This document shows positions 1 to 64,000 of a stretch of 64,000 nt of DNA, one piece after another. The position numbers and the translations under genes are program-made. Source of the DNA: Ktedonobacteraceae bacterium. GTDB lineage: Bacteria > Chloroflexota > Ktedonobacteria > Ktedonobacterales > Ktedonobacteraceae. The stretch is taken from the NCBI GenBank assembly GCA_035653615.1, contig DASRBN010000042.1, positions 62,001 to 126,000 on the forward strand. Direction: 5' to 3'. Each line of letters opens with the position of its first letter. Position 1 is the stretch's first letter. Under the pieces are notes generated by a model, which did no database searches, was not told the origin of the DNA, and saw only the letters and a list, made by a program, of their open reading frames with translations.

Positions 1-1291
1 TGGCTATCAGAAGTCCGATCAGGTAGCGCGCAGAAGTGTAAGGAGTGACTGCCGATGCCTGCGGGTAGAGGATGAAAGCTAGCAGTGTCGCGCCTGCGCC
101 TACGAGGATCATGAGGCGGCCAGCGTGACGGATAGCTTCATGCCGCAGTTCTGGAGAATAGTGCTGCCCATGCGGCGGTATTTTCTGCCAGTACTGCCAG
201 AAACGACGCGCGGCAGTAATGGCCGCAACGCAAAACAGCAGCAGAAAACCCAGGCCCCAGATGCCATGAACGCCTGTGCAGAAGAGCGTCGCTGCATTCG
301 ATTGGTTGGAAAGTGGCCACTCATTTACTTCCGCGATGGGGCACAACGTATTACCACTGGTAATCAGAGGAACCGAGACCAGGAATGTTCCCATAACTTC
401 CTGGAGCGGGCGCGGACCAATGCCTTGCGGCGAAATAGTTGCCACCTGCTTTGACAATCCGTTCAGCGAAGGATAGGAGGGCTCGCGATATCCCCCAGAA
501 GAAAATAGCGCGTTCTGGTTCGGAGTTACCGGAACTGTGGCTTTGTAAATGAGGAATGGCGATAGGCCAATCAGAAAACATACTGCCAGCAACGAGAGCG
601 ATGGTAGGCGCAGCTCTCTACGGCAGAAGAGTGCGAGCAGAAGACCCGCGACCAGAACAAATGGCAGGCACAAGGGATAGCTCCAGAGATCAAGGCCCGC
701 GCATCCTCCCCAGGCAGCATAGGCGATGATACGAGACCATGACAAGCGCTTGCTCTTTTTCGCTGAAAGTGTCGTATCGTTCTCATCATCCCTCTGTTCA
801 AGTGGATTTGCGCTGAAAGCAAGCCAGGCAGTGAGTAGCAGGAGCAGGGCCGTAAAGAACAGGTAATCGGGATCGCCTCCATTCGCCAGCAATTGCCGGA
901 ATATCACGTCGGGCGCTCCAAGAGACAGGATGACAATCGAGAATAGCGCCAGGGATTTTGCATAGAGCCTCGAAACCAGGAGGTATATGCAGAGCAGAAA
1001 GAGCGCGAAAAGGAGAACCGTCGTAAGCCTGAGCGCGAAGGTCGATGGCCCAAAGAGATGAAAAAAGAAGGCGCCGATATATGCTTCTGCTGATCCCAGG
1101 TAATCTTGCCCGTAGTAGACCAGTGGATGGGCCCCATGATAGGCGACATCGAAAGCCATCAGCCCCATCGTTCCTTCATCGTTATATGGAGCCGGCCAGC
1201 TTAAGGCGATGAGAATCAGGCGGAGCAGTGTTCCTGGCGTGAGAATAACGGCGGCACAGCGATCATAGCCATCAAGACGACGGCCTGGCAT
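1..1291 (-). CDS. Polytopic membrane protein, glycosyltransferase-39/ArnT-like (3' end outside window)
   Basis: Reading the minus strand from an ATG at 1291 gives about 430 codons without a stop, running off the left edge, so the C-terminus is missing. A GAGGAG ribosome-binding site lies just upstream. The N-terminal region has YNDEGTMGL followed by a long hydrophobic series of segments. This resembles lipid-linked sugar glycosyltransferases of the GT39/PMT-ArnT superfamily, where an acidic pair in the first extracytoplasmic loop is catalytic. Those enzymes move a sugar from a polyprenyl-phosphate donor to protein or lipid on the outer face of the membrane. The family is inferred from topology and the DE motif; substrate is unknown. 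Confidence 0.6.
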   Translation of the reverse strand, partial: MPGRRLDGYDRCAAVILTPGTLLRLILIALSWPAPYNDEGTMGLMAFDVAYHGAHPLVYYGQDYLGSAEAYIGAFFFHLFGPSTFALRLTTVLLFALFLLCIYLLVSRLYAKSLALFSIVILSLGAPDVIFRQLLANGGDPDYLFFTALLLLLTAWLAFSANPLEQRDDENDTTLSAKKSKRLSWSRIIAYAAWGGCAGLDLWSYPLCLPFVLVAGLLLALFCRRELRLPSLSLLAVCFLIGLSPFLIYKATVPVTPNQNALFSSGGYREPSYPSLNGLSKQVATISPQGIGPRPLQEVMGTFLVSVPLITSGNTLCPIAEVNEWPLSNQSNAATLFCTGVHGIWGLGFLLLFCVAAITAARRFWQYWQKIPPHGQHYSPELRHEAIRHAGRLMILVGAGATLLAFILYPQASAVTPYTSARYLIGLLIA

Positions 1292-1419
1292 TAGGAACTC
1301 CTCGTACAACTTATTTTATCAGCGAGCTGACAGATCGGATACTACCCTACTTTGGAGTTCGTGTCAACCTGGGGAAGCGTGGAATGAGGGGCCATCGCTT
1401 TGGCTAACGCTTAAGCCTT

Positions 1420-2022
1420 TTATCCAGGTAAAAAGTCGGGCGCCAGGTGTGCCAGCCCCTCGGTGATCACCAGCAGGGTCTGATCGGCCATCTCATCAGC
1501 GGAGGGTGTGCGTTCTTTGCGACCCCATTGGACGGCGGGACCGAAAATGGCCCAGCTGACTACAGAGGCGACCAGTTCCAGGCGTATACCTGGGCGTTTA
1601 CCTGCAACCCTGGCTTGCTTAAGCCATGCCAGTAAGACCTCGGCCAATTCCTGCTGTACTGCTTGTTCTACCCTCGGATCGAATTGACGGTCGCTGGGTT
1701 TACAATTTGCATGAAACTCGTCCATGAAGCCAAACGCTGCTCTGACCAATGCACGCAGGCTCTGCATGTTCCAAGCGGGCGCAGGAGGAAGATGCCGGAT
1801 CAGTGCTTGCTGAAACATCTCACGAATGATTGAATCGAGCAGTGCGTATTTATCAGGAAAGTGAGCATAAAATGTGGCACGGTTGACCGTCGCACGATCA
1901 GTAATCTCCCCAATACTAATCGAGGCCATGTCTTTCTCTGCCATCAGCTCCATAAACGCCTGTTGGAGTAACTTGCGCGTGCGCTTCACACGGGGATCCA
2001 CGCTTTTCTCTAAGAGTACCAT
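1420..2022 (-). CDS. TetR/AcrR family transcriptional regulator
   Basis: 200 residues, the normal TetR length. The N-terminal helix-turn-helix lies at about residues 25-60, with the family pattern ISIGEITDRATVNRATFYAHFPDKYAL. The C-terminal half is helical and would bind the ligand and form the dimer. It is divergent from the YceI gene at 2361, and the shared 338-bp intergenic region holds a consensus promoter overlapped by an inverted repeat, so repression of that gene and of itself is likely. The ligand is unknown. Confidence 0.88.
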   Translation of the reverse strand: MVLLEKSVDPRVKRTRKLLQQAFMELMAEKDMASISIGEITDRATVNRATFYAHFPDKYALLDSIIREMFQQALIRHLPPAPAWNMQSLRALVRAAFGFMDEFHANCKPSDRQFDPRVEQAVQQELAEVLLAWLKQARVAGKRPGIRLELVASVVSWAIFGPAVQWGRKERTPSADEMADQTLLVITEGLAHLAPDFLPG

Positions 2023-2185
2023 AAAAACTCCTTTTTTAGTATCCGCAGGATGAGACGTATTTGTTTCCTATTGAATTTCCCAACAATTCTGCACGGCCTG
2101 TTGTCTAAACAACAAAATTGTGCGATTGCCTCTTGATCGTCCTCCCAGGTATGCTGTACTATTATAAACGGCTATCGTCGGTTAC

Positions 2186-2232
2186 ACAATAGTTGTTACA
2201 TATTTGACAGGTGTTGTTTTGTGACCTATTGT
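2186..2232 (+). promoter_or_regulatory. Promoter of the YceI gene with an inverted repeat
   Basis: A strong sigma-70-type promoter, TTGACA (2204-2209), 17 bp, TATTGT (2227-2232), points to the YceI gene and leaves a leader of about 120 nt. ACAATAG at 2186-2192 is matched in reverse by CTATTGT at 2226-2232, which covers the -10 box. A smaller hairpin, GTTGT-ctaa-ACAAC, is at 2100-2113. These are plausible operators for the divergent TetR regulator. The rest of 2023-2360 shows no gene. Confidence 0.5.
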
Positions 2233-2360
2233 TCGACGGCTGTACAGTTTTTCCGGTACACGCGCTGTTCAGGTAGGAAAGAACAACATCGTGTCAAGAG
2301 AAGTGAGGAGAACTCCGTTCGTCATTTCTACGAGAGTTCTAAGGACAAGGAGAAGAAAAG

Positions 2361-2933
2361 ATGACCACACAGAATCAACCTGCAGCTGAAGCCCAGACGC
2401 GCTGGGTATTTGATCCTTTCCACACACAAGTCGAGTTTGCTGCGAAGCACCTGGGAATGATGACGGTGCGGGGAAACTTTCTCGATGTTCAGACTTCGGG
2501 TGAGATCTATCCCGATCATCCCGAGGCGTCCTCGGTAGATGTTACGGTCCAGACTGCCAGTATTCGTACTCATAACCCCCAGCGAGACAATGACCTGCGC
2601 TCGTCGAATTTCCTGGAAGTTGACAAGTATCCGACCATGCACTTCAAGAGCACGAAGATCGAACAGACCGGGCCGGATACCTACAGCATGACCGGCGACC
2701 TGACCATCAAGGGCAATACGCGACCGGTGACCTTTAAGGTGGTGAAGTACGGGGAATTCAATGATCCCATGATGGGCCACCGCATTGGCTATAGTGCGGA
2801 GACGAAGATCAACCGCAAGGACTTTGGCCTCACATTCAGTATGATGCTCGATGGCAGGTGGATCGTCAGTGAGGAGGTTGAGATCTTCATCGAGGGCGAG
2901 TTTGTTGAGCAAAAGCAAGAGCAAACGGCCTAG
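2361..2933 (+). CDS. YceI family polyisoprenoid-binding-like protein
   Basis: 190 residues, typical of YceI lipocalin-like beta-barrels that hold isoprenoid or amide-type lipids. Family features are WVFDPFHTQVEFAAKHLGMMTVRG at the start, then a run of alternating strands and a closing region with FTFSMMLDGRW-type spacing. No signal peptide is visible, so the protein is probably cytoplasmic, unlike the secreted E. coli YceI. The start follows AAGGAGAAGAAAAG. It is divergent from a TetR gene that probably controls it. The physiological ligand is not evident. Confidence 0.85.
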   Translation: MTTQNQPAAEAQTRWVFDPFHTQVEFAAKHLGMMTVRGNFLDVQTSGEIYPDHPEASSVDVTVQTASIRTHNPQRDNDLRSSNFLEVDKYPTMHFKSTKIEQTGPDTYSMTGDLTIKGNTRPVTFKVVKYGEFNDPMMGHRIGYSAETKINRKDFGLTFSMMLDGRWIVSEEVEIFIEGEFVEQKQEQTA

Positions 2934-2979
2934 ATGAATGGTGCCAGAGGACTCTTTACCCGGCGTCAATTACATATTT

Positions 2980-3831
2980 TCACCTTGATGCAAACGAATA
3001 GCGCAAAAACAGGTGGTTCGTTTCACGTTTGACGCTGACTAATGACCCCCACAAGGGGAATTCGGGCGCGAAGAGCTTACCGGCGACCAGGCCAGGTCGC
3101 TTAATGGTCTCGTCGCGTCCGGCAACCTGTGGAGCAAGTGTCAGGAATAATTCATCCAGGCAGTACTCCGCGAAGAAATTGGCCAACAACTGTGGACCAC
3201 CCTCAGTCAGGATCAAATCAGAGGGTCGTGCTCGCTGCACGACTTCCAGGATGGCCTTTGCGCTCAAATCGCCCTCCCCAGTTGGCTCGCTAGCGATGAT
3301 GCTTGTCGAAGATGCAATAGTTTGCTGGCGCAGGCGCTGTTCGCCCTCGCTTGTGGTAATAATCAGCACCGGAACTGCGCCGGATTGAAATAGCCGCTGA
3401 TTCATGTCGATATTGCCCTCACGCGTGACGATCACGTTCAAGGGCGGTTCAGACTTGCCCAGGGCATGGCGAAGCTGCCGGTACAGAGACGCGAGCGGTG
3501 GATAGATATGTTCGGCAGTCCATATATGTCTCGGTGATTTGCGCAGTGTACCGGCCCCAACGATGATAGAATCGGCAATTGCGCGCAGGATGCCCATCAC
3601 CATGTGGTCATGCTTATTGTTGCCGCTAATGTCACCTCCACCTGCTCTCTCCGGCGCTTCCAGCGAAGTCACACCGTCCAGGGACGTGACAAAGTTGGCG
3701 AAGACATAGGGCCGGTCAGGTTGTAGTGGGAACCGCAGTTGACCGTAGAGCGCTGCAAGTTCTGGCGGTAGCGGCATCTCAGTTCCTCGCTGCGCGTCGA
3801 AGAGTGTTTCGAGTGGTGGTAATGTGTTCAT
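2980..3831 (-). CDS. RibD C-terminal domain / dihydrofolate-reductase-fold reductase
   Basis: 283 residues with the RibD_C fold: RPYVFANFVTSLDG near residue 40, a DHMVMGILRAIADSIIVGAGTLR block, and LTEGGPQLLANFF towards the C-terminus for NADPH binding. RibD_C proteins reduce pyrimidine ribosyl intermediates in riboflavin synthesis or act on related substrates. There is no deaminase domain and no rib neighbours, so a stand-alone reductase of unknown substrate is the safest call. It runs towards the YceI gene, with 46 bp between the stops. Confidence 0.78.
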   Translation of the reverse strand: MNTLPPLETLFDAQRGTEMPLPPELAALYGQLRFPLQPDRPYVFANFVTSLDGVTSLEAPERAGGGDISGNNKHDHMVMGILRAIADSIIVGAGTLRKSPRHIWTAEHIYPPLASLYRQLRHALGKSEPPLNVIVTREGNIDMNQRLFQSGAVPVLIITTSEGEQRLRQQTIASSTSIIASEPTGEGDLSAKAILEVVQRARPSDLILTEGGPQLLANFFAEYCLDELFLTLAPQVAGRDETIKRPGLVAGKLFAPEFPLWGSLVSVKRETNHLFLRYSFASR

Positions 3832-4059
3832 GCGTGTCCCTTATTATTGATTAGCACAGGTATCATATAGACCTATTATAGGCACATTTCATCATGATAA
3901 AATAGCGCTGAAGTGGTATGTTTCTCTCGTTCAGTAACATTTTCATTTGAGAGAACCATGACACTTTTACTTTCTTCCCTATGTTGCTTATTCCCTTGTT
4001 TTCATGATAAAGATAGGCGTTCATTCAAGTTATCCTGACCTGGTAATTCACGAATCTTA

Positions 4060-4088
4060 TTGACGGATGGACATTTGTCCATTATAAT
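4060..4088 (+). promoter_or_regulatory. Consensus promoter containing a 16-bp palindrome
   Basis: TTGACG (4060-4065), 17 bp, TATAAT (4083-4088). The spacer is occupied by a perfect inverted repeat, ATGGACA-tt-TGTCCAT at 4067-4082, sitting exactly between the boxes. A protein bound there would block RNA polymerase. The adjacent XRE-cupin regulator is the obvious candidate, which would make it autorepressed. The upstream part of the 3832-4130 gap shows nothing else. Confidence 0.7.
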
Positions 4089-4130
4089 GAACACGTAAAG
4101 ATTGAGTATAAGAAACTTTCGGAGAGAGTT

Positions 4131-4706
4131 ATGGTTGCACTGGATGTTACAACCAACCGTCTTGCGCGGGCTGTAAGAGCGCATCGGGAGAGTCGAGGAT
4201 TATCATTAGGTGTGCTCGCGCAAAAAGCAGGCATCTCGAAAACGAGCCTCTCAAAAATTGAAGCGGGGCAGGGCAATCCCTCGCTTGAGGTCTTGAACAG
4301 CATTGCTAATGCATTGAACGTGCCTGTCAGTACTCTTTTTGGAGAGGAGAATCATCCTCAGGTCCATATTATCCGTCGCGAAGAGGGGCAGGTCACAGCA
4401 TCTGATTCTGGATTACATGTCCGAACGCTACTTGTTGATGGCCGCAGTCATCGTATGAGCATCTATGAAATGCACCTCCCTGCGAGGGCAACTTACCGTG
4501 CGCCCGCCCATCTCCCTGGTACGCAAGAATTCATTCTTTGTCTCGAAGGAGAAATGCTTCTTGGGCCAGAAGGGCAAGAAATAGAGCTGCACCCGGGAGA
4601 TGCTATTTGCTTCGCTGCCGATCTTCCCCATACCTATGCTTCGATCACCGGTGCGAAAGCATTTCTGGTGATGCAATATCCTCCGGCTCAAGGCATCGAG
4701 TTGTGA
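4131..4706 (+). CDS. XRE family regulator with C-terminal cupin domain
   Basis: 191 residues. Residues 10-66 are an XRE helix-turn-helix (RAHRESRGLSLGVLAQKAGISKTSLSKIEAGQ). Residues 110-185 form a cupin_2 barrel with GEMLLGPEGQEIELHPGDAICF and a PHTY histidine. Such proteins sense a small molecule or metal in the cupin and repress nearby genes. A palindrome lies in its own promoter. The YbaK-type gene follows after about 45 bp and is probably co-transcribed. The ligand is unknown. Confidence 0.88.
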   Translation: MVALDVTTNRLARAVRAHRESRGLSLGVLAQKAGISKTSLSKIEAGQGNPSLEVLNSIANALNVPVSTLFGEENHPQVHIIRREEGQVTASDSGLHVRTLLVDGRSHRMSIYEMHLPARATYRAPAHLPGTQEFILCLEGEMLLGPEGQEIELHPGDAICFAADLPHTYASITGAKAFLVMQYPPAQGIEL

Positions 4707-4751
4707 AATTGCCAGATATATTCCATTCTCCTCAGTATGAAAGGAAGTTCA

Positions 4752-5216
4752 ATGAACGACTATGAGCAACGGCTCCGCGCCTATCTTGAGGAACAGCAGA
4801 TAGACGCCGAGCATCTATCATTCGATCAACCCTGTCATTCGGTAGCAGAGGCAGCTCGCGCTGTCAATGCGTCTCCTCAGGAGCTTGTTAAAAACATTTG
4901 TCTTCTTGATGGCGATGGTCAACTGATTACTGCTATTGTAAAAGGTGAAGATCGGGTAAGCGTCTCGCGGATTGCTAAAACATTGCAGAAAGAGGGACTG
5001 CGCCTGGCGACCCCGGACGAAATCCTGGGAAAAACCGGCTATCCATGTGGAGGCACACCCTCATTCGGGTATGCAGCAGTGTTTCTGATTGATCCAAAAG
5101 TGATGGAACGAGAGGTGGTTTATACAGGAGGTGGCAGTGAAACCTCCCTGGTTAAGATAAGGACAGAAGAACTTGTACGGGCCAATCGAGGCACTCTTGT
5201 CCGTATTCGCCAGTAA
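4752..5216 (+). CDS. YbaK/ProX-type aminoacyl-tRNA deacylase
   Basis: 154 residues, the size of free-standing YbaK/ProXp editing domains, which hydrolyse mischarged tRNA (for example Cys- or Ala-tRNA(Pro)). Seen: SVAEAARAVNASPQELVKNI, then IVKGEDRVS and a GYPCGGTPSFGY segment typical of the family's pocket. An upstream in-frame ATG at 4737 exists, but AAAGGAAG lies just before the ATG at 4752, which is preferred. It follows the XRE-cupin gene closely, so the two probably share a promoter. The exact tRNA substrate cannot be told. Confidence 0.82.
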   Translation: MNDYEQRLRAYLEEQQIDAEHLSFDQPCHSVAEAARAVNASPQELVKNICLLDGDGQLITAIVKGEDRVSVSRIAKTLQKEGLRLATPDEILGKTGYPCGGTPSFGYAAVFLIDPKVMEREVVYTGGGSETSLVKIRTEELVRANRGTLVRIRQ

Positions 5217-5223
5217 AAGCTTG

Positions 5224-5670
5224 TCAGCCTGCTCCTCTGCTGCTTTCATCGTCATTCGTCTGAAACTGGAAAGAGGGAGCATCGACAACCTGTGCCCATT
5301 GGCCCTCTTGTTTTTCATAAATGGAAACCCAGGCGCAGTGGAAAGAGAAGTTCCGCTCTTTCTTATCAGGCCCCTCCTGAGAAGCGCGAACGTGAATTTC
5401 GCCGATCACCCATGCCATACTGGCATCCGCTGAGATATGGATGATTGGGGCAGCAATCTCACTGATGTCATAGAAGTGAGTCCGCTGGAAATATTGCTCG
5501 ATGGCAGGGAGCGCTTCTTCTTTTGTGCGAAGCCGGACGCCTGCATTGCGTATCTCATACCACTGTGAGGCATATTCAGCCAGAAATGTTCTAGCATCAT
5601 GCTCAAAGTGGGCTTGCAGAGAGCTTTTGTATAGTTGCAAGAGCCTGGATTTTTCCTGCTCGCTATTCAT
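5224..5670 (-). CDS. NTF2-like / SnoaL-type small protein
   Basis: 148 residues. The pattern SSLQAHFEHDARTFLAEYASQWYEIRNAGVR, then a strand-rich half with MAWVIGEIHVR and HCAWVSIYEKQEGQWAQVVDAPSF, is the cone-shaped NTF2-like fold (DUF4440 type). These domains are either enzymes or ligand-binding modules. No catalytic signature can be fixed here. It converges on the YbaK-type gene with 7 bp between the stops. Confidence 0.62.
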   Translation of the reverse strand: MNSEQEKSRLLQLYKSSLQAHFEHDARTFLAEYASQWYEIRNAGVRLRTKEEALPAIEQYFQRTHFYDISEIAAPIIHISADASMAWVIGEIHVRASQEGPDKKERNFSFHCAWVSIYEKQEGQWAQVVDAPSFQFQTNDDESSRGAG

Positions 5671-5685
5671 AGATATCCTGAGTCG

Positions 5686-5747
5686 AACCTTTTCCTGGAG
5701 CCATCTGCATCATTTCTAACGGTGCCTGATGGCTCCAGGAAAAGGTT
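5686..5747. repeat. Perfect 20-bp inverted repeat downstream of ileS
   Basis: The left arm at 5686-5705 and the right arm at 5728-5747 are exact reverse complements (core CCTGGAGCCATC), separated by a 22-nt loop. It sits between the ileS stop and the start of the NTF2-like gene. There is no T-tract on either side, so it is not a typical intrinsic terminator. It could be a REP/MITE-like element or an RNA-stabilising hairpin at the 3' end of the ileS message. Confidence 0.75.
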
Positions 5748-5766
5748 ATTGGGCAACCTGTACTTT

Positions 5767-8700
5767 TTACTTTATTCTCCCTATTACCACCTCAACCCGG
5801 TAGTTCTCCAGCTTCTTCATCTCATTCGGCGCGACCGTTTCGCGGTAAACCTCGTTGAGTGCGGGAACATCCTGACCACCGGTGCTGATGTAGAGCACGT
5901 CGGCCAGCGTCTCGGATTGCAGCGTCTCGCGGTGGCGATTGAGGATCGAAGCCAGCTCGTCATCGGTATACAGGGCCAGCGCGATATGGTTCTCGATGTT
6001 GAGACCGGCCTTTTTACGCATATCCTGAATGTAATGAGTCAGATCACGTACCAGGCCCTCCTCGCGCAATTCGGGCGTAATCGTTGTTTCGAGCGCAACA
6101 ACGTAGCCGTGCTCCTCGGCAGCAACAAAGCCTGGACGAGCAGTCGCAACTACCTCGACTTCATCAGGCGTGAGTTCAACCGACTGGCCATCAAGCGTGA
6201 AATTGAGCTTACCAGTTTCACTGAGGAGCTTCGCTGCCTCCTGTGTGCCGTGCGCATCGAGCGCTTTGAATTTTGCCAGGATTTTTTGTACCAGCGGCCC
6301 GTATTTGGGTCCCAGTACCTTCACCTGCGGTTTGAGCGTGTAGGCCAGCATATCGCTGTTCTCGCCTATTAATTCCAGGTGTTTGATGTTCAGTTCTTCA
6401 AGCACCTGGTCTTTGAGGCGCAGTAAAGCTTCCTCTTCTGCCTGATCTGGAACGCGTACATACAGGGCGTTCAATGGTTGGCGTACCTTGATCTGTGCTT
6501 TTTCACGAGCAGAGCGACCAAGGCTAACGACGCGCATCACAAGGTGCGTCTCGCGAGTCAATTGCTCGTCGATCAGATCTTCGTTTACCTCTGGCCAGTC
6601 ACACAGGTGAACGCTGAGCGGAGCCTGCTGGTTCACGCTGCGCACCAGGTTCTGGTACAGTTCCTCGGTTGTGAACGGGATGAATGGCGCGAGCAGGGTG
6701 ATGAGCGTGGTCAGGCACTCGTATAGTGTCAGGTATGCTCCCAGCTTGTCGTTGTCCATCTCCGTTTTCCAGATGCGCTCGCGGCTGCGCCGCAGGTACC
6801 AGTTGGACAGGTTTTCCAGGAATTCCTGCATTGCCGCGCCCGGTGCCGCGCTATCGTAATGCTGCAGACCCCCGGTGACAGTGCGGATGGTCAGCTGCAA
6901 TTCTGAGAGAATCCAGCGATCCAGTTCGCTGCGCTGCTCAACGGGCAACGAATGTTGCGTGGGATCAAAACCATCGATATTGGCATAGGTCACGAAGAAC
7001 CAGTAGACATTCCAGATTTTATCCAGCGTCCGGCGCACAAGCATCCACTTTTCGCTCAGGCGCACGGGCATGCCGGTTCGCGCTGCCTTCTCCATATCCT
7101 CTTCGGTAGGGATACGTGGGAAGTTGAGGTTTTGCTCAGGAACATGGTTCATAAAGAGCCAGCGCATGGTATCAGAACCGACCCGCTCAGCCGCATCGTC
7201 AAACACGACGAGATTGCCCTTGGATTTGTGCATAGGCGAGCCATCTTCGCCCATGAGCGTGCCATAGCCGAAGAGCGTCTTGAATGGGGAGACCTCGGCC
7301 AGTTCCGTACTCATCACCAGCAGCGAATAGAACCAGTTCTTGAACTGTCCGGGGAAAGATTCGGTGACGAAGTCCGCCGGGAACCATTGCCGCCAGTATT
7401 GTGGGTCGGTGCGATAATGCAGCGTCGAGAATGACACAATACCGGCATCAAGCCATGGATTGCCGACATCTTTGATGCGCGAGACTTCCGCGCCGCAGTT
7501 CTTGCAGCGAATTTTTACCGCGTCCACATATGGACGGTGAGGAGAATGTCCTTCGAATTCCTCCCATCCGGCTACCGCGCGCTCCTTTAATTCCTCTTTG
7601 CTGCCGATGACCTCAAAGGTGCCGCACTCAGGGCAGTCGTAGATAGGAAGCGCGAGGCCCCAGTAACGTTTTTTGGAGATCATCCAGTCATCCATGTTGC
7701 GCAGCCAGTCAAGCTCACGTTCCATGCCGAACGGCGGAATCCAGGTTGCCTGGCGTACTACCGCCATGATTTCGTAGCGCAACTGGTCCATGGAGATGTA
7801 CCATTCATCGACCAGGCGGAAGATCAGCTCGGTCTTACAACGCCAGCAGATGGGGTAGCGGTGCTTATAGTTCTGCGTGCGATACAGCAGGCCCTTCTGG
7901 GCGAGATTCTCCGCGATCTCCTGTCCCACTTCGGCAGCGCTTTTGCCGGTCAGCCAGTCGAAGTCCTCCATGTAGACGCCGAATTCGTCGACGGGAGCGA
8001 TAACCGCCAGATTGAACTCTTTGGAGAGCGCGAAGTCTTCACTGCCACAACCGGGAGCGATATGTACGATCCCGGTACCCTCGGTGGCGCTAACATCTTT
8101 CCAGGGGATGACAGTATGTACCACGCCCTGTTCCGCGGGCAATTCGTCGAACGGGCCGGTATAACCCCAGCCCAGCATGTCGCTGCCCTTGAGCGTCTCT
8201 ACGACATGGTAATCTCCCTTGTCGCGTCCCTTAAGCGCTTTCAGCACAGGCAGTACTGCCTCTGCCAGGTAGTAGTAGTCACCATCCTGCTCCACCTTCA
8301 CGTAGGGCAGATCGGGATTCACCGCGGCAGCAACGTTCGCTGCCAGTGTCCAGGGCGTGGTTGTCCAGACCAGCAGGTATTCGCCGGGACGGTTCAGCAA
8401 TGGAAAGCGTGCGTAGATGCTGAGGTGTGTCGTTTCCTGGTAGTCCTCAGATAGCGTTTCCATGTTGGAGATGCCGGTGGCGCAGCGCGGGCACCACGTC
8501 ATCACATCATGACCTTTGTAGATGATGCCCCGTTCGTAGCACTTCTTCAGGAAGTACCAGATGGTATAGTTGTTCTCATCCGAGAGCGTGTAGTAATCGT
8601 TGCCCCAATCCATCCAGTAGCCCAGGCGGATGGATTGCTCGGTCATGCGTTTGGCGAACTTGAAGACGCGCTCTTTGCACAGTTGTACGAATTTGTCGAT

Positions 8701-9084
8701 GCCAAATGCTTCGATATCGCGCTTGTTTTTGAAGCCAAGCTCTTTCTCGACCTCGACCTCGACCCAGAGGCCCTGGCAATCGAAACCGTTCTGGTAGCGC
8801 TGCTTGTAGCCCTGCATCGTCTTGAAGCGTTGGTACAGGTCTTTATAGGTGCGGCCCCAGGCATGATGGACGCCCATAGGGTTGTTGGCGGTAATCGGAC
8901 CATCCAGAAACGAGAATTGCTTGTCACTATGGTCATTACGATGTAGATACTGTTGCAATACGTTGTGTTCATCCCACCATTGCTGGATTGCGTGTTCCAG
9001 GGCCGGATAGTCAACCCTATCCGCGGGGATGACGGGCTGGAACACACTTGATTTCACCGACACGTGAGCCTCCTCCTCATTCAC
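5767..9084 (-). CDS. ileS: Isoleucyl-tRNA synthetase
   Basis: About 1100 residues, the long IleS type. It charges tRNA(Ile) and hydrolyses misformed valyl products in its editing domain. The class I signature is in the form NNPMGVHHAWG at residues 67-77, and the KMSKS loop appears as HKSKG near residue 620. CP1 editing domain residues WTTTPWTLAAN are present. Cys pairs (CWRCKTE, CPECGTFEV, CKNCGAEV) could bind zinc. The ATG at 9084 has no ribosome site of its own; GAGGAGG lies inside the first codons and suits a GTG start at 9063. It follows alaX by 3 nt, and both are under the isoleucine T-box. Confidence 0.96.
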   Translation of the reverse strand: MNEEEAHVSVKSSVFQPVIPADRVDYPALEHAIQQWWDEHNVLQQYLHRNDHSDKQFSFLDGPITANNPMGVHHAWGRTYKDLYQRFKTMQGYKQRYQNGFDCQGLWVEVEVEKELGFKNKRDIEAFGIDKFVQLCKERVFKFAKRMTEQSIRLGYWMDWGNDYYTLSDENNYTIWYFLKKCYERGIIYKGHDVMTWCPRCATGISNMETLSEDYQETTHLSIYARFPLLNRPGEYLLVWTTTPWTLAANVAAAVNPDLPYVKVEQDGDYYYLAEAVLPVLKALKGRDKGDYHVVETLKGSDMLGWGYTGPFDELPAEQGVVHTVIPWKDVSATEGTGIVHIAPGCGSEDFALSKEFNLAVIAPVDEFGVYMEDFDWLTGKSAAEVGQEIAENLAQKGLLYRTQNYKHRYPICWRCKTELIFRLVDEWYISMDQLRYEIMAVVRQATWIPPFGMERELDWLRNMDDWMISKKRYWGLALPIYDCPECGTFEVIGSKEELKERAVAGWEEFEGHSPHRPYVDAVKIRCKNCGAEVSRIKDVGNPWLDAGIVSFSTLHYRTDPQYWRQWFPADFVTESFPGQFKNWFYSLLVMSTELAEVSPFKTLFGYGTLMGEDGSPMHKSKGNLVVFDDAAERVGSDTMRWLFMNHVPEQNLNFPRIPTEEDMEKAARTGMPVRLSEKWMLVRRTLDKIWNVYWFFVTYANIDGFDPTQHSLPVEQRSELDRWILSELQLTIRTVTGGLQHYDSAAPGAAMQEFLENLSNWYLRRSRERIWKTEMDNDKLGAYLTLYECLTTLITLLAPFIPFTTEELYQNLVRSVNQQAPLSVHLCDWPEVNEDLIDEQLTRETHLVMRVVSLGRSAREKAQIKVRQPLNALYVRVPDQAEEEALLRLKDQVLEELNIKHLELIGENSDMLAYTLKPQVKVLGPKYGPLVQKILAKFKALDAHGTQEAAKLLSETGKLNFTLDGQSVELTPDEVEVVATARPGFVAAEEHGYVVALETTITPELREEGLVRDLTHYIQDMRKKAGLNIENHIALALYTDDELASILNRHRETLQSETLADVLYISTGGQDVPALNEVYRETVAPNEMKKLENYRVEVVIGRIK

Positions 9085-9087
9085 AGG

Positions 9088-9807
9088 TCAATCCGTGAGT
9101 TTGATTTCCAGGCGTTTATTGATCTTGCCCTTATTTTCAGTCTTGACGATTTTAATGCCCCCAACCTCTTTGGTATGGCTGACATGGGTGCCGCCGTCGG
9201 CCTGCAGGTCGAGGCCTACTATTTCAACAATGCGCACCTCTTCAATCTCAGGCGGCAGCAAGTTAATTTTGGTGCGAATAAGATCGGGTATGGCGAATGC
9301 TTTCTCGCGTGGTAGTGTATAGACGCGAATGGGATAATCCGCCTCCACTGCCTCGTTAATTTTTTCCTCGATATACGTGATACGATCCTTGTTCAGGTTT
9401 TCCATCGCAAAATCCATGCGCGCGCGGTCTGGATACATCTGGCCGCCTGTCACCTGGACGCCGAACTCTTTCCAGATGACGCCGCATAGGATATGCAGCG
9501 CCGTGTGCGTGCGCATCATGCGGTAGCGGAAATCCCAGTCAATTGTGCCGACGACTTCCTCGCCGACTGCGGGGGGCAGAGAGTCAAGCGTATGCCAGAC
9601 AACGTCGTCGCGCTTGTTCATAGCGATAACCGTGGCTTCGCGCTCGCGGTTATCCCAGGTAATAATGCCGTGATCTGGCATCTGGCCACCGCCGCCAGGA
9701 AAAAACACGGTGGCGTCGAGCGCTATCTCATCACCTTCAACCGCGACAACCTTTGCGCTGCACTCAAATGTGTAACTGTTTTCATGGTAAAGCAGTTTCG
9801 TCTTCAT
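9088..9807 (-). CDS. AlaX-type free-standing tRNA editing protein
   Basis: 239 residues resembling the editing domain of alanyl- and threonyl-tRNA synthetases. The first metal motif is HTALH (His101, His105). The second is DGGTH with His208; many relatives have Cys at the position of Asp204. FFPGGGGQMPD near residue 35 is the AlaX glycine-rich block. Known AlaX proteins deacylate Ser- or Gly-tRNA(Ala). Here it is the first gene of an isoleucine T-box operon and nearly touches ileS, which suggests a role tied to tRNA(Ile) charging. That role is inference. Confidence 0.88.
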   Translation of the reverse strand: MKTKLLYHENSYTFECSAKVVAVEGDEIALDATVFFPGGGGQMPDHGIITWDNREREATVIAMNKRDDVVWHTLDSLPPAVGEEVVGTIDWDFRYRMMRTHTALHILCGVIWKEFGVQVTGGQMYPDRARMDFAMENLNKDRITYIEEKINEAVEADYPIRVYTLPREKAFAIPDLIRTKINLLPPEIEEVRIVEIVGLDLQADGGTHVSHTKEVGGIKIVKTENKGKINKRLEIKLTD

Positions 9808-9839
9808 GGCGTACGCTCCTTTGCATACATTTTTTCATT

Positions 9840-10219
9840 AAAAAACCCCTCGTCCAATATGTGAAAGGGACGAGAGGAACTCCCGCGGTACCACCCTGAT
9901 TAGCCACGCAGCAGGCATCAAAGCCTGGAAGTATGGCCCACTCAGTTTTTGTTCTCATTTATAGGGGGCGTGGATGCGCAATGACAGCAATTGCTAATCA
10001 CTCGGCGTCATTGCAGTACTTAGCGCCCTACGAATGAGAGACCTTCGTGATAACGGGAAGGGTCCGGCTGGCTCTACTAGAGGTGTTCTGCCAGCAGGCT
10101 CGGGAGTGATTTTCGGCTCACTACCTGTATCCGGTCGCACCAGGCCCGGACTCTCTACAACAGGAAATGTGGCCTACTCGCTCCGTCTTCGCCAGGTAAC
10201 TTACTTGTTGAAATATAGC
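9840..10219 (-). promoter_or_regulatory. T-box riboswitch leader, isoleucine specific
   Basis: On the minus strand the leader starts near 10219. Stem I has AGAGAG, GGTGCGA and a specifier-loop region GAAAATCACTCC, in which ATC (10110-10108, an Ile codon) is followed by a purine as usual. The T-box sequence AGGGTGGTACCGCGG (9897-9883) would pair with the NCCA end of uncharged tRNA. The terminator hairpin (arms 9849-9855 and 9868-9874) and its T-run follow, about 30 nt before alaX. Uncharged tRNA(Ile) would favour the antiterminator and expression of alaX-ileS. Confidence 0.93.
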
Positions 10220-10225
10220 AAGAGT

Positions 10226-10254
10226 ATGATATCACAAAACGTGATAAAATACAA
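10226..10254 (-). promoter_or_regulatory. Promoter of the T-box operon with TATCAC inverted repeat
   Basis: On the minus strand, TTGTAT (10254-10249), 17 bp, TATCAT (10231-10226). The spacer holds TATCAC-5 bp-GTGATA at 10230-10246. The region is shared with the start of sucA on the other strand, so a bound factor could affect both. No regulator can be assigned. Confidence 0.6.
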
Positions 10255-10288
10255 CTGTTAGAGCCGATCCGCCCTATGAATAAACGAT

Positions 10289-13096
10289 ATGAACCAGGGA
10301 AACTTCGTTATGTACGATCTCAATACATTTTATGGCCCCAATGCGGGCTATGTGCTTGAACTTTATGAACGATACCGCCAGAATCCAGCGTCTGTCGATC
10401 CCGCGACACGCGCAGTTTTTGAAACATGGTCGCCGGAAAGCCAGCTTCCATCAAAACCGGCAGTCCCTTATGATGTGAAGAACATCGTTGCTACTGCCGC
10501 GCTTGCTCACTCCATTCGCGAACGCGGGCACCTGGCGGCGCACCTTGATCCTCTGGGCAGCGAGCCGCTAGGAGATCCGGCGCTTTTGCCCGAGACGCAC
10601 GGCATTAGCGAGGCTATCCTGGCACAACTGCCCCCTAATATTGTAGGAGGACATGCTGCGGAGGGTGCGCAGAACGCGCTGGAAGCGATTAGCAGGCTAC
10701 GCGCCATGTATTCTGGCACCATCAGCTATGAATTCGACCAGGTGAAAAATCCGCAGGAACGTGGCTGGCTGCGTGACGCTGTGGGCTTGCAATTATATCA
10801 CGAGCGGCCTTCCGCTGATGAAAGCCGCGCTCTATTGAAACGCCTGACGCAGGTCGAGGCGTTTGAACGCTACCTGCACCAGACCTATCCCGGCCAGAAA
10901 CGCTTCTCAATTGAGGGAACTGATGTGCTGGTGCCTATGCTGGATAAGATCATCGATGGCGCCGTCGAGGAGGGCGCGCGTGAGGTAATCATCGGCATGG
11001 CCCATCGTGGTCGCCTGAATGTACTGGCCCACGTGCTGGAAAAGCCATATGCTAAAATCCTCAGCGAATTTATGCATCAGAAGCACGAGGAGGGCGTTCC
11101 GCTGACCGATACATTCGGCTTTGGCTGGACGGGCGATGTTAAATACCATCTAGGAGCCGAACATATTCTGGGCGAGGGTGCGACTGTAGAACTGAAGATC
11201 ACCTTGTCTCCCAATCCCAGCCATCTAGAATATGTCAATCCGGTTGTAGAAGGCATGACGCGAGCGTCGCAGGAAGAATGTGATGTCCGTGGCGCTCCCG
11301 AACTGAGCGTGGATCACACCTTGCCCATTCTCATTCATGGCGATGCCGCTTTCCCGGGCGAAGGTATTGTTGCTGAGACGCTGAATCTTGGAGAGCTACG
11401 CGGCTACTGGGTAGGTGGAACCATCCATATCATCTTGAACAACCAGCTGGGATTTACAACCGAACCGGAAGATAGCCGCTCTACGCTCTTCGCAAGTGAT
11501 CTGGCCAAAGGATTCGAGATGCCCATCATTCATGTGAATGCCGATGACCCTGAAGCGGCTCTCACGGCTGTGCGTATAGCGCATGCTTACCGCGACCGAT
11601 TCCATAAGGATATCTTGATCGATCTTGTTGGCTACCGGCGCTGGGGACACAACGAGGGCGATGAACCGGCATTTACCCAGCCGATTATGTATGAACAAAT
11701 CCGCAGCCATCCTACTGTGCGCGAACTGTACGCGCGGCGCCTTGAACAGTCCGGCGTAATTATACAGCAGCAAAGCGAGGCAATGCTCAAGAGCGCTTTC
11801 GAGGCGCTGGAAAGCGCCAAAAAAGAAGCTGAAAGTGACCTGCAGCAGCTTGAAAGCGAGGAGATGAACGGGGCAAATGGACACTACGAGCAGTTGGAGC
11901 TACCCCCGCAAGTACCCGCCGAACAGCTGATTGCTTTTAATAACGAGTTGCTAAAGTGGCCTGAAGGCTTTTCACCCAATCCCAAACTGGCGCGCCTGTT
12001 GCAGCGTCGCGCTACCACAATGGGGCCGGAAGGAGGAATCGATTGGGGCCAGGCGGAGGCGCTGGCATTTGCCTCTATTCTGGCTGCTGGCACGCCAATT
12101 CGACTGAGCGGGCAGGATAGCGAGCGAGGCACGTTCAGTCATCGCCACGCGGTACTGCATGACCAGCATAGCGGCGACAAATACGTGCCCTTACAGCATC
12201 TTTCGGAGGCACAGGCGCCATTTGCGATTTATAACAGCCCGTTGAGCGAGAGTGCGGCGCTTGGCTTCGAATATGGCTATAGCGTTCACTCGCCAGCTTC
12301 TCTCGTGTTGTGGGAAGCGCAATTCGGCGATTTTGCCAATGTCGCGCAGGTCATTATTGACCAGTTCATCTCTTCGGGACGCGCCAAATGGCGGCAGGAT
12401 TCCTCGCTGGTGCTCCTGCTGCCACATGGCTACGAGGGACAGGGGCCAGAGCATTCGAGCGCGCGCTTAGAACGCTATCTTGAGCTTTCTGCCCAGGACA
12501 ACTGGCGCGTAGCCATCTGCTCCACCGCGTCACAGTACTATCACCTCTTGCGCTTGCAGGCATATAATTTGCAGCGCGTTCCAAGACCACTAATTGTTCT
12601 GACGCCGAAGAGCTTACTGCGCCATCCACTGGCCTCTGCCAGCTTGAAAGAACTGGCGGAGGGACGGTTCGAGTATGTGATCGACGACCGGGAGGCGCTT
12701 ACGCATGCGGGTGATATACGGCGCGTCGTGCTTTGCGCGGGTAAAATTGCTATTGATCTGCTTTCCAGCGAGGATCGCAAACGAGCTCAAGATGTCGCGA
12801 TTGTGCGGGTTGAAATGCTGTATCCGTTTCCTGAAGATGAACTGAAAAAAGCGCTTGCTAACTATCCTAACCTGAGAGAAGTGGCATGGGTGCAGGAGGA
12901 ACCGCAGAATATGGGAGCCTGGACGTACATGTCGCCGAGGCTTTCGGCAATGCTTGACTCAACCGTCGAATTGAATGTCATCGCGCGCACGGCGAGGTCA
13001 AGTCCTGCCACAGGTTTCTCGGACCTTTTCCAGTCAGAGCAGGAATACATTATTAAAGAGGCGCTGCAAGCTTCAGCTAAGCAAGTGCGGAGGTAG
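10289..13096 (+). CDS. sucA: 2-oxoglutarate dehydrogenase E1 component
   Basis: 935 residues, almost the length of E. coli SucA. The thiamine diphosphate enzyme decarboxylates 2-oxoglutarate and passes the succinyl group to E2 in the TCA cycle. The N-terminal [20 protein letters not shown] segment binds E2. [28 protein letters not shown] with the NNQLGFTT block for cofactor binding, and [10 protein letters not shown] are all present. An ATG at 10310 directly before YDLNTFYG, preceded by AGGGAA, may be the true start. sucB follows after 5 bp. No E3 gene is in the window. Confidence 0.96.
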
Positions 13097-13101
13097 GAGA
13101 T

Positions 13102-14427
13102 ATGTCCGTTGAAATACATGTCCCAGAATTGGGGGAATCCATCGTTGATGCTGTCGTAGCGAACTGGCTCAAGCATGAGGGTGATACGGTCAGCACCGGT
13201 GATGCACTCGTAGAACTGGAAACCGATAAGGTCAATGTCGAAGTCAGTGCTGAGCAGAGCGGCGTGCTGCAAAAAATTGTCAAACAGGAGGGCGACGTGG
13301 TATCCGTAGGCGATGTGCTGGGGATAATAGGCGAAGGCGCGGCAGCAGCGACTACATCTGCCCAGGCAACGCAGCAGACGCAGGAAGCGCCTGCGCAAGG
13401 GGAATTAGATGGACAAAGGCTGGTGGAGGAACAGGCGCAGGTGCGTGCTGGCCAGGAGGCTAAGGGTGAACAGCGACCGTCTTCTCCCCTGGCGCGCCGT
13501 ATCGCTGCCGAGCATCATATTGACCTGGCGCAGGTGAAAGGGAATAGCCCGCATGGCCGCGTAACCAGGGAAGATGTCATCAGCTACCTGGAGCAGAATA
13601 AGCAGGATTCGTCGCAACAGGCTACCACAGCAGCTACGCAACAAGCACAGCCATCTACGCCGGCTGCCGCACCGCCCGCGCCTGTAGGGAAGCCATCGCC
13701 GGTTATTGCTGCTGCACCCACGCAGCCGGGTAGAGAGGAGCGTATCCGGCTCTCGCGCAGACGGCAAACGATTGCGCAGCGCCTGGTTGAGACGCAGCAC
13801 ACGGCGGCTATGCTCACGACCTTCAATGAGATCGATATGAGCGCCGTCATGGAGGTACGCAATAGGCGTAAGGAGTCCTTTAAGGAAAGATATAATGTCT
13901 CGCTTGGCTTCATGTCCTTCTTCACCAAAGCGGTGGTAGGGGCGCTCAAAGCTTTCCCACGCCTGAATTCTGAAATTCAGGGCAATGAGCTGGTCTTGAA
14001 GCATTATTATGATATCGGTATAGCGGTTGGAGCAGAGGAGGGCCTGGTTGTGCCGGTGCTGCGGGATGCCGACCGCAAGAGTTTTGCTGAAATCGAGCGT
14101 GAAATTGCTACTCTTGCGAAGAAAGCGCGCGAAAATCAGTTGTCGTTGGCCGAGTTGCAAGGAGGGACGTTTACGATCACCAACGGTGGGGTGTTTGGTT
14201 CGCTGATGTCTACGCCAATTTTGAACGGGCCGCAGGCCGGTATTCTGGGTATGCATAAGATTGAACAGCGCCCGGTGGTTGTCGCGGGCCAGATAGTCAT
14301 TCGACCGATGATGTACGTCGCTTTATCGTATGATCACCGTATTGTAGATGGTCGGGAAGCCGTACAGTTTCTGGTGCGCGTAAAGGAATTAGTGGAGGAC
14401 CCGGAGACCTTGCTGTTGGAGGGATAA
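13102..14427 (+). CDS. sucB: Dihydrolipoamide succinyltransferase, E2 of 2-oxoglutarate dehydrogenase
   Basis: 441 residues with three parts. A lipoyl domain at 1-78 has the lysine in ETDKVNVEV that carries lipoate. A peripheral-subunit-binding domain lies at about 127-165 ([13 protein letters not shown] and GRVTREDV). The catalytic acyltransferase domain covers about 210-441 and ends with [12 protein letters not shown], whose His and Asp are catalytic. The Ala/Pro/Gln-rich stretches between the parts are flexible linkers. It transfers the succinyl group from lipoate to CoA. It overlaps nothing and clearly forms an operon with sucA. Confidence 0.95.
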
Positions 14428-14446
14428 AACATCCCGGCCTGCACTC

Positions 14447-14475
14447 TCGACATAACTTGTCTCAACCTGTATAAT
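14447..14475 (+). promoter_or_regulatory. Promoter of the FHA kinase gene
   Basis: TCGACA (14447-14452), 17 bp, TATAAT (14470-14475), giving a leader of roughly 115 nt before the kinase start. This separates the kinase from the sucAB operon. No operator repeat is visible. Confidence 0.55.
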
Positions 14476-14595
14476 CTAGGATGTGCCGGGTATAGCCCTG
14501 TTTATTCCTGATGGTACAATAGACGAAACCATTTGGGGAGAGATCTGGGAGTGCATGCTTAATCGGGTGGTACGAGAAGAGGAATTCGCCATACT

Positions 14596-16035
14596 ATGCA
14601 ACAACATGGAAACACGGATGAAATGGATGCCCTGATTGGCAGGACATTGGGGCAGTTTATCATAAGGGAGCGTATAGGTTCAGGTGGCATGGCAACGGTT
14701 TTCAAGGCCTACCAGTCCACCCTTGAGCGCTATGTTGCGATCAAAGTTCTACCCGCTTTTCATGCGCACGACCAAATTTTTGTGAAACGCTTCGTGATGG
14801 AGGCGCGCTCGGTAGCGAGGCTGGCCCACCCGAATATTGTCCAGATCCATGATTTTGGACAGGAAGACGATAATGTCTTCTACATTGTGATGGAGTATGT
14901 CGATGGTGGAACGCTGAAAGACCGGTTGAAGATGAGGGCCTTAACGGTTCCTGAGTCGATTGATTTTGTGATCCAGGCAGCTGAAGGCCTTGGTTGCGCC
15001 CACAGCAATGGTATTATCCATCGCGATGTGAAGCCTGCTAACATGCTGCTACGCAAGGATGGGCATCTGCTGCTCTCTGACTTCGGCATCGCGAAAATGC
15101 TCGAGGGAACGACGAATCTCACACGCGCCGGCACCGGAATCGGCACGCCGCAATATATGTCGCCGGAGCAGGGCACCGGCCAGCCGGTTGATCGCCGCAG
15201 CGATATTTATTCGCTGGGCATCGTGCTCTATCACTGTTTGACAGGGCGCGTCCCTTTTAACTCGGATAACCCACTCTCGATAACGGTAAAGCACCTGAAT
15301 GAGCCATTGCCAATCGAGAACCTGCGCAAGATGGGCGTGCCTTACCCTGTTGAGCAGGTGGTGTCGAAGATGACCGCGAAGTCTCCATCAGATCGCTACC
15401 AGTCGGTAGATGAGCTCATCGATGCGTTGACGGCGGCGCTTTCAGCTTCCCACCTGTCTTTACCGCGCTGGCGATCAGGTATTCAACCTATCGCGGCAGC
15501 CGTTCCAGAAGTGCCGCCACAAGCACATAAAGCATCCGGCCCGCTGCTATACACTCCCCCTGTGGGTTCACAGCCCCTGGCTCCTATTTCGCGGCCATCG
15601 CTGGTAACAGTACCATGTTTCCGCTGCGGTCAGTCGAATCCGAGCGACCGCCTGTTTTGTACATCCTGCGGATATGAGCTCTCGGATAGGCGCGCGGCGG
15701 CTGATCGCTTTATGGGGCCAAATGGTCGCCCTATTCTTGCCCGGCTTTCCATTCAGAATGGGCCAATGGCCGGGCGCTCGTATATGTTTCACCAGGATAT
15801 CACAACAATTGGCCGCACGAATGGCAACGACCTTATCATCTCGGGGCGCACTGTTTCGCGAAATCATGCGCGCCTCTGGTTTGATAATGGCCGCTGGTAT
15901 ATCGCGGATATGAAGAGTGCGAACGGAACGGTGGTAAACAATGTGCGGCTCCAACCGCACGTGCCAACGCTATTAAACGATAACGACGTGATCAATTTCG
16001 GTGACGAGGTTGTTGTCTTTAACATCGTGTATTAG
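14596..16035 (+). CDS. Ser/Thr protein kinase with zinc ribbon and FHA domain
   Basis: 479 residues. A PknB-type kinase domain covers about 20-280: glycine loop GSGGMATVFK, Lys50, HRDVKPANMLL with catalytic Asp144, DFG in SDFGIAKM, and GTPQYMSPEQ. A proline-rich linker leads to a CxxC-CxxC zinc ribbon (CFRCGQ, CTSCGY) near 335-360. A C-terminal FHA domain at about 385-470 (TIGRTNGNDL, SRNHARL, SANGTVVNN) would bind phosphothreonine. No transmembrane helix is seen, so it is cytoplasmic. FHA-linked kinases often regulate by binding their own or a partner's phosphosites; the target is unknown. Confidence 0.93.
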   Translation: MQQHGNTDEMDALIGRTLGQFIIRERIGSGGMATVFKAYQSTLERYVAIKVLPAFHAHDQIFVKRFVMEARSVARLAHPNIVQIHDFGQEDDNVFYIVMEYVDGGTLKDRLKMRALTVPESIDFVIQAAEGLGCAHSNGIIHRDVKPANMLLRKDGHLLLSDFGIAKMLEGTTNLTRAGTGIGTPQYMSPEQGTGQPVDRRSDIYSLGIVLYHCLTGRVPFNSDNPLSITVKHLNEPLPIENLRKMGVPYPVEQVVSKMTAKSPSDRYQSVDELIDALTAALSASHLSLPRWRSGIQPIAAAVPEVPPQAHKASGPLLYTPPVGSQPLAPISRPSLVTVPCFRCGQSNPSDRLFCTSCGYELSDRRAAADRFMGPNGRPILARLSIQNGPMAGRSYMFHQDITTIGRTNGNDLIISGRTVSRNHARLWFDNGRWYIADMKSANGTVVNNVRLQPHVPTLLNDNDVINFGDEVVVFNIVY

Positions 16036-16115
16036 TTGTTTCAATGTGCCTGTCCTTATCCGGGTCGCTAAACCCGCAAAGGTCAAGTGTAGATATATTA
16101 GGAAGGTTCAAACAC

Positions 16116-16655
16116 ATGAGTTCCATCAATCCTGTAGTTCAGGTAGCGCAACAAATGCTGCTAGGAGGTGCGGTCAAACAAAATCATGCGCTCGAACACG
16201 CAACGATTGTGCTATTGAGCAGAAAATATCCCGAAGTCCGCTTTGCAGGCATCTCTTTTGCCGCCGGCTTTTTCGTGTTCGGGGATGTGCCGACGGAGGC
16301 AATTCTGCCGGCAGCGCAGGAAGCTCTTACCCTCTTGCGTACAACCACGCCTGAGCTGGCGATTCACGAGCGCTGCGGCACCAATCTCGCTGTGTCGGGA
16401 ATGCTGACAGGCCTATCGGCAATGACGGTGGCTCGCATGCGCAAGCCATTCAGCACGGCCAATAATGTGATCCTGGCCGCGACTGCTGCCCTGATCCTGG
16501 CACGTCCATTGGGGCTAATGGTTCAGCGCTACGTTACAACGCAGACTCCTAACGCGTCCATGAAGATTACCGGCGTATCACGCCGCGTGTTCTTTGGCAC
16601 TCCGGCTCATTTTGTTAGCACGGATAATCCAGAAGCTGCCGGCCTGTTTTCTTGA
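16116..16655 (+). CDS. DUF6391-like protein
   Basis: 179 residues from the ATG at 16116, chosen over an upstream in-frame ATG because GGAAGG precedes it. The segment KQNHALEHATIVLL is the recognisable core of a family of unknown function (DUF6391) found in cyanobacteria and Chloroflexota. Two hydrophobic stretches (FAGISFAAGFFVFG and VILAATAALILARPLG) suggest membrane association. It lies 80 bp after the FHA kinase and may be co-transcribed. No reaction can be assigned. Confidence 0.65.
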   Translation: MSSINPVVQVAQQMLLGGAVKQNHALEHATIVLLSRKYPEVRFAGISFAAGFFVFGDVPTEAILPAAQEALTLLRTTTPELAIHERCGTNLAVSGMLTGLSAMTVARMRKPFSTANNVILAATAALILARPLGLMVQRYVTTQTPNASMKITGVSRRVFFGTPAHFVSTDNPEAAGLFS

Positions 16656-16693
16656 TACCTGTGAGCGGTAAACAATTGCAGCTTATAAAAAAT

Positions 16694-16724
16694 GTGGGGC
16701 GCATGTGTTGCGTCCCTACGTTTT
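16694..16724 (+). terminator. Hairpin with short T-run, probable terminator
   Basis: GTGGGGCGCA pairs imperfectly with TGCGTCCCTAC across a short loop (16694-16719), followed by GTTTTG. It lies between the DUF6391-like gene and the sulfurtransferase. The stem has bulges, so it could also be a dispersed repeat. Confidence 0.45.
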
Positions 16725-16752
16725 GTTATTTCATCTAATCCAGGAGGTCTAT

Positions 16753-17625
16753 ATGGAACGCAGCCGTTTTCTCGTTGAAACGACCTGGCTGGCCGAGCAT
16801 TTGAATGATCCTCACCTGCGGGTTGTCGATATGCGTGGCTATGTGCGTACAGTAGAGCGGAATGGGGTTCAGGATGCAGTGTATGTGGGGGCGCGAGACG
16901 AATATGAACAGGCCCATATTCCCGGCGCTTTGTATATCGATTGGACGAGCGATATCGTTGATCAGGATGATGCTGTAGAGGCCCAGGTGGCGCCCGCGGA
17001 GCGTTTCGCGGAGGTCATGGGGCGGCTGGGCATTGGCGACCAGCACCTTGTGGTAGCCTATGATGCGCATCCTGCCTCGCAATTTGCCACGCGTCTGTGG
17101 TGGGCGCTCAACTATTATGGCCATGACCAGGTTGTGGTATTAAATGGGGGATTGCCCAAATGGCAGCGCGAGCATCTTCCATTGACCGCTGACGTGCCTG
17201 TCTATCCTCCCGCGACATTTACCCCAGTTGTCCAACCACAACTGCGCACCACTGCTGAAGAAGTCTTGTCTTTGCTTGGGCAGCAGGGGGTGAGGCTGAT
17301 CGACGCGCGCGATCGCGGCCAGTATACGGGAGAGATTGTGCGTGGGCATGGGCGTCCAGGCCATATTCCGGGCGCTATCAATATTCCACGCGAGGAACTG
17401 GTTGATCCGGCGACGGGGACGTTTCGCAGCAATGAAGAACTCGCCCAGGTTTTTTCCTCGGCAAATGTGTCACCAGAAGAGCGCGTGATTGCGTATTGTA
17501 ATGGAGGCGTAGCCGCGACGACAGTTCTTTTTAGCCTCGCCATGCTTGGCTACCCTCAATTGACCAATTATGACGGCTCGTGGAATGAGTGGGGCAAGCG
17601 CCAGGAACTGCCGGCGGAATTCTAG
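16753..17625 (+). CDS. Two-domain sulfurtransferase (rhodanese/TST-MST type)
   Basis: 290 residues in two rhodanese domains. The N-terminal domain (FLVETTWLAEHL to about 140) is the inactive one. The C-terminal domain has the persulfide Cys near residue 249 in AYCNGGVAATT. Enzymes of this type move sulfur from thiosulfate or 3-mercaptopyruvate to cyanide or thiols; the CNGGVA loop is closer to thiosulfate-type enzymes, but the donor is not settled. The start at 16753 follows AGGAGGT, in preference to an ATG at 16705. Confidence 0.88.
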   Translation: MERSRFLVETTWLAEHLNDPHLRVVDMRGYVRTVERNGVQDAVYVGARDEYEQAHIPGALYIDWTSDIVDQDDAVEAQVAPAERFAEVMGRLGIGDQHLVVAYDAHPASQFATRLWWALNYYGHDQVVVLNGGLPKWQREHLPLTADVPVYPPATFTPVVQPQLRTTAEEVLSLLGQQGVRLIDARDRGQYTGEIVRGHGRPGHIPGAINIPREELVDPATGTFRSNEELAQVFSSANVSPEERVIAYCNGGVAATTVLFSLAMLGYPQLTNYDGSWNEWGKRQELPAEF

Positions 17626-17653
17626 TTGCAATGGAGGGTACCGGGTCGCTCTT

Positions 17654-18736
17654 ATGCTAGAAGATGGACTAGAAGAGACAGCGCAAGACCTGATCGATCT
17701 CAACGAGGTGATGCATGCCTTTGGTGTAAGCGAATGGCATAACCTTGGGCCTGTTGATGCTGGGCATGATGGATCATCAGGTCTGCTGGTTGAGATTGCA
17801 GGCCTGCGCTATATCCTCAAAGAACAGCCTGGCGGATTGCTAGAGGAAGATAGCAGCCATCGTTATGAGTTTCAACGCTATCTCCGCGAGGCCGGTATTC
17901 CGGTACCTTTCTTGTGGCTGACCCCACAGGGAGAGCCTACAGTGACAATCGGCGAGGATGTATTTGAACTGCGGCAATGGATTGATGGCGAGGTATATGA
18001 TTCGAAGAATCCTCGTAGCTTGCGGTGGGGAGCTGCTGCTGGAGAGATGCTGGCTCGCATCCATCAAGCCTCGCATCGTTATCCCGGTTCGGAGCATCGC
18101 TGGCCTTCCGAGGTGCAGGCGGGTGGATTGGTGCAGGGCTGGCTGAACTTCGCGCGTGCCATAGTGGAACAAAGTGAAGTGCATGCCATTGCCGCGGCTT
18201 TGTCGAATGTAATCGATCAATGGGAAGCAGTTCTGCCTGCTGCCATGATGTCCATCGGCTCCGGTCGTGGCTTGCCTGAGTTCAATATTCACGGCGACTA
18301 TACCCCGATGCACCTGCGTTTTGAGGGCGAGGCAGTGTGTACTGTTTCAGGATGGGATGCATCGCGCTGGGAAAAACGCCTGATTGAACTTGCCTACGCT
18401 CTTTTTTCATTTAGCGCGTTAGAATGGCGAAACGATGACGTTTTGACAAGACCCCTGATGAAACGTGGCTTCGATCCTGAACGTATGAGGAATTTTTTAG
18501 CAGCATATGGTGCCCTCTATCCACCTACCCCCGGCGAAGCCACGCTCCTCGTCGATGCCTTGATGCTGGTTACTCCTATTCTTACGGCCAACGGCCCGCT
18601 CGAAGACATCTTCTATGCTGAGGAGAACGTCGAAGAAATGTTGATCGACGACGTAATGGAAAGGCTTGCCTGGGCAACATCCCTTCCTGCCTGGCTTGCC
18701 CGCATGCGCGGTACGATTGCCGAGATGTGGCAGTGA
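17654..18736 (+). CDS. Aminoglycoside/choline-kinase-fold protein (APH family), divergent
   Basis: 360 residues. The APH-type kinase pattern is recognisable: FELRQWIDGEVY, then GEMLARIHQASH, then HGDYTPMHLRF as the catalytic loop, and GWDASRWEKRLIELAYAL at the metal-binding position. Two features are divergent: His replaces the usual Asn after HGD, and the DxD site is unconventional. The protein might phosphorylate a small metabolite or have lost activity. It begins 28 bp after the sulfurtransferase, so they are probably one operon. The upstream in-frame ATG at 17570 lies inside that gene and is rejected. Confidence 0.7.
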   Translation: MLEDGLEETAQDLIDLNEVMHAFGVSEWHNLGPVDAGHDGSSGLLVEIAGLRYILKEQPGGLLEEDSSHRYEFQRYLREAGIPVPFLWLTPQGEPTVTIGEDVFELRQWIDGEVYDSKNPRSLRWGAAAGEMLARIHQASHRYPGSEHRWPSEVQAGGLVQGWLNFARAIVEQSEVHAIAAALSNVIDQWEAVLPAAMMSIGSGRGLPEFNIHGDYTPMHLRFEGEAVCTVSGWDASRWEKRLIELAYALFSFSALEWRNDDVLTRPLMKRGFDPERMRNFLAAYGALYPPTPGEATLLVDALMLVTPILTANGPLEDIFYAEENVEEMLIDDVMERLAWATSLPAWLARMRGTIAEMWQ

Positions 18737-18868
18737 CTCTGAAGTAGCGCATTCATTGAATCCTTACTTCCTGACTTCGCCTTTTGCTTGTGCAACTTAA
18801 TCTCTCTTAAGAAGTAACATATCTTTGCATCGTTAATGGAATGTCCTTTATTTTCTTTTGTATCCTGC

Positions 18869-18897
18869 TTGTTTTTCCAGTTGATCTCTGCTATACT
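18869..18897 (+). promoter_or_regulatory. Promoter of the zinc-ribbon membrane protein operon
   Basis: TTGTTT (18869-18874), 17 bp, TATACT (18892-18897), about 80 bp before the start codon. It is the best promoter match in this 243-bp gap. Confidence 0.5.
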
Positions 18898-18979
18898 ACT
18901 TCACGGGTTTTTATTCCTATATCTTTTCGAAAAAAGTACTCGGAAATGCAAGTATGCATAAGTGTAGAGGAGGCAATGT

Positions 18980-21571
18980 ATGTTTTGCCTGAATTGTGGT
19001 AACAAGCTTCCCGACGATGCTAGCTTTTGCAATAGATGTGGCAAAGCCGTCAATATTTCACAACCTCCCGCGACGAATCCCCCTCCTTCTAGCAGAGTGA
19101 CCAGGGATTTCAATAGCATGATCCCTCCATCCCAACTTCCTTCACCTGGAAACTATCAACCACCGGCGCAGGCAGGCTTCCCAGGTCAGTCATCTTCACC
19201 GCAATGGCAGCCACAGTCGAATCCAGGCTATCCGCCGGTGATGCAGCCCGGGTCGCCTCAGACCTCACAATCGCATCCGGGATATCCGCCGGCAGTGCAA
19301 GCTGGTTTTTCTGGACAACCACAAACGAATCCAGGATATCAACCCCCGGCACAGGCCGGTTTTCCTGGGCAGCCATCTTCCCCACAATGGCAACAGCAAG
19401 CAAATCCAGGTTCTCTTCCAACTATGCTCCCCGGACAATCCCAGCCGTTGCCACAGCAATCAGGCTCTGGCTATCAACCAACCATACAAGCCGGTCCGTC
19501 ATCATTGCCACCCTGGACCTCGCAGCCGAATACTGGATATTCACCAACAATGAGAGCGGACCCGCCCTCCCAGCCCTACCTATCCTCAATTCAGCCAGGA
19601 ACAATGCAATCCGGCCCGGTATCTCAACCCTATTCTTTGCCCGGGCAGGTCCTTCCGGGTGTGCAGGTGCCTTCAACCAGCTATCCAGGCGTGTCATATC
19701 CGCAGGGTTATCCGGCTGCTGTTCCCCCTCCTCAAAGACCTGCTCCGCCACCCAATGTATTTCAAGCATGGATGATACGAGTCTTTTCTCCCTCGCTCGC
19801 AAGCAATCCGATATTAGGCATCATAGCAGGTAGTCTACTTGCAGTAATCGTTGGTGTTTTGATTTCGGTCATCTTTGTATCTATTGCAAGTGGCATAGCT
19901 CCTCATTTTGGGATAGACGGTGCTTTCCCAGCTGGGCAGGATGCGTTAGATGCATCCCTCGGCTTTTACTCTCTGCGTTCTTCTTTCAAAGATGGCCTGC
20001 AGTTGTTTTTCATTATGCACGGGGCCGCGAACCATATCCAGTTTGCTTACTCGAATAGCTCCAGTTCCAACCTCTCTACTTTCAATGCCTCATTTAATTC
20101 ACTTTTAAGCGGCCTATTACTCATACCTGCATTGCTCCTGACTCTGGGAGGCTATGTGGCCGCGTGTACCGATTTCCAGAATCGCCCTCTAAGCAGCCTC
20201 TGGCGTGGAGCGGCGATAAGTGTTCCCTATGCGATTCTGCTGGTAATACTCACCAGCCAGGTTAATGGCAGTAGTATAACCCTACCACTACAGTACGATC
20301 AAAATGGTGCTGTCACTCTTACACCTACCTTTGATGGCACATCCCTATTTCTCTTTGGACTGTTATGGGGCGCCATTTTCGGAGTACTGGGAGCCTCTAT
20401 CAAGTTGAGCCGCGGTCAGTGGAGGCATATGGTTTTCCAGTATTTGCGTGCCAACGGCCGGGCGAGGGTAACAGGCATGATTGCCGGCGCTCTTGCGGCT
20501 TCTGGCCTGGGTATCGCGCTTTCTCTGCTCTTCGTTTTGGGATTCCTTGCCTTTAGCACTTATTCCATACCTTTGTTCACCCATAATCTGTGTGATTACA
20601 ACTTTGGTTATGGGGATTGGCAGATTGTAACTGCCTGGGGAATCGCCCAGGGGCCGCTCATGGCTGCAAATCTGTTCTTCTACTCTTTTGGCGCACCTTT
20701 TACAGTCAATGTTCCACAGGCCATTGGTGATGCCTGTTTTTTTACAGGTAATCCACATACTACACACCTGGCTTTGAGTATGTTTGGCGGCACTCCTCAT
20801 TTGCCACAGTGGACGTATGCCTTGCTGCTTATCCCGGTAGTGAGCCTTTTCCTTGGTGGCAGGGTGAGTGCTGCTATTGCCAGACCAAGGGGAGTTGGTC
20901 CTGCTGCTGTTCAAGGAGCGCTGGTGGCGGTTCCATTTGTTGTTCTAATGATGCTTTTAACCACTATCACTTCAATTTCCACGCAGGAGACAGCGTTTGG
21001 ATCGTCCTCTGTACAGAATATTTTCTATACGCTGACAGCCGGTGTTGGGGCATTTGACCTGGTATTATGGGCATTATTGTTTGGTGTAGTTCTTGGAGCG
21101 CTGGGAGGAGCGTACCAGGCAAGTAGCTTGAGAACAGGCATTGCTAAGGTGTTGCGGGGGCTCATTAAGCCACTGGGTCTGATAACAAAACCATTTTTCT
21201 CCCTCATCGATCGCTTTACAGGGCGGCCCGTTGCTACACCCAGGAGCGCAGCTCGTAGTCTTGTCTACGGCGCGTTGCTCTGGGCGCTGTTACTCCTGGT
21301 AGCAGTCGGAGTGGCCAGCATAATACTTATTGCGAACAACCAGGTTATTGAGCTCGCAACAATTTATCGTGTTAGAGATATACTTAGTGTATTGCTCGTA
21401 GCATTGCCAGGATTATTCCTCATCAGCGCTGCTGCTTCCGCGCTTGTAACGGATCCACAGGGCAGTCAGATTACGACAACCGCGCCTGCTCCAGGTTTTC
21501 AGGTGGGATACTCGATCCCACCAGGGCCTCCACCGCCTCGTACACCTTTTATTCCCGGGCAGCAAATGTAG
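18980..21571 (+). CDS. Zinc-ribbon, Pro/Gln-rich polytopic membrane protein
   Basis: 863 residues. A zinc ribbon at 1-28 has two CxxC pairs (FCLNCGNKLPDD, FCNRCGKAV). Residues 30-260 are a low-complexity stretch of imperfect repeats built on QAGFPGQ, PQWQ and NPGYPP. The remainder has about ten hydrophobic helices, beginning with GIIAGSLLAVIVGVLISVIF. No known transporter motif was recognised. The next gene, a PKD protein 17 bp downstream, is probably its partner. Such zinc-ribbon membrane proteins occur repeatedly in this window; their role is unknown. Confidence 0.75.
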   Translation: MFCLNCGNKLPDDASFCNRCGKAVNISQPPATNPPPSSRVTRDFNSMIPPSQLPSPGNYQPPAQAGFPGQSSSPQWQPQSNPGYPPVMQPGSPQTSQSHPGYPPAVQAGFSGQPQTNPGYQPPAQAGFPGQPSSPQWQQQANPGSLPTMLPGQSQPLPQQSGSGYQPTIQAGPSSLPPWTSQPNTGYSPTMRADPPSQPYLSSIQPGTMQSGPVSQPYSLPGQVLPGVQVPSTSYPGVSYPQGYPAAVPPPQRPAPPPNVFQAWMIRVFSPSLASNPILGIIAGSLLAVIVGVLISVIFVSIASGIAPHFGIDGAFPAGQDALDASLGFYSLRSSFKDGLQLFFIMHGAANHIQFAYSNSSSSNLSTFNASFNSLLSGLLLIPALLLTLGGYVAACTDFQNRPLSSLWRGAAISVPYAILLVILTSQVNGSSITLPLQYDQNGAVTLTPTFDGTSLFLFGLLWGAIFGVLGASIKLSRGQWRHMVFQYLRANGRARVTGMIAGALAASGLGIALSLLFVLGFLAFSTYSIPLFTHNLCDYNFGYGDWQIVTAWGIAQGPLMAANLFFYSFGAPFTVNVPQAIGDACFFTGNPHTTHLALSMFGGTPHLPQWTYALLLIPVVSLFLGGRVSAAIARPRGVGPAAVQGALVAVPFVVLMMLLTTITSISTQETAFGSSSVQNIFYTLTAGVGAFDLVLWALLFGVVLGALGGAYQASSLRTGIAKVLRGLIKPLGLITKPFFSLIDRFTGRPVATPRSAARSLVYGALLWALLLLVAVGVASIILIANNQVIELATIYRVRDILSVLLVALPGLFLISAAASALVTDPQGSQITTTAPAPGFQVGYSIPPGPPPPRTPFIPGQQM

Positions 21572-21588
21572 ACGAGAGGAGTATAGCG

Positions 21589-22311
21589 ATGCAAGGGCCA
21601 ACTTTTTATTCTAATATTCCGGCAGGAAATCAGCAATTTGCGCCGGCGCCAGTACCTGTACAGCCTGCTAGTCGTGGAACGGGGCGTTTGCGCAGCCAGC
21701 TTTCTTTCCTTGCCTTATTTGTTGTAATAGTAGCGCTCATTGCGGCAGGTATGTCAGTGATGCAGTGGTCAACAATGCGGACTGTGACCCTGGGATTTCC
21801 CAAACCAACAGTACAGATTATATCGTCTAATACAGGTTCGTATAGAACATCTGATAGTGTGCAATTCTCGGCTAGCGGTAGTGGAAGAGATCTCAGTTAC
21901 TTCTGGGATTTTGGAGATGGAAGCACTGCAAATGGTTCGGATGTCAGTCACATATTCGGCAGGGCAGGCTCTTATACGGTTGTAGTGACTGTGGTAGACG
22001 CTATCGATCAGTCGAGTAGAGCCAGTGTCTCGGTCACTATTTTACCGATATTGCCAACTGGAACGTTCACTATTTCCTACTCCTATGGCTATTACGTCGG
22101 TTTCGACGCCAGTGGTTCAACTTCCGACCCGAGTACGAGTATAGCCAGCTACTCCTGGAATTTTGGCGATGGGAGCACCGATACTACCTATACCCCGTCA
22201 GAATATCATTACTATAATTCAAGCGGCCCATACACGGTTACTCTGGTGGTGACTGATGCTGCGGGACAAGAGAGTAGCGCATATTCTCAGACGGTGTACC
22301 CTCAATATTGA
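21589..22311 (+). CDS. Membrane-anchored protein with two PKD domains
   Basis: 240 residues. A transmembrane helix at about 43-62 (SFLALFVVIVALIAAGMSV) follows a short cytoplasmic tail. Outside are two PKD-type Ig-like domains, each with the signature YxWxFGDGS (FWDFGDGST and SWNFGDGST) and ending in YTVVVTVVDA or YTVTLVVTDA. PKD domains mediate surface protein or carbohydrate contacts. There is no catalytic domain, so it is probably structural or adhesive. It is the second gene of the operon starting at 18980. Confidence 0.82.
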   Translation: MQGPTFYSNIPAGNQQFAPAPVPVQPASRGTGRLRSQLSFLALFVVIVALIAAGMSVMQWSTMRTVTLGFPKPTVQIISSNTGSYRTSDSVQFSASGSGRDLSYFWDFGDGSTANGSDVSHIFGRAGSYTVVVTVVDAIDQSSRASVSVTILPILPTGTFTISYSYGYYVGFDASGSTSDPSTSIASYSWNFGDGSTDTTYTPSEYHYYNSSGPYTVTLVVTDAAGQESSAYSQTVYPQY

Positions 22312-22321
22312 TGCAGTGGAA

Positions 22322-23221
22322 TCACTTTATATAGAGGTCATATGCCTCTTGCAGCAGCGGGCAATTCACACCATGCTCCTTGGCGCGCCGCAGCAATGGA
22401 GCAAAAAGCGCTTCTGCCTCGTGTGGTCGATTGGCCCATACATCGCGCGCGAACGAGGAATCGGCCTGTGGGTCGAAGCGCTCCGCGACGGCAAGGCTGG
22501 CGGCTCCGGCATCTTCGGGCATGGGGATACCACTGGCTTGTGCAATATTTCCGATCTCCTGCGCTATTTCTGCCCAACGGGAACGCAAACGAGCATCTTC
22601 GCGAATTCTGCCGATGGGCAGGCGCGTCTCGGCATTGATGATGGCGAAAGGTACCAGAAAGAGTTGCTTCATCCACATGCGCCGCTCGATGTCGTCTACC
22701 AGCGCGGCTTCAACGCCAGCGATTTCGAGGGCATTGACTATCGAAAGCAGCCTGGCACGATGCTGGACCGGCAAGAAAAATTGCGCTACACCTGGCTTGA
22801 TATCGATCACGCCAGGAGAGATGATATTGGCCCCAACATATAAAACTCCCATTGCCGCGCGCTCGTTGCCATACATCGCGGATACAGCATCATATGCGGC
22901 GAAACCATTCTGTACGGTGACAAGCAGCGTTTCCGGCGCGATGCGCGAGGCTATCTCTTCCAGTAATGCCGGGATATCGTAGGATTTGGTTGTCAGTAAG
23001 ATGACGGGGGCGAACTGCTTGACATCATCAAGCGCGACACTCACTACCGGGGCAAAGATAGTGCGTTTATTCTCGGATACAATCGTCAGGCCGACCTGTT
23101 GGAGCTGGCGTAAGGCGTTGCCGCGCGAGATGATGCGAGGAGGCAGACCTCCGCGATGCAGGGAAGAAGCCAGAAATCCTCCCGCTCCTCCTATACCGAT
23201 GATATCGATAGCTGTTTCCAT
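22322..23221 (-). CDS. Ketopantoate reductase family protein (PanE/ApbA-like)
   Basis: 299 residues from the ATG at 23221, which follows AAGGAGGAG. An N-terminal Rossmann fold (DIIGIGGAGGFLASSL) binds NADPH, TTKSYD and VQNGF are the usual PanE blocks, and the C-terminal helical domain contains RRMWMKQLFLVPFAIINA with the conserved Lys-Asn region. PanE makes pantoate for CoA synthesis, but many paralogues act on other 2-oxo acids. It begins 10 bp after the homoserine dehydrogenase stop, an arrangement that points to an amino-acid-related role. Confidence 0.8.
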   Translation of the reverse strand: METAIDIIGIGGAGGFLASSLHRGGLPPRIISRGNALRQLQQVGLTIVSENKRTIFAPVVSVALDDVKQFAPVILLTTKSYDIPALLEEIASRIAPETLLVTVQNGFAAYDAVSAMYGNERAAMGVLYVGANIISPGVIDIKPGVAQFFLPVQHRARLLSIVNALEIAGVEAALVDDIERRMWMKQLFLVPFAIINAETRLPIGRIREDARLRSRWAEIAQEIGNIAQASGIPMPEDAGAASLAVAERFDPQADSSFARDVWANRPHEAEALFAPLLRRAKEHGVNCPLLQEAYDLYIK

Positions 23222-23231
23222 ACTCTCCTCC

Positions 23232-24311
23232 TTAGAAAACGAGCGATGCATTGCGGAGTTGCTGGATAGCAATCAGATCACTGAGAACGCCATATGCCGT
23301 CTGTAAAACGCCTGTATCGTGTTCGATCAGAGTAATTGTCCCCATAGCCTCGGTCTGAATTGATATGATGCCGGTTCCACTTTTGCCTATATACAATATG
23401 TCATCGGAGCTGATGCGTTGGGGACGAACTTCAGCGACGAGGATGCCATGTTTACGCCGGGCCTGGCTGACCAGGCGATAAGGCGAACCGGCCAGAGCCG
23501 CTGCACAAATATCGTCAGGGGTGAGATCTCGGATGCCTTCACGCTCGACCATGGATGGTCGCAACTGGCCTTCGAGCAGCGTATTGGCGAGAATGGTTGT
23601 TTTCATTACAGCGTCCCATCCATCCAGGTCATACCACGGATCGACCTCTGTTACTCCTGCCTGTTGCGCTCTACCGATGGCCTCATCACGTGAATAGCCC
23701 TGTTCCATCAGGTTCAAGACAATACTACTGGTGGTATTGAGGAGCGCCCTGAAGGACTGTATGCCTACGGCCAGCAATGTGAACTGTGAAAGGTTAATCA
23801 GTGGCAGGCCATCCATAACTGTCGATTCGAAGCGGAATTGCACATTATTGCGGCGTGCCAACGCTTCGAGTTCGTCCTGCGCAAAAGCCACCGGCCCCTT
23901 ATTCGCTGTTACCACATCCATACCCGCTTCCAGAGCTTGCCGGATATGCGCCAGCGCCGGCTGCCCGCTCTGCGGATTAAGCGTAGTGAGCTCGATCAGT
24001 ACAGTGGCCCCGGCGGATTTTCCGGCCTGAATGAACTTTCCGGCATTTTCCAGGCGGTTACTCGTGCTGCTGAGCCAGCCTTGTGGGTCCTGTTCGCGCG
24101 CAAGATCAGTGGCATCCACACCTTCGGGGTGGACGTAGAATCCCTTGCTGCGCGAGCCAATGCCGCTAATAACCGGGCGTATGCCTAACTCGCGGCCCAT
24201 CCATTCGCTCCGTGATGCGAGAAGTGGGAGGAATGCCTGGGCCACGTGCCCATATCCTAGCAAGAGCAGGCGCAATGGAGGGAGTAATGCAGAGAGAGAT
24301 GTTTCGCTCAT
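23232..24311 (-). CDS. Homoserine dehydrogenase
   Basis: 359 residues. It reduces aspartate semialdehyde to homoserine for threonine and methionine synthesis. The N-terminal Rossmann motif is LGYGHVAQAF; TANKGPVA binds substrate, and AGVTEVDPWYDLDGWDA is the family signature. There is no C-terminal ACT domain, so feedback by threonine is less likely. Its first 146 nt lie inside the 3' end of the upstream kinase gene in another frame, and no clear ribosome-binding site precedes the start. Confidence 0.88.
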   Translation of the reverse strand: MSETSLSALLPPLRLLLLGYGHVAQAFLPLLASRSEWMGRELGIRPVISGIGSRSKGFYVHPEGVDATDLAREQDPQGWLSSTSNRLENAGKFIQAGKSAGATVLIELTTLNPQSGQPALAHIRQALEAGMDVVTANKGPVAFAQDELEALARRNNVQFRFESTVMDGLPLINLSQFTLLAVGIQSFRALLNTTSSIVLNLMEQGYSRDEAIGRAQQAGVTEVDPWYDLDGWDAVMKTTILANTLLEGQLRPSMVEREGIRDLTPDDICAAALAGSPYRLVSQARRKHGILVAEVRPQRISSDDILYIGKSGTGIISIQTEAMGTITLIEHDTGVLQTAYGVLSDLIAIQQLRNASLVF

Positions 24312-26103
24312 GGGTCAATACCTGTGCTTGAACGGAGTGGAAGAGCTCCTGGAAAGCCATGGCCGCTTGCTGAGCGTGGCCTTTGCTTGCTATGAACAAA
24401 AGAGTGAGAATGGCGAGCAGAATAGCCGCCAGAATAAGAGCGGTAAAGATAAGAATTTTGCGGTTTTTAGTTGAAAGGCCGGTATGCGCATGGTCGGTGG
24501 TCTGGGAACTTGAACCACTCATCTGCCCGATTGGTGCCGGCGGCTGAGGCTGTGTTGCTGATGTCGTGGCCGGAGCAGAAAGATTGGCCTGCATGAAAGG
24601 TTTCGGTGGAACCTGTGGTGGAGCAGAAAGCGCCAGGTCCTGAATGGCTAGATGAGATGCCCGGTGATTCTGCCGTGATGCATCACCTGAAAGGCTGGCA
24701 GATGACGCTTGCATGAGTGATGATGGTCCTGACCCGGATGATCTGGGTAACGGCGGAGTAATGACCATTGTTGCTTCCCCTGAAATATCTTGTGGGGTCG
24801 CGGCGTTATGTCCACCAGTTGACGGATTACCAGGTGCAGCTGGCGGCAGATTCGAATTCATGCTTGAGCCGTTTGCCAATGATTTACCGCAGTGAGGACA
24901 GAAAGACGCGTTTCTGTTCAGATCTCCATTGCAATATGGGCAATGTATGATGGGTGCCGCGGGTGCAGGGGGCTGTGGGTCCGGCATTGCGGTCGTGTCC
25001 AGAGTTGCCGGATCAATCGGTCCTTTTGTATTTTGCATTTGCTCGAAGAGCAGGGGTAGATCGGGCTGCGTACTATGCGGATCGACATTGCGAGGAGACC
25101 TGCTTGATGAGGGCTGCGTAGATGAAGGTAACGCGGCCAGTACCGAACGAAGGTCATTGCTGAATTCCGCGACTGATTGGTAGCGATCCTTTGGCTTCAT
25201 TTCCATAGCGTGCTTGATGATCGAGTTCAGTTTCTCAAGCAGTTCTGGTGGAAGCATTCCTAATTGTGCCAGGTGCCGGGAATGCCGCGGGGCCGGCTTT
25301 GACGGTTTGGAGATGCCGAGACGAAATTGCCGCCCGGCATTAGGATCCGTACTTCCCTCGGGTGGGTTGTGCGCGAGCAAATCTTGCAATGAGGGCAAAT
25401 CCGGTTGATTTTGTTGAATTGCCTGATTGCGCGTGGAGACACTTGGGGGCTCATGGGTTGTGAGTACAAAATAGAGTGTGCCGCCCAACGCGTAGACATC
25501 CGAACGGGCATCTGTTCCTGCTCCTCCGGGGTATTGTTCCAGCGGGGCATAGCCGGGCGTACCCTGGTGCCGGATGAAGAAGAGGGTGCGCGCCCCATCC
25601 GCGGCGGCCTTCGCGTTACCCAGATCGACCAGGATTGCCTTACCATCGGACGTAATACGAATATTATCCGGTTTGATGTCACGGTGAATAATAGGTGGTT
25701 GCTGGCTATGCAGGAAGCTGACTGCATTGGCGATGGAAAGAATCCAGGTTAGAAGCTGGGCCAGGGGGATGACTTCGTTTTTCTGCCGCGCGATGCGGAT
25801 ATAGTCGGTCAGATCATTTCCCTCAATATAACCAAGTACCATGTAGTATCGCCCTCGCTCGTCGAAGGCGTCCTGAAAAGCAGGGAGATTTGGATGGTGC
25901 AGTTGGCTGAGCACGCGCTCTTCGTGTTCGAGTTGCACCTTGCCGCTCGCCCCGGTGACAAGGTATTCTTTAATTGCGTATTGTGCTTTCGTCTGCATAT
26001 CTATCGCGATGTAGACATGCCCAAAGCCTCCGCTGCCCAGCACCCGTTCGATACGGTAGCGCCCGTGCAGTAGTGTGCCTGACGGTAGCGTTTCCATCGC
26101 CAT
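24166..26103 (-). CDS. Transmembrane Ser/Thr protein kinase with zinc ribbon
   Basis: 645 residues from the ATG at 26103, which follows AAGGAG. The kinase domain covers about 12-300: GSGGFGHVY, AIKEY, HRDIKPDNIRI, VDLGNAKA (Leu-Gly in place of Phe-Gly) and PGYAPLEQY. A linker with a CPYCNGDL/CPHCGKSL zinc ribbon near 395-420 leads to one transmembrane helix near 570-590 (ILIFTALILAAILLAILTLL). Only about 55 residues follow the helix, and their coding overlaps homoserine dehydrogenase by 146 nt. An extracellular sensor domain may have been lost. Confidence 0.9.
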   Translation of the reverse strand: MAMETLPSGTLLHGRYRIERVLGSGGFGHVYIAIDMQTKAQYAIKEYLVTGASGKVQLEHEERVLSQLHHPNLPAFQDAFDERGRYYMVLGYIEGNDLTDYIRIARQKNEVIPLAQLLTWILSIANAVSFLHSQQPPIIHRDIKPDNIRITSDGKAILVDLGNAKAAADGARTLFFIRHQGTPGYAPLEQYPGGAGTDARSDVYALGGTLYFVLTTHEPPSVSTRNQAIQQNQPDLPSLQDLLAHNPPEGSTDPNAGRQFRLGISKPSKPAPRHSRHLAQLGMLPPELLEKLNSIIKHAMEMKPKDRYQSVAEFSNDLRSVLAALPSSTQPSSSRSPRNVDPHSTQPDLPLLFEQMQNTKGPIDPATLDTTAMPDPQPPAPAAPIIHCPYCNGDLNRNASFCPHCGKSLANGSSMNSNLPPAAPGNPSTGGHNAATPQDISGEATMVITPPLPRSSGSGPSSLMQASSASLSGDASRQNHRASHLAIQDLALSAPPQVPPKPFMQANLSAPATTSATQPQPPAPIGQMSGSSSQTTDHAHTGLSTKNRKILIFTALILAAILLAILTLLFIASKGHAQQAAMAFQELFHSVQAQVLTHERNISLCITPSIAPALARIWARGPGIPPTSRITERMDGPRVRHTPGY

Positions 26104-26212
26104 AGAGGCTAACTCCTTTTTGGGTTCTAAAATTCTCAACAAGGCAACGGGGCAAACCGAATAATGGCAGTATCACATCATCGTGTTGTTCGTGCCACCT
26201 ACATCCCCCGGC

Positions 26213-26241
26213 ATTATAACACTTGATAGGAAGTGTGTCAT
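26213..26241 (-). promoter_or_regulatory. Promoter of the kinase-hom-panE operon with an inverted repeat
   Basis: On the minus strand, ATGACA (26241-26236), 17 bp, TATAAT (26218-26213). The spacer is filled by ACACTT-gatagg-AAGTGT (26219-26236). A repressor bound there would cover the promoter. The Lrp-type regulator encoded just upstream is one candidate. Confidence 0.6.
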
Positions 26242-26276
26242 GTGTCTTATGACCTGCTTCCTACCAGGAAAAAGTA

Positions 26277-26801
26277 CTACTGCGCCGATTCGTTATGCGA
26301 GCGCGACTTGATAGGTGATGGTGATGGCAAAAGCCGCGCCTGAGATAGGAAAGCCCAGTTATTCTGTTTGCACACCCGCAAATACATATATGTTTCTGCC
26401 TGTTGCACCCCCTGTACTTTGTAGAGCTTCTCGGTAAGAAACTTCAAGAGATGATCGTTATCGCGACATACAACTTCAGCCAGCAGGTCAAAACTGCCCG
26501 TTGTAATGATCAGGTAGATCACTTCATCAAACGCAGAGATTTCTTCGGCCACTTGCAGAAGCCGCTCACCTGATACGCGAATGCCAATCATACTTGCCAG
26601 GGAGAAACCCAGTTTGATGGGATTGGTAACGGCGACGATTTGCATAACCTGGGTATTGATTAAGTTAGCAACGCGCTGCCGCACGCTGGCCTCCGATATA
26701 CCTAGCTCAGCTGCCAGTTTGGTAAATGGGCGCCTGCCATCCAATTGTAGCGCCTCGATAATGCTTTGATCGATTTCGTCTATCCCATTCTTATCGTTCA
26801 T
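26277..26801 (-). CDS. Lrp/AsnC family transcriptional regulator
   Basis: 174 residues from the ATG at 26801. The N-terminal helix-turn-helix is IDEIDQSIIEALQLDGRRPFTKLAAELGISEASVRQRV, and the RAM/AsnC ligand-binding domain follows with ITTGSFDLLAEVVCRD. These regulators sense amino acids and bind as octamers. The next operon on the same strand contains homoserine dehydrogenase, so an amino-acid-linked target there is reasonable but unproven. Confidence 0.9.
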   Translation of the reverse strand: MNDKNGIDEIDQSIIEALQLDGRRPFTKLAAELGISEASVRQRVANLINTQVMQIVAVTNPIKLGFSLASMIGIRVSGERLLQVAEEISAFDEVIYLIITTGSFDLLAEVVCRDNDHLLKFLTEKLYKVQGVQQAETYMYLRVCKQNNWAFLSQARLLPSPSPIKSRSHNESAQ

Positions 26802-26992
26802 TCTAGCAAAATATCCCTTACACCTTTTCCATGACTGTCCACCCTGGCATCTCGAAAGCCCCGCAGTTCTCATGCCAGAAATCAAATGTTCAAGTTCAAT
26901 GTGGCTATACTACCATCTCAGGCACAGATGTGCAATAATCTGTAAACAAACTGCTCAAAATCCAGTCTCCAATCGCAGAAAGGATGGCTTGT

Positions 26993-28132
26993 ATGCCTAC
27001 TCATCGCACCGGCTTTGTTTTCGACGAACATTATATGGGACATGATACGGGAGTTCAGGCGACCGTCGTCACGCGCAATGGTTCGTTCGAAGTCTCGCCC
27101 GAACCACATCCCTCTTCGCGGTATATCATCAAGCGTATCAAAGAATTTCTCGATGGTTCTGGCCTGACGGCATTGATGCACCCGATTCCGGCGCGTGCCG
27201 CCAGCGAAGATGAGATTGCGGTTTACCATACCCGGAAGTATATCGCGGGGATACGTGCGCTCTGTGCTGGAGAGACTCCAGAAGAAGGCTGGGGCGAGAT
27301 CGATGTAGAGACTAATCTCAGTCCTGGTACGTTTGAGGCGGCACTCTACGCGGCAGGTGGTTCGATGAATGCTGTGAGCGCGGTCATGGGTGGTGAGGTT
27401 CGTAATGCCTATGCTCTCTTGCGGCCTCCCGGCCATCATGCAACAAGCAATCAAGCCCTGGGCTTTTGCATCTTTAACAATACCGTTATTGCCGCTCATC
27501 ATGCCCGCAATGCTTATGGCCTCGAACGTGTCATGATCGTAGATTGGGACGTGCATCATGGCAATGGTACACAAGATGCGTTTTATGCCGATCCGCATGT
27601 ACTCTTTGTCTCACTGCACCAGCAAAACTGGTTTCCCAAACTGGCAGGAGAACTAGAGCAGGTAGGAAGTGGCGCGGGTGCTGGCTACACGGTCAACATC
27701 CCACTTCCGGCAGGCACCGGTGATAGGGGCTACCGGGCAGCATTCGAACAGCTAGTGCTTCCCATCGGCCTGCAATACCGCCCGGAGTTGATTATTATCA
27801 CAGCGGGTCAGGATGGAAGCTGGCTGGACCCGCTTGCCCAGATGATGCTAACCATGGCCGGCTTCCGCACCATGTCCGAGCTGATGCTTGGACTGGCGGA
27901 AGAGGTCTGTGACGGAAAACTGGTGATGCTGCAAGCAGGCGGCTACAGCACCGCCTATGTGCCATATTGTACGGTTGCCGCCATTGAACCATTAGTAGGT
28001 GTCGATCTCGGTATGGTCGATCTCTACGACACATCTTCAGAACTTGAGCGCAGCGCGACCGTTTTTTCACAGGAGACACGGGATGCGCTGGCGGCAGCAC
28101 GAAAGTGGCACAGCAACTGGTGGAAACTGTGA
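26993..28132 (+). CDS. Histone deacetylase family protein
   Basis: 379 residues of the HDAC/acetoin-utilisation family, zinc amidohydrolases that remove acetyl groups from lysines or polyamines. Seen: RPPGHHA with the active-site His pair (148-149), VDWDVHHGNGT with zinc ligands Asp186 and His188, and GGY near the C-terminus with the catalytic Tyr. The third ligand region reads AGQDGSWLDP rather than the common AGFDAHxxDP. A start at 26984 is possible, but AAAGGA is better placed for 26993. Bacterial substrates include acetylpolyamines; none is indicated here. Confidence 0.88.
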   Translation: MPTHRTGFVFDEHYMGHDTGVQATVVTRNGSFEVSPEPHPSSRYIIKRIKEFLDGSGLTALMHPIPARAASEDEIAVYHTRKYIAGIRALCAGETPEEGWGEIDVETNLSPGTFEAALYAAGGSMNAVSAVMGGEVRNAYALLRPPGHHATSNQALGFCIFNNTVIAAHHARNAYGLERVMIVDWDVHHGNGTQDAFYADPHVLFVSLHQQNWFPKLAGELEQVGSGAGAGYTVNIPLPAGTGDRGYRAAFEQLVLPIGLQYRPELIIITAGQDGSWLDPLAQMMLTMAGFRTMSELMLGLAEEVCDGKLVMLQAGGYSTAYVPYCTVAAIEPLVGVDLGMVDLYDTSSELERSATVFSQETRDALAAARKWHSNWWKL

Positions 28133-28261
28133 TTTCTTATAGCCATAGGATATACAAATAGCAAAACAAAGCAGAGCACCCACCTCCTACAACCGGATTG
28201 ACGGGAAAATAGAAAAGGGATCAGCACAGCAAAATCTTTGATGGTAACTGCCGTCGTCCAA

Positions 28262-29086
28262 TTACTCAGTTGTCCCTTGCCAGAAGTAGGCCTGAAACGT
28301 GCAATACTCCTGAAATCCCAGGCGGCGATAGAGGTGCAGACCCATCGGCGAGGATTGTAACGTGCCAATATGATAGCCCCAGGTTCGCGCTTGTAATAAT
28401 GGAGCCACCGTCAGAGCGCTTCCAATCCCTTGATGCCGGACTTCTGGTAGCGTGGCCACATTGTATATTCCCGCCACACCTCCCGCGAGATACAGCAATG
28501 AGGTGGCTACTGGCTGATCTGCAAGCAGACCAAGATAATAATGAGCGGATGGATCATCCGTAAAACCATGCCTGGACACCAACTCTAAGAGGAGCGCCAG
28601 CCCCTCCTGTGGAATATCCGAACCGGCGGTCATGATACGAAGCCAGATTCGCAATGCTTCAGCGTCATGGATGCGTTCGATGGTTAGGGATGGTGGCAAG
28701 AAAACGGCTTCATCCAGGGCTTGCAGTTCAATGGCCATTCCAGGTGCCTCGTCCCCAAGCATCCAGCCACGCGCCTGGAGGTGACGGCCTAAATCCACTG
28801 GACGAGTGGATGGACCAATTAACCAGGCCATAGGAACCTGTTTAGTGGAGAACTCTCGCAGGTGCGCACCCAGAATCTCCTCCAGGCGGTCCTCCGGAAA
28901 GCGAGCATTGACGATTCCATTGGCGAGATGAAAAGGAAGGCCTGAAAAAAACCAGAGCAGATGAGGCTCTTCATATACCTGTGCTCCAAGTCCATGCGCG
29001 AAGTGTATCCATGCCGCGTGGGTATTGATCTCCATAGCATTGACGAGGGAAGAGGCAGAGAAATCTTTCAACACCGGATGTATCAT
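28262..29086 (-). CDS. GNAT family N-acetyltransferase
   Basis: 274 residues, about twice a single GNAT domain. The C-terminal half carries the acetyl-CoA loop VRHQGIGSALTVAPL and the closing YRRLGFQEY. The N-terminal half (HAAWIHFAHGLGAQVYEEPHLLWFFSGLP) resembles the degenerate partner domain of two-domain GNATs. Substrate unknown. A strong promoter lies about 160 bp upstream. Confidence 0.82.
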   Translation of the reverse strand: MIHPVLKDFSASSLVNAMEINTHAAWIHFAHGLGAQVYEEPHLLWFFSGLPFHLANGIVNARFPEDRLEEILGAHLREFSTKQVPMAWLIGPSTRPVDLGRHLQARGWMLGDEAPGMAIELQALDEAVFLPPSLTIERIHDAEALRIWLRIMTAGSDIPQEGLALLLELVSRHGFTDDPSAHYYLGLLADQPVATSLLYLAGGVAGIYNVATLPEVRHQGIGSALTVAPLLQARTWGYHIGTLQSSPMGLHLYRRLGFQEYCTFQAYFWQGTTE

Positions 29087-29246
29087 ATACTTTTCCTTCT
29101 TCTAGTGGAGCAGCAACTCCCAATCTCTCATGAGCTACTTTTCTTCAGGATACGGAGAAAACAGATGGCGAGCGTGATCAATGCTTCGCCCTGGGATAGA
29201 CAAGCATACGCGTGAAAGCCAGATTGGCGCGCGTTCTTTACAGAAG

Positions 29247-29275
29247 AGCATAGCACATGATGGTGTATTTGTCAA
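29247..29275 (-). promoter_or_regulatory. Promoter for the GNAT gene
   Basis: On the minus strand, TTGACA (29275-29270), 17 bp, TATGCT (29252-29247). The -35 box is perfect. The leader would be about 150 nt. Confidence 0.6.
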
Positions 29276-29475
29276 TGTTTCTACATAAATATAGCATGTA
29301 TAAATAATTGTTACACACTATTCTAGTAGAAAATAGCGAATGAAAAATGTGAAAAGGCATGAGCGTCTCCAAAAACGCAATCTTTCGACATTTACCTCGT
29401 AGCTCTTGCTCAGTCTGGGGAAAAATATGTTATACTCTAAATATGCCGGTCCGTTATTAGACGAGGAGGGCCTCC
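29276..29475. other. AT-rich divergent intergenic region
   Basis: This is part of a 389-bp gap between the GNAT gene and the small gene at 29476. It is AT-rich and shows no reading frame with a ribosome-binding site. A TATACT about 50 bp before 29476, preceded by TTGCTC at a rather wide 19 bp, may be the promoter of the small gene. Confidence 0.4.
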
Positions 29476-29799
29476 ATGGAGCAACCTGCGCCGCGTGCCA
29501 GATATGATGAGTTTGCCGAACAATTTACATCTGTCCTGTATGACAACTGGTCAGATATTCTCGTGATCATCAATCGACAATCGCCCCGTATTGCCGCTCT
29601 GCTGAAAGTGGCAACGCCTTCGGGCCTGAAACGCATCAATGGGAGCTGGCATATACAGGTAATGATCAAACGGGTGGTGCAGCGTGACAAGCTGCGTCAA
29701 CCACGTGATAATGAAGTCGTGGCCCAGGCGATCCGGACATGGGCGCACTCAGCAGCTCAATTGAAACTCCCACGCGTGACGGTGAATTTCGAATTCTAA
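29476..29799 (+). CDS. Small protein resembling the DnaX C-terminal (domain III) region
   Basis: 107 residues, with GAGGAGG ribosome site. The pattern NWSDILVIINRQSPRIAALLK, then a strand (WHIQVMIKR), then QRDKLRQPRDNEVVAQAI and a closing strand LPRVTVNFEF looks like the helix-strand unit after the ATPase core of bacterial DnaX (W..IL....SR..AALLK). In DnaX this region joins the clamp-loader subunits. A free-standing copy next to a peptidase gene has no known role. The similarity is judged by eye and may be coincidental. Confidence 0.5.
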   Translation: MEQPAPRARYDEFAEQFTSVLYDNWSDILVIINRQSPRIAALLKVATPSGLKRINGSWHIQVMIKRVVQRDKLRQPRDNEVVAQAIRTWAHSAAQLKLPRVTVNFEF

Positions 29800-29836
29800 A
29801 TCATAACAATCGCCTGGCTTAAGAAGGAGCCTCCCT

Positions 29837-30844
29837 ATGTCTACGGCTCAACCGAAAGTGCGAAGGCGCTTTCCCGGCTTGAATGTTGCTGCCCTGCAAC
29901 ACCCTTATGACCGTGCTGCCCTTGGCGCGCTACAGAAAGTTCCTGGCCTGGATATTGTGGTGCGCAAATTCATTGAACTGTATCCCGAACGTGTTGCCTA
30001 TATTATCAATGTCGCGCAAACAGTGCGCGTCTCCAAATTGCAGTGTTCACAATTGTATGCCCAACTCCAGGAGGCCTGTGCCATCCTTGATGTGGCTGAA
30101 CCTGAGTTGTATGTCGCTCAAAATCCTATCCCCAATGCCATTACAAGTGGGAGTAGTCATCCCTATATTATTTTAACTAGCGGTCTGCTCGATCTATTGA
30201 ACGAAGATGAGATGCTGGCTGTGATTGCTCATGAACTCGGCCACATTAAATCTGGGCATGTGCTTTATAAGACGATGGCTCGCGGTATCAGCCGGGGGCT
30301 TTCGATTATCGGAGACTTGACGCTAGGCATCGGACGCCTGGTCGGGCGAACGCTGGAGGCCACATTGCTCGAATGGGATCGCAAATCGGAATTTACCGCC
30401 GATCGTGCTGCCTTGCTGGTCGTACAGGACCCGCATGTAATGCTCACGCTGCTGATGAAATTTGCGGGTGGCTCGCTTTTCCAGCGTAATGAAATGAATC
30501 CACAAGAATTTTTAAAGCAGGCCGATCTGTATGAAGAGGTCGATGCAAGTATGCTCAATCGCATCTATAAACTGATGGTAGTAACAGCCGTGAACCATCC
30601 TCTCACCATTGTGCGCGCCAGGGAGATTCTCAACTGGTCGGACAGCCGCGAATACAAGGATATTCTCGAAGGCAACTATCCGCGCGCGAAAAGCTCGATA
30701 GAGAATCTTTCCGGCAATGCGGCAATGAATAATGCTACCGCATCACCAAAATATGCAGAGAATGGCCTGATTCGCTGCCCGCATTGCAACCGCGAACAAA
30801 CGAACCAGCGCTTTTGCAGCCTCTGCGGAGGTGCCATAGCATAA
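29837..30844 (+). CDS. M48 family metallopeptidase with C-terminal zinc ribbon
   Basis: 335 residues. The zinc-peptidase motif is AHELGH (His132, Glu133, His136), with the third ligand Glu in SEFTADRAAL. Relatives include HtpX, which degrades damaged membrane proteins. No clear transmembrane helix precedes the motif, so membrane location is uncertain. The C-terminus is a zinc ribbon (RCPHCNREQ, CSLCGGAI). The start follows AAGAAGGAG. The EamA gene begins 3 bp after the stop. Confidence 0.87.
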   Translation: MSTAQPKVRRRFPGLNVAALQHPYDRAALGALQKVPGLDIVVRKFIELYPERVAYIINVAQTVRVSKLQCSQLYAQLQEACAILDVAEPELYVAQNPIPNAITSGSSHPYIILTSGLLDLLNEDEMLAVIAHELGHIKSGHVLYKTMARGISRGLSIIGDLTLGIGRLVGRTLEATLLEWDRKSEFTADRAALLVVQDPHVMLTLLMKFAGGSLFQRNEMNPQEFLKQADLYEEVDASMLNRIYKLMVVTAVNHPLTIVRAREILNWSDSREYKDILEGNYPRAKSSIENLSGNAAMNNATASPKYAENGLIRCPHCNREQTNQRFCSLCGGAIA

Positions 30845-30846
30845 GC

Positions 30847-31767
30847 ATGCGGGGGAGAAAGAGTAACAGCTATCGCCTGGTCGGTTATCTGATGATAGCT
30901 ACAGCGGCAAGTCTTTTCGGCCTCAATGGCAACCTGTCACGGCTTCTTTTCGATGATGGTATTTCTCCTATTACACTCGTCGAATTTCGCATGCTGATTG
31001 GCGCGCTATGCCTTTTCTCGGTTTTACTCATTAGCCAGCGAAAAGGATTGAAGTTGCCACGTCACAGCTGGGGATGGATTGTGGCATTTGGCCTCTCGTT
31101 GGCATTGGTTACCTATACCTATTTCGTCGCGATCAGCCGTTTGCCGCTGGCAATAGCGCTGGTCATACAATTTACTGCCCCGGCATGGATGGTACTTGGG
31201 GTGGCAATCTGGCGCAGGCATTTACCCTCGCTCTATGTACTTGCGGCACTGGGACTGACCTTCGGCGGTGTTTTCCTGCTGACTGGCCTCTGGCACGCCA
31301 GCCTTAATGGTCTGGATCCGTTAGGCCTGGTCTATTGTCTGTTTGCTGTCGTTGCCTACATCGCCTATCTCCTGCTGGGACGCCAGGTCGGTAAGTATGT
31401 ACCGTCACTGACTGCCACAGCCTATGGTGCATTAGTAGCAAGTATATTCTGGTTTAGCGTGCAGCCACCCTGGGCTGTTCCGCACAATACCTGGAGTGCA
31501 GGTCATCTCTTCTTGATTCTGTTGGTAGGTATCATTGGTATGGCAATCCCATTCTGGCTTGTACTAGGCTCGCTCAGACGTATTGATGCGCCGCGTGTTG
31601 GCATCGCAAGTATGCTCGAGCTGGTAGCGGGCGGGATCATTGCGTACTTCTGGTTGGGCCAACTACTGGACGTATTGCAGATTGTAGGATGTGTGCTGGT
31701 GATGGGAGGCGTAATCATTTTACAATATGAAAGTTCGGAGGTTCCCGAAGTGAAAATTGTTGAGTAA
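30847..31767 (+). CDS. EamA/DMT family transporter
   Basis: 306 residues with about ten hydrophobic segments in two homologous halves, the usual drug/metabolite transporter layout. Segments such as LMIATAASLFGLNGNLSRLL and the second-half AYGALVASIFWFSVQPP are typical EamA. Such carriers export amino acids or metabolites. The start at 30847 lies 3 nt after the peptidase stop; an in-frame ATG at 30784 lies inside that gene. Coupled translation is likely. Confidence 0.85.
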   Translation: MRGRKSNSYRLVGYLMIATAASLFGLNGNLSRLLFDDGISPITLVEFRMLIGALCLFSVLLISQRKGLKLPRHSWGWIVAFGLSLALVTYTYFVAISRLPLAIALVIQFTAPAWMVLGVAIWRRHLPSLYVLAALGLTFGGVFLLTGLWHASLNGLDPLGLVYCLFAVVAYIAYLLLGRQVGKYVPSLTATAYGALVASIFWFSVQPPWAVPHNTWSAGHLFLILLVGIIGMAIPFWLVLGSLRRIDAPRVGIASMLELVAGGIIAYFWLGQLLDVLQIVGCVLVMGGVIILQYESSEVPEVKIVE

Positions 31768-31842
31768 TTAAAATTTCTTATAGCCATCTGCTACAAATTC
31801 AACACCGCTAACCGGAAAAAATAAAGCCAAAGGAGCTACCCA

Positions 31843-32889
31843 ATGGAACTCAACTGGAATCGCTACCGGCCAGCAGCAGGTGCCAACATCATCACGACGC
31901 TGGATTTGCACACGGCAGGCGAACCTTTTCGCATCGTTATAGGAGGAATGCCTGAGCTGAAAGGCTCGACGATACTGGAACTCCGGCGCTATATGCGAGA
32001 GCACTTTGATCATATTCGGCGAGCATTAATGTGGGAGCCGCGGGGTCACTTTGATATGTATGGCTGCATTCTCACACCGCCGGTATCGCCCGGGGCAGAT
32101 CTCGGCGTGCTCTTCATGCATAACGAAGGCTACAGCACGATGTGTGGACATGGCACAATTGCCCTGGCAACCGCGCTACTGGAAACAGGTGCGTTAGAAG
32201 CAAAAGGGCGGGAAACGCCCGTCAATTTCGACACACCGGCTGGATTAGTACGTGCCACTATTCACCTGGACAGCGAGGGCCACGTAGAACATGTCTCGTT
32301 TCTGAATGTACCGTCATTCCTGTATGCTCGCGACCTCAAAGTGGAATTGCCGCGTTATGGACATGTCAGCGTAGATGTGGCATTTGGTGGAGCTTTCTAT
32401 GCGATAGCCGCCGCCGAGCAGGTAGGCTTAAAAGTGGAGCCGGGACAAATCGAACAACTCGTTGCGGCAGGCGAGGCGATTACACAGGCAGTAAACACCA
32501 CTCTGGCTATCCAGCATCCGATTGAAGAGGATCTCGGCTTCCTCTATGGTACAATTCTCACCGGGCCGCCTGAAAATCCTGCCCATCACAGCCGCAATCT
32601 CTGCGTTTTCGGCAACGCAGAGGCGGATCGCTCACCCACAGGCACGGGGGTCTCTGCCCGGCTGGCACTGTTGCACGCTAAAGGCGAAATCGGTGAGGAT
32701 CAGGAAATCGCAATTGAAAGTATCCTGGGGAAAGCAAGCGTGTTTGGTGGTAGAATTGTGGGACGAGCAAAAGTTGGGCAGTATGACGCGGTCATACCCG
32801 AAGTAAGTGGCAGAGCCTTTATTACTGGCCGCCACGAGTTCATTATTGACCCGCGAGATGAACTGGGACAAGGATTTCTGATTGTCTAG
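31843..32889 (+). CDS. Proline racemase family, probable trans-3-hydroxy-L-proline dehydratase
   Basis: 348 residues. Proline racemases and 4-hydroxyproline epimerases use two catalytic cysteines. Here the first, Cys101 in STMCGHGT, is present; the second position is Thr266 in DRSPTGTG instead of Cys. A Cys/Thr pair is the mark of trans-3-hydroxy-L-proline dehydratase, which gives a pyrroline carboxylate rather than a racemised product. The start follows AAGGAG. No other hydroxyproline gene is next to it, so the pathway is inferred. Confidence 0.85.
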   Translation: MELNWNRYRPAAGANIITTLDLHTAGEPFRIVIGGMPELKGSTILELRRYMREHFDHIRRALMWEPRGHFDMYGCILTPPVSPGADLGVLFMHNEGYSTMCGHGTIALATALLETGALEAKGRETPVNFDTPAGLVRATIHLDSEGHVEHVSFLNVPSFLYARDLKVELPRYGHVSVDVAFGGAFYAIAAAEQVGLKVEPGQIEQLVAAGEAITQAVNTTLAIQHPIEEDLGFLYGTILTGPPENPAHHSRNLCVFGNAEADRSPTGTGVSARLALLHAKGEIGEDQEIAIESILGKASVFGGRIVGRAKVGQYDAVIPEVSGRAFITGRHEFIIDPRDELGQGFLIV

Positions 32890-32900
32890 TGCCTTTCCGC

Positions 32901-32930
32901 TTGACTTTCTCAGGTTTGAGAGTATACTCT
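32901..32930 (+). promoter_or_regulatory. Promoter with 12-bp palindrome over the -10 box
   Basis: TTGACT (32901-32906), 16 bp, TATACT (32923-32928). The perfect palindrome AGAGTATACTCT (32919-32930) covers the -10 box. It would drive the GNAT gene at 32993. Confidence 0.5.
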
Positions 32931-32992
32931 GCCTACAGAGAAACAGCAGGAACTGGACCTTTCCCAGACCTCCCGGTGGGGATTGAAAGGAC

Positions 32993-33643
32993 ATGACGCT
33001 TCCATTTGCAAATAGCGAGCAGCCTCTGGGCACTTTCTGGCAGATGAGCCTCGCCTCATCTCCGGCAGTTGAGATTTCACCTCGTGTGCCTGCGAACTTC
33101 AAGCAGGTCGGCGCTGAAGAGACTCCTGCGCTTGCCCAGGCGATGGGAAATACCGAAACAACAGAAGTGCTTCGCCGCTTCTCTACTGGACGGCGCTGTT
33201 ACGCGGCTATGGTTGGCAATGTCCTTGCCGCCTATGGCTGGGTAAGCCTTGAGGAAGAGGAAATTGGAGAACTTCACCTGCACATCCGTCTTGCCAGAGG
33301 TGAAGCCTACATCTGGGACTGTGCCACGATACCAGCATATCGCGGACAGCGCCTTTATCCTGCACTACTAACCTACATTGCGAGACAATTGCAAAGCGAG
33401 GGCCTGAGCCGGATATGGATTGGGGCCGATAGCGATAATTACGCCTCCCAAACCGGCATGGCTCTTGCCGGTTTCCAGCCGATTGCAGATATCGTCGATA
33501 CTTGCGTGCTGGCTCTGCGCCGCCTCTGGCTGCGGGGGCGACCAGGTGTGCCCGAAGACCTCGTGGCAGATATACGACGGATGGTATATGGCGATCGCGC
33601 TTTCGCCTGGCAAGAAGCCGCATCACACATTAGCCAGAAGTAG
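32993..33643 (+). CDS. GNAT family N-acetyltransferase
   Basis: 216 residues. The acetyl-CoA-binding stretch is ATIPAYRGQRLYPALLTYIARQL, with the strand WDCATI before it, and GMALAGFQPI closes the fold. The N-terminal 60 residues look specific to this protein. A GAAAGGA ribosome site precedes the start. Substrate unknown. Confidence 0.78.
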   Translation: MTLPFANSEQPLGTFWQMSLASSPAVEISPRVPANFKQVGAEETPALAQAMGNTETTEVLRRFSTGRRCYAAMVGNVLAAYGWVSLEEEEIGELHLHIRLARGEAYIWDCATIPAYRGQRLYPALLTYIARQLQSEGLSRIWIGADSDNYASQTGMALAGFQPIADIVDTCVLALRRLWLRGRPGVPEDLVADIRRMVYGDRAFAWQEAASHISQK

Positions 33644-33666
33644 GGATGATTATTAAGGAGGCTCCA

Positions 33667-34263
33667 ATGCCTATTGAACTGGAAACAACCATTATCACGG
33701 TTATTGTGGCACTGATCGTCGGGCTTCTGACAGCGGCAGGCTCCTATATCATTGGCTCCAGGCAACTGAAACAAAACGACGAAAAAACGCACCGGGAGTT
33801 GGAACTAGAACTCAATAGGCTTCGAGAGGAGCAAAAACAATGGATAACCAATCTGCAATCCGCCTATGAACTGGAAAAATACAAAGCTCGCATTACCTCA
33901 TATCCCGAAGTATTCACCATTATCGGGAGGTTATCCCACAAAGCAAAGGTACCGGCAACAGCAGAACACGCGAAAGCCATTGCTGAAGAACTGAATGAAT
34001 GGCTCTATTCGACCGGAGGCATGGTCGCAGAGCCAGGTACGCGCGGTGCTCTTTTGAAGCTTCGCGATGCCTGTTTCACATGGAATAAACGCAGAGAAAG
34101 GCCAGACGACCTCTATAAATGGCGAAGCTATTCTTTGCTTCTGCTGAGAAACGACTTAGGCATCAAGGGGCTTGAGTCTTTTGACTATGGTCAAATGGCC
34201 TCCCTCATTGAAAGAGTGAAAGAAGAGGTCAACCGGGCCACTCAAGAGGATATCTTCGTGTGA
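33667..34263 (+). CDS. Membrane-anchored coiled-coil protein of unknown function
   Basis: 198 residues from the ATG at 33667 (AAGGAGG upstream). An N-terminal helix (TIITVIVALIVGLLTAAGSYII) anchors it, followed by a charged coiled coil at about 35-65 (EKTHRELELELNRLREEQKQW) and a soluble helical domain. No family was recognised. It starts 23 bp after the GNAT stop and probably shares its transcript. Confidence 0.7.
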   Translation: MPIELETTIITVIVALIVGLLTAAGSYIIGSRQLKQNDEKTHRELELELNRLREEQKQWITNLQSAYELEKYKARITSYPEVFTIIGRLSHKAKVPATAEHAKAIAEELNEWLYSTGGMVAEPGTRGALLKLRDACFTWNKRRERPDDLYKWRSYSLLLLRNDLGIKGLESFDYGQMASLIERVKEEVNRATQEDIFV

Positions 34264-34327
34264 AGAATATCCCCTTCATCCCAGGATCGCGATAACGCTA
34301 CTGCATCACAAAGTCACAAATTAAGGC

Positions 34328-35233
34328 TCAACGGATAAATTGTTCCCTGACGCTCCCCGGATGAACGCGTTCCTGGCGATAGCTCTCCTGGTAGGCATCG
34401 ATGACAATCTTGCAAATCTCCCTGGGGTCATCGGAAAGCAGCAGTAATCCGGCATCCTGGGGCAGGATTTTTTCTGAGGCCAGCATTGTGTCGCGGATCC
34501 AGTTGATCAGTCCGGCCCAATACTTTGAGTCGTAGAGGATTACTGGAAAGTGGCTCACCTTCTTTGTTTGAATCAATAACAGGGCTTCGAAGAGTTCGTC
34601 CATGGTGCCGAAACCACCGGGGAAGATGATAAAAGCCTCGGCGTATTTGACGAACATCGTTTTACGCACAAAGAAGTATTTAAAGTCAAGCGAGATATCG
34701 AGATAATCGTTTGGCCCTTGTTCGAAAGGCAGCTCGATGTTGCAACCTATGGATACGTTACCACCCTCCTGCGCCCCCTTATTGCCGGCCTCCATGATAC
34801 CGGGGCCGCCACCGGTGATGATACCAAATCCGGCCTGGGCAAGTAAGCGCGCCGTCTCCACGGCAGCAATGTAGGCCGGATCATCTGGCTTTGTGCGCGC
34901 AGAGCCAAAGATGGCTACCGAGGGTGGAATATGCGAAAGCGCATCGAAGCCCTCCACAAACTCGCTCATGATGCGAAAAACACGCCAGGGATCAGTGCTG
35001 GTGAAATCAAAATGTATGGCGCGATCAAGGGCATGCTCATCTTCCTTGACCTGCTCCTGCGGCTCCGGCTGTGATGGGCTGACTAGCTTTCTCGCGGGAC
35101 GATAGAGTAAGCGTTCGTCCTCGGTTGAAGCTCCCTGGGGACGGAACTGACGATAGCGAAACGTAGATTTCCCATTTTTCTTGCCATTGTTGCGACCATT
35201 ATTGTTATTGTTACGACCGTTATTTCGACTCAT
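34328..35233 (-). CDS. LOG family protein (TIGR00730-like)
   Basis: 301 residues. The Rossmann-type fold has [14 protein letters not shown] and the catalytic-site motif [13 protein letters not shown]. Family members hydrolyse cytokinin or other nucleoside monophosphates to free base and ribose phosphate. The first 23 residues are an Asn/Arg/Gly-rich tract ([19 protein letters not shown]) of low complexity, unusual for the family. Its start overlaps the end of glgB by 14 nt, so the two are translationally coupled. Confidence 0.85.
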
Positions 35234-37247
35234 CGATACTATTCCCTTCTTCCGTACTAATTTGCCGCCGCTTCAAAATTACTGTACTAAGAGGTGGCAG
35301 GGTTAGTAGTATAGAATGCGGACAGGACTGCCAATAAATAGGCCCGCTCGGCATCGGTTGTTTGTTCTCCAGCCCGCTGCCACCATAGCGCTGTGCGTCA
35401 CTGTTCATTATCTCGTAATATTCACCTGCCCGTGGTACGCCAAGTCGATACCCATGACGCGGTATAGGGGTGAAGTTACAAACGAATAGAAGCGTGTCCT
35501 CCGCCTTATGGCTGCGCCTCATAAAGGAGATGACGCTGTTATCTGAATCATGTGGATCGATCCATAAAAATCCCTCCGGGTCGGTATCCAATACTGTGAA
35601 CGCAGGCTCCTTTTGATAGAGGGCGTTCAGGTCGCGCACGAAATCGCGCAGCTGGGCATGAAATGGGCTGCTGGGTGGTTCGAGCAGGTGCCAATCCAGG
35701 CTCTCCTTGAAGTTCCACTCGCTCCACTGTCCGAATTCGCCGCCCATAAAAAGCAATTTCTTGCCCGGATGCCCCCACATATAGCCGAAGAAGGCGCGTA
35801 TACTGGCAAAGCGCTGCCAGAGGTCGCCGGGCATCTTGTTGATCAACGAGCCCTTGATGTGTACAACCTCATCATGAGACAGCGGCAGAATGAAGTTCTC
35901 TGAATATGCATACATGAGAGAAAAGGTAATGTAATTATGATGATAGCGCCTGTAAATGGGATCGAGATGCATGTACTCCAACATGTCATGCATCCAGCCC
36001 ATGTTCCATTTAAATGTGAAGCCTAAGCCACCAACATAGGTGGGACGTGTTACCAGCGGCCAGGAAGTGGACTCTTCTGCGATAGTTGCCGTTCCGGGCT
36101 GCTCCGCATAGACGGCCTCATTCAATTGGCGCAGGAAATTCACAGCCTCCAGGTGTTCTCTACCACCATACTGGTTGGTGACCCATTCGCCTGATCTGCG
36201 CATATAATCAAGATAGAGCATGGATGCTACCGCGTCGACGCGCAGGCCGTCAATGTGGTATTCCCGCAACCAGAAGAGAGCGCTGGCAATGAGGAAGTTG
36301 CGCACTTCGCTACGGCCATAGTCGAAGACATAGGTTCCCCATTCTTTGTGTTCACCCTTGCGTGAGTCAGCATACTCATAAAGGTGGGTGCCATCAAAGT
36401 AGCTCAAGGCATAGCCATCCTTGGGAAAATGCGAAGGAACCCAATCGAGGAACACACCAATGCCCTGCTGGTGCATATAATCCACGAAGTACTGGAAGTC
36501 TTCAGGCGTGCCGAAACGACTCGTCGGCGCGTAGTAGCCGGTGACCTGGTAACCCCACGAGCCATCATAGGGATATTCAGTAATCGGCATAAGCTCGATA
36601 TGGGTGAATCCCATATCTTTGACATATTGCGCCAGCTCCACCGCCAGCTCACGATAGGTCAGGAAGCGGTCTTCTTCAGGCGCTCCTTCAACATGGCGCT
36701 CAGGAATATGCTTCCAGGACCCCAGGTGTACCTCGTAAATCGAGATGGGTGCGTTCAAGTCCTGATGCCTGCCGCGCTGATCCATCCAGGCATCATCCCC
36801 CCATTGGTGCTGGTGGATGCTGGCGACGATGCTGGCATTGTTCGGACGCAGTTCGAAAGCAAAACCGTAGGGGTCGGTCTTATCGATGGCATAATGGTTG
36901 TAACGCGAGAGGATAGCGTATTTGTAGATGATTCCTTCCTTCAGGCCGGGGATAAAGCATTCCCAGATGCCCAGGTCGTTGTGCCGCAGGTGCATCGGAT
37001 GAGCGCTACGATTCCAGCCGTTGAAATCTCCTATCACCGAGACAGTGCGCGCGTTGGGAGCCCAGACGGCGAAATTGACGCCCTCGACGCCATTGAAAGT
37101 GGCGGGATGGGCACCCATCTTCTCATAGATACGGTAATGCTTGCCCTGCCCAAACAGATACAGGTCAAAATCGGTGAAGATCGTCGGCATATCTTGCCCA
37201 ATGACCTCTAGCTTTTCCGGCGCACCATGCTGCTGCGGTACTGTCAT
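35220..37247 (-). CDS. glgB: 1,4-alpha-glucan branching enzyme
   Basis: 675 residues from the ATG at 37247, preceded by GGAG. An N-terminal CBM48 domain ([20 protein letters not shown]) leads to the GH13 barrel with its four motifs: [18 protein letters not shown] with the nucleophile Asp, [10 protein letters not shown] with the acid Glu, and LSHDEVVH. The C-terminal beta domain follows. It makes alpha-1,6 branches in glycogen. No other glg gene is nearby. Upstream in-frame ATGs at 37265 and 37316 lack good ribosome sites. Confidence 0.96.
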
Positions 37248-37472
37248 TACCTGAACTCCTGGCATTACTACAAATATTCTTCTATAAAACAAACGTTCCA
37301 AACGAGTTGGTATCAAATATATTTTGCATGCATAAGCATATCATAAGTGGGAAGAGTTATGAGTACGTTGCGCTGCAAGCTTTGCCCAGGGCTGTTAGCT
37401 CCCCCTTTACCATATTACGTTTGATATCGTATGATGGTTCCTGACGATATACATAACGCAGGAGAATCCTCT

Positions 37473-38534
37473 ATGCAGCTAATTCCCGGCCAGGATAGTT
37501 TTTTTGATCTTGGCGTTCATCGTGTAATAGAACCAGGAGGAACGCTGCCCCAGCCTGCCTGGAAACTCGATAATACTCCTATTGCGCGCCCATCCGAAAC
37601 GCTGGTTAACGTACATGCGCTGCACATCGATTCGGCCAGCTTCACACAGATAGCAATTGCATGTGATCGCGATTCCACCCGCATAAGAAAGCACATCCTG
37701 GATATTGTGGCACAGCGCGGCAAAATGCATAATCCCGTTACCGGCTCCGGCGGCGTCCTGATTGGGACAATACAGGAACTCGACGAGGTATTCGGCAAAA
37801 CTCATGGATTGGCTATAGGAGATACCATTGTGAGCCTCACCTCGTTAAGCTGGTTACCATTGTATTTAGAGACTATTTTTGCTATCCACCCGGAGCGTTG
37901 CGAGGTAGAGGTTCGCGGCAAGGCGATATTTTTCCGCGGCAATCCGGTCAGCAAACTTCCAGGGGATCTGCCACAGTCCATCGTAGTTGCAGCCCTCGAC
38001 GTGGCAGGCGCTCCCGCGCGAGTTTCGACGCTGGTAAGCCCGGGCATGCGCGTCACGGTGCTGGGAGCAGGAGGCACCGCCGGGCTACTGACCCTGTGCG
38101 CCATACGACAAAAATTTGGAAGGAATGGGCAGATCATTGCTATCGAGTACAGCGAAAAAGCGCTGCGAGATATCGAGACTTTAAAGGTTGCTGATGTCCT
38201 TGTCCAGGGCGATGCAACATGTCCGCTTGAACTGGTCGAGCGGGTAAGAACAGCTTGCGGGAAGTCTGACTACCAGGCGCATCTCGCGATCAACGTGGTG
38301 AATGTTCCCAATACTGAGTTTGCTACTATCCTGCTGACCCGGGCGGATGGTCGTATTCTCTTCTTCAGCATGGCCACAAGTTTTACTGTGGCAGCATTAG
38401 GCGCCGAGGGCATGGCCCGCCAGGTCGAGATGCATATCGGCAATGGCTATATGCCAGATCATGGAGGAGTTGCGCTACAACTCTTGCGCGACTATCCCGG
38501 CCTGCGTGAGATCTTTACGAGACGCTTTGGCTAG
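37473..38534 (+). CDS. kdd: L-erythro-3,5-diaminohexanoate dehydrogenase
   Basis: 353 residues. The N-terminal pattern GVHRVIEPGGTLPQPAWKLDN, then HIDSASFTQI and RGKMHNPVTGSGGVLIGT, is characteristic of the lysine-fermentation enzyme that oxidises 3,5-diaminohexanoate to 5-amino-3-oxohexanoate with NAD(P). The cofactor fold is MRVTVLGAGGTAGLLTL. The start at 37473 follows GGAG; an in-frame ATG at 37431 has none. A KamB-like gene follows 16 bp later, which supports the assignment. Confidence 0.88.
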   Translation: MQLIPGQDSFFDLGVHRVIEPGGTLPQPAWKLDNTPIARPSETLVNVHALHIDSASFTQIAIACDRDSTRIRKHILDIVAQRGKMHNPVTGSGGVLIGTIQELDEVFGKTHGLAIGDTIVSLTSLSWLPLYLETIFAIHPERCEVEVRGKAIFFRGNPVSKLPGDLPQSIVVAALDVAGAPARVSTLVSPGMRVTVLGAGGTAGLLTLCAIRQKFGRNGQIIAIEYSEKALRDIETLKVADVLVQGDATCPLELVERVRTACGKSDYQAHLAINVVNVPNTEFATILLTRADGRILFFSMATSFTVAALGAEGMARQVEMHIGNGYMPDHGGVALQLLRDYPGLREIFTRRFG

Positions 38535-38550
38535 AGGATTATGAAAAGAT

Positions 38551-39639
38551 ATGGCACCCCACCTGGCTCAAATTGTAGCGAAAGCGAACGTATCAAGCCT
38601 CTCCCTTATAGGTCTGGCAAAAAACGTCGGCAAAACGACTACGACTAATCACCTGCTGGCATCGCTGCTTGCCCAGGGCCTCTATCGTGCCAGCGAACTC
38701 GCATTGACCTCTTTGGGCCTGGATGGTGAAGCCGTCGATGCATTGACCGGCCTGCCGAAACCACGTTATGTGCCGCAACCCGGAATGCTGGTAGCGACCA
38801 CCGCCGAACTGCTACGCCTGGCCGAAAACGAAGGAGTGCAGGTCGAGCGCTTGCAGCAACTTCCTGGCAGGACGGCGCTCGGCCCAGTTGTACTGGCCCG
38901 TATCATAGAGCCTGGACGGGTGATCATTGCCGGTCCGACGCTGCTACGTGACTTGCGAAGTGCCCTGGACAAAATGCAGGAGTTCGGCGCTCGTCTAAGT
39001 ATCGTCGATGGAGCGATTAACCGCCTGGGAGCGGCCTCACCGGAGATTACCGATGCCTGCATTCTCTGTACAGGAGCCAGCGCGGCAGCAACGCCTGCAC
39101 TGGTAGCCAGGCGCACCGCCGGTATTCTGAGCCAGCTAACAATAAAGCAAACGCCATGGATACAGGCTCATAAGAATTATGCGTCCCAGGCTCGCCTCCT
39201 CATGTTTTGCCCTCATGATGCTGGCGAAACTATCGCAGTCTACTCAGGCTTGACCGAGCCTATGTCAGAGGCAGCATGGATCGTGACACAAATGGGCGCG
39301 TACAATCATCCCGTGTTTATCCTGAACGGCGCTCTAAGCGAGGAATTGGCGAAGGCCCTACTTGCGCATCTCTCGACAAGTCCTTCATATGCTCGTGGCT
39401 TGCTAACGATCAAAAACGCGACCAAAATTCTCTGCCATATCAGCACACTACAAAAACTAGAAGGAAAAGGGCTGCAAGTGCAGGCCCTTCAATCTATCAA
39501 CATACTGGCACTCACTATTAACCCCTACACCCCAGAATATGCCTGCACATCTCAGCAGCTAATGGACGCGCTACTGGAGGAACTGCCGGCTCAGCATCCG
39601 CCGGCCATTGACGTAGTTTCTGGATTGTATAGCAGTTGA
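38551..39639 (+). CDS. P-loop protein like KamB, lysine 5,6-aminomutase reactivase subunit
   Basis: 362 residues with a Walker A loop GLAKNVGKTTTTNHLL at about 22-37 and a SIVDGAINRLGA segment further on. In lysine-fermenting bacteria, KamB and KamC reactivate the B12-dependent lysine 5,6-aminomutase. The assignment rests on this P-loop form and on the kdd gene directly upstream. KamC, KamD and KamE are not in the window. An alternative is a generic ATPase of unknown role. Confidence 0.65.
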   Translation: MAPHLAQIVAKANVSSLSLIGLAKNVGKTTTTNHLLASLLAQGLYRASELALTSLGLDGEAVDALTGLPKPRYVPQPGMLVATTAELLRLAENEGVQVERLQQLPGRTALGPVVLARIIEPGRVIIAGPTLLRDLRSALDKMQEFGARLSIVDGAINRLGAASPEITDACILCTGASAAATPALVARRTAGILSQLTIKQTPWIQAHKNYASQARLLMFCPHDAGETIAVYSGLTEPMSEAAWIVTQMGAYNHPVFILNGALSEELAKALLAHLSTSPSYARGLLTIKNATKILCHISTLQKLEGKGLQVQALQSINILALTINPYTPEYACTSQQLMDALLEELPAQHPPAIDVVSGLYSS

Positions 39640-39725
39640 GTCATGTAACCGCGTAGCGTATGTATTTGCAGAAGGAAGCAAATAGCATTGTCTCATCAGC
39701 GCGATTTGCTTTCCTCCGGCAGAGC

Positions 39726-39767
39726 GACGGCAGCTCCGTTCTAGCGGCTCCGAATGGAGCCGCCGTC
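39726..39767. repeat. Hairpin with 12-bp arms
   Basis: GACGGCAGCTCC (39726-39737) and GGAGCCGCCGTC (39756-39767) pair with one mismatch across an 18-nt loop. There is no T-tract, so a terminator for the kdd operon is only possible. The rest of 39640-39858 shows no gene. Confidence 0.45.
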
Positions 39768-39858
39768 AATCGCTGCTCAAATACCTACTGTACAGTATAT
39801 CCAAAGATACGATCAGAATAAACTCCTACACCGCTCTTTACTCTTATGGAGGTAGTAT

Positions 39859-40413
39859 ATGACTTATACGAAGCGCTTTTTGTTTATTATAACAGGCATT
39901 TTGATTGCAATGCTCATCGCCGCCTGCGGCAACAGCACAAGCAGCGGCAGTCGCTATGGCAGTAGCGGCGCTGGTTCAACGCCAACAGCCGGCAGCAATG
40001 GATCTACAAGTATCATTAAGACGGCCTCGATGACCATTAACGGCAAAACGGAGACGATCTTAACGAATGCGCAGGGCATGACGCTGTACTATCGCACAAG
40101 CGATACTGCCACATCAGTCTGTAGCGGTGCTTGCGCGCAGGCCTGGCCCCCACTGTTATTCAGCGGATCAGGTGCTCCCACCGGCTCCGGTACCCTGGCA
40201 GGGAGTTTGACGGTGAGCACAAACGTCAATGGGCAACAGGTCGAATACAATGGCCACCCATTATATACCTACACAGGCGATACAAGCCCTGGCCAGGCGA
40301 ACGGTGAGGGATTTGGAGGTGTATGGTTCGTAGTTCCTACTGACCTGGCACCATCTAGTAGCGCAACCGGGACGCCCTCAAATAGTGGGTATGGCGGCTA
40401 TGGTAACCCATAG
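39859..40413 (+). CDS. Lipoprotein of the COG4315 secreted-repeat family
   Basis: 184 residues. A signal peptide ends in a lipobox LIAAC with the lipidated Cys at 23. A Ser/Gly-rich linker follows. The domain has MTLYYRTSDTATSVCSGACAQAWPPLL and VEYNGHPLYTYTGDTSPGQANGEGFGGVWFV, the pattern of COG4315 lipoproteins of unknown function. The two Cys in CSGAC could form a disulfide or bind a ligand. A good terminator follows, so it is probably monocistronic. Confidence 0.83.
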   Translation: MTYTKRFLFIITGILIAMLIAACGNSTSSGSRYGSSGAGSTPTAGSNGSTSIIKTASMTINGKTETILTNAQGMTLYYRTSDTATSVCSGACAQAWPPLLFSGSGAPTGSGTLAGSLTVSTNVNGQQVEYNGHPLYTYTGDTSPGQANGEGFGGVWFVVPTDLAPSSSATGTPSNSGYGGYGNP

Positions 40414-40444
40414 GAGAAAATTTTCTTCGCTTGCTCTCGTCAAC

Positions 40445-40487
40445 GGGAAGCCCTGGTATTGCTACTGCCAGAGCTTCCCTTTTTATT
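40445..40487 (+). terminator. Intrinsic terminator
   Basis: GGGAAGC (40445-40451) pairs with GCTTCCC (40473-40479) and CTGG with CCAG further in. TTTTTATT follows directly. It is placed about 30 bp after the lipoprotein stop. Confidence 0.88.
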
Positions 40488-40595
40488 GCGAACAGGAGGG
40501 ATAGTATCTGGCTTGAAACGCTAAAGTAAGATAAAATGTGTCATAGTTGACGAAGCGGATGGCAGAGATGAAGCAAATAGAAAGGAATATACGAT

Positions 40596-40994
40596 ATGAC
40601 TATTGACTTACAAAAGATGCGAGAACGGCTTGAAGCCAGGCGCGATGAACTGCAAGCAGAAATAGCCGGGTTGACGGAGGCCCATCCAACGCCGGTTGAT
40701 CCCAATGAAGCCAGCGAGGGTCCACAAGACTTTGAAGAGACCGCCGTGGATTTCCTGGAGACGCAGCAAGAGCAGTCCCTGCTGGTAAACGAGCAGGCTC
40801 TGCTTACCCAAGTATTGGGTGCGCTGAAGCGTATCGACGAGGGTACCTATGGGAAATGTGTGAATTGCGGTCGGCCCATCCCTGAAAAACGCCTGGAGGC
40901 AATTCCGTGGGCAGAACGCGATGTGCAATGCGAGGCACAACTTGAGCAGCGGAACCTGAGCAGGGAAGAGCTTTATCCCGACGATACCCAGTAA
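40596..40994 (+). CDS. TraR/DksA-type zinc-finger protein
   Basis: 132 residues. An N-terminal coiled coil (LQKMRERLEARRDELQAEI) and an acidic middle lead to the zinc finger GTYGKCVNCGRPIPEKRLEAIPWAERDVQC. The family normally has two CxxC pairs; here the second pair has lost one Cys, leaving three. Such proteins bind the RNA polymerase secondary channel and adjust transcription, some with ppGpp. One of the typical DksA acidic tip positions cannot be verified by eye. Confidence 0.83.
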   Translation: MTIDLQKMRERLEARRDELQAEIAGLTEAHPTPVDPNEASEGPQDFEETAVDFLETQQEQSLLVNEQALLTQVLGALKRIDEGTYGKCVNCGRPIPEKRLEAIPWAERDVQCEAQLEQRNLSREELYPDDTQ

Positions 40995-41089
40995 CTATGA
41001 AAAGTTTGCACCATCTTTTCAACCCACGGTGAATCGGGTACAATACACGTACCCACTCACCGCGGGAGAAGGAAGGAAAAAGAGATATC

Positions 41090-41701
41090 GTGACTTTTAC
41101 ACGCGCGCGAATTTTTGATGCGCTGGCACTACTCACTGTAATAATCGTAGTTACACTGGACCAGTGGACAAAGGCCCTGGTCGTCCAGCATCTAAGCCCA
41201 CCAGATATCGGCCCTCGCATCCCACTGGTAGGCGATTACCTTGTACTCTTCTACATTCGCAATAACGGGGCTGCATTCAGCCTGTTTGATAATAACAGTA
41301 TCGCATTGGTTGTGCTGATCGCCGCTGCCATCGCTATCATTGTCTATCTCTACCTGCGCATGCTTAACTCGGGACCGTTAGTATATAAACTCATCTTCGG
41401 TATGATCATTGGTGGAGCTGTGAGCAACCTGATTGATAGGGCACATCATAGCGGGTACGTGGTCGACTTCATCTCCTTCCGCATTCCCCAGATCGGTTTC
41501 TACTTTGCGGTCTTTAACCTCGCGGATGCCGCCATCTCCGTTGGAGTTTTCTTACTCTTCGTCGTCGTCCTCTTCAGCAGCTTGCGCAGGCCAGAAGAGA
41601 AACAGGGAAGCGCGATTCCCCAAAAAATTGATGATGGTCAGGCTGCTACGACAGGTAGAAGCCAGATAAGCCACTCCAAAGAGCAAGATGCACAACCCTG
41701 A
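41090..41701 (+). CDS. lspA: Lipoprotein signal peptidase (signal peptidase II)
   Basis: 203 residues starting at a GTG, with GGAAGG upstream. The aspartic protease removes signal peptides from prolipoproteins in the membrane. Seen: DQWTKALV, NNGAAFSLF, GGAVSNLIDR and FNLADAAIS, the last two holding the catalytic Asp pair. There are four hydrophobic segments. The C-terminal 35 residues are a polar tail longer than usual. The RluD-type gene overlaps its end by 14 nt, a common lspA-rlu pairing. Confidence 0.93.
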   Translation: MTFTRARIFDALALLTVIIVVTLDQWTKALVVQHLSPPDIGPRIPLVGDYLVLFYIRNNGAAFSLFDNNSIALVVLIAAAIAIIVYLYLRMLNSGPLVYKLIFGMIIGGAVSNLIDRAHHSGYVVDFISFRIPQIGFYFAVFNLADAAISVGVFLLFVVVLFSSLRRPEEKQGSAIPQKIDDGQAATTGRSQISHSKEQDAQP

Positions 41702-42641
41702 TTCGCCCTTAGCAGATAGTGAGCATACCTGGAAGATCCAGCCGCAGGAGGCAGGTCAAAGGCTGGATCGTTACCTGGTAGGCGTGTTGCAAGACCTCTC
41801 GCGCACCGCCATCCAGCAGCTGGTGATTGATGGCAAGGTTCTTGTCAATGGAAGGCCAGGCAAGCCTGGTCATATGCTTCGCAGCGGCGACGAAGTAAGG
41901 GCATTGAAAACCACGCCTGAAAGCCGGCAGGGAAGCATCCGGCCCAGCAAGGCGCCCCTGGATATCGTTTATGAGGACCCGGATTTGCTGGTCGTCAACA
42001 AGGCGGCCGGCGTAGTTGTGCATCCTGCGCCGGGACATCACGAGGATACGCTGGTCAACGCGCTGCTGGACTATTATCCTGATCTGAAAGAAGTGGGCGC
42101 CGAGCTACGGCCAGGAATCGTACACCGCCTCGACAAGGATACATCAGGACTAATGATCGTCGCGAAAAATGCGCGCACGCAGGCGGCCCTGATGGAGCAA
42201 ATGAGGCGGCACCAGGTCGTGAAACGATACCTGGCGCTGGTGGAGGGAGTTGTAGCGCTGGATGCGGGGAGTATCGATGCCCCTATCGGGCGAGATATAC
42301 GTCATCGCCAGCAAATGGCTATCACTGCGGTCGGCAGCAGGGAAGCGCGCACCCACTTTCGTGTATTGGAGCGCTTCTCTCGCCATACCCTTCTGCTCTT
42401 GCAATTAGAAACCGGCCGCACCCACCAGATTCGCGTGCATTTGAAGGCTATAGGACATCCCGTTGCCGGCGATCCAGTCTACGGAACCGGCAGTACTATT
42501 CGCGGTGTGGAGCTTGATCGCCAGTTCCTGCACGCGTACCAGCTCAAATTCACTCATCCCATCACCGGCGCACCTGTAGAGCTAGAAGCGCCTCTCCCAG
42601 ACGATTTGCAAAGGGTTCTTGATGCCAGAAACTTCTTATAG
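41688..42641 (+). CDS. RluA/RluD family pseudouridine synthase
   Basis: 317 residues. An S4 RNA-binding domain at about 18-75 (QRLDRYLVGVL and VLVNGRPGKPGHML) precedes the catalytic domain, with GIVHRLDKDTSGLMIVAKN holding the active Asp. RTHQIRVH closes the active site. It converts uridines in 23S rRNA to pseudouridine and is closest to RluD. The exact site in rRNA cannot be stated from the sequence. Confidence 0.92.
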   Translation: MHNPDSPLADSEHTWKIQPQEAGQRLDRYLVGVLQDLSRTAIQQLVIDGKVLVNGRPGKPGHMLRSGDEVRALKTTPESRQGSIRPSKAPLDIVYEDPDLLVVNKAAGVVVHPAPGHHEDTLVNALLDYYPDLKEVGAELRPGIVHRLDKDTSGLMIVAKNARTQAALMEQMRRHQVVKRYLALVEGVVALDAGSIDAPIGRDIRHRQQMAITAVGSREARTHFRVLERFSRHTLLLLQLETGRTHQIRVHLKAIGHPVAGDPVYGTGSTIRGVELDRQFLHAYQLKFTHPITGAPVELEAPLPDDLQRVLDARNFL

Positions 42642-42694
42642 CCGAAGATGAGATACGTAGCCAGAACAGATAGGGAAACTTGCATTATAGTCCC

Positions 42695-42724
42695 TTGAAT
42701 ATCGCTTGCCTGGCATGCTATAAT
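42695..42724 (+). promoter_or_regulatory. Promoter of the 42922 gene
   Basis: TTGAAT (42695-42700), 18 bp, TATAAT (42719-42724). The leader would be about 190 nt; no riboswitch was recognised in it. Confidence 0.5.
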
Positions 42725-42921
42725 ACGGATGACGAACAAATCATCACAGGTTTGCGCACTTCGTTCTCTTAGCCGTCTTGTACAGCGTGTTCATTGCTAA
42801 AATCACGCGGCAAAGCTCCAATCGCAACCATCGCAATCAGGCATAGTTTGCCCTTATTTCTTGGCTTCACTTCTTGATAAAGTAATAGTCTGTGCTAATT
42901 GAGGAAAGGAGCAGATTTACT

Positions 42922-43737
42922 ATGCCAACTTTAGCATCCACCGGCGAGATCACCCCAAAAAGTGCGCTGCGGCACCGCCCTATTGGGAAAGATACAGATG
43001 ACGAGGGAAAGAGCCCGGCTATTCCACCGGTGTTACCGGTGGCGCAGCGGGCTTCCCGCAAGCGGCCAAAACACACAGAAGATGACGCAGAGATGAAACC
43101 GCAGCAGACAGAAGATGGTGTAGAGGTAAACGAATGGCAACGAGCGAGCGATGACAAAACACAGGGTGCTCGTACCCCGGATTCTACAAAGCGCGTCTCA
43201 ACTGCGCCCAAGAGTCTTCCTAAACTGCCGCGGGTGGCGACTGCAGGAAATAAAAGGAGCTTTGCCTACAGGGCACATCCTTTGCTCTACCTGGGTGTGG
43301 GAATGATTGTTATGCTGGCCCTGTGGACGCTGCTGACCAGTGTGATTGGCTGGGCGAACACGACGATGGACGATATCCGTTATGGACGCCCACGCACTTT
43401 CCAGATAGATGCAGTAGTAGGGCACAATGATAGCCCGGCAAATCCCAGCCACTTCATTGCCATCAATTATAATAGTCGCATTGAGGTCATCGAGTTCCCG
43501 GGGGGAGATGCTTCAAAGGCCCGCATCTACCTCGGGCCACAGTTGTTCGGGTCAGGAGAAGACCTGGTGCCGGTAACGCTCAGCTTCGTCGATGTCAATG
43601 GAGATCACCGACCAGATATGATCATTCATTTCCAATCAACTCAAATTGTTTTTATCAACGATCAGGGAGGATTTCGTCCTCTACGCCCCGACGAACAACC
43701 TGCGGTGGAGCAGCTTCTGCAAAAACATGGTCTGTAG
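42922..43737 (+). CDS. Membrane-anchored protein with an FG-GAP-like motif, function unknown
   Basis: 271 residues from the ATG at 42922. A long polar N-terminal part (about 1-110) is cytoplasmic. A transmembrane helix (LGVGMIVMLALWTLL) lies near 125-140. The outer domain has SFVDVNGDHRPDMIIHF, which looks like a calcium-binding FG-GAP/VCBS loop (DxNxDxxxD). No full beta propeller is present. It ends 140 bp before the mobile island. Confidence 0.65.
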   Translation: MPTLASTGEITPKSALRHRPIGKDTDDEGKSPAIPPVLPVAQRASRKRPKHTEDDAEMKPQQTEDGVEVNEWQRASDDKTQGARTPDSTKRVSTAPKSLPKLPRVATAGNKRSFAYRAHPLLYLGVGMIVMLALWTLLTSVIGWANTTMDDIRYGRPRTFQIDAVVGHNDSPANPSHFIAINYNSRIEVIEFPGGDASKARIYLGPQLFGSGEDLVPVTLSFVDVNGDHRPDMIIHFQSTQIVFINDQGGFRPLRPDEQPAVEQLLQKHGL

Positions 43738-43760
43738 ACATTTGCCGCCTCTAACATCAT

Positions 43761-43814
43761 AGGGCCGGGAGTGTTCAGATACTACGAGAAGTGCCTGAAC
43801 ATTGCGCCGGCCCT
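43761..43814. repeat. Long imperfect hairpin
   Basis: AGGGCCGG (43761-43768) matches CCGGCCCT (43807-43814), and inside them GTGTTCAG matches CTGAACAT. There is no T-tract. It may end transcription of the preceding gene or be a dispersed repeat. Confidence 0.55.
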
Positions 43815-43872
43815 ACAATCTATCCTGCCATATATGTGGACACTCCCAATTAATCGGGTGTAGAATTACAGG

Positions 43873-43877
43873 ATGAA
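43873..43877. repeat. Left candidate target duplication, ATGAA
   Basis: The 5 bp touching the outer tip of the left element. The same 5 bp follow the outer tip of the right element at 62932-62936. Tn3-family transposition makes 5-bp duplications. Confidence 0.6.
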
Positions 43878-43918
43878 GGCCCTAAATGAGCGAGCGTGAC
43901 ATGAGCAGCAAAGTAGCT
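43878..43918 (+). repeat. Terminal inverted repeat, left end of element 1
   Basis: It shares AAATGAGCGAG and GCAAAGTAGCT with the right end of the same element, and 30 of 41 positions overall. Differences gather at positions 3-6 and 18-30. Confidence 0.8.
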
Positions 43919-43978
43919 CTCATGCCATTTCTTCACTCAGAGGCTAAAGTCCCATTTGAGGGCGTTTTACTTTATCGA

Positions 43979-44025
43979 CCTCGTAACAGAAATCTTGTAC
44001 CAGAAAATGACATCCGGTACAAGTT
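43979..44025. other. Tyrosine recombinase site near the left end of element 1
   Basis: Core at 43992-44025: a left arm ATCTTGTACCAGAA, spacer AATGAC, and a right arm whose complement is AACTTGTACCGGAT (11 of 14 matches). The extra half-site CTCGTAACAGAA lies directly outside it (from 43980). It is 114 bp from the transposon tip. Confidence 0.65.
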
Positions 44026-44249
44026 CTTCCTCTACTCATCTTCGCTTGTACCTGTGACTGTCCGTGCTATGAGGAAGATCATAGGAGAAAAGTCCTGCTC
44101 GGCTTATGAATGCTTGCCCGAATAGCACTTCTTCGATAGAGTTTAGGCAAACGCAGCACAGAGAGTTACGGAATTAGAGCAACTGCGTCATCTTGTATAT
44201 AGAAGTATATATATGTATGTTTGATTTAAAAAGGAAAGGGAACATATCG

Positions 44250-44576
44250 ATGGCGAACACTCACAACTCTCTCGTATTTTTCGTAGCCACACGTATTCCG
44301 AACACGAGCATCCTCAAGATTTGTACTGAGGACGAATATTGGGCAAGAGGAGGACCGGACCAGATGCCCAACTGTTCCTGGGAGAAAGTTAGAGTTACTA
44401 GCAGGGAACAGATGGCAGCCTGGGTGAGTGCAAAAAGTCGTTGGTTAGTAGAAGCGTGGGGTGACCTGAATCGCCATTATAGCCTTCCTGACAGATCAAT
44501 TGCGGAGAAACAAGAGAGTCTTCGCATCATGCGAGAATGTGAAGCCATTATGAAAAGTTTGCAGATTGCTCCGTGA
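44250..44576 (+). CDS. Hypothetical protein in transposon
   Basis: 108 residues from the ATG at 44250, with AAAGGAAAGGG upstream. It has no recognised domain, no signal and no membrane helix. The sequence is rich in Trp and charged residues (CSWEKVRVTSREQMAAWVSAKSRWLVEAWGDLNRHY). It lies between the left end and tnpA of element 1, and no counterpart is seen at this place in element 2. It could be an accessory gene. Confidence 0.5.
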   Translation: MANTHNSLVFFVATRIPNTSILKICTEDEYWARGGPDQMPNCSWEKVRVTSREQMAAWVSAKSRWLVEAWGDLNRHYSLPDRSIAEKQESLRIMRECEAIMKSLQIAP

Positions 44577-44639
44577 GAGATTTTTGCACGAATCCTGGCC
44601 CTACGGCCTACCTCACATACGAGAGAGTCAAGGCATCGG

Positions 44640-47600
44640 ATGAAACGTACCTGGGATATTGAAGAGTTAATTGAACATTTTACGCTGGTTCCTCCCGAGA
44701 TGGAACTCCTCGGGAACAAGACCGGGGCAACACGTCTCGGCTTCGCGCTGCTGCTCAAATGCTTTCAGCTTGAAGGGCGATTCCCCGCCGCCAAACATGA
44801 GATTCCGCGATCTGTGATTGACTATGTTGCCCACCAGCTGAAGCTGGACGCAGCGCTCTTCAGCGAGTACGACTGGGAAGGGCGCACCATCACGAATCAT
44901 CGCACGCAGATTCGCGAGCATTTCGCGTTCCGCGATGCCACCGCGTCGGATGGGGAGGAGGTGGCGAACTGGCTCGTCTCCACCGGTCAGGCAGCCGTAC
45001 CCCACCTGGAGCGACTCAAGGCGATCGTGTACGCGCGCTTTCGTGAACTGCGTCTGCTTCCCCCAACACCAGAGCGCATCGAACGGCTCATCCACTCGGC
45101 ATGTGCCACCGCTGAACAGCAGTTCTTTGTCGAGACCTTCGCACGACTCTCTGACACCTCCCGGACGCGGCTTGATGTATTGCTCAACAGTAGCCTGGAA
45201 GTAGAAGAGAGCGAGGAGATGGAGGCACCAGACGAGACAGGAGAAGATGCCGAGGAAGATGAGGAGACCATGCCACTCGACCATGTGACCTGGCATGACC
45301 TCAAGCTCAATCCCGGCCCCGTTGGGGTGAAAAGTGTGCGCCAGGAGCTCGCCAAGCTGCGCACCCTGGAGCACCTTAAACTACCAGAGGACCTCTTCGG
45401 CACTGTGCCGACCAGAATCCTTTCCCGCTATCGGCAGCGTGCCGCTACTGAGACTCTCCATGAGCTGCGCCGTCACCCTGATGCCACGCGCTACGCACTG
45501 CTGGCTGCATTTTGCTGGCAGCGCCGGCATGAGTTGCTTGATACCTTGATTGATCTCCTCCTGCTCATTATTCACAAGATTGGGACCCGTGCGGAAAAGC
45601 GGGTGGACAAAGAGCTGTTAGAGGACTTCAAGCGGGTCGACGGGAAAGGACGCTTGCTCTATCGGGTGGCTGAAGCCTCGCTTGCCCAGCCAGACGGAAC
45701 GGTGCGTGAAGTGGTGTTCAAGGTGGTGGGAGAGCAGCGCCTCAAGGATATCGTCAAGGAATACAAAGCCAGCGGCAGCGCCTATCACGCACAGGTGCAT
45801 ACCGTCATGCGTGCCTCTTATCAAAGGCACTATCGCCAGGTCATCCCGCTCTTGCTATCTCTGCTCGACATTCGCTCCAACAACGACGTGCATCGCCCGG
45901 TGATCCAGGCCTTAGCGGTGGTCAAGCGGTACGCGCGGACCTCGCTTGTCTACTATCCACTCGACGAGCAGGTTCCCCTGGAAGATGTGGTGAAGCCGGG
46001 CTTCCGCGAGCTGGTGGAGGAGAAGGATGCGCAGGGAGAGCTGCGCATCAATCGCATCAATTATGAGCTGAGCGTTCTGGAAGCACTGCGCGAGAGGCTG
46101 CGCTGTCGAGAACTGTGGGTGGCCGGCGCCGGCAAATATGGCAACCCGGAAGATGACCTCCCGCAGGACTTTGACGAGCAGCGCGCCAGCTACTACCAGG
46201 CGCTCTCACTCCCGCAAGATGCGGAGAAATTTATCGAGGCGCTGCAAGCCGAGATGCGCGAGGCCCTGGCAGCCTTCAACCGCTCGCTTCCGCAGGAGAA
46301 GGTCCGCATCCTCGACAGAGGCGGCGGCTGGATCTCCCTATCCCCGCTGGAGCCACAAGAAGAGCCCAGGAACCTGGGCCGGCTCAAAGGGGAGATCGGC
46401 AGGCGCTGGCCGATGACGAGTTTGCTTGATATCTTAAAAGAGGCGGATTTGCGCCTTGATTTCACGCAGCACTTCAAAAGCCCTGGAACCCGTGAAGTCC
46501 TGGATCGCGAGGTACTGCGCAAGCGGCTGCTGCTCTGCCTCTACGCTATGGGGACCAATACCGGACTCAAACGGGTGAGCGTCGGCGAGCATGGGGAAGC
46601 CTACCAGGATCTCCTCTACGTGCGCCGGCGCTACATTCAGAAAGACCAGCTGCGTGCCGCTATAGCAGATGTGGCTAATGCCATCTTCCGTGTTCGTCGG
46701 GAAGACATCTGGGGAGAAGCTACCACGACCTGCGCCTCGGACTCCAAGCAATTTGGCTCCTGGGATCACAATTTGCTCACCGAGTGGCACTTGCGCTACG
46801 GTGGCAAGGGCATCATGATCTATTGGCATGTGGAGAAGCATGCCGTCTGTATCTACTCCCAGCTCAAGACGGTCTCCTCCTCCGAAGTGGCAGCGATGAT
46901 CCAGGGAGTGATGCGCCACTGCACCGATATGCAAGTCCAGAAGCAGTTCGTGGACTCGCATGGGCAAAGCGAGATCGCCTTTGGCTTTTGCAGGCTGCTT
47001 GGTTTCGAGTTGATGCCCCGCCTCAAGAACATCTACGAACAGAAACTTTGCCTGGTGGATGCAGCCGATGCTGAACAGTATCCCAAACTGCGCTTGATTC
47101 TCTCGCGTGCCATCAACTGGGACCTGATCCGTCAGCAATATGATCAGATGGTCAAATACGCCACCGCGCTACGTCTGGGCACGGCGGAGACCGAAGCGAT
47201 TTTGCGCCGCTTCACTCGCACCGGACTTGCCCATCCCACCTATCGGGCCTTCCTGGAACTAGGCAAGGCGGTCAAGACCATTTTTCTCTGTCGCTACTTA
47301 TCCTCAGAGGCACTCAGGCGGGAGATTCATGAGGGACTCAACGTCATTGAGAACTGGAATGGGGCGACGGCCTTTATCTTCTATGGGCACGAAGGAGATT
47401 TCCAAACCAACCGGCTCGATGAGCAAGAGTTAGCAGCCCTTTCCCTCCATCTGCTCCAAATATGCCTTATCTATATTAATACCCTTTTGGTGCAACGGGT
47501 CCTGACTGAGCCGAAACACTTCCAAGCTATGCAGCCAGCAGACTGGCGTGGGTTAACACCGCTCTTCTATCAGCATGTCAATCCCTACGGAACCTTTCGC

Positions 47601-47651
47601 CTCGATATGAACGAGCGGATGCAGATTGACGAGGAAGAAGCAACCGCCTAA
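44640..47651 (+). CDS. tnpA: Tn3 family transposase TnpA (element 1)
   Basis: 1003 residues, the normal Tn3 TnpA size. The N-terminal third ([36 protein letters not shown]) is the DUF4158 DNA-binding part. The catalytic DDE triad fits Asp701 (CASDSKQF), Asp772 (FVDSHGQSE) and Glu904 (NVIENWNG). It binds the 38-41 bp inverted repeats and drives replicative transposition. The frame is intact. The protein is clearly related to the one at 59578 but differs at many positions, so the two elements are not a recent duplication. Confidence 0.96.
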
Positions 47652-47682
47652 TGAGTGTGAATTCAATAAATTAGGAGGGAAA

Positions 47683-48528
47683 ATGATGCCTAACAAAATT
47701 TATTATTATGGTCCCCCTCCCAGTCGTGAAGACATGGAGCGTGGATTTAACGTCCTCAAATTTGGAATCGGCTGCCTGCTATTTGTCGGATTCTGGGGAA
47801 TGGTGATAGGGGGATTGTGGTCGGCAATAGGAGCTTTTCTCAATCATGTTGGAGCAGGCGGCTTGATTAATCGCATTGGAGCCTTTTTTGAAGGTATAGG
47901 ACAGCATAATACTACCGATCTACTTGTACTCCTTCTGCTCTTATCTCTGGTTTGTCTTGCCCTTTTCTGGGCGGTTTTCGTCATGAAAAGAAGGGAAAAT
48001 AAAATCGGCTGCATAGCGTTTATAGCCCTCTGTCTTGTAATTCTGGTTGGAAGTATTGGCATTAGTGGATGGGAGCTTTTACAATCAGGGACAGCACATA
48101 GTAATGCAGTATCAATAAAGAGCAATGGATTGTATAAGGGTGAGTCTTGGACAGGCCAGTTAGATTTATATGGAGGGGGAGGGCAACACCTGATCCCGGC
48201 TACACTAACAATTCAATCGATAGAGGGTGGCGGTTTTAAGGGAACAATTAAGGAACCTTGTAGATTTCTTAGCGTAGGTGGGACTTTTGGGAGCAGTATA
48301 TCCAAATTTAGTTCCGATGTCCAATCAGAGCTACAAGATGTGATTAGCAGCTATGGCGACGGTGAGTATGTAGAATTTACATTTAGTTCAGACACATGCC
48401 AGATCACACATGATATCGGTCAGTTCACATCAGTCTTGGGACAGAATGGAGAATTGAATGGTAATATCTACCCTTTAAATTATCCTTTTGGCTCAATCGG
48501 TACGTTTAACCTCCAGAAAGTTATATAG
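47683..48528 (+). CDS. Membrane protein of unknown function, transposon cargo
   Basis: 281 residues from the ATG at 47683 with AGGAGGG upstream. Three hydrophobic helices are in the first half (IGCLLFVGFWGMVIGGLW, LLVLLLLLSLVCLALFWAVFV, IGCIAFIALCLVILVG). The second half is a soluble, strand-rich domain outside the membrane (WTGQLDLYGGGGQHLIPATLTIQSIEGGGF). No family was recognised. It follows tnpA after about 30 bp. Confidence 0.65.
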   Translation: MMPNKIYYYGPPPSREDMERGFNVLKFGIGCLLFVGFWGMVIGGLWSAIGAFLNHVGAGGLINRIGAFFEGIGQHNTTDLLVLLLLLSLVCLALFWAVFVMKRRENKIGCIAFIALCLVILVGSIGISGWELLQSGTAHSNAVSIKSNGLYKGESWTGQLDLYGGGGQHLIPATLTIQSIEGGGFKGTIKEPCRFLSVGGTFGSSISKFSSDVQSELQDVISSYGDGEYVEFTFSSDTCQITHDIGQFTSVLGQNGELNGNIYPLNYPFGSIGTFNLQKVI

Positions 48529-48675
48529 GGTGAGGGAACTAGCCTCGTCTAGCATCAGTTTACCCTACTTTTTCGAGTTAGCAAATGCCCTCTTAAGATG
48601 TAAAAGTTGTTCAGGAAAAGCAGATGTGCAACACGTTTGTAATCAGCCCAAAACAGTAAGAAATGGAGCGGAGCT

Positions 48676-49650
48676 CTGATTATCAAACCACACATTACTT
48701 CCATACGATCCCTGGCATGGTCACCGGATGGGACGCGTATTGTTTCGGGCGGTGGTTCAGATTCTTTTTTATATCCGCCGTGCCCGATATTGATATGGGA
48801 AGCTGTCGAGCCTCGTTCTCTGTTCCAGTCCAAAGGGCGAACCCTCATTACCTATGAAGGACATGGCGAGTATCAGGTAAATGCAGTAGCATGGTCGCCA
48901 GAGGGCAAATATATTGCATCTGGAAGTGAGAAACAGACTACAGCTCATGCAGAGACTCTTCAGGTCTGGAATGCCAACACCGGACAAATCACAATTGTCT
49001 ATCGTGGTCATGATGATCAAAGTGTATATGCCTTGGCCTGGTCACCGGAAGGAAAACGGATTGCGATTGCCTTTGTAGGCCTAGCGCAGGTATGGGAAGT
49101 CGCCACTGGAAAGGTTCTAACAACTTATAGAGGCCATGATTCCTCACAAATGTCCACCTCAATACGCCCTCGGGTAGACTCCATTGCCTGGTCGCCGGAT
49201 GGAAAGTACATTGCCTCCGCTACTCAATATGATAATTCCGTCGCAGTATGGGAAGCAGCTACCGGGATGCTCCAGTCTAAGTATAGGCACCACTGCCATG
49301 GAGTATGTTCCATATCCTGGTCCCCTGATGGAAAATTCATCGCAATAGGAAGCACCGATCGCGGAGTGTATATATGGGATGTCACTACACAAGTCATACG
49401 TTTGATGCATAGCCGTGCCGATGACAGGCGAGAGGAATTGGTAGTAGCCTGGTCGTCTGATGGTATGCGTATTGCTTCTAGCCTCCACAACAGCATAGAG
49501 ATTTGGGATTCTTTGACAGGGAACACTCTTTTTACATATAACGGGCATCCACGTCTCAGTAAAGTGGATGCTTTGGCCTGGTCTCCTGATGGAAAACGGA
49601 TTGCTTCTGGTGGAACCGATCGTCAAATACACGTATGGGAACCAAAGTAA
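48676..49650 (+). CDS. WD40 repeat protein with a non-canonical start
   Basis: A full seven-bladed propeller can be read: seven WSPDG-type motifs, from LAWSPDGTRIVSG (near 48712) to LAWSPDGKRIASG near the end. The only canonical in-frame start is a TTG at 48790, which would cut off the first blade. Upstream, after a stop at 48634, there is no ATG, GTG or TTG, but CTG at 48676 has GGAG 7 nt before it; ATT at 48679 is also possible. A frameshift from the ATG at 48663 is the other explanation. WD40 proteins are scaffolds; no partner is evident. Confidence 0.65.
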   Translation: MIIKPHITSIRSLAWSPDGTRIVSGGGSDSFLYPPCPILIWEAVEPRSLFQSKGRTLITYEGHGEYQVNAVAWSPEGKYIASGSEKQTTAHAETLQVWNANTGQITIVYRGHDDQSVYALAWSPEGKRIAIAFVGLAQVWEVATGKVLTTYRGHDSSQMSTSIRPRVDSIAWSPDGKYIASATQYDNSVAVWEAATGMLQSKYRHHCHGVCSISWSPDGKFIAIGSTDRGVYIWDVTTQVIRLMHSRADDRREELVVAWSSDGMRIASSLHNSIEIWDSLTGNTLFTYNGHPRLSKVDALAWSPDGKRIASGGTDRQIHVWEPK

Positions 49651-49894
49651 AGATCGCAAAGATCAACACATTACTACTAGTATTCGGTGCAAAATGTCCT
49701 GGGAAGAAGATTGAGAGCAAGCAAGCGATGTAATAATGATGGGTTTTTCTTGTCCTATATAACTGAGGCTGATCTTGCCCTTTTTCTTCTTTCCCGCGCC
49801 TAAAAATCGAATGCGACGTGGTGTGTTTCTTATAACAAGGTAAACGCCTTCAAGTGGCGTACAAGACCTCTAGAGTGGCTTCACACTTCCAGGC

Positions 49895-50848
49895 CTAGCC
49901 CCTGAGTCCCTTTAACTTCTCTTTCACCTGGGCTCGACTGACCTGCGTATAGCGAGCCGTAGTCTGAATCGCAGGGGTCCCTTTGACCGTCACATGTCCG
50001 AGATAGTAGCCGATCTCTTCCAGCATCCATCCTGCTTCTCTTGCTCGATGGGCAAAATCATGCCGCAGATCATGAAACGAGAGGTCAGCAATCAGTTCCC
50101 ATTGCTCCTTATTTGCCTGCCGTTTCAGCGACCGGAACCAGTGATGAATGCCCGCCTCGGTCAACTGTGCGTGACGCTGCGACGTAAAAACATATGGACT
50201 TTCGGGATCACGACCACCGTGTCGAAGATAGTCATAGAGGGGATGCCTCGCTTCATTGAGCAGATCAATATCACGGAACTTCTCCCCTTTGTGTCCCACA
50301 TGGAGCCACCCAATCTTCGGCCCGATATGGGCATGCTCCATGCGTAAATATGCGATGTCGCTCACGCGGCACCCCGCCCAGTACCCCAGGGCGAAGATCG
50401 CTTTGCCGCGAAGGTCCCCATCTTTTTCAATGAGGCTACGCAAGACAAAGCGCTGATCCGGTGACAGGATTCGGGGAGCAAGCTGCTGCTGGACCTTGAT
50501 TTCTACCCCACGGGTTGGGTTCCGCCTCAGTACCTCTTTGTCTTCAATCAACCATTGGCAAAAATGATTGATGACCGACTTGACACGGGTGCAGTGGCTC
50601 ACGCTATAACCCTGCTCCTTGAGTGAAGAGAGATACAACTCCACTGAGGTCTGGGTCAACTGAGTCGGCTCGAAGTGTCTTCCATGCCCTGGCCGCTCGG
50701 CGATCCACTGCGTACATTGGCGGAGAATACGCAGATAGGCATCAATAGTGGCGGCATCTTTCTGCGCCAGTCGCGCTTGACGATACCCCTCAATCCACAC
50801 CTCCGCTCCTGATTGAGGGAAGGGAATCACGTTTGAGGACGCACTCAT
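49895..50848 (-). CDS. Tyrosine recombinase (integrase family), element 1
   Basis: 317 residues. An N-terminal SAM-like DNA-binding domain (about 15-110) and a catalytic domain. All catalytic residues are in place: Arg161 (GCRVSD), Lys187 (GHKGEK), His259 and Arg262 (HDLRH), His285 (LGHVT) and Tyr300 (ARYTQV). It is a close relative of the recombinase at 54085 with the same length. It takes the place of a resolvase in this transposon, comparable with TnpI of Tn4430. A site with its half-sites lies upstream of the gene. Confidence 0.94.
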   Translation of the reverse strand: MSASSNVIPFPQSGAEVWIEGYRQARLAQKDAATIDAYLRILRQCTQWIAERPGHGRHFEPTQLTQTSVELYLSSLKEQGYSVSHCTRVKSVINHFCQWLIEDKEVLRRNPTRGVEIKVQQQLAPRILSPDQRFVLRSLIEKDGDLRGKAIFALGYWAGCRVSDIAYLRMEHAHIGPKIGWLHVGHKGEKFRDIDLLNEARHPLYDYLRHGGRDPESPYVFTSQRHAQLTEAGIHHWFRSLKRQANKEQWELIADLSFHDLRHDFAHRAREAGWMLEEIGYYLGHVTVKGTPAIQTTARYTQVSRAQVKEKLKGLRG

Positions 50849-50975
50849 TTGTTGTCATCTTCCCCTTGAAATATTTCTGGTACGTGTTTTTGCGCTCCAT
50901 TTTTGGAGAGCGATCAACACTAATACTCCCTCTCTGAGCACACATTCGCCAAAATAGAATTGCCACTCATCGAGA

Positions 50976-51022
50976 AACTGGTAGCAGAAACTACTTTCTG
51001 GTACATCTTTTCTGCTACGAGT
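50976..51022. other. Tyrosine recombinase site near the right end of element 1
   Basis: Core at 50976-51009: arm AACTGGTAGCAGAA, spacer ACTACT, and a right arm whose complement is AAGATGTACCAGAA (10 of 14). An outward half-site (complement ACTCGTAGCAGAAAA) is at 51008-51022. Another half-site is at 50874-50887, just before the recombinase start. Confidence 0.7.
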
Positions 51023-51102
51023 CAGTATAGCAGGGGCTGAACGAAAAGACAAGAGAGGCGATGTCATAGAAACAAACACCTGCTCCTTTAGAAAAGCTCA
51101 TC

Positions 51103-51143
51103 AGCTACTTTGCGGGCTATGACAGTCTCGCTCATTTTACCCC
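51103..51143 (-). repeat. Terminal inverted repeat, right end of element 1
   Basis: Read inward it begins GGGGTAAAATGAGCGAG and ends GCAAAGTAGCT. It matches the left end of the element at 30 of 41 positions and the ends of element 2 in GGGGTAAAATG and GCGA. Confidence 0.9.
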
Positions 51144-51278
51144 TACGACTTTGCCTGGTACTTCTGCCATGACCAGGATGTCTACGACAACGTGATCGCC
51201 GCGCGACGGGATCATCTCCGGACCGATGACGAGCGCAAGCGCATTCGCATCCAGCTCGTCGAAAAGGAGAAAGGATGA
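51144..51278 (+). pseudogene. 3' remnant of a gene cut by the transposon end
   Basis: An open frame starts exactly at the transposon tip and runs 44 codons (YDFAWYFCHDQDVYDNVIAARR, then DDERKRIRIQLVEKEKG) to a TGA at 51276. The stop overlaps the ATG of the next gene (ATGA), as in an operon. The reading frame has no start of its own, so the 5' part is probably lost. The family is not recognisable from this tail. Confidence 0.65.
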
Positions 51279-52204
51279 GCGCGATGGCAGACCCACCAAA
51301 CCACCTCTCGCAACAATCGCTGGCACCCTCGCCCACATCCTCCAACCGGCGCGCCAAGTGGGTCACGTTCGCCAGATGGACAGGCATCCTCGCCTTGTTT
51401 TACCTCCTCGGTCCCGTTGTCTTCTTCGGTCGCGACACGCAGCAGAAAGCCGGTGGGCGCGTCTGGCAAGCGGGGGAACGCTGGGGGCATGTCTCCTGCT
51501 CCGCTTACCTCTCGCTGCTCTGGTATGTCCCGGTGGTGGTGTTTCATAGCGCGCTGGCCGGATTCTGGCTTGCCATCTTTGAAGGCCTCGCTGCGCTGCT
51601 CCACCTCTCTTTCTTGAGCGTTCTGGGAGGGGTGGCCTTCTGGCTGCCTGTCCCGTCCAGCATGCTGCTGCGCTGGGTGCTGGCGCTGCCGCTCACCTCC
51701 TGGATCGCACTCCTGCTCGAAGAGATCCGGCCACAGATCACCTGGGTAGCGAAGCGCGTGGTCTCGCCCGACGAACACCTGCACCTGGCCGCTGAGCAGG
51801 AGGCCCTAGAGAAAAAACGCCAGGCGGCCCTCGCGCGCAGTACTTCTCGGGCGCAACTCACGGCGAGCAGGCGGCCTGCCTCCACGGATAAGCGGCCTCG
51901 CCCATCCACCGCAGGGGCGGCAAAACCGGCGACTCCACAGGCTTCGCCTACAGGCTCGCTATGGGATCAGATCGATTGGAGCCAGGTGCCAGATGACCAC
52001 CCGCTGAAACAGGCCGCCTTCGAGGAAGCAGAGCGGCAGGCAGCAGTGCGCCGCAACGCTGAACGCACACGCTCAGTACTCTCCCAAATGGAAAAGCAGG
52101 AAGCCCGAACTCCGCCGGGGCAAGGCGCGACCAACGAACCGGCCTCTCCCCAAGCTCCAGCCTACAACTGGGACGAGGGTGAGGGAACCGTCACCGAGAG
52201 CTAG
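51275..52204 (+). CDS. Membrane protein with long polar tail, captured operon
   Basis: 309 residues. The first 160 have four or five hydrophobic segments (FARWTGILALFYLLGPVVFF, SAYLSLLWYVPVVVFHSALAGFWLAIF, LLRWVLALPLTSWIALLL). The remaining half is a Pro/Ala/Gln-rich charged tail. No family was recognised. It starts by overlapping the stop of the remnant gene and ends 13 bp before the next gene. GC content and codon use look higher than in the chromosome around it, which fits foreign origin. Confidence 0.65.
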   Translation: MSAMADPPNHLSQQSLAPSPTSSNRRAKWVTFARWTGILALFYLLGPVVFFGRDTQQKAGGRVWQAGERWGHVSCSAYLSLLWYVPVVVFHSALAGFWLAIFEGLAALLHLSFLSVLGGVAFWLPVPSSMLLRWVLALPLTSWIALLLEEIRPQITWVAKRVVSPDEHLHLAAEQEALEKKRQAALARSTSRAQLTASRRPASTDKRPRPSTAGAAKPATPQASPTGSLWDQIDWSQVPDDHPLKQAAFEEAERQAAVRRNAERTRSVLSQMEKQEARTPPGQGATNEPASPQAPAYNWDEGEGTVTES

Positions 52205-52217
52205 AAAGGAGTGCATC

Positions 52218-53360
52218 ATGCGAAAGGCGGCAGCGGAACAGAAGAGCAACCAGGAAGCCCTCTACGCGCGCCAGGTCCAAGCAGCCAGTTGCATGGGCGC
52301 GTTCTTGTCGTTCTTTGTCGGAGCCTGCCTCGCTCCTTTTGTGTGGGCTGCACTCGCCTGGGGGTTCCATTGGCTCGGCTGGAAAGTCTTCGGAGGGGCC
52401 GAACCTGGAATCTTTCATGGCCTCCTCGATTTCATAGCTGCGCCGAGCCTGGGTGTTGGCCTGATCTGGCTGCTGTACTACATCGTGGGCTATGCTGCCT
52501 CGCTTTGGCGGCTCTCACCGCGCGAGAAAGCGCAGCTCGAGGCGCAGGTCGCTCAATCGATGGCAACCTCCTCTCGCCTTGGGACCGAGCGCGAAGAGGA
52601 GGAAGACGACGAGTGGGCTGATCCCCTGGGACTGGCCCCTCCTGCATCCTCGCGCAAAAGGAAACCGATCCTCTCGCGCGCTATTCCGGGGGAGTTGAAG
52701 CACCAGTTGGTGGAGCGCTGCTATGAGGAGTACCGCAAGGCGCTCCAGCGCTACGATCCACCGCCGGTTGACCTGAGAACGCCAGAGACCTTTGAGTACG
52801 CGAAAGGGGTCCACCTCGGATGGAACATGAAGGACATGCTGCCCATTCTCCCAGAGGAACTGCTCGAACCTTCGCGTATCCATCTCCTGCTGGCCCCGCT
52901 GGCGCAGCATCTGGCGTGGTACAACACCACTGATCCAGACCGTATGGTGCTGCGCGACTTTCCCGATTTCGTCCCCTGGCCGTGGCTGTTGTATCCTACC
53001 GGCAACTGTCTCTGGCTACCGGTCATGGTCAGGCATCACCTGGAGATACCGACGTATCTGGCCGAGCAGGAGGTACAACGCGAGCAAGTTCACCAGGCAT
53101 TGCAGTTCACCTGCTACCTGGGGCAGGGACCCGCTCTGGAGCATCTCTATCGGCGGCTGCAGGCAGAATTGGAACGCCGGGGATTGGAGGACCAGAGCTT
53201 TCCCACGCTCAACGAACGGATCGGCTACCTGGAAGTACTCAATAGGCAGGAACGCGAGCAAATGCGCCAGCTCGGCCTCACGCCACAAGAGCCGCCGCTG
53301 GTGAAAGGGGAGATTCCAGCGCAACTCTACCCTGGAAGAACACGGAAACGAGAACGGTAG
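52218..53360 (+). CDS. Membrane protein with C-terminal soluble domain, captured operon
   Basis: 380 residues from the ATG at 52218 (AAAGGAG upstream, better than the in-frame ATG at 52179). Two hydrophobic hairpins occupy about 23-95 (AFLSFFVGACLAPFVWAALAW and GVGLIWLLYYIVGYAASLW), then a charged loop and a soluble domain to the end (WNMKDMLPILPEEL, WPWLLYPTGNCLWLPVMV). The arrangement recalls accessory proteins of conjugative or integrative elements, but no match can be named. Confidence 0.65.
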   Translation: MRKAAAEQKSNQEALYARQVQAASCMGAFLSFFVGACLAPFVWAALAWGFHWLGWKVFGGAEPGIFHGLLDFIAAPSLGVGLIWLLYYIVGYAASLWRLSPREKAQLEAQVAQSMATSSRLGTEREEEEDDEWADPLGLAPPASSRKRKPILSRAIPGELKHQLVERCYEEYRKALQRYDPPPVDLRTPETFEYAKGVHLGWNMKDMLPILPEELLEPSRIHLLLAPLAQHLAWYNTTDPDRMVLRDFPDFVPWPWLLYPTGNCLWLPVMVRHHLEIPTYLAEQEVQREQVHQALQFTCYLGQGPALEHLYRRLQAELERRGLEDQSFPTLNERIGYLEVLNRQEREQMRQLGLTPQEPPLVKGEIPAQLYPGRTRKRER

Positions 53361-53448
53361 GGAATCACCATCAGCCCAGAACCAACCGTACCTTCGCAAC
53401 TTTCCGGGCAGGTTCGCGCGTACCCTCGTGCTCGGGGCAGGTCGCGCA

Positions 53449-53769
53449 TCACATCCCCCAGCTCGCGCACGCGTTGTGACGCGACTTTCGGCATCACATG
53501 TGCTGGCCAGGCCTCCATCTGTGACACCGACATCGCGCCACAGCACGCGGCCCTCACCCGAATCGCTTGTTTCTCTGTCTGACAGGCCCGAATGAGGTGT
53601 CTGACACCTGCTTCCTTCTCCTTCATCCCTGCGCCACAAGCGCGCCACGACGGAGTGTGACTCCGGATGTTCCGTCACATTCGCGGCGCCGGCGCGCCAC
53701 TGTGACAGCAGATCGCACGTCACAGTTCACCAGGTCCCGCACAAGCGTGACGCCAGGTCTGGGGTCACA
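53449..53769. repeat. Noncoding cluster of TGTGAC/GTCACA motifs
   Basis: Seven exact TGTGAC or GTCACA copies lie at 53475, 53520, 53656, 53674, 53701, 53719 and 53764, plus partial copies near 53449, 53494 and 53747. The array fills a 400-bp region with no plausible gene (53361-53776). It could be a replication or partition locus, a transfer origin or a regulator-binding cluster of the captured replicon. Confidence 0.55.
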
Positions 53770-53776
53770 CTATGGA

Positions 53777-53817
53777 GGGGTAAAATGCGCGACGGTGACA
53801 TGCGGGGCAAGATAGCC
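53777..53817 (+). repeat. Terminal inverted repeat, left end of element 2
   Basis: It begins GGGGTAAAATGCGCGACG and ends GGGGCAAGATAGCC. Compared with the right end, only two bases differ (G/A at position 26 and A/G at position 36). Confidence 0.95.
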
Positions 53818-53900
53818 GTCTACTTGCTTTCTCCATCACCTGACCATTTTTCCCACAAACTGCGTTCCACTTGCCTTTTCCCCGTTTCCCTGCTACACTG

Positions 53901-53947
53901 ACTCGTAGCAGAAAACTCGCGGCAGAAGGTACCTTCTGCCGCGAGTT
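53901..53947. other. Tyrosine recombinase site near the left end of element 2
   Basis: Core at 53914-53947 is a perfect palindrome: arm AACTCGCGGCAGAA, centre GGTACC and the exact complementary arm. The half-site ACTCGTAGCAGAAA (53901-53914) lies directly outside. A third half-site is at 54045-54060, just before the recombinase start at 54085. The same layout occurs at the recombinase side of element 1. Confidence 0.85.
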
Positions 53948-54084
53948 GAACGAGGAAGAAGAGGCAGAGAGGAATCGGTTCACGCTCAAATCCTCTTTGG
54001 CGTTCTGAAGTTTTTTCTTGTTCACTGGAAAAATGAGCGAGCAAAACTCGCGGCAGAAAATTTTGAAGGGAGAAATGAGCGAGA

Positions 54085-55038
54085 ATGAGGGAACCATCAA
54101 ACGTTATTCCTTTCCCTCACTCAGGGGCCGAGGAATGGGTTAGAGCATTTCACCAGGCCTGTCTTCTACAGAAGGACGAGGCGACGATTGACGCGTATCG
54201 GCGTATTCTTCGCCAGTTTACCACCTGGGTTGCCGGGCGACCTGGGCATGGCAAGCAGTTCCGTCCTGAGCAGCTGACAAGAACGGTAGTAGAAGTCTAC
54301 CTGTCTGAGCTCCAAGAGTGTGGATACAGCGTGAGCCATCGCATCCGTGTCAAATCGGTCATCAAACACTTCTCCCAATGGCTGATCGACGAGCATGGGG
54401 TACTCGGGCGCAACCCGACCAGCGGGATAGAAATACGGGCCGAGTCTCGGCTTGCTCCTCGCATTCTTTCTCCAGACCAGCGCTTTGTGCTGCGCAACCT
54501 TGTCGAGAAGTCTGATGACCCGCGCGGCAAGGCCCTCTTTGCCTTGGGCTACTGGGCAGGGTGCCGGGTTAGCGACGCCGCCTATCTCTTGATGGAACAC
54601 ACGCATATCGGGCCGAAGATCGGTTGGCTGCACGTGGGACACAAAGGCGAGAAATTCCGCGATATTGACCTGTTGAACGAAGCACGCCGTCCACTGTATG
54701 ACTACCTTCAGCATGGGGGGCGTGACAAGGCCAGTCCGTATGTCTTTACCTCCCAGAGGAGTCCAAGGCTTTCAGAAGATGGGATTCACCACTGGTTCCG
54801 CACGCTCAAAGGACAAGCGAACAAGGAGGAGTGGGAACTTGTCGCTGACCTCACCTTCCATGATCTCCGCCATGATTTCGCCCATCGCGCACGTGAGGCT
54901 GGCTGGACACTTGAAGAGGTTGCTTATTATCTCGGGCATGTGACTCTGAAGGGTACCCCTGCCATCCAAACCACGGTGCGCTATACGCAAGTCAGCCGGG
55001 CGCAGGTGAAAGAAAAACTCAGGCTGCTGAAAGGATAG
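54085..55038 (+). CDS. Tyrosine recombinase (integrase family), element 2
   Basis: 317 residues with an N-terminal DNA-binding domain and a catalytic domain holding Arg161, Lys187, His259, Arg262, His285 and Tyr300. It is very similar to the protein at 49895, from SNVIPFP at the start to VSRAQVKEKL at the end. It would act on the adjacent palindromic sites to resolve cointegrates, or on sites at both ends. The ATG follows ATGAGCGAGA, with GGGAG further up. Confidence 0.94.
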   Translation: MREPSNVIPFPHSGAEEWVRAFHQACLLQKDEATIDAYRRILRQFTTWVAGRPGHGKQFRPEQLTRTVVEVYLSELQECGYSVSHRIRVKSVIKHFSQWLIDEHGVLGRNPTSGIEIRAESRLAPRILSPDQRFVLRNLVEKSDDPRGKALFALGYWAGCRVSDAAYLLMEHTHIGPKIGWLHVGHKGEKFRDIDLLNEARRPLYDYLQHGGRDKASPYVFTSQRSPRLSEDGIHHWFRTLKGQANKEEWELVADLTFHDLRHDFAHRAREAGWTLEEVAYYLGHVTLKGTPAIQTTVRYTQVSRAQVKEKLRLLKG

Positions 55039-55135
55039 GGTCTGAGCAGTCCAGGTAAAAACAAGAAAGTCCTCCTCCTCTCAGTAAAAGCTTTCTTGTT
55101 TTGAGTTGGAGCGAGTGAGTTCCGCGTTGGCTTTT

Positions 55136-55720
55136 TCACTCCAGACCTTGAATGGTGATTGACCAGGAAGCTTGAGTCTCGACATAGAGATAGAAGTGAC
55201 CCGACTGGTATTCTTCAGCGCTGCCAGAGACGCCAGGGCTGATGGTTGTTTGACAATTGTGTACACCCATTGGCCCGCCTAAGAGATTACCATTCCAGGT
55301 ATATGGATAGACCAGCACACTATAATCTCCACCGTATGGAGCCGGAGCGTTCAGGGGGCATTGATTCACGATAATCTTCCAGTCGCCTGGCGCTGCGAAT
55401 ACAGAAGTCCTATAATCGCCTCTGTGAGTAAACGTGTCCAGCGTTTTCCATGTTGGTCCTTGCGAAGCTGGCTTGCTTGTTACGGAAACTCCCCCGTTGT
55501 TCATAGCAGCACCAGACATCAATGCTTTAGTAAGCCCACCGCCAACGACAAGCACTCCAACGATGAGGATGAGTAATGCCCACAACGGAAGGCTTACCCT
55601 CTTTGGCGGAGAAGGTGGTTGCTGTTGGTATGATGGTTGATACTGGTTTGGTTGTGGCTGCGTTCCCCACCTCGGATCATAAGACCGCCCCGTATATGGT
55701 GATTGTGGTTGTTCGTTCAT
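55136..55720 (-). CDS. Membrane-anchored secreted protein, transposon cargo
   Basis: 194 residues from the ATG at 55720 (GAGAGGGCAA upstream), preferred to an in-frame ATG at 55906. A Pro/Gln/Tyr-rich start (about 1-45) precedes a helix (PLWALLILIVGVLVVGGGL). The outer domain has two Cys (NQCPLN, HNCQTT) and a strand-rich pattern ending in GHFYLYVETQASWSITI. It may form a jelly-roll or Ig-like fold. Function unknown. Confidence 0.65.
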   Translation of the reverse strand: MNEQPQSPYTGRSYDPRWGTQPQPNQYQPSYQQQPPSPPKRVSLPLWALLILIVGVLVVGGGLTKALMSGAAMNNGGVSVTSKPASQGPTWKTLDTFTHRGDYRTSVFAAPGDWKIIVNQCPLNAPAPYGGDYSVLVYPYTWNGNLLGGPMGVHNCQTTISPGVSGSAEEYQSGHFYLYVETQASWSITIQGLE

Positions 55721-56018
55721 GATTGCTTGCCCTCTCGAAAACACGGGTATAAACAAAGTGTTCAAGTAGTCTTCCTCAGAAGATGAGGTTGAGATTATAT
55801 TGAGCATGCTCACTTGCATCTCTTCCGTCAAATCCCTCCATAACAACAGGAGAACAGCTCGTTTGTCTTCACTCCCTATGCCAAAATCTACTATTCGCTC
55901 CTTCAATTCTTTATTATCAATGCAATGCCCATGTGTGGAAAGGGAAGAACGGTTACAATTCGGTTATGAACAGGTTAAGATTTGCCTCCATAAGAGGCAA
56001 AAATCTGCCCCTGTTGGC

Positions 56019-58478
56019 TCACGACGTTCCTTTCCAAATCGTTCCTGTATGAGAACCAGGAGCGTTTCTCATCGCATAACATACTTGCGCGGTTGGACAC
56101 TGTATACCCTCGGTATTCATATCTACCTGGTTGAACTGCCATGTCATCCCACCATCTTGTGTGATGTCAAAACCTCCCTGCGCTCCCAGGTAACAGACAC
56201 GATCACTGGTACAAACAGCACTGGTAGCCAGAGGAGGATTTGCAGCTGTTATGGCTATCCAGGATTGTCCGCCATCATGTGACGCTTCAAGATTACAGGG
56301 TACCTGGAAACCGCAATCCTCGGTCGAAGTCACGATGAGTTGGGAACCTGCATAAAATAGAGCCGGTCCATTGTACATGGATGCGGTAAATGTTGCCGGA
56401 CTCTGGGTCCAACTCTGTCCCCCATTATCAGTAAGCCATAATGCATAGGCTTGTTGAGGTTCACCTGCTGAGTTGTTTTCGGGCATTCCTCTTGCCGCCA
56501 ACACGATGCATGAAGACGCATCTAAGCAATCAAAAGAGACCAGAGGATCGGTCGTTGATGGAGAAATATCAACGACCGATCCTCCCGCAATGGAGCTTTG
56601 ATACAGATGCGGACCGGAATTGGGACTGTTGCTTTCAGCGTACAAGAAATAACAGGCACGCTGAGAAAAGCATTGAACGTTCGTTACTGCTGTCCAGGGA
56701 ATACGTGAAGATGAGGATGGTAGACGTGCCCAATGTCCGCCACCATCACTCGTTTCATCAACAAAGCCAGCGTTGACAACTCCACCACCTTCACCGGTCG
56801 CATAACCCCAGGTGATGCAGCTGTCTGCCTGGAAACACTTGAGGAACACATGCGGAGCACAAAAAGAACCACAATTCAAGCTCGACAGCTCCGACGAGAG
56901 GTCAAGTACCGGCACCCAATCATTTCCCGCGTCGGTGGTTTTCATCATCAATCCAGTAGTAGTGAGCATATAGCAGGTAGCCACAACCGGGCAATCGAGA
57001 GCCTGAACTCCTCCTGAGCTGTTACTCGTTACAGGGGTGATATTACTCCAATGCTTAATGACCGCTCGATTTTCATAGTCATAGACGGTCTGACCATAAT
57101 AGTCACTCACATGTGAGATCATCGCATGTGGGTCATCATATAAAGCGGTGGCAGAGTTCGAGCCTTGCATATAATGGATATGCATGCTGTCCTGCTGTAC
57201 GTAGTCTACTGAAAACTCGATGGAACCACTCGGCATTTGCGCTAAATTGACTGGCAGTTCGGAGTAGAGGGATCTCTGTAATCCCCTTCCATCCAATGTT
57301 GAAACATTTTCCACAAGCGGGGCACGATGGGTATACCAGCTTTGTGCTGAAATAGCGACTTGACCAATTCCAAACGCAGGAGAGAACACATAGACCCGGA
57401 CGATGACGGAGAGTGGAGTGGTCTTACCGGGTGTTGTGACGGAGATCGCAACAGATGGAGCAAGAGCCAGGATATAGGCAAGTTGTTTGATGGCCTCTGT
57501 ACTGGTTAAGATGGCTCCATGTCCGGCTGGAAATCCGTCATGCGGATGAATCGGGAATGAGAATGCTTGTTGAAACGCTCCAACCACAAACTGCGTTGAC
57601 TCTTCATCTTGTGCTATCGTATGATTGCCTGGATTGGGAAGGCAGAGCGCTAAGTGGTACAGGCAATCCTGCGTATTACCGAAAGTGTAGACAGACGTCC
57701 CCATGGCCGAGAGAATATGCACTACACCTGTTGCGAACGTCTTATCTTTGGCAATCGCATTGAGCCGAAGAGCAACAGATGCTCCAAAATAAGCCAGGGA
57801 TTTGAAATGGCAAGCACCTGGCAGTTGCTGATCACCGAGAAATGCAAGCGTATCTGAGCTAAAGCCGTGTAACGGGCTATCAATCGTGACGATTTTGGTA
57901 ATCAGGCCAGGCTGGTTCTTGTGGGCATCAACATAGTCAAGACCGCCCAGCAGGGCAACCAATCCGCCGAGACTGTGACCGACTAACTCAAAGTGAGCAT
58001 TTGGGTATACTTGGCGATAGGTGTCTAAGAGATAAGCGAGCGATTGGCTGTCCTGCTCAAGTGAGCTACCGTTCGGTTGGCAGCTCGTGTAATTTTCAGG
58101 TATCCAGTGTCCAGACTCCATCTTTCCACTTGGTTTGCTTGAGCTGTATGTGTAGCTATACTCAGCGATATCAAGTTGCGAATTGGAGCTACCTGCACTT
58201 GCTCCATTACATCTATGAGCATACGGATTGGTGTATCCGTACTGCTGAACCAGTTGATCCATGAGGGGACCAAATCCCTCTAATTGGCAATTAGTTATGG
58301 ATGTATTGAGGCCACCTAACAACACAACCACATTTCGCGGTGAGTTATTCACCACCGGCTGTTGAGAATTACAGGCAGGTAAGGCGCTACCAAATAGGAG
58401 AATCAGGAGAGTAACCATGCCGAATCGAAATTGTCTGCTGGATAAGCGCCCATTCCACATACTTCTACTATACTTCAT
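56019..58478 (-). CDS. Lipoprotein with alpha/beta-hydrolase domain and Ycf48/BNR-like repeats
   Basis: 819 residues. A signal segment ends at a lipobox-like ALPAC. Residues 45-350 look like a lipase/esterase: VVVLLGGLN near the start and the nucleophile Ser in LVGHSLGGLVALLGG, with later HDGFPAGHG possibly supplying the His. A middle strand-rich domain follows. The last 300 residues have repeats such as TTDAGNDWVPVL, DNGGQSWTQSP and HDGGQSWIAI, typical of BNR/Ycf48 propellers. The fusion is unusual; a surface esterase is the best guess. Confidence 0.72.
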   Translation of the reverse strand: MKYSRSMWNGRLSSRQFRFGMVTLLILLFGSALPACNSQQPVVNNSPRNVVVLLGGLNTSITNCQLEGFGPLMDQLVQQYGYTNPYAHRCNGASAGSSNSQLDIAEYSYTYSSSKPSGKMESGHWIPENYTSCQPNGSSLEQDSQSLAYLLDTYRQVYPNAHFELVGHSLGGLVALLGGLDYVDAHKNQPGLITKIVTIDSPLHGFSSDTLAFLGDQQLPGACHFKSLAYFGASVALRLNAIAKDKTFATGVVHILSAMGTSVYTFGNTQDCLYHLALCLPNPGNHTIAQDEESTQFVVGAFQQAFSFPIHPHDGFPAGHGAILTSTEAIKQLAYILALAPSVAISVTTPGKTTPLSVIVRVYVFSPAFGIGQVAISAQSWYTHRAPLVENVSTLDGRGLQRSLYSELPVNLAQMPSGSIEFSVDYVQQDSMHIHYMQGSNSATALYDDPHAMISHVSDYYGQTVYDYENRAVIKHWSNITPVTSNSSGGVQALDCPVVATCYMLTTTGLMMKTTDAGNDWVPVLDLSSELSSLNCGSFCAPHVFLKCFQADSCITWGYATGEGGGVVNAGFVDETSDGGGHWARLPSSSSRIPWTAVTNVQCFSQRACYFLYAESNSPNSGPHLYQSSIAGGSVVDISPSTTDPLVSFDCLDASSCIVLAARGMPENNSAGEPQQAYALWLTDNGGQSWTQSPATFTASMYNGPALFYAGSQLIVTSTEDCGFQVPCNLEASHDGGQSWIAITAANPPLATSAVCTSDRVCYLGAQGGFDITQDGGMTWQFNQVDMNTEGIQCPTAQVCYAMRNAPGSHTGTIWKGTS

Positions 58479-58622
58479 GTTTTCATCTGCTCCATAATAG
58501 ATACATGTGTTTCATAGAGAATCGCCTTATGATGGCAAACTCAAGACATGTGGAAGGATTCCGGTAAGCCATAAAAAGACATATAGCCAATTACCCACAC
58601 AGGTATCCGATTAGTGATATTA

Positions 58623-59216
58623 TTACCAATCACCAGGGCCATACGGTTCCGAATCAGAGCCAGGTTTAGGCTCACGCTCTCCGAATAATCTGCATTGTTC
58701 CGCACGCTGTTCGCTTAGTACTCGCTCGAGTCTAGCTCCGGCCCCTCCCCATTGAAGTCGATATTCCTCATTTGCTCGCGCAAGGGCAGCGTGTATTTCC
58801 TCATCGCTATATCCTAAACTCGCCAAGTAAGCTGCTGGTGAGCGTATTCCATTGTCAGGATCAAGTGCCTTTCGCGCTAGAGCAATGGCCGACTTTTGCC
58901 TGCGTTCTGCTTCTGTTTCCACTACAGCTTTGCTTCCGCGGTTTGGAAGTCTACGAATACCGCTACTGAGACACGCCAAACCAGCGATAAACATCACCAG
59001 GAATGTACAGCCTGCTACTGCAAGGTTCCCCCATATCTGATTGACACCCGGGCCTTCCTCAACAAGGAGTGATGCCGGTGCAATGCCCATAGTTGCATGC
59101 GAGGCGAGCGTACACAGGCATATGAATGCACCAGGAACCAAAAGAATCCCGAAGAGAATCAAGACAATGGCTGTGGCAAAACCGTGATTTTCATGTGAAC
59201 TGCGTCTGTCATTCAT
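58623..59216 (-). CDS. Two-helix membrane protein, transposon cargo
   Basis: 197 residues. Two membrane helices (ATAIVLILFGILLVPGAFICLC and LAVAGCTFLVMFIAGLACL), then a cytoplasmic helical tail with a UBA- or SHOCT-like element (LASLGYSDEEIHAALARANEEYR). A WGGAGARLERV stretch and an acidic end follow. No known family. Confidence 0.6.
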   Translation of the reverse strand: MNDRRSSHENHGFATAIVLILFGILLVPGAFICLCTLASHATMGIAPASLLVEEGPGVNQIWGNLAVAGCTFLVMFIAGLACLSSGIRRLPNRGSKAVVETEAERRQKSAIALARKALDPDNGIRSPAAYLASLGYSDEEIHAALARANEEYRLQWGGAGARLERVLSEQRAEQCRLFGEREPKPGSDSEPYGPGDW

Positions 59217-59577
59217 AAAAGAGTTTCTCTCAGGTGAATGTGGCGATGCTTCTCCGCTGTTTTCATCGATCGTGAAATGTTGCCAGAACCGTGCATTGAA
59301 GAGCCACTCTAACTACTTCTTCTCATTTCAACGAATAAAAAAAATGGCCTCGCTATCATAACGGGCTATGCTTCAAAATGTAAATGCACTGATATTTTTA
59401 GGACTTTCTTCCCTTGATTCTATGCGTTTGCCAGTACCAATGCTTGGAGGAGAACATTTTTAGGCCATCCCTCAAGCCAATGCTGAACAGGCTCATACGA
59501 GTCCTTGGTCCAGTATAATGATATGGGCAGGCAATACCTGTGCGGAAGAGACTTCGTCTTGCCCTCCGAAGAACTCC
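59217..59577. other. Intergenic region in element 2
   Basis: 361 bp without a credible gene. A possible minus-strand promoter for the 58623 gene is TTTACA (59384-59379), 18 bp, TATGAT (59360-59355). Confidence 0.35.
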
Positions 59578-62565
59578 TCACGCCGATAGTGCTTCCTCGA
59601 TCGGTATTCGTTCAGCCAGGTCCAGACGGAACGTCCCATAGGGCGTCACATGACTGTAGATAAGCGGGGTGAGGGCACGCAAATCCTCCTTCTTCATCTG
59701 CTGGAACTGCCTGGGATCTGAGAGGACTTGCTGGATGAGCAACGTATTGACGTAGACCAAGCAGATTTGCAATAAGTGGAGCGAGAGTGCCGCCAACTCT
59801 TGCTCATCGAGACGGTTGGTGGCAAAATCACCGCTCTTGCCGTAAAAGATGAAACTGTTGGCCCCATTCCAGTTCTCAATGACGTTGAGCCCCTCGTGGA
59901 TCTCCCGCCTGAGTGCCTCTGATTCTAAGTAGCGGCAGAGGAAGAGGGTTTTGACCGCCTTGCCAAGCTCCGCAAAGGCTTGATAGGTCGGATGTTGCAA
60001 ACCCGTCTGCGTAAAGCGGCGCAGGATCGCCTCGGTCTCTGCCGTCCCCAGCCGCAGCGCAGTCGCATACTTGATCATCTGGTCGTACTGCTCGGTGATG
60101 AGGTCCCAGTTGATGGGCCGCGAGAGAATAAGCTGGAGATTGGGGTAGGCCTCTGGTTCTCCAGACTTTGGTCGATAGAGGCGTTGGGCATAGATGTTTT
60201 TGAGTCGAGGCATCAGCTCAAAGCCCAGGAGCCGACAGAATCCAAAGGCGACCTCATTCTGACCATGCGTATCGACGAACTGCTTTTCGATCTTCATCTC
60301 GGTACAATGCCGCAGCACACCTTTGATCATAGCTGCCACCTCCGAAGAGGAGCAGGTTTTGAGTTGGGAGTAAATGCAGGTCGCGTGTTTTTCGACGTGC
60401 CAGTAGATCATCACGCCCTTGCCCCCATAGCGCAGATGCCACTCGGTCATCAAGTTCTGATCCCAGGCCCCAAATTGCGTCGAGTCCGAGGCACAGGTCG
60501 TCGTCCCCTCGCCCCAAATGTGGGGCAAGCGTGCCTGGAAGATGGCGTTGGCGACATCGATGATGGCCGCACGCAACTGGTCCTGGTGCAGGTAGCGGCG
60601 ACGTGTGTAGAGGAGTTCCTGGTAGCTTTGCCCATGATCGCCCATGCTGACGCGTTTGATCCCGGTATTGGTCCCCAATCCATAGAGACACAACAGCAAA
60701 CGTTTCTGCAAGGTCTCCCGGTCGAGTTTTTCGCGGGAGGCGGGACTCTTGAAGTGCTGGGTGAACCCGATGCGCAGGTCTGCCTCCTTCAAGATGTCGA
60801 GCAAATTCGTCATGCCCCAGCGCCGCTGGATTTCTGCTTTCAATTTGCGCAAGTACTGTGGTTCAGCTTGGGGCTCCAGCGGCGAGAGATGGATCCACCC
60901 GCCGTTCTTCTCTAAGAGACGCACCTTGGGAGCAAGCTTGGGCAGCGCGTGGTCGAAGGACTCCAGCGCGGCGATCATTTCGGCTTGCAGAGATGCAACG
61001 AACGCCTTCGCCTTTTCGGGGAGATTCAGCGCTTTGTAATACTCCTCTCGCTTCTCCTCAAAGTCTTTGGGCAGATCATCGTCGGGATTGCGGTATTTGT
61101 TGGCCCCCTCCACCCATAGCTCACGGCAGCGCAGGCCATCGCGTAAGGCATCCAGGACACAGAGTTCATAGTTCACCCGATTGATGCGTTGCTCACCGTC
61201 CTTCTTCTCGACCACCAACTCCCGCCACATCGCGCGTACCACACCATCAAGGGGTACCTCCTCATCGGCAGGATAATAGGCACCAGGCGTGCCTGCATAC
61301 CGTTTGATCAGATCCAGGGCACGCACGACGGGCTGGTGTTGGGTGTTGGTGGAGCGCACCTGAAGCATATTGACTAAAAGCGGCACCATGCGGCGGTAAT
61401 GGTCACGATAGGAGGAGCGCATGTGCAGGTAGACTTGCTGCTGGTAGCTGCCCTTGGTCTTGAACTCCGTGATCACGGCTTGGCAGGTGGCCTCGCTCAT
61501 GACCGGAAAGATCCCCTCGCGAATGGTTTCTTCAGGATGGGCAAGCGCAGCTTCGGCTACTTGGCACAATAGGCGTGGTTTATTATCGACCCGTGCTTCA
61601 TCGATATGCTGCTTACTGACTCGTTTATCTGCCCTGGCACCGATGCGATGGACGACCAAGAGCAAGAGGTCCACCAGGCTGTCAGTCACTTCGGCTGTAC
61701 GCTGGAGGCAGAAAGCGGCAAGCAGCGTATAGCGCGTGGCGTCAGGATGTCGCCGTAGTTCGTAAAGCGTCTCCGTCGCCGCACGCTGTCGGTAGAGGGT
61801 AATCACTGCAGGCGACACATCCCCAAAAAGGTCGGCAGGCAGCGCTAACTGTGAGAGCATGCGCAGCTTGTCAATCTCAGAGAGGACGCTTTCCAGCCCG
61901 ACTGCCCCTGGGTTGGTTTTCAAATCCCTCCAGGTAATGACTTCGCGACGGGGCCCACCTGTGGAGGATGGCTCATCATCGGCTGGCTCGTCCTGATCCT
62001 CCATCTGTATGCTCCGGTCAAGCAACGCATCGAGGCGGGTGCGCGTCTCTGGAGAAAGACGCTGCAAGGCGTTGGCAAACAGGGCTTGTTCATAGGTCGC
62101 GCAGGCGGAGTGTATCAGACGCTCGATACGATCCGCGGTGGGAGGCTCGATCTTGCGTTCACGAAACTCGGTGAGTACCTTGGCTTTGAGATGATCGATA
62201 TGCTGATCCCTCGACAAGTGCGTGTTGACGAGCCAGGCAGATATGGCATCGCTATCAGCAGCCGTGGCTTCGCGGAACCCCAACTCCTCTCGGATTTGAG
62301 CACGATGCAATTTGATCGTGCGGCCCTCCCAGTCATACTGCTGGAACAAGGCCGCATCCAGTTTCAATTGGTGAGCAAGGTAGTCCACGACGGAGCGGGG
62401 GATCTCATATTTCGCATGGGGAAAGCGCCCTTCCAGTTGAAAGCACTTGAGCAGGATGGCGCAGCCCAGGCGCGTTGCGCCAGTCTTATTCGTGAGAATC
62501 TTCAGGTCATCTTCCACGAGCGTGAAGTGTTCAATCAATTCTTCAATGTCCCATTGGCGTTTCAT
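59578..62565 (-). CDS. tnpA: Tn3 family transposase TnpA (element 2)
   Basis: 995 residues, intact. It shares the whole layout with the TnpA at 44640: [13 protein letters not shown] at the start, the Asp of CASDSTQF, the Asp of FVDTHGQNE and the Glu of NVIENWNG as the DDE triad. Many substitutions separate the two, which fits the difference in inverted-repeat sequence between the elements. It starts about 370 bp inside the right end. It has no resolvase partner other than the tyrosine recombinase of the element. Confidence 0.96.
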
Positions 62566-62759
62566 CTATCTCTCTCCATTTCTTGAGAAAACTTCCGTGG
62601 GGTGGCTCCACAAACGTATTCGTTGCCTTCCAACCCGCATGTACTCTAGTGGGAAGAAACGCCAGAAGACAGGCATAGTGGAAGAGAAAAGGACTTTTTC
62701 CTTACTGGTATCCCCTCGGGACAAGATACCTCAGCCAATACTTCATCATCATAGGTATA

Positions 62760-62806
62760 AACTCGTAGCAGATGACAGCATCTGCTACGAGTTTTCTGGC
62801 GCGAGT
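62760..62806. other. Tyrosine recombinase site near the right end of element 2
   Basis: Core at 62760-62793: arms AACTCGTAGCAGAT and its exact complement around the spacer GACAGC. A half-site (complement ACTCGCGCCAGAAAA) lies outside at 62792-62806. The core is 138 bp from the transposon tip. It lies beside tnpA, not beside the recombinase. Confidence 0.85.
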
Positions 62807-62890
62807 AGATATTCCAAGAAATCTGTTTCATTTCCCATAAGAAGCTCGATGAACAAGGGTAAGAGGGAGAAAGCTGTGGATCGAGGAAGA

Positions 62891-62931
62891 GGCTACCTTG
62901 CCCCGTATGTCACCGTCGCGCATTTTACCCC
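62891..62931 (-). repeat. Terminal inverted repeat, right end of element 2
   Basis: Read inward it begins GGGGTAAAATGCGCGACG; 39 of 41 bases match the left end at 53777. Confidence 0.95.
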
Positions 62932-62936
62932 ATGAA
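62932..62936. repeat. Right candidate target duplication, ATGAA
   Basis: Identical to 43873-43877 beyond the other outermost tip. It differs at one base from ATGGA at 53772-53776, outside the left tip of element 2. Confidence 0.6.
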
Positions 62937-63010
62937 GGGTAAGTCCTAAAAACTGTCTTGTAGTCTGGATTCAGGCTACGCGGCAAAAAACTGAATATTT
63001 GAGGTGACGT

Positions 63011-63409
63011 ATGGCAGATACGGGCGAGAAATCCGAGACAGGCATACCGGCCCTGGAGCAATACCAGAAGATGTGGGCCCAATCACTTGAAGAGTTTCAG
63101 CGAGTGGTAGAAGCGAATATGTCCTACCAGCAAAACTGGGTGCGTTCGTTGGAGCTATTCCAGAAGACACTCGCCGCGGGAGCACCGTACTTGAAGGCAT
63201 GGGTCGAATCAATGGAGCAGTTTCAGAAGACGATGCAGGCAAGCGCCCCTTACTTACAGACCTGGGCCGAGGCACTGGCACAATATCAGAAAATCATGGA
63301 AGCAGGCCAGTCATACATGAAGCCCTGGACAGACTTCGTAGAACAGTACCAGAAGGCGATGAGCAAAATGTTTCGACCCCACGACGATCATGCGGGCGAA
63401 GGATCCTAA
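63011..63409 (+). CDS. Phasin-like protein of five 21-residue repeats
   Basis: 132 residues. After a 17-residue head the protein is five tandem units (18-38, 39-59, 60-80, 81-101, 102-121), each built as Y-x3-W-x7-F/Y-Q-K/R. They would form amphipathic helices. Such proteins coat polyhydroxyalkanoate granules. The MaoC/PhaJ-type gene 210 bp downstream supports that. The repeats are not listed features of classical PhaP, so the granule role is inference. GAGGTGAC precedes the ATG. Confidence 0.7.
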   Translation: MADTGEKSETGIPALEQYQKMWAQSLEEFQRVVEANMSYQQNWVRSLELFQKTLAAGAPYLKAWVESMEQFQKTMQASAPYLQTWAEALAQYQKIMEAGQSYMKPWTDFVEQYQKAMSKMFRPHDDHAGEGS

Positions 63410-63442
63410 GCTGGCCTCATTGAATCTTCCCTAACGTTCGCA

Positions 63443-63487
63443 GCCCTCGACTTCGCGAAAAAGCAAGTGAGGGCCTTGACTTTTTGT
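63443..63487 (+). terminator. Intrinsic terminator after the phasin-like gene
   Basis: GCCCTC (63443-63448) pairs with GAGGGC (63469-63474), extended inward by ACTT/AAGT with one bulge. A TTTTT run follows at 63481-63485. Confidence 0.6.
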
Positions 63488-63490
63488 CCT

Positions 63491-63566
63491 TCTAGATGCA
63501 AAATGCATATAGATGAATTTGTCATTTAACGGTATGCTTCATGTAAGTGATAAATGCATCTAGATG
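63491..63566. promoter_or_regulatory. Operator-like repeats upstream of the MaoC gene
   Basis: Two direct copies of AAATGCATmTAGATG (63501-63515 and 63552-63566; m is A or C), 51 bp apart. The first is part of an imperfect palindrome with CTAGATGCA at 63492-63500. A dimeric repressor of polyhydroxyalkanoate genes is a reasonable binder, but none is in the window. Confidence 0.6.
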
Positions 63567-63620
63567 TGACCGGATAGCATAATGACGGTTGCGCTATCGA
63601 CGAACGATAGGAAGAAAAGT

Positions 63621-64000
63621 ATGCTCAGAGACTCAAAAAAACAGGCACCGCTGCCGGCAATTGGAATGCGCGCGGTACGAACGCGCACAATTAGAGAGGA
63701 GGATATCGTAGACTTTGCGGAGGTCAGTGGCGACCATAATCCGCTGCACCTCGATCAGCATTATGCGGCGCAAACTCCTTTTGGCGGGCGCATCGCGCAT
63801 GGTTTTCTGACGGCTTCCATCATCTCCGCCATCCTGGGCATGGAATTACCCGGTCCAGGAAGCATTTACCTGGGGCAGACATTGAAGTTTCTTGCCCCTG
63901 TGCGTGCTGGCGATACAGTGACGGTCAGTGTTGAGGTGATTGCCCTGCGGGAGGAGAAACGTATCGTGACATTGCGCACAGACATCGTCAATCAGGATGG
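63621..64000 (+). CDS. MaoC-like / (R)-specific enoyl-CoA hydratase (3' end outside window)
   Basis: The first 126 codons are present, after GGAAG. The hydratase 2 motif is intact: DFAEVSGDHNPLHLD, with catalytic Asp and His, and PFGGRIAHGFLT. FLAPVRAGDTVTVSVEV completes the hot-dog fold. PhaJ enzymes turn enoyl-CoA into (R)-3-hydroxyacyl-CoA for polyhydroxyalkanoate. The phasin-like neighbour fits this; a fatty-acid role is also possible. Confidence 0.88.
   Translation, partial: MLRDSKKQAPLPAIGMRAVRTRTIREEDIVDFAEVSGDHNPLHLDQHYAAQTPFGGRIAHGFLTASIISAILGMELPGPGSIYLGQTLKFLAPVRAGDTVTVSVEVIALREEKRIVTLRTDIVNQD

Follow-up and report, generated by a model that had tools for sequence, protein, structure and literature searches.

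Tn3-family transposons of a Ktedonobacterial lineage with tyrosine-recombinase-type sites near both ends

Two Tn3-family transposons, A and B, in a Ktedonobacteraceae DNA stretch of 64,000 nucleotides (the window, by which we mean this whole stretch) have a two-ended layout of putative sites for TnpI, the tyrosine recombinase that each of them encodes, and for this layout Tn5401 is only a partial precedent. Each end is a module composed of the TIR, about 80 bp of divergence-tolerant DNA, and then an outward accessory half-site (h1) and a 34-bp core (two inverted half-sites, h2 and h3, 6 bp apart) at a set distance. In Tn3 elements, resolution and transposition are usually viewed as separate modules, and to our knowledge a link from the resolvase to the ends has previously been seen in Tn5401 alone; a full recombinase site at a set distance from both termini makes this link testable with small DNA constructs. 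Judging from the sequences, we consider it on balance probable that TnpI acts at both ends, resolving cointegrates at the tnpI end and restraining tnpA or TnpA at the other.

Elements A and B (Table 1) belong to a Ktedonobacterial lineage of Tn3-family transposons with a Xer-like TnpI. Both have a Tn3 TnpA of about 1000 aa scoring above the NF033527 cut-off, and the GGGG start of Tn3 TIRs (~38 bp) is present at three of the four window ends, the left end of A being degenerate. The 5-bp target duplication is perfect in the related elements C (AAATA) and E (TTGAT), is kept at 4 of 5 bases in B (flanks ATGGA/ATGAA), and is absent in A (ATGAA/TACGA). In alignment, the TnpI of A to D has the full catalytic set R-K-HxxR-H-Y, and the best PDB match of TnpI is XerD (1a0p). 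The genes tnpA and tnpI start near opposite ends and are both read inward with the cargo between them, and in A and B the core with its accessory repeats (h1-core-h4) lies upstream of tnpI.

Table 1. Positions of the features of elements A and B within the window
Feature	Position	Strand	Remarks
Element A, Tn3-family transposon	43878..51143		tnpA end left, tnpI end right; TIR profile matches 43878 (+), 51143 (-)
A TIR, tnpA end	43878..43919	+	outermost bases degenerate, GGCCCT
A tnpA end, outward accessory half-site h1	43978..43991	+	ACCTCGTAACAGAA
A tnpA end, 34-bp core	43992..44025	+	h2 - AATGAC - h3
tnpA of A, Tn3 transposase, 1003 aa	44640..47651	+	NF033527 896 bits (cut-off 500); PF01526
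A cargo, WD40-repeat protein	48790..49650	+	PF00400
tnpI of A, tyrosine recombinase, 317 aa	49895..50848	-	PF00589; catalytic residues in alignment
A tnpI end, inner half-site h4, before tnpI start	50875..50887	-	ACACGTACCAGAA
A tnpI end, 34-bp core	50976..51009	-	h2 - AGTAGT - h3
A tnpI end, outward accessory half-site h1	51010..51023	-	GACTCGTAGCAGAA
A TIR, tnpI end	51102..51143	-	
Element B, Tn3-family transposon	53777..62931		tnpI end left, tnpA end right; TIR profile matches
B TIR, tnpI end	53777..53818	+	
B tnpI end, outward accessory half-site h1	53900..53913	+	GACTCGTAGCAGAA
B tnpI end, 34-bp core	53914..53947	+	perfect palindrome; h2 - GGTACC - h3
B tnpI end, inner half-site h4, before tnpI start	54046..54058	+	ACTCGCGGCAGAA
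tnpI of B, tyrosine recombinase, 317 aa	54085..55038	+	PF00589; catalytic residues in alignment
B cargo, 819-aa protein, weak lipase-like stretch	56019..58478	-	PF01764 5.5e-05
tnpA of B, Tn3 transposase, 995 aa	59578..62565	-	NF033527 898 bits (cut-off 500)
B tnpA end, 34-bp core	62760..62793	-	h2 - GCTGTC - h3
B tnpA end, outward accessory half-site h1	62794..62807	-	TACTCGCGCCAGAA
B TIR, tnpA end	62890..62931	-	

The sites were searched for by geometry alone (half-site, half-site, 6 bp, inverted half-site), with a sequence-agnostic rule and a threshold of 29 of 42. Four matches of at least 29 were obtained in the window and no others (36, 32, 31 and 31 of 42; the runner-up scored 27 of 42), and they recovered the four cores that an earlier sequence-only reading had reported. 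That reading had called the cores 34-bp palindromes: the arms are inverted and separated by 6 bp in all four, agreeing at 11/14 positions at the tnpA end of A, at 10/14 at its tnpI end and at 14/14 at both ends of B, and only the core at the tnpI end of B is a perfect palindrome. The single extra half-site that it had placed on the outward side of each core was found as an abutting direct repeat. Since h1 starts 100 bp (tnpA end of A), 120 bp (tnpI end of A), 123 bp (tnpI end of B) and 124 bp (tnpA end of B) from the terminus, the cores begin at 114, 134, 137 and 138 bp from it, in agreement with the 114–138 bp given earlier. A fourth half-site, h4, which had been overlooked, is present at the tnpI ends only, at the ribosome-binding site of tnpI and just 5' of the start codon. 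A candidate promoter ends immediately outside h1 at the tnpI ends of A (TTGTCT-17-TATACT) and B (TTGCCT-17-TACACT). The half-site search across A and B gave none beyond the end sites, save one borderline match within tnpA of A.

The second site at the tnpA end, inverted relative to that at the tnpI end as had been proposed, is present in both window elements and conserved in their relatives. Element C (locus L025), a third and closely related copy in the same genome, has the same layout, and both C and E, the latter from another genome, carry the site at both ends. In the lineage the site was found at 7/7 tnpA ends and 10/10 tnpI ends (both ends of A to F, the tnpA end of G and the tnpI ends of H to K); its loss from the tnpA ends of relatives, which would have told against the proposal, was seen at none of the seven. 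The 11 sister elements (by TnpA) without this TnpI have no such site. Of the 13 ends at which terminus and h1 are both intact and recognisable, 11 have h1 starting 123–124 bp from the terminus, a distance that B keeps despite the unrelated spacers at its two ends (z 0.4). The half-sites of the tnpA ends track the TnpI lineage, ending in CAGAA in A to D and mostly in TAGAA/T in E to G. A candidate promoter of the form TTGNNT-17-TANANT directly adjoins h1 on its outer side; it is present at the tnpI ends that are intact and, among the tnpA ends, at those of D to G. The half-site h4 was not found at any tnpA end, nor in the E/F/H lineage; a core with h4 86–87 bp downstream, ahead of the recombinase gene, occurs in plasmid and transposon relatives of the window TnpI from Ammoniphilus, Rubrobacter, Nostoc, Bacillus and Paenibacillus (P. 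larvae). No relatives were found when viral contigs were scanned for TnpA and TnpI, and a Tn4430 TIR used as a query had no match in the plasmid set. When empty sites were searched for by flanking genes, nothing related to the right flank gene turned up in the class, and the gene on the left flank belongs to a many-copy family. When the sister elements were screened for other palindromes at their ends, one of them (L091) showed a 34-bp palindrome of different sequence 154 bp 5' of tnpA, which is not kept in its near relative L092.

The earlier statement that no family with this layout had been described was too strong, because in Tn5401 a TnpI half-site (a DR2 copy), though not a whole core, lies close to each end (PMC7157771). 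Tn5401 and TnBth4 of Bacillus thuringiensis, which like A and B combine a Tn3 transposase with a tyrosine recombinase TnpI, have the irs upstream of tnpI, promoters within the irs, and TnpI-modulated expression (PMC7157771). A and B share with Tn5401 a TnpI-binding sequence near both ends, putative in A and B, where it is recognised by sequence likeness. Tn5401, however, has a lone half-site (DR2 copy) per end, its irs lies separately in the interior, and its tnpI-tnpA are collinear, whereas A and B have a full core plus an accessory half-site at both ends, the one at the tnpI end being the putative irs itself, with half-sites confined to the two ends and with tnpA and tnpI convergent from opposite ends. 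In Tn5401, a single promoter region serves both tnpI and tnpA. Tn4430-type elements resemble A and B in the core of two inverted half-sites and the direct half-site near the tnpI start, and a Paenibacillus relative of this type (L115) has a DR2-like copy 88 bp from IR1. They differ in having collinear tnpI-tnpA, a single site (irs consisting of IR1, IR2, DR1 and DR2; the tnpA end of L115 has none), 12-bp repeats 4 bp apart in contrast to 6 bp in A and B, DR1 and DR2 both inward whereas A and B have one direct repeat inward and one outward, and a recombinase ~25% identical to TnpI of B. A Tn3 element of Ammoniphilus (L046, 7905-13975) has a TnpI with 66% identity and the order h1-core-h4 ahead of tnpI, but its tnpI-tnpA are collinear, its 37-bp TIRs are perfect, and it has no TnpI site near either end. 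The Tn4651/TnpS-TnpT elements, likewise Tn3-family members with a tyrosine recombinase, require a helper protein and have a central rst between divergent tnpS and tnpT (PMC7157771), an arrangement absent from A and B. The TnpI class, which has three representatives in a 190-member Tn3 set (PMC7157771), is widened by a group from another phylum with a different gene order.

Concerning the role of the two sites, the tnpI end would be the main resolution site (irs) together with an autoregulatory operator, and the tnpA end a second putative site for the same TnpI. The main job of the latter is probably to place TnpI beside that end and ahead of tnpA, from where it could control tnpA transcription and/or the action of TnpA at both ends, as in Tn5401, at whose ends TnpI aids TnpA. 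In a cointegrate, the tnpA-end site may in addition recombine with the corresponding site of the second copy; recombination between unlike ends would normally be blocked by the mismatched 6-bp crossover regions, and matching regions, as in relative D, would make end exchange possible. Against this reading, no promoter stands out at the h1 position of the tnpA ends in A, B and C, so that these ends show no sign of an operator role, and h4 is absent from every tnpA end and from the E/F/H lineage. Dual resolution sites would yield an anatomy identical to that expected under control by TnpI.

The tnpA-end core might be chiefly a redundant second resolution site, either like-by-like crossover giving the same resolved products. 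At the tnpA ends the core geometry is complete, with two arms, h1 and a 6-bp crossover region, the arms match at 14/14 positions in B and C, and cointegrate copies share identical crossover regions at like ends by construction; we nevertheless regard redundancy as unlikely, as the tnpA ends lack the DR2-like h4 that most relatives have together with the core ahead of the recombinase gene, and the set 123–124 bp from the terminus would not be explained by redundancy alone. It is very improbable that both ends arose by duplication of a single long terminal repeat and that the tnpA-end site is merely carried along with no function: homology between the spacers of the two end types is seen in the E-H lineage (E z 8.5), and in D they are identical, but in A and B spacer similarity has fallen to chance level (z -0.3 and 0.4) while that of the sites has not, mean pairwise identity at the A to D tnpA ends being ~73% for the site vs ~32% for the spacer, and the position relative to the terminus has been kept. 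Chance palindromes can be practically ruled out, because 40 first-order Markov shuffles gave no match at a score of at least 29, against four in the window located exactly at the four ends, and because the site recurs in independent elements.

The sequence-only reading had suggested that the sites could allow the interior to be inverted, or to be swapped as a whole between elements, and selection for such a function now appears decidedly unlikely. The crossover regions of the two ends are unequal in A (AGTAGT/AATGAC), B (GGTACC/GCTGTC), C (GATGCT/AGTGCT) and E (ACGTGG/ACTGAG), and therefore inversion between the ends of one element is unlikely and is disfavoured as an ordinary function. Because the two end spacers of A and of B are unrelated, no recent end-for-end exchange is visible in these elements; an interior swap, moreover, would not move the cargo separately, because it lies between tnpA and tnpI. 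Suggestive support for exchange is confined to relative D, the outer 138 bp of whose two ends are identical at 136/138 positions, as against 29/34 in the core and 15/48 inside. The crossover regions of D are the same at both ends (GATGCT), and its tnpA end has h2 and crossover region equal to those of the tnpI end of C and h3 equal to that of the tnpA end of C. End modules nearly identical up to the core and then unrelated suggest that the ends were exchanged there, and the C-like mosaic is a pattern as TnpI crossover would produce. However, the identity stops 12 bp outside the expected crossover, because 3/5 core differences fall within h2, and gene conversion would give the same picture. The clustering of ends by lineage and not by type (a single tnpA-end clade was rejected, p 3e-5 with the TIR and 0.01–0.04 without) also speaks for exchange.

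A possible but doubtful extension is that both end sites are recombination-active and that the 6-bp region serves as a like-with-like code, TnpI swapping terminal modules when the ends are equal. While the crossover regions of the two ends differ, TnpI would perform cointegrate resolution alone; once they became equal, modules of TIR, promoter and operator would be swapped between ends and elements, as the hybrid end of D may illustrate. End exchange, if true, would provide a mechanism by which the terminal sequences of such transposons evolve jointly, and such a code, if true, would mean a Tn3 transposon that reshuffles its own ends via site-specific recombination.

We also compared F (G032) with E, in which the site and tnpI are ~94% identical and the outer flank has been replaced. 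A break at the site was rejected as the explanation: the stretch common to E and F extends several bases past h1, which places the break away from the crossover and makes an insertion or deletion the more probable cause.

The two window elements, A and B, are Tn3 transposons whose TnpA proteins exceed the NF033527 cut-off of 500 bits, with 896 and 898, and their 317-aa proteins are tyrosine recombinases (TnpI; PF00589), in which the family R, K, HxxR, H and Y are present in the alignment and whose best solved relative is XerD. The genes tnpA and tnpI start near opposite ends and are both read inward, with cargo in between. A third 317-aa ORF nearby is a pseudouridine synthase.

Coordinates and contents of the elements and other loci (window positions unless a locus is named)
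Feature	Location	Content or sequence
Element A, TIRs	43878/51143	WD40 protein (cargo)
Element A, cores	43992-44025; 50976-51009	
Element B, TIRs	53777/62931	
Element B, cores	53914-53947; 62760-62793	
Third 317-aa ORF	41688-42641	pseudouridine synthase
5-bp flanks, A-left and B-right	43873-43877; 62932-62936	ATGAA at both
Element C (same genome)	L025, 7648-15900	Ser/Thr kinase-HEAT protein, sigma and zinc-finger genes (cargo)
Element E	L028	PAS histidine kinase (cargo)
Insertion in E	L028, 16139-17848	large serine recombinase gene
Back-to-back termini	L029, ~925-1012	TTCAT between
Orphan triple site	L108, 9943-9990 (-); ~G000:C42:14943-14990	AACTCGTAGCAGAA ATCTCGCGGCTGAA gttgtc ATCTGCTGGGAGTT
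Palindrome, 34 bp	L091, ~968-1001 (G046:C405)	GACGTGCCGGAGAAGGAGACATCTCCGGCACGTT
h1-core-h4 site	L111, 5658-5705; G025:C1:7465658	CTTGTCGGAGAA
Nostoc sp. ATCC 53789 plasmids	L048, 1282-4054; L054	recombinase, 64% identical
Distant TnpI clade	L031, 965-3645 (G034)	HEAT-repeat protein downstream

The sequence-only reading had placed an outward-facing recombinase site at all four ends, and inspection of the sequence bears this out: each 34-bp core (h2, a 6-bp crossover region and inverted h3) has one additional half-site, h1, on its outward side. A geometry-only scan of every window position for 14-bp h1, 14-bp h2, 6 bp and inverted 14-bp h3, scored by the summed h1-h2, h2-h3 and h1-h3 matches (maximum 42), gave scores of at least 29 only at these triple sites (36, 32, 31 and 31); the next-best score was 27, and 40 Markov shuffles of the window gave no match at 29. 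The core arms are perfect at both ends of B (14/14) and imperfect in A (11/14 and 10/14). Within A and B a half-site profile found three half-sites per tnpA end and four per tnpI end; A's tnpA also holds one borderline match. The fourth half-site of the tnpI ends, h4, is directed inward and lies directly ahead of the tnpI start codon.

The genome holds the third element, C, and a search of 47 genomes of the class gave more copies (D-K). The triple site is present at 7/7 tnpA ends (A-G, counted where TnpA shares 60% identity or more with that of another member), and it occurs at ten tnpI ends (A-F, H-K). C, with a perfect TSD (AAATA), and E (TSD TTGAT) carry it at both ends. Eleven sister elements lacking such a TnpI (TnpA ~53-59% identical) have no triple site. 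The terminus lies 123 or 124 bp from the h1 start at 11/13 intact ends, and 100 and 120 bp in A.

Related recombinase genes on Nostoc, Bacillus and Paenibacillus larvae plasmids and in Ammoniphilus and Rubrobacter transposons are also preceded by a core with a 6-bp spacer, followed 86-87 bp downstream of h2 by one direct half-site near the gene start, which is the equivalent of h4. In the window lineage the h2-to-h4 distance is 121-122 or 130-132 bp, about one helical turn apart; h4 is present at all tnpI ends of A-D and I-K and absent from those of E, F and H and from all seven tnpA ends. A Tn4430-type Paenibacillus relative (L115) carries the textbook arrangement, IR1-IR2-DR1-DR2, in which 88 bp separate DR2 from IR1, and has no site at its tnpA end. 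The core and h4 anatomy of these relatives indicates that the tnpI-end site is the lineage's putative version of the usual irs, and that what is unusual in the layout is the site at the tnpA end. A candidate promoter, TTGNNT-17-TANANT, has its last base adjoining h1 at intact tnpI ends and at the tnpA ends of D-G, and was not seen at this position at the tnpA ends of A-C; its matches are mostly weak one by one, and their notable feature is the constant position.

The tnpA-end site appears to be maintained. In neither A nor B do the two ends show a recognisable resemblance in the stretch from TIR to site (z -0.3 and 0.4), and the sites persist there despite this, B still keeping spacings of 123 and 124 bp. 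Among the tnpA ends of A-D, mean pairwise identity is ~73% in the site and ~32% in the spacer, and the half-sites share lineage-specific letters with the tnpI ends: CAGAA in A-D and mostly TAGAA/TAGAT in E-G. Persistence, spacing, identity and shared letters together give good evidence for the predicted binding of the element's own TnpI at this end. Since tnpA starts separately at the far end, keeping both genes under TnpI would need a second TnpI site; we infer such control, like every step beyond binding. These elements are a new variant within the TnpI class of Tn3 transposons and not a new kind. PMC7157771 gives three TnpI elements in a 190-member Tn3 set; no paper joining Ktedonobacter, Tn3 and transposon was found in the PMC library.

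Inversion, or exchange of the interior between elements, also proposed from the sequence alone, fared less well. Unequal crossover regions normally block productive exchange by tyrosine recombinases, and those of the two ends are unequal in each of A, B, C and E; exchange is suggested in D only, which has GATGCT at both ends. D (G021) is spread over two contigs, which we infer to belong together, its tnpA being interrupted by an IS21-type insertion with istB-like and istA-like parts at the two contig ends (translations judged by eye). Its two ends are identical at 136/138 positions of the outer modules (terminus up to core), 29/34 of the core and 15/48 of the first 48 bp inside. At its tnpA end, h2 and the crossover region equal those of the C tnpI end and h3 that of the C tnpA end, the hybrid expected if TnpI had crossed over two copies at unlike ends; the traces of gene conversion would be similar. 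By way of caution, D is a single case with few informative letters, three h2 differences make identity end 12 bp outside the expected crossover, its outer spacer is closer overall to the C tnpA end (59%) than to the C tnpI end (45%), and it has no matching TSD (AAGTT/TACCT). More broadly, the two ends evolved together within lineages, because the outer-module tree rejects tnpA ends as a single clade (p 3e-5, a result that owes part of its strength to the two TIRs evolving jointly, as expected); the spacer-only tree gives p 0.04, or 0.01 without the decayed tnpA ends of A and B.

Several other loci were recorded. In E, the serine recombinase gene sits within the tnpA-end TIR, leaving an outer TIR fragment and the TSD 2 kb from the rest, and at L029 two Tn3-type termini are seemingly back to back, 5 bp apart. 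The orphan triple site is probably a relic end, as neither a TIR nor tnpI nor tnpA was detected in the 10 kb around it. The L091 palindrome, 154 bp ahead of a sister tnpA on a contig where no TnpI relative was found, resembles a site for a different recombinase, and the L111 site is of other specificity, with no recognisable TnpI gene adjoining. On several Nostoc plasmids the recombinase gene is divergent from neighbouring genes for a DDE transposase and an AAA ATPase, so the family seems also to serve non-Tn3 transposons. A more distant TnpI clade (L030-L032, ~54% identical) has no related Tn3 transposase nearby. Finally, A's own two 5-bp flanks differ, while those beyond A-left and B-right are the same; the DNA right of A (51144 on) begins mid reading frame, and no 5' part of that frame was seen on the left side of A. 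Together, A, the spacer and B may have moved as one 19-kb composite.
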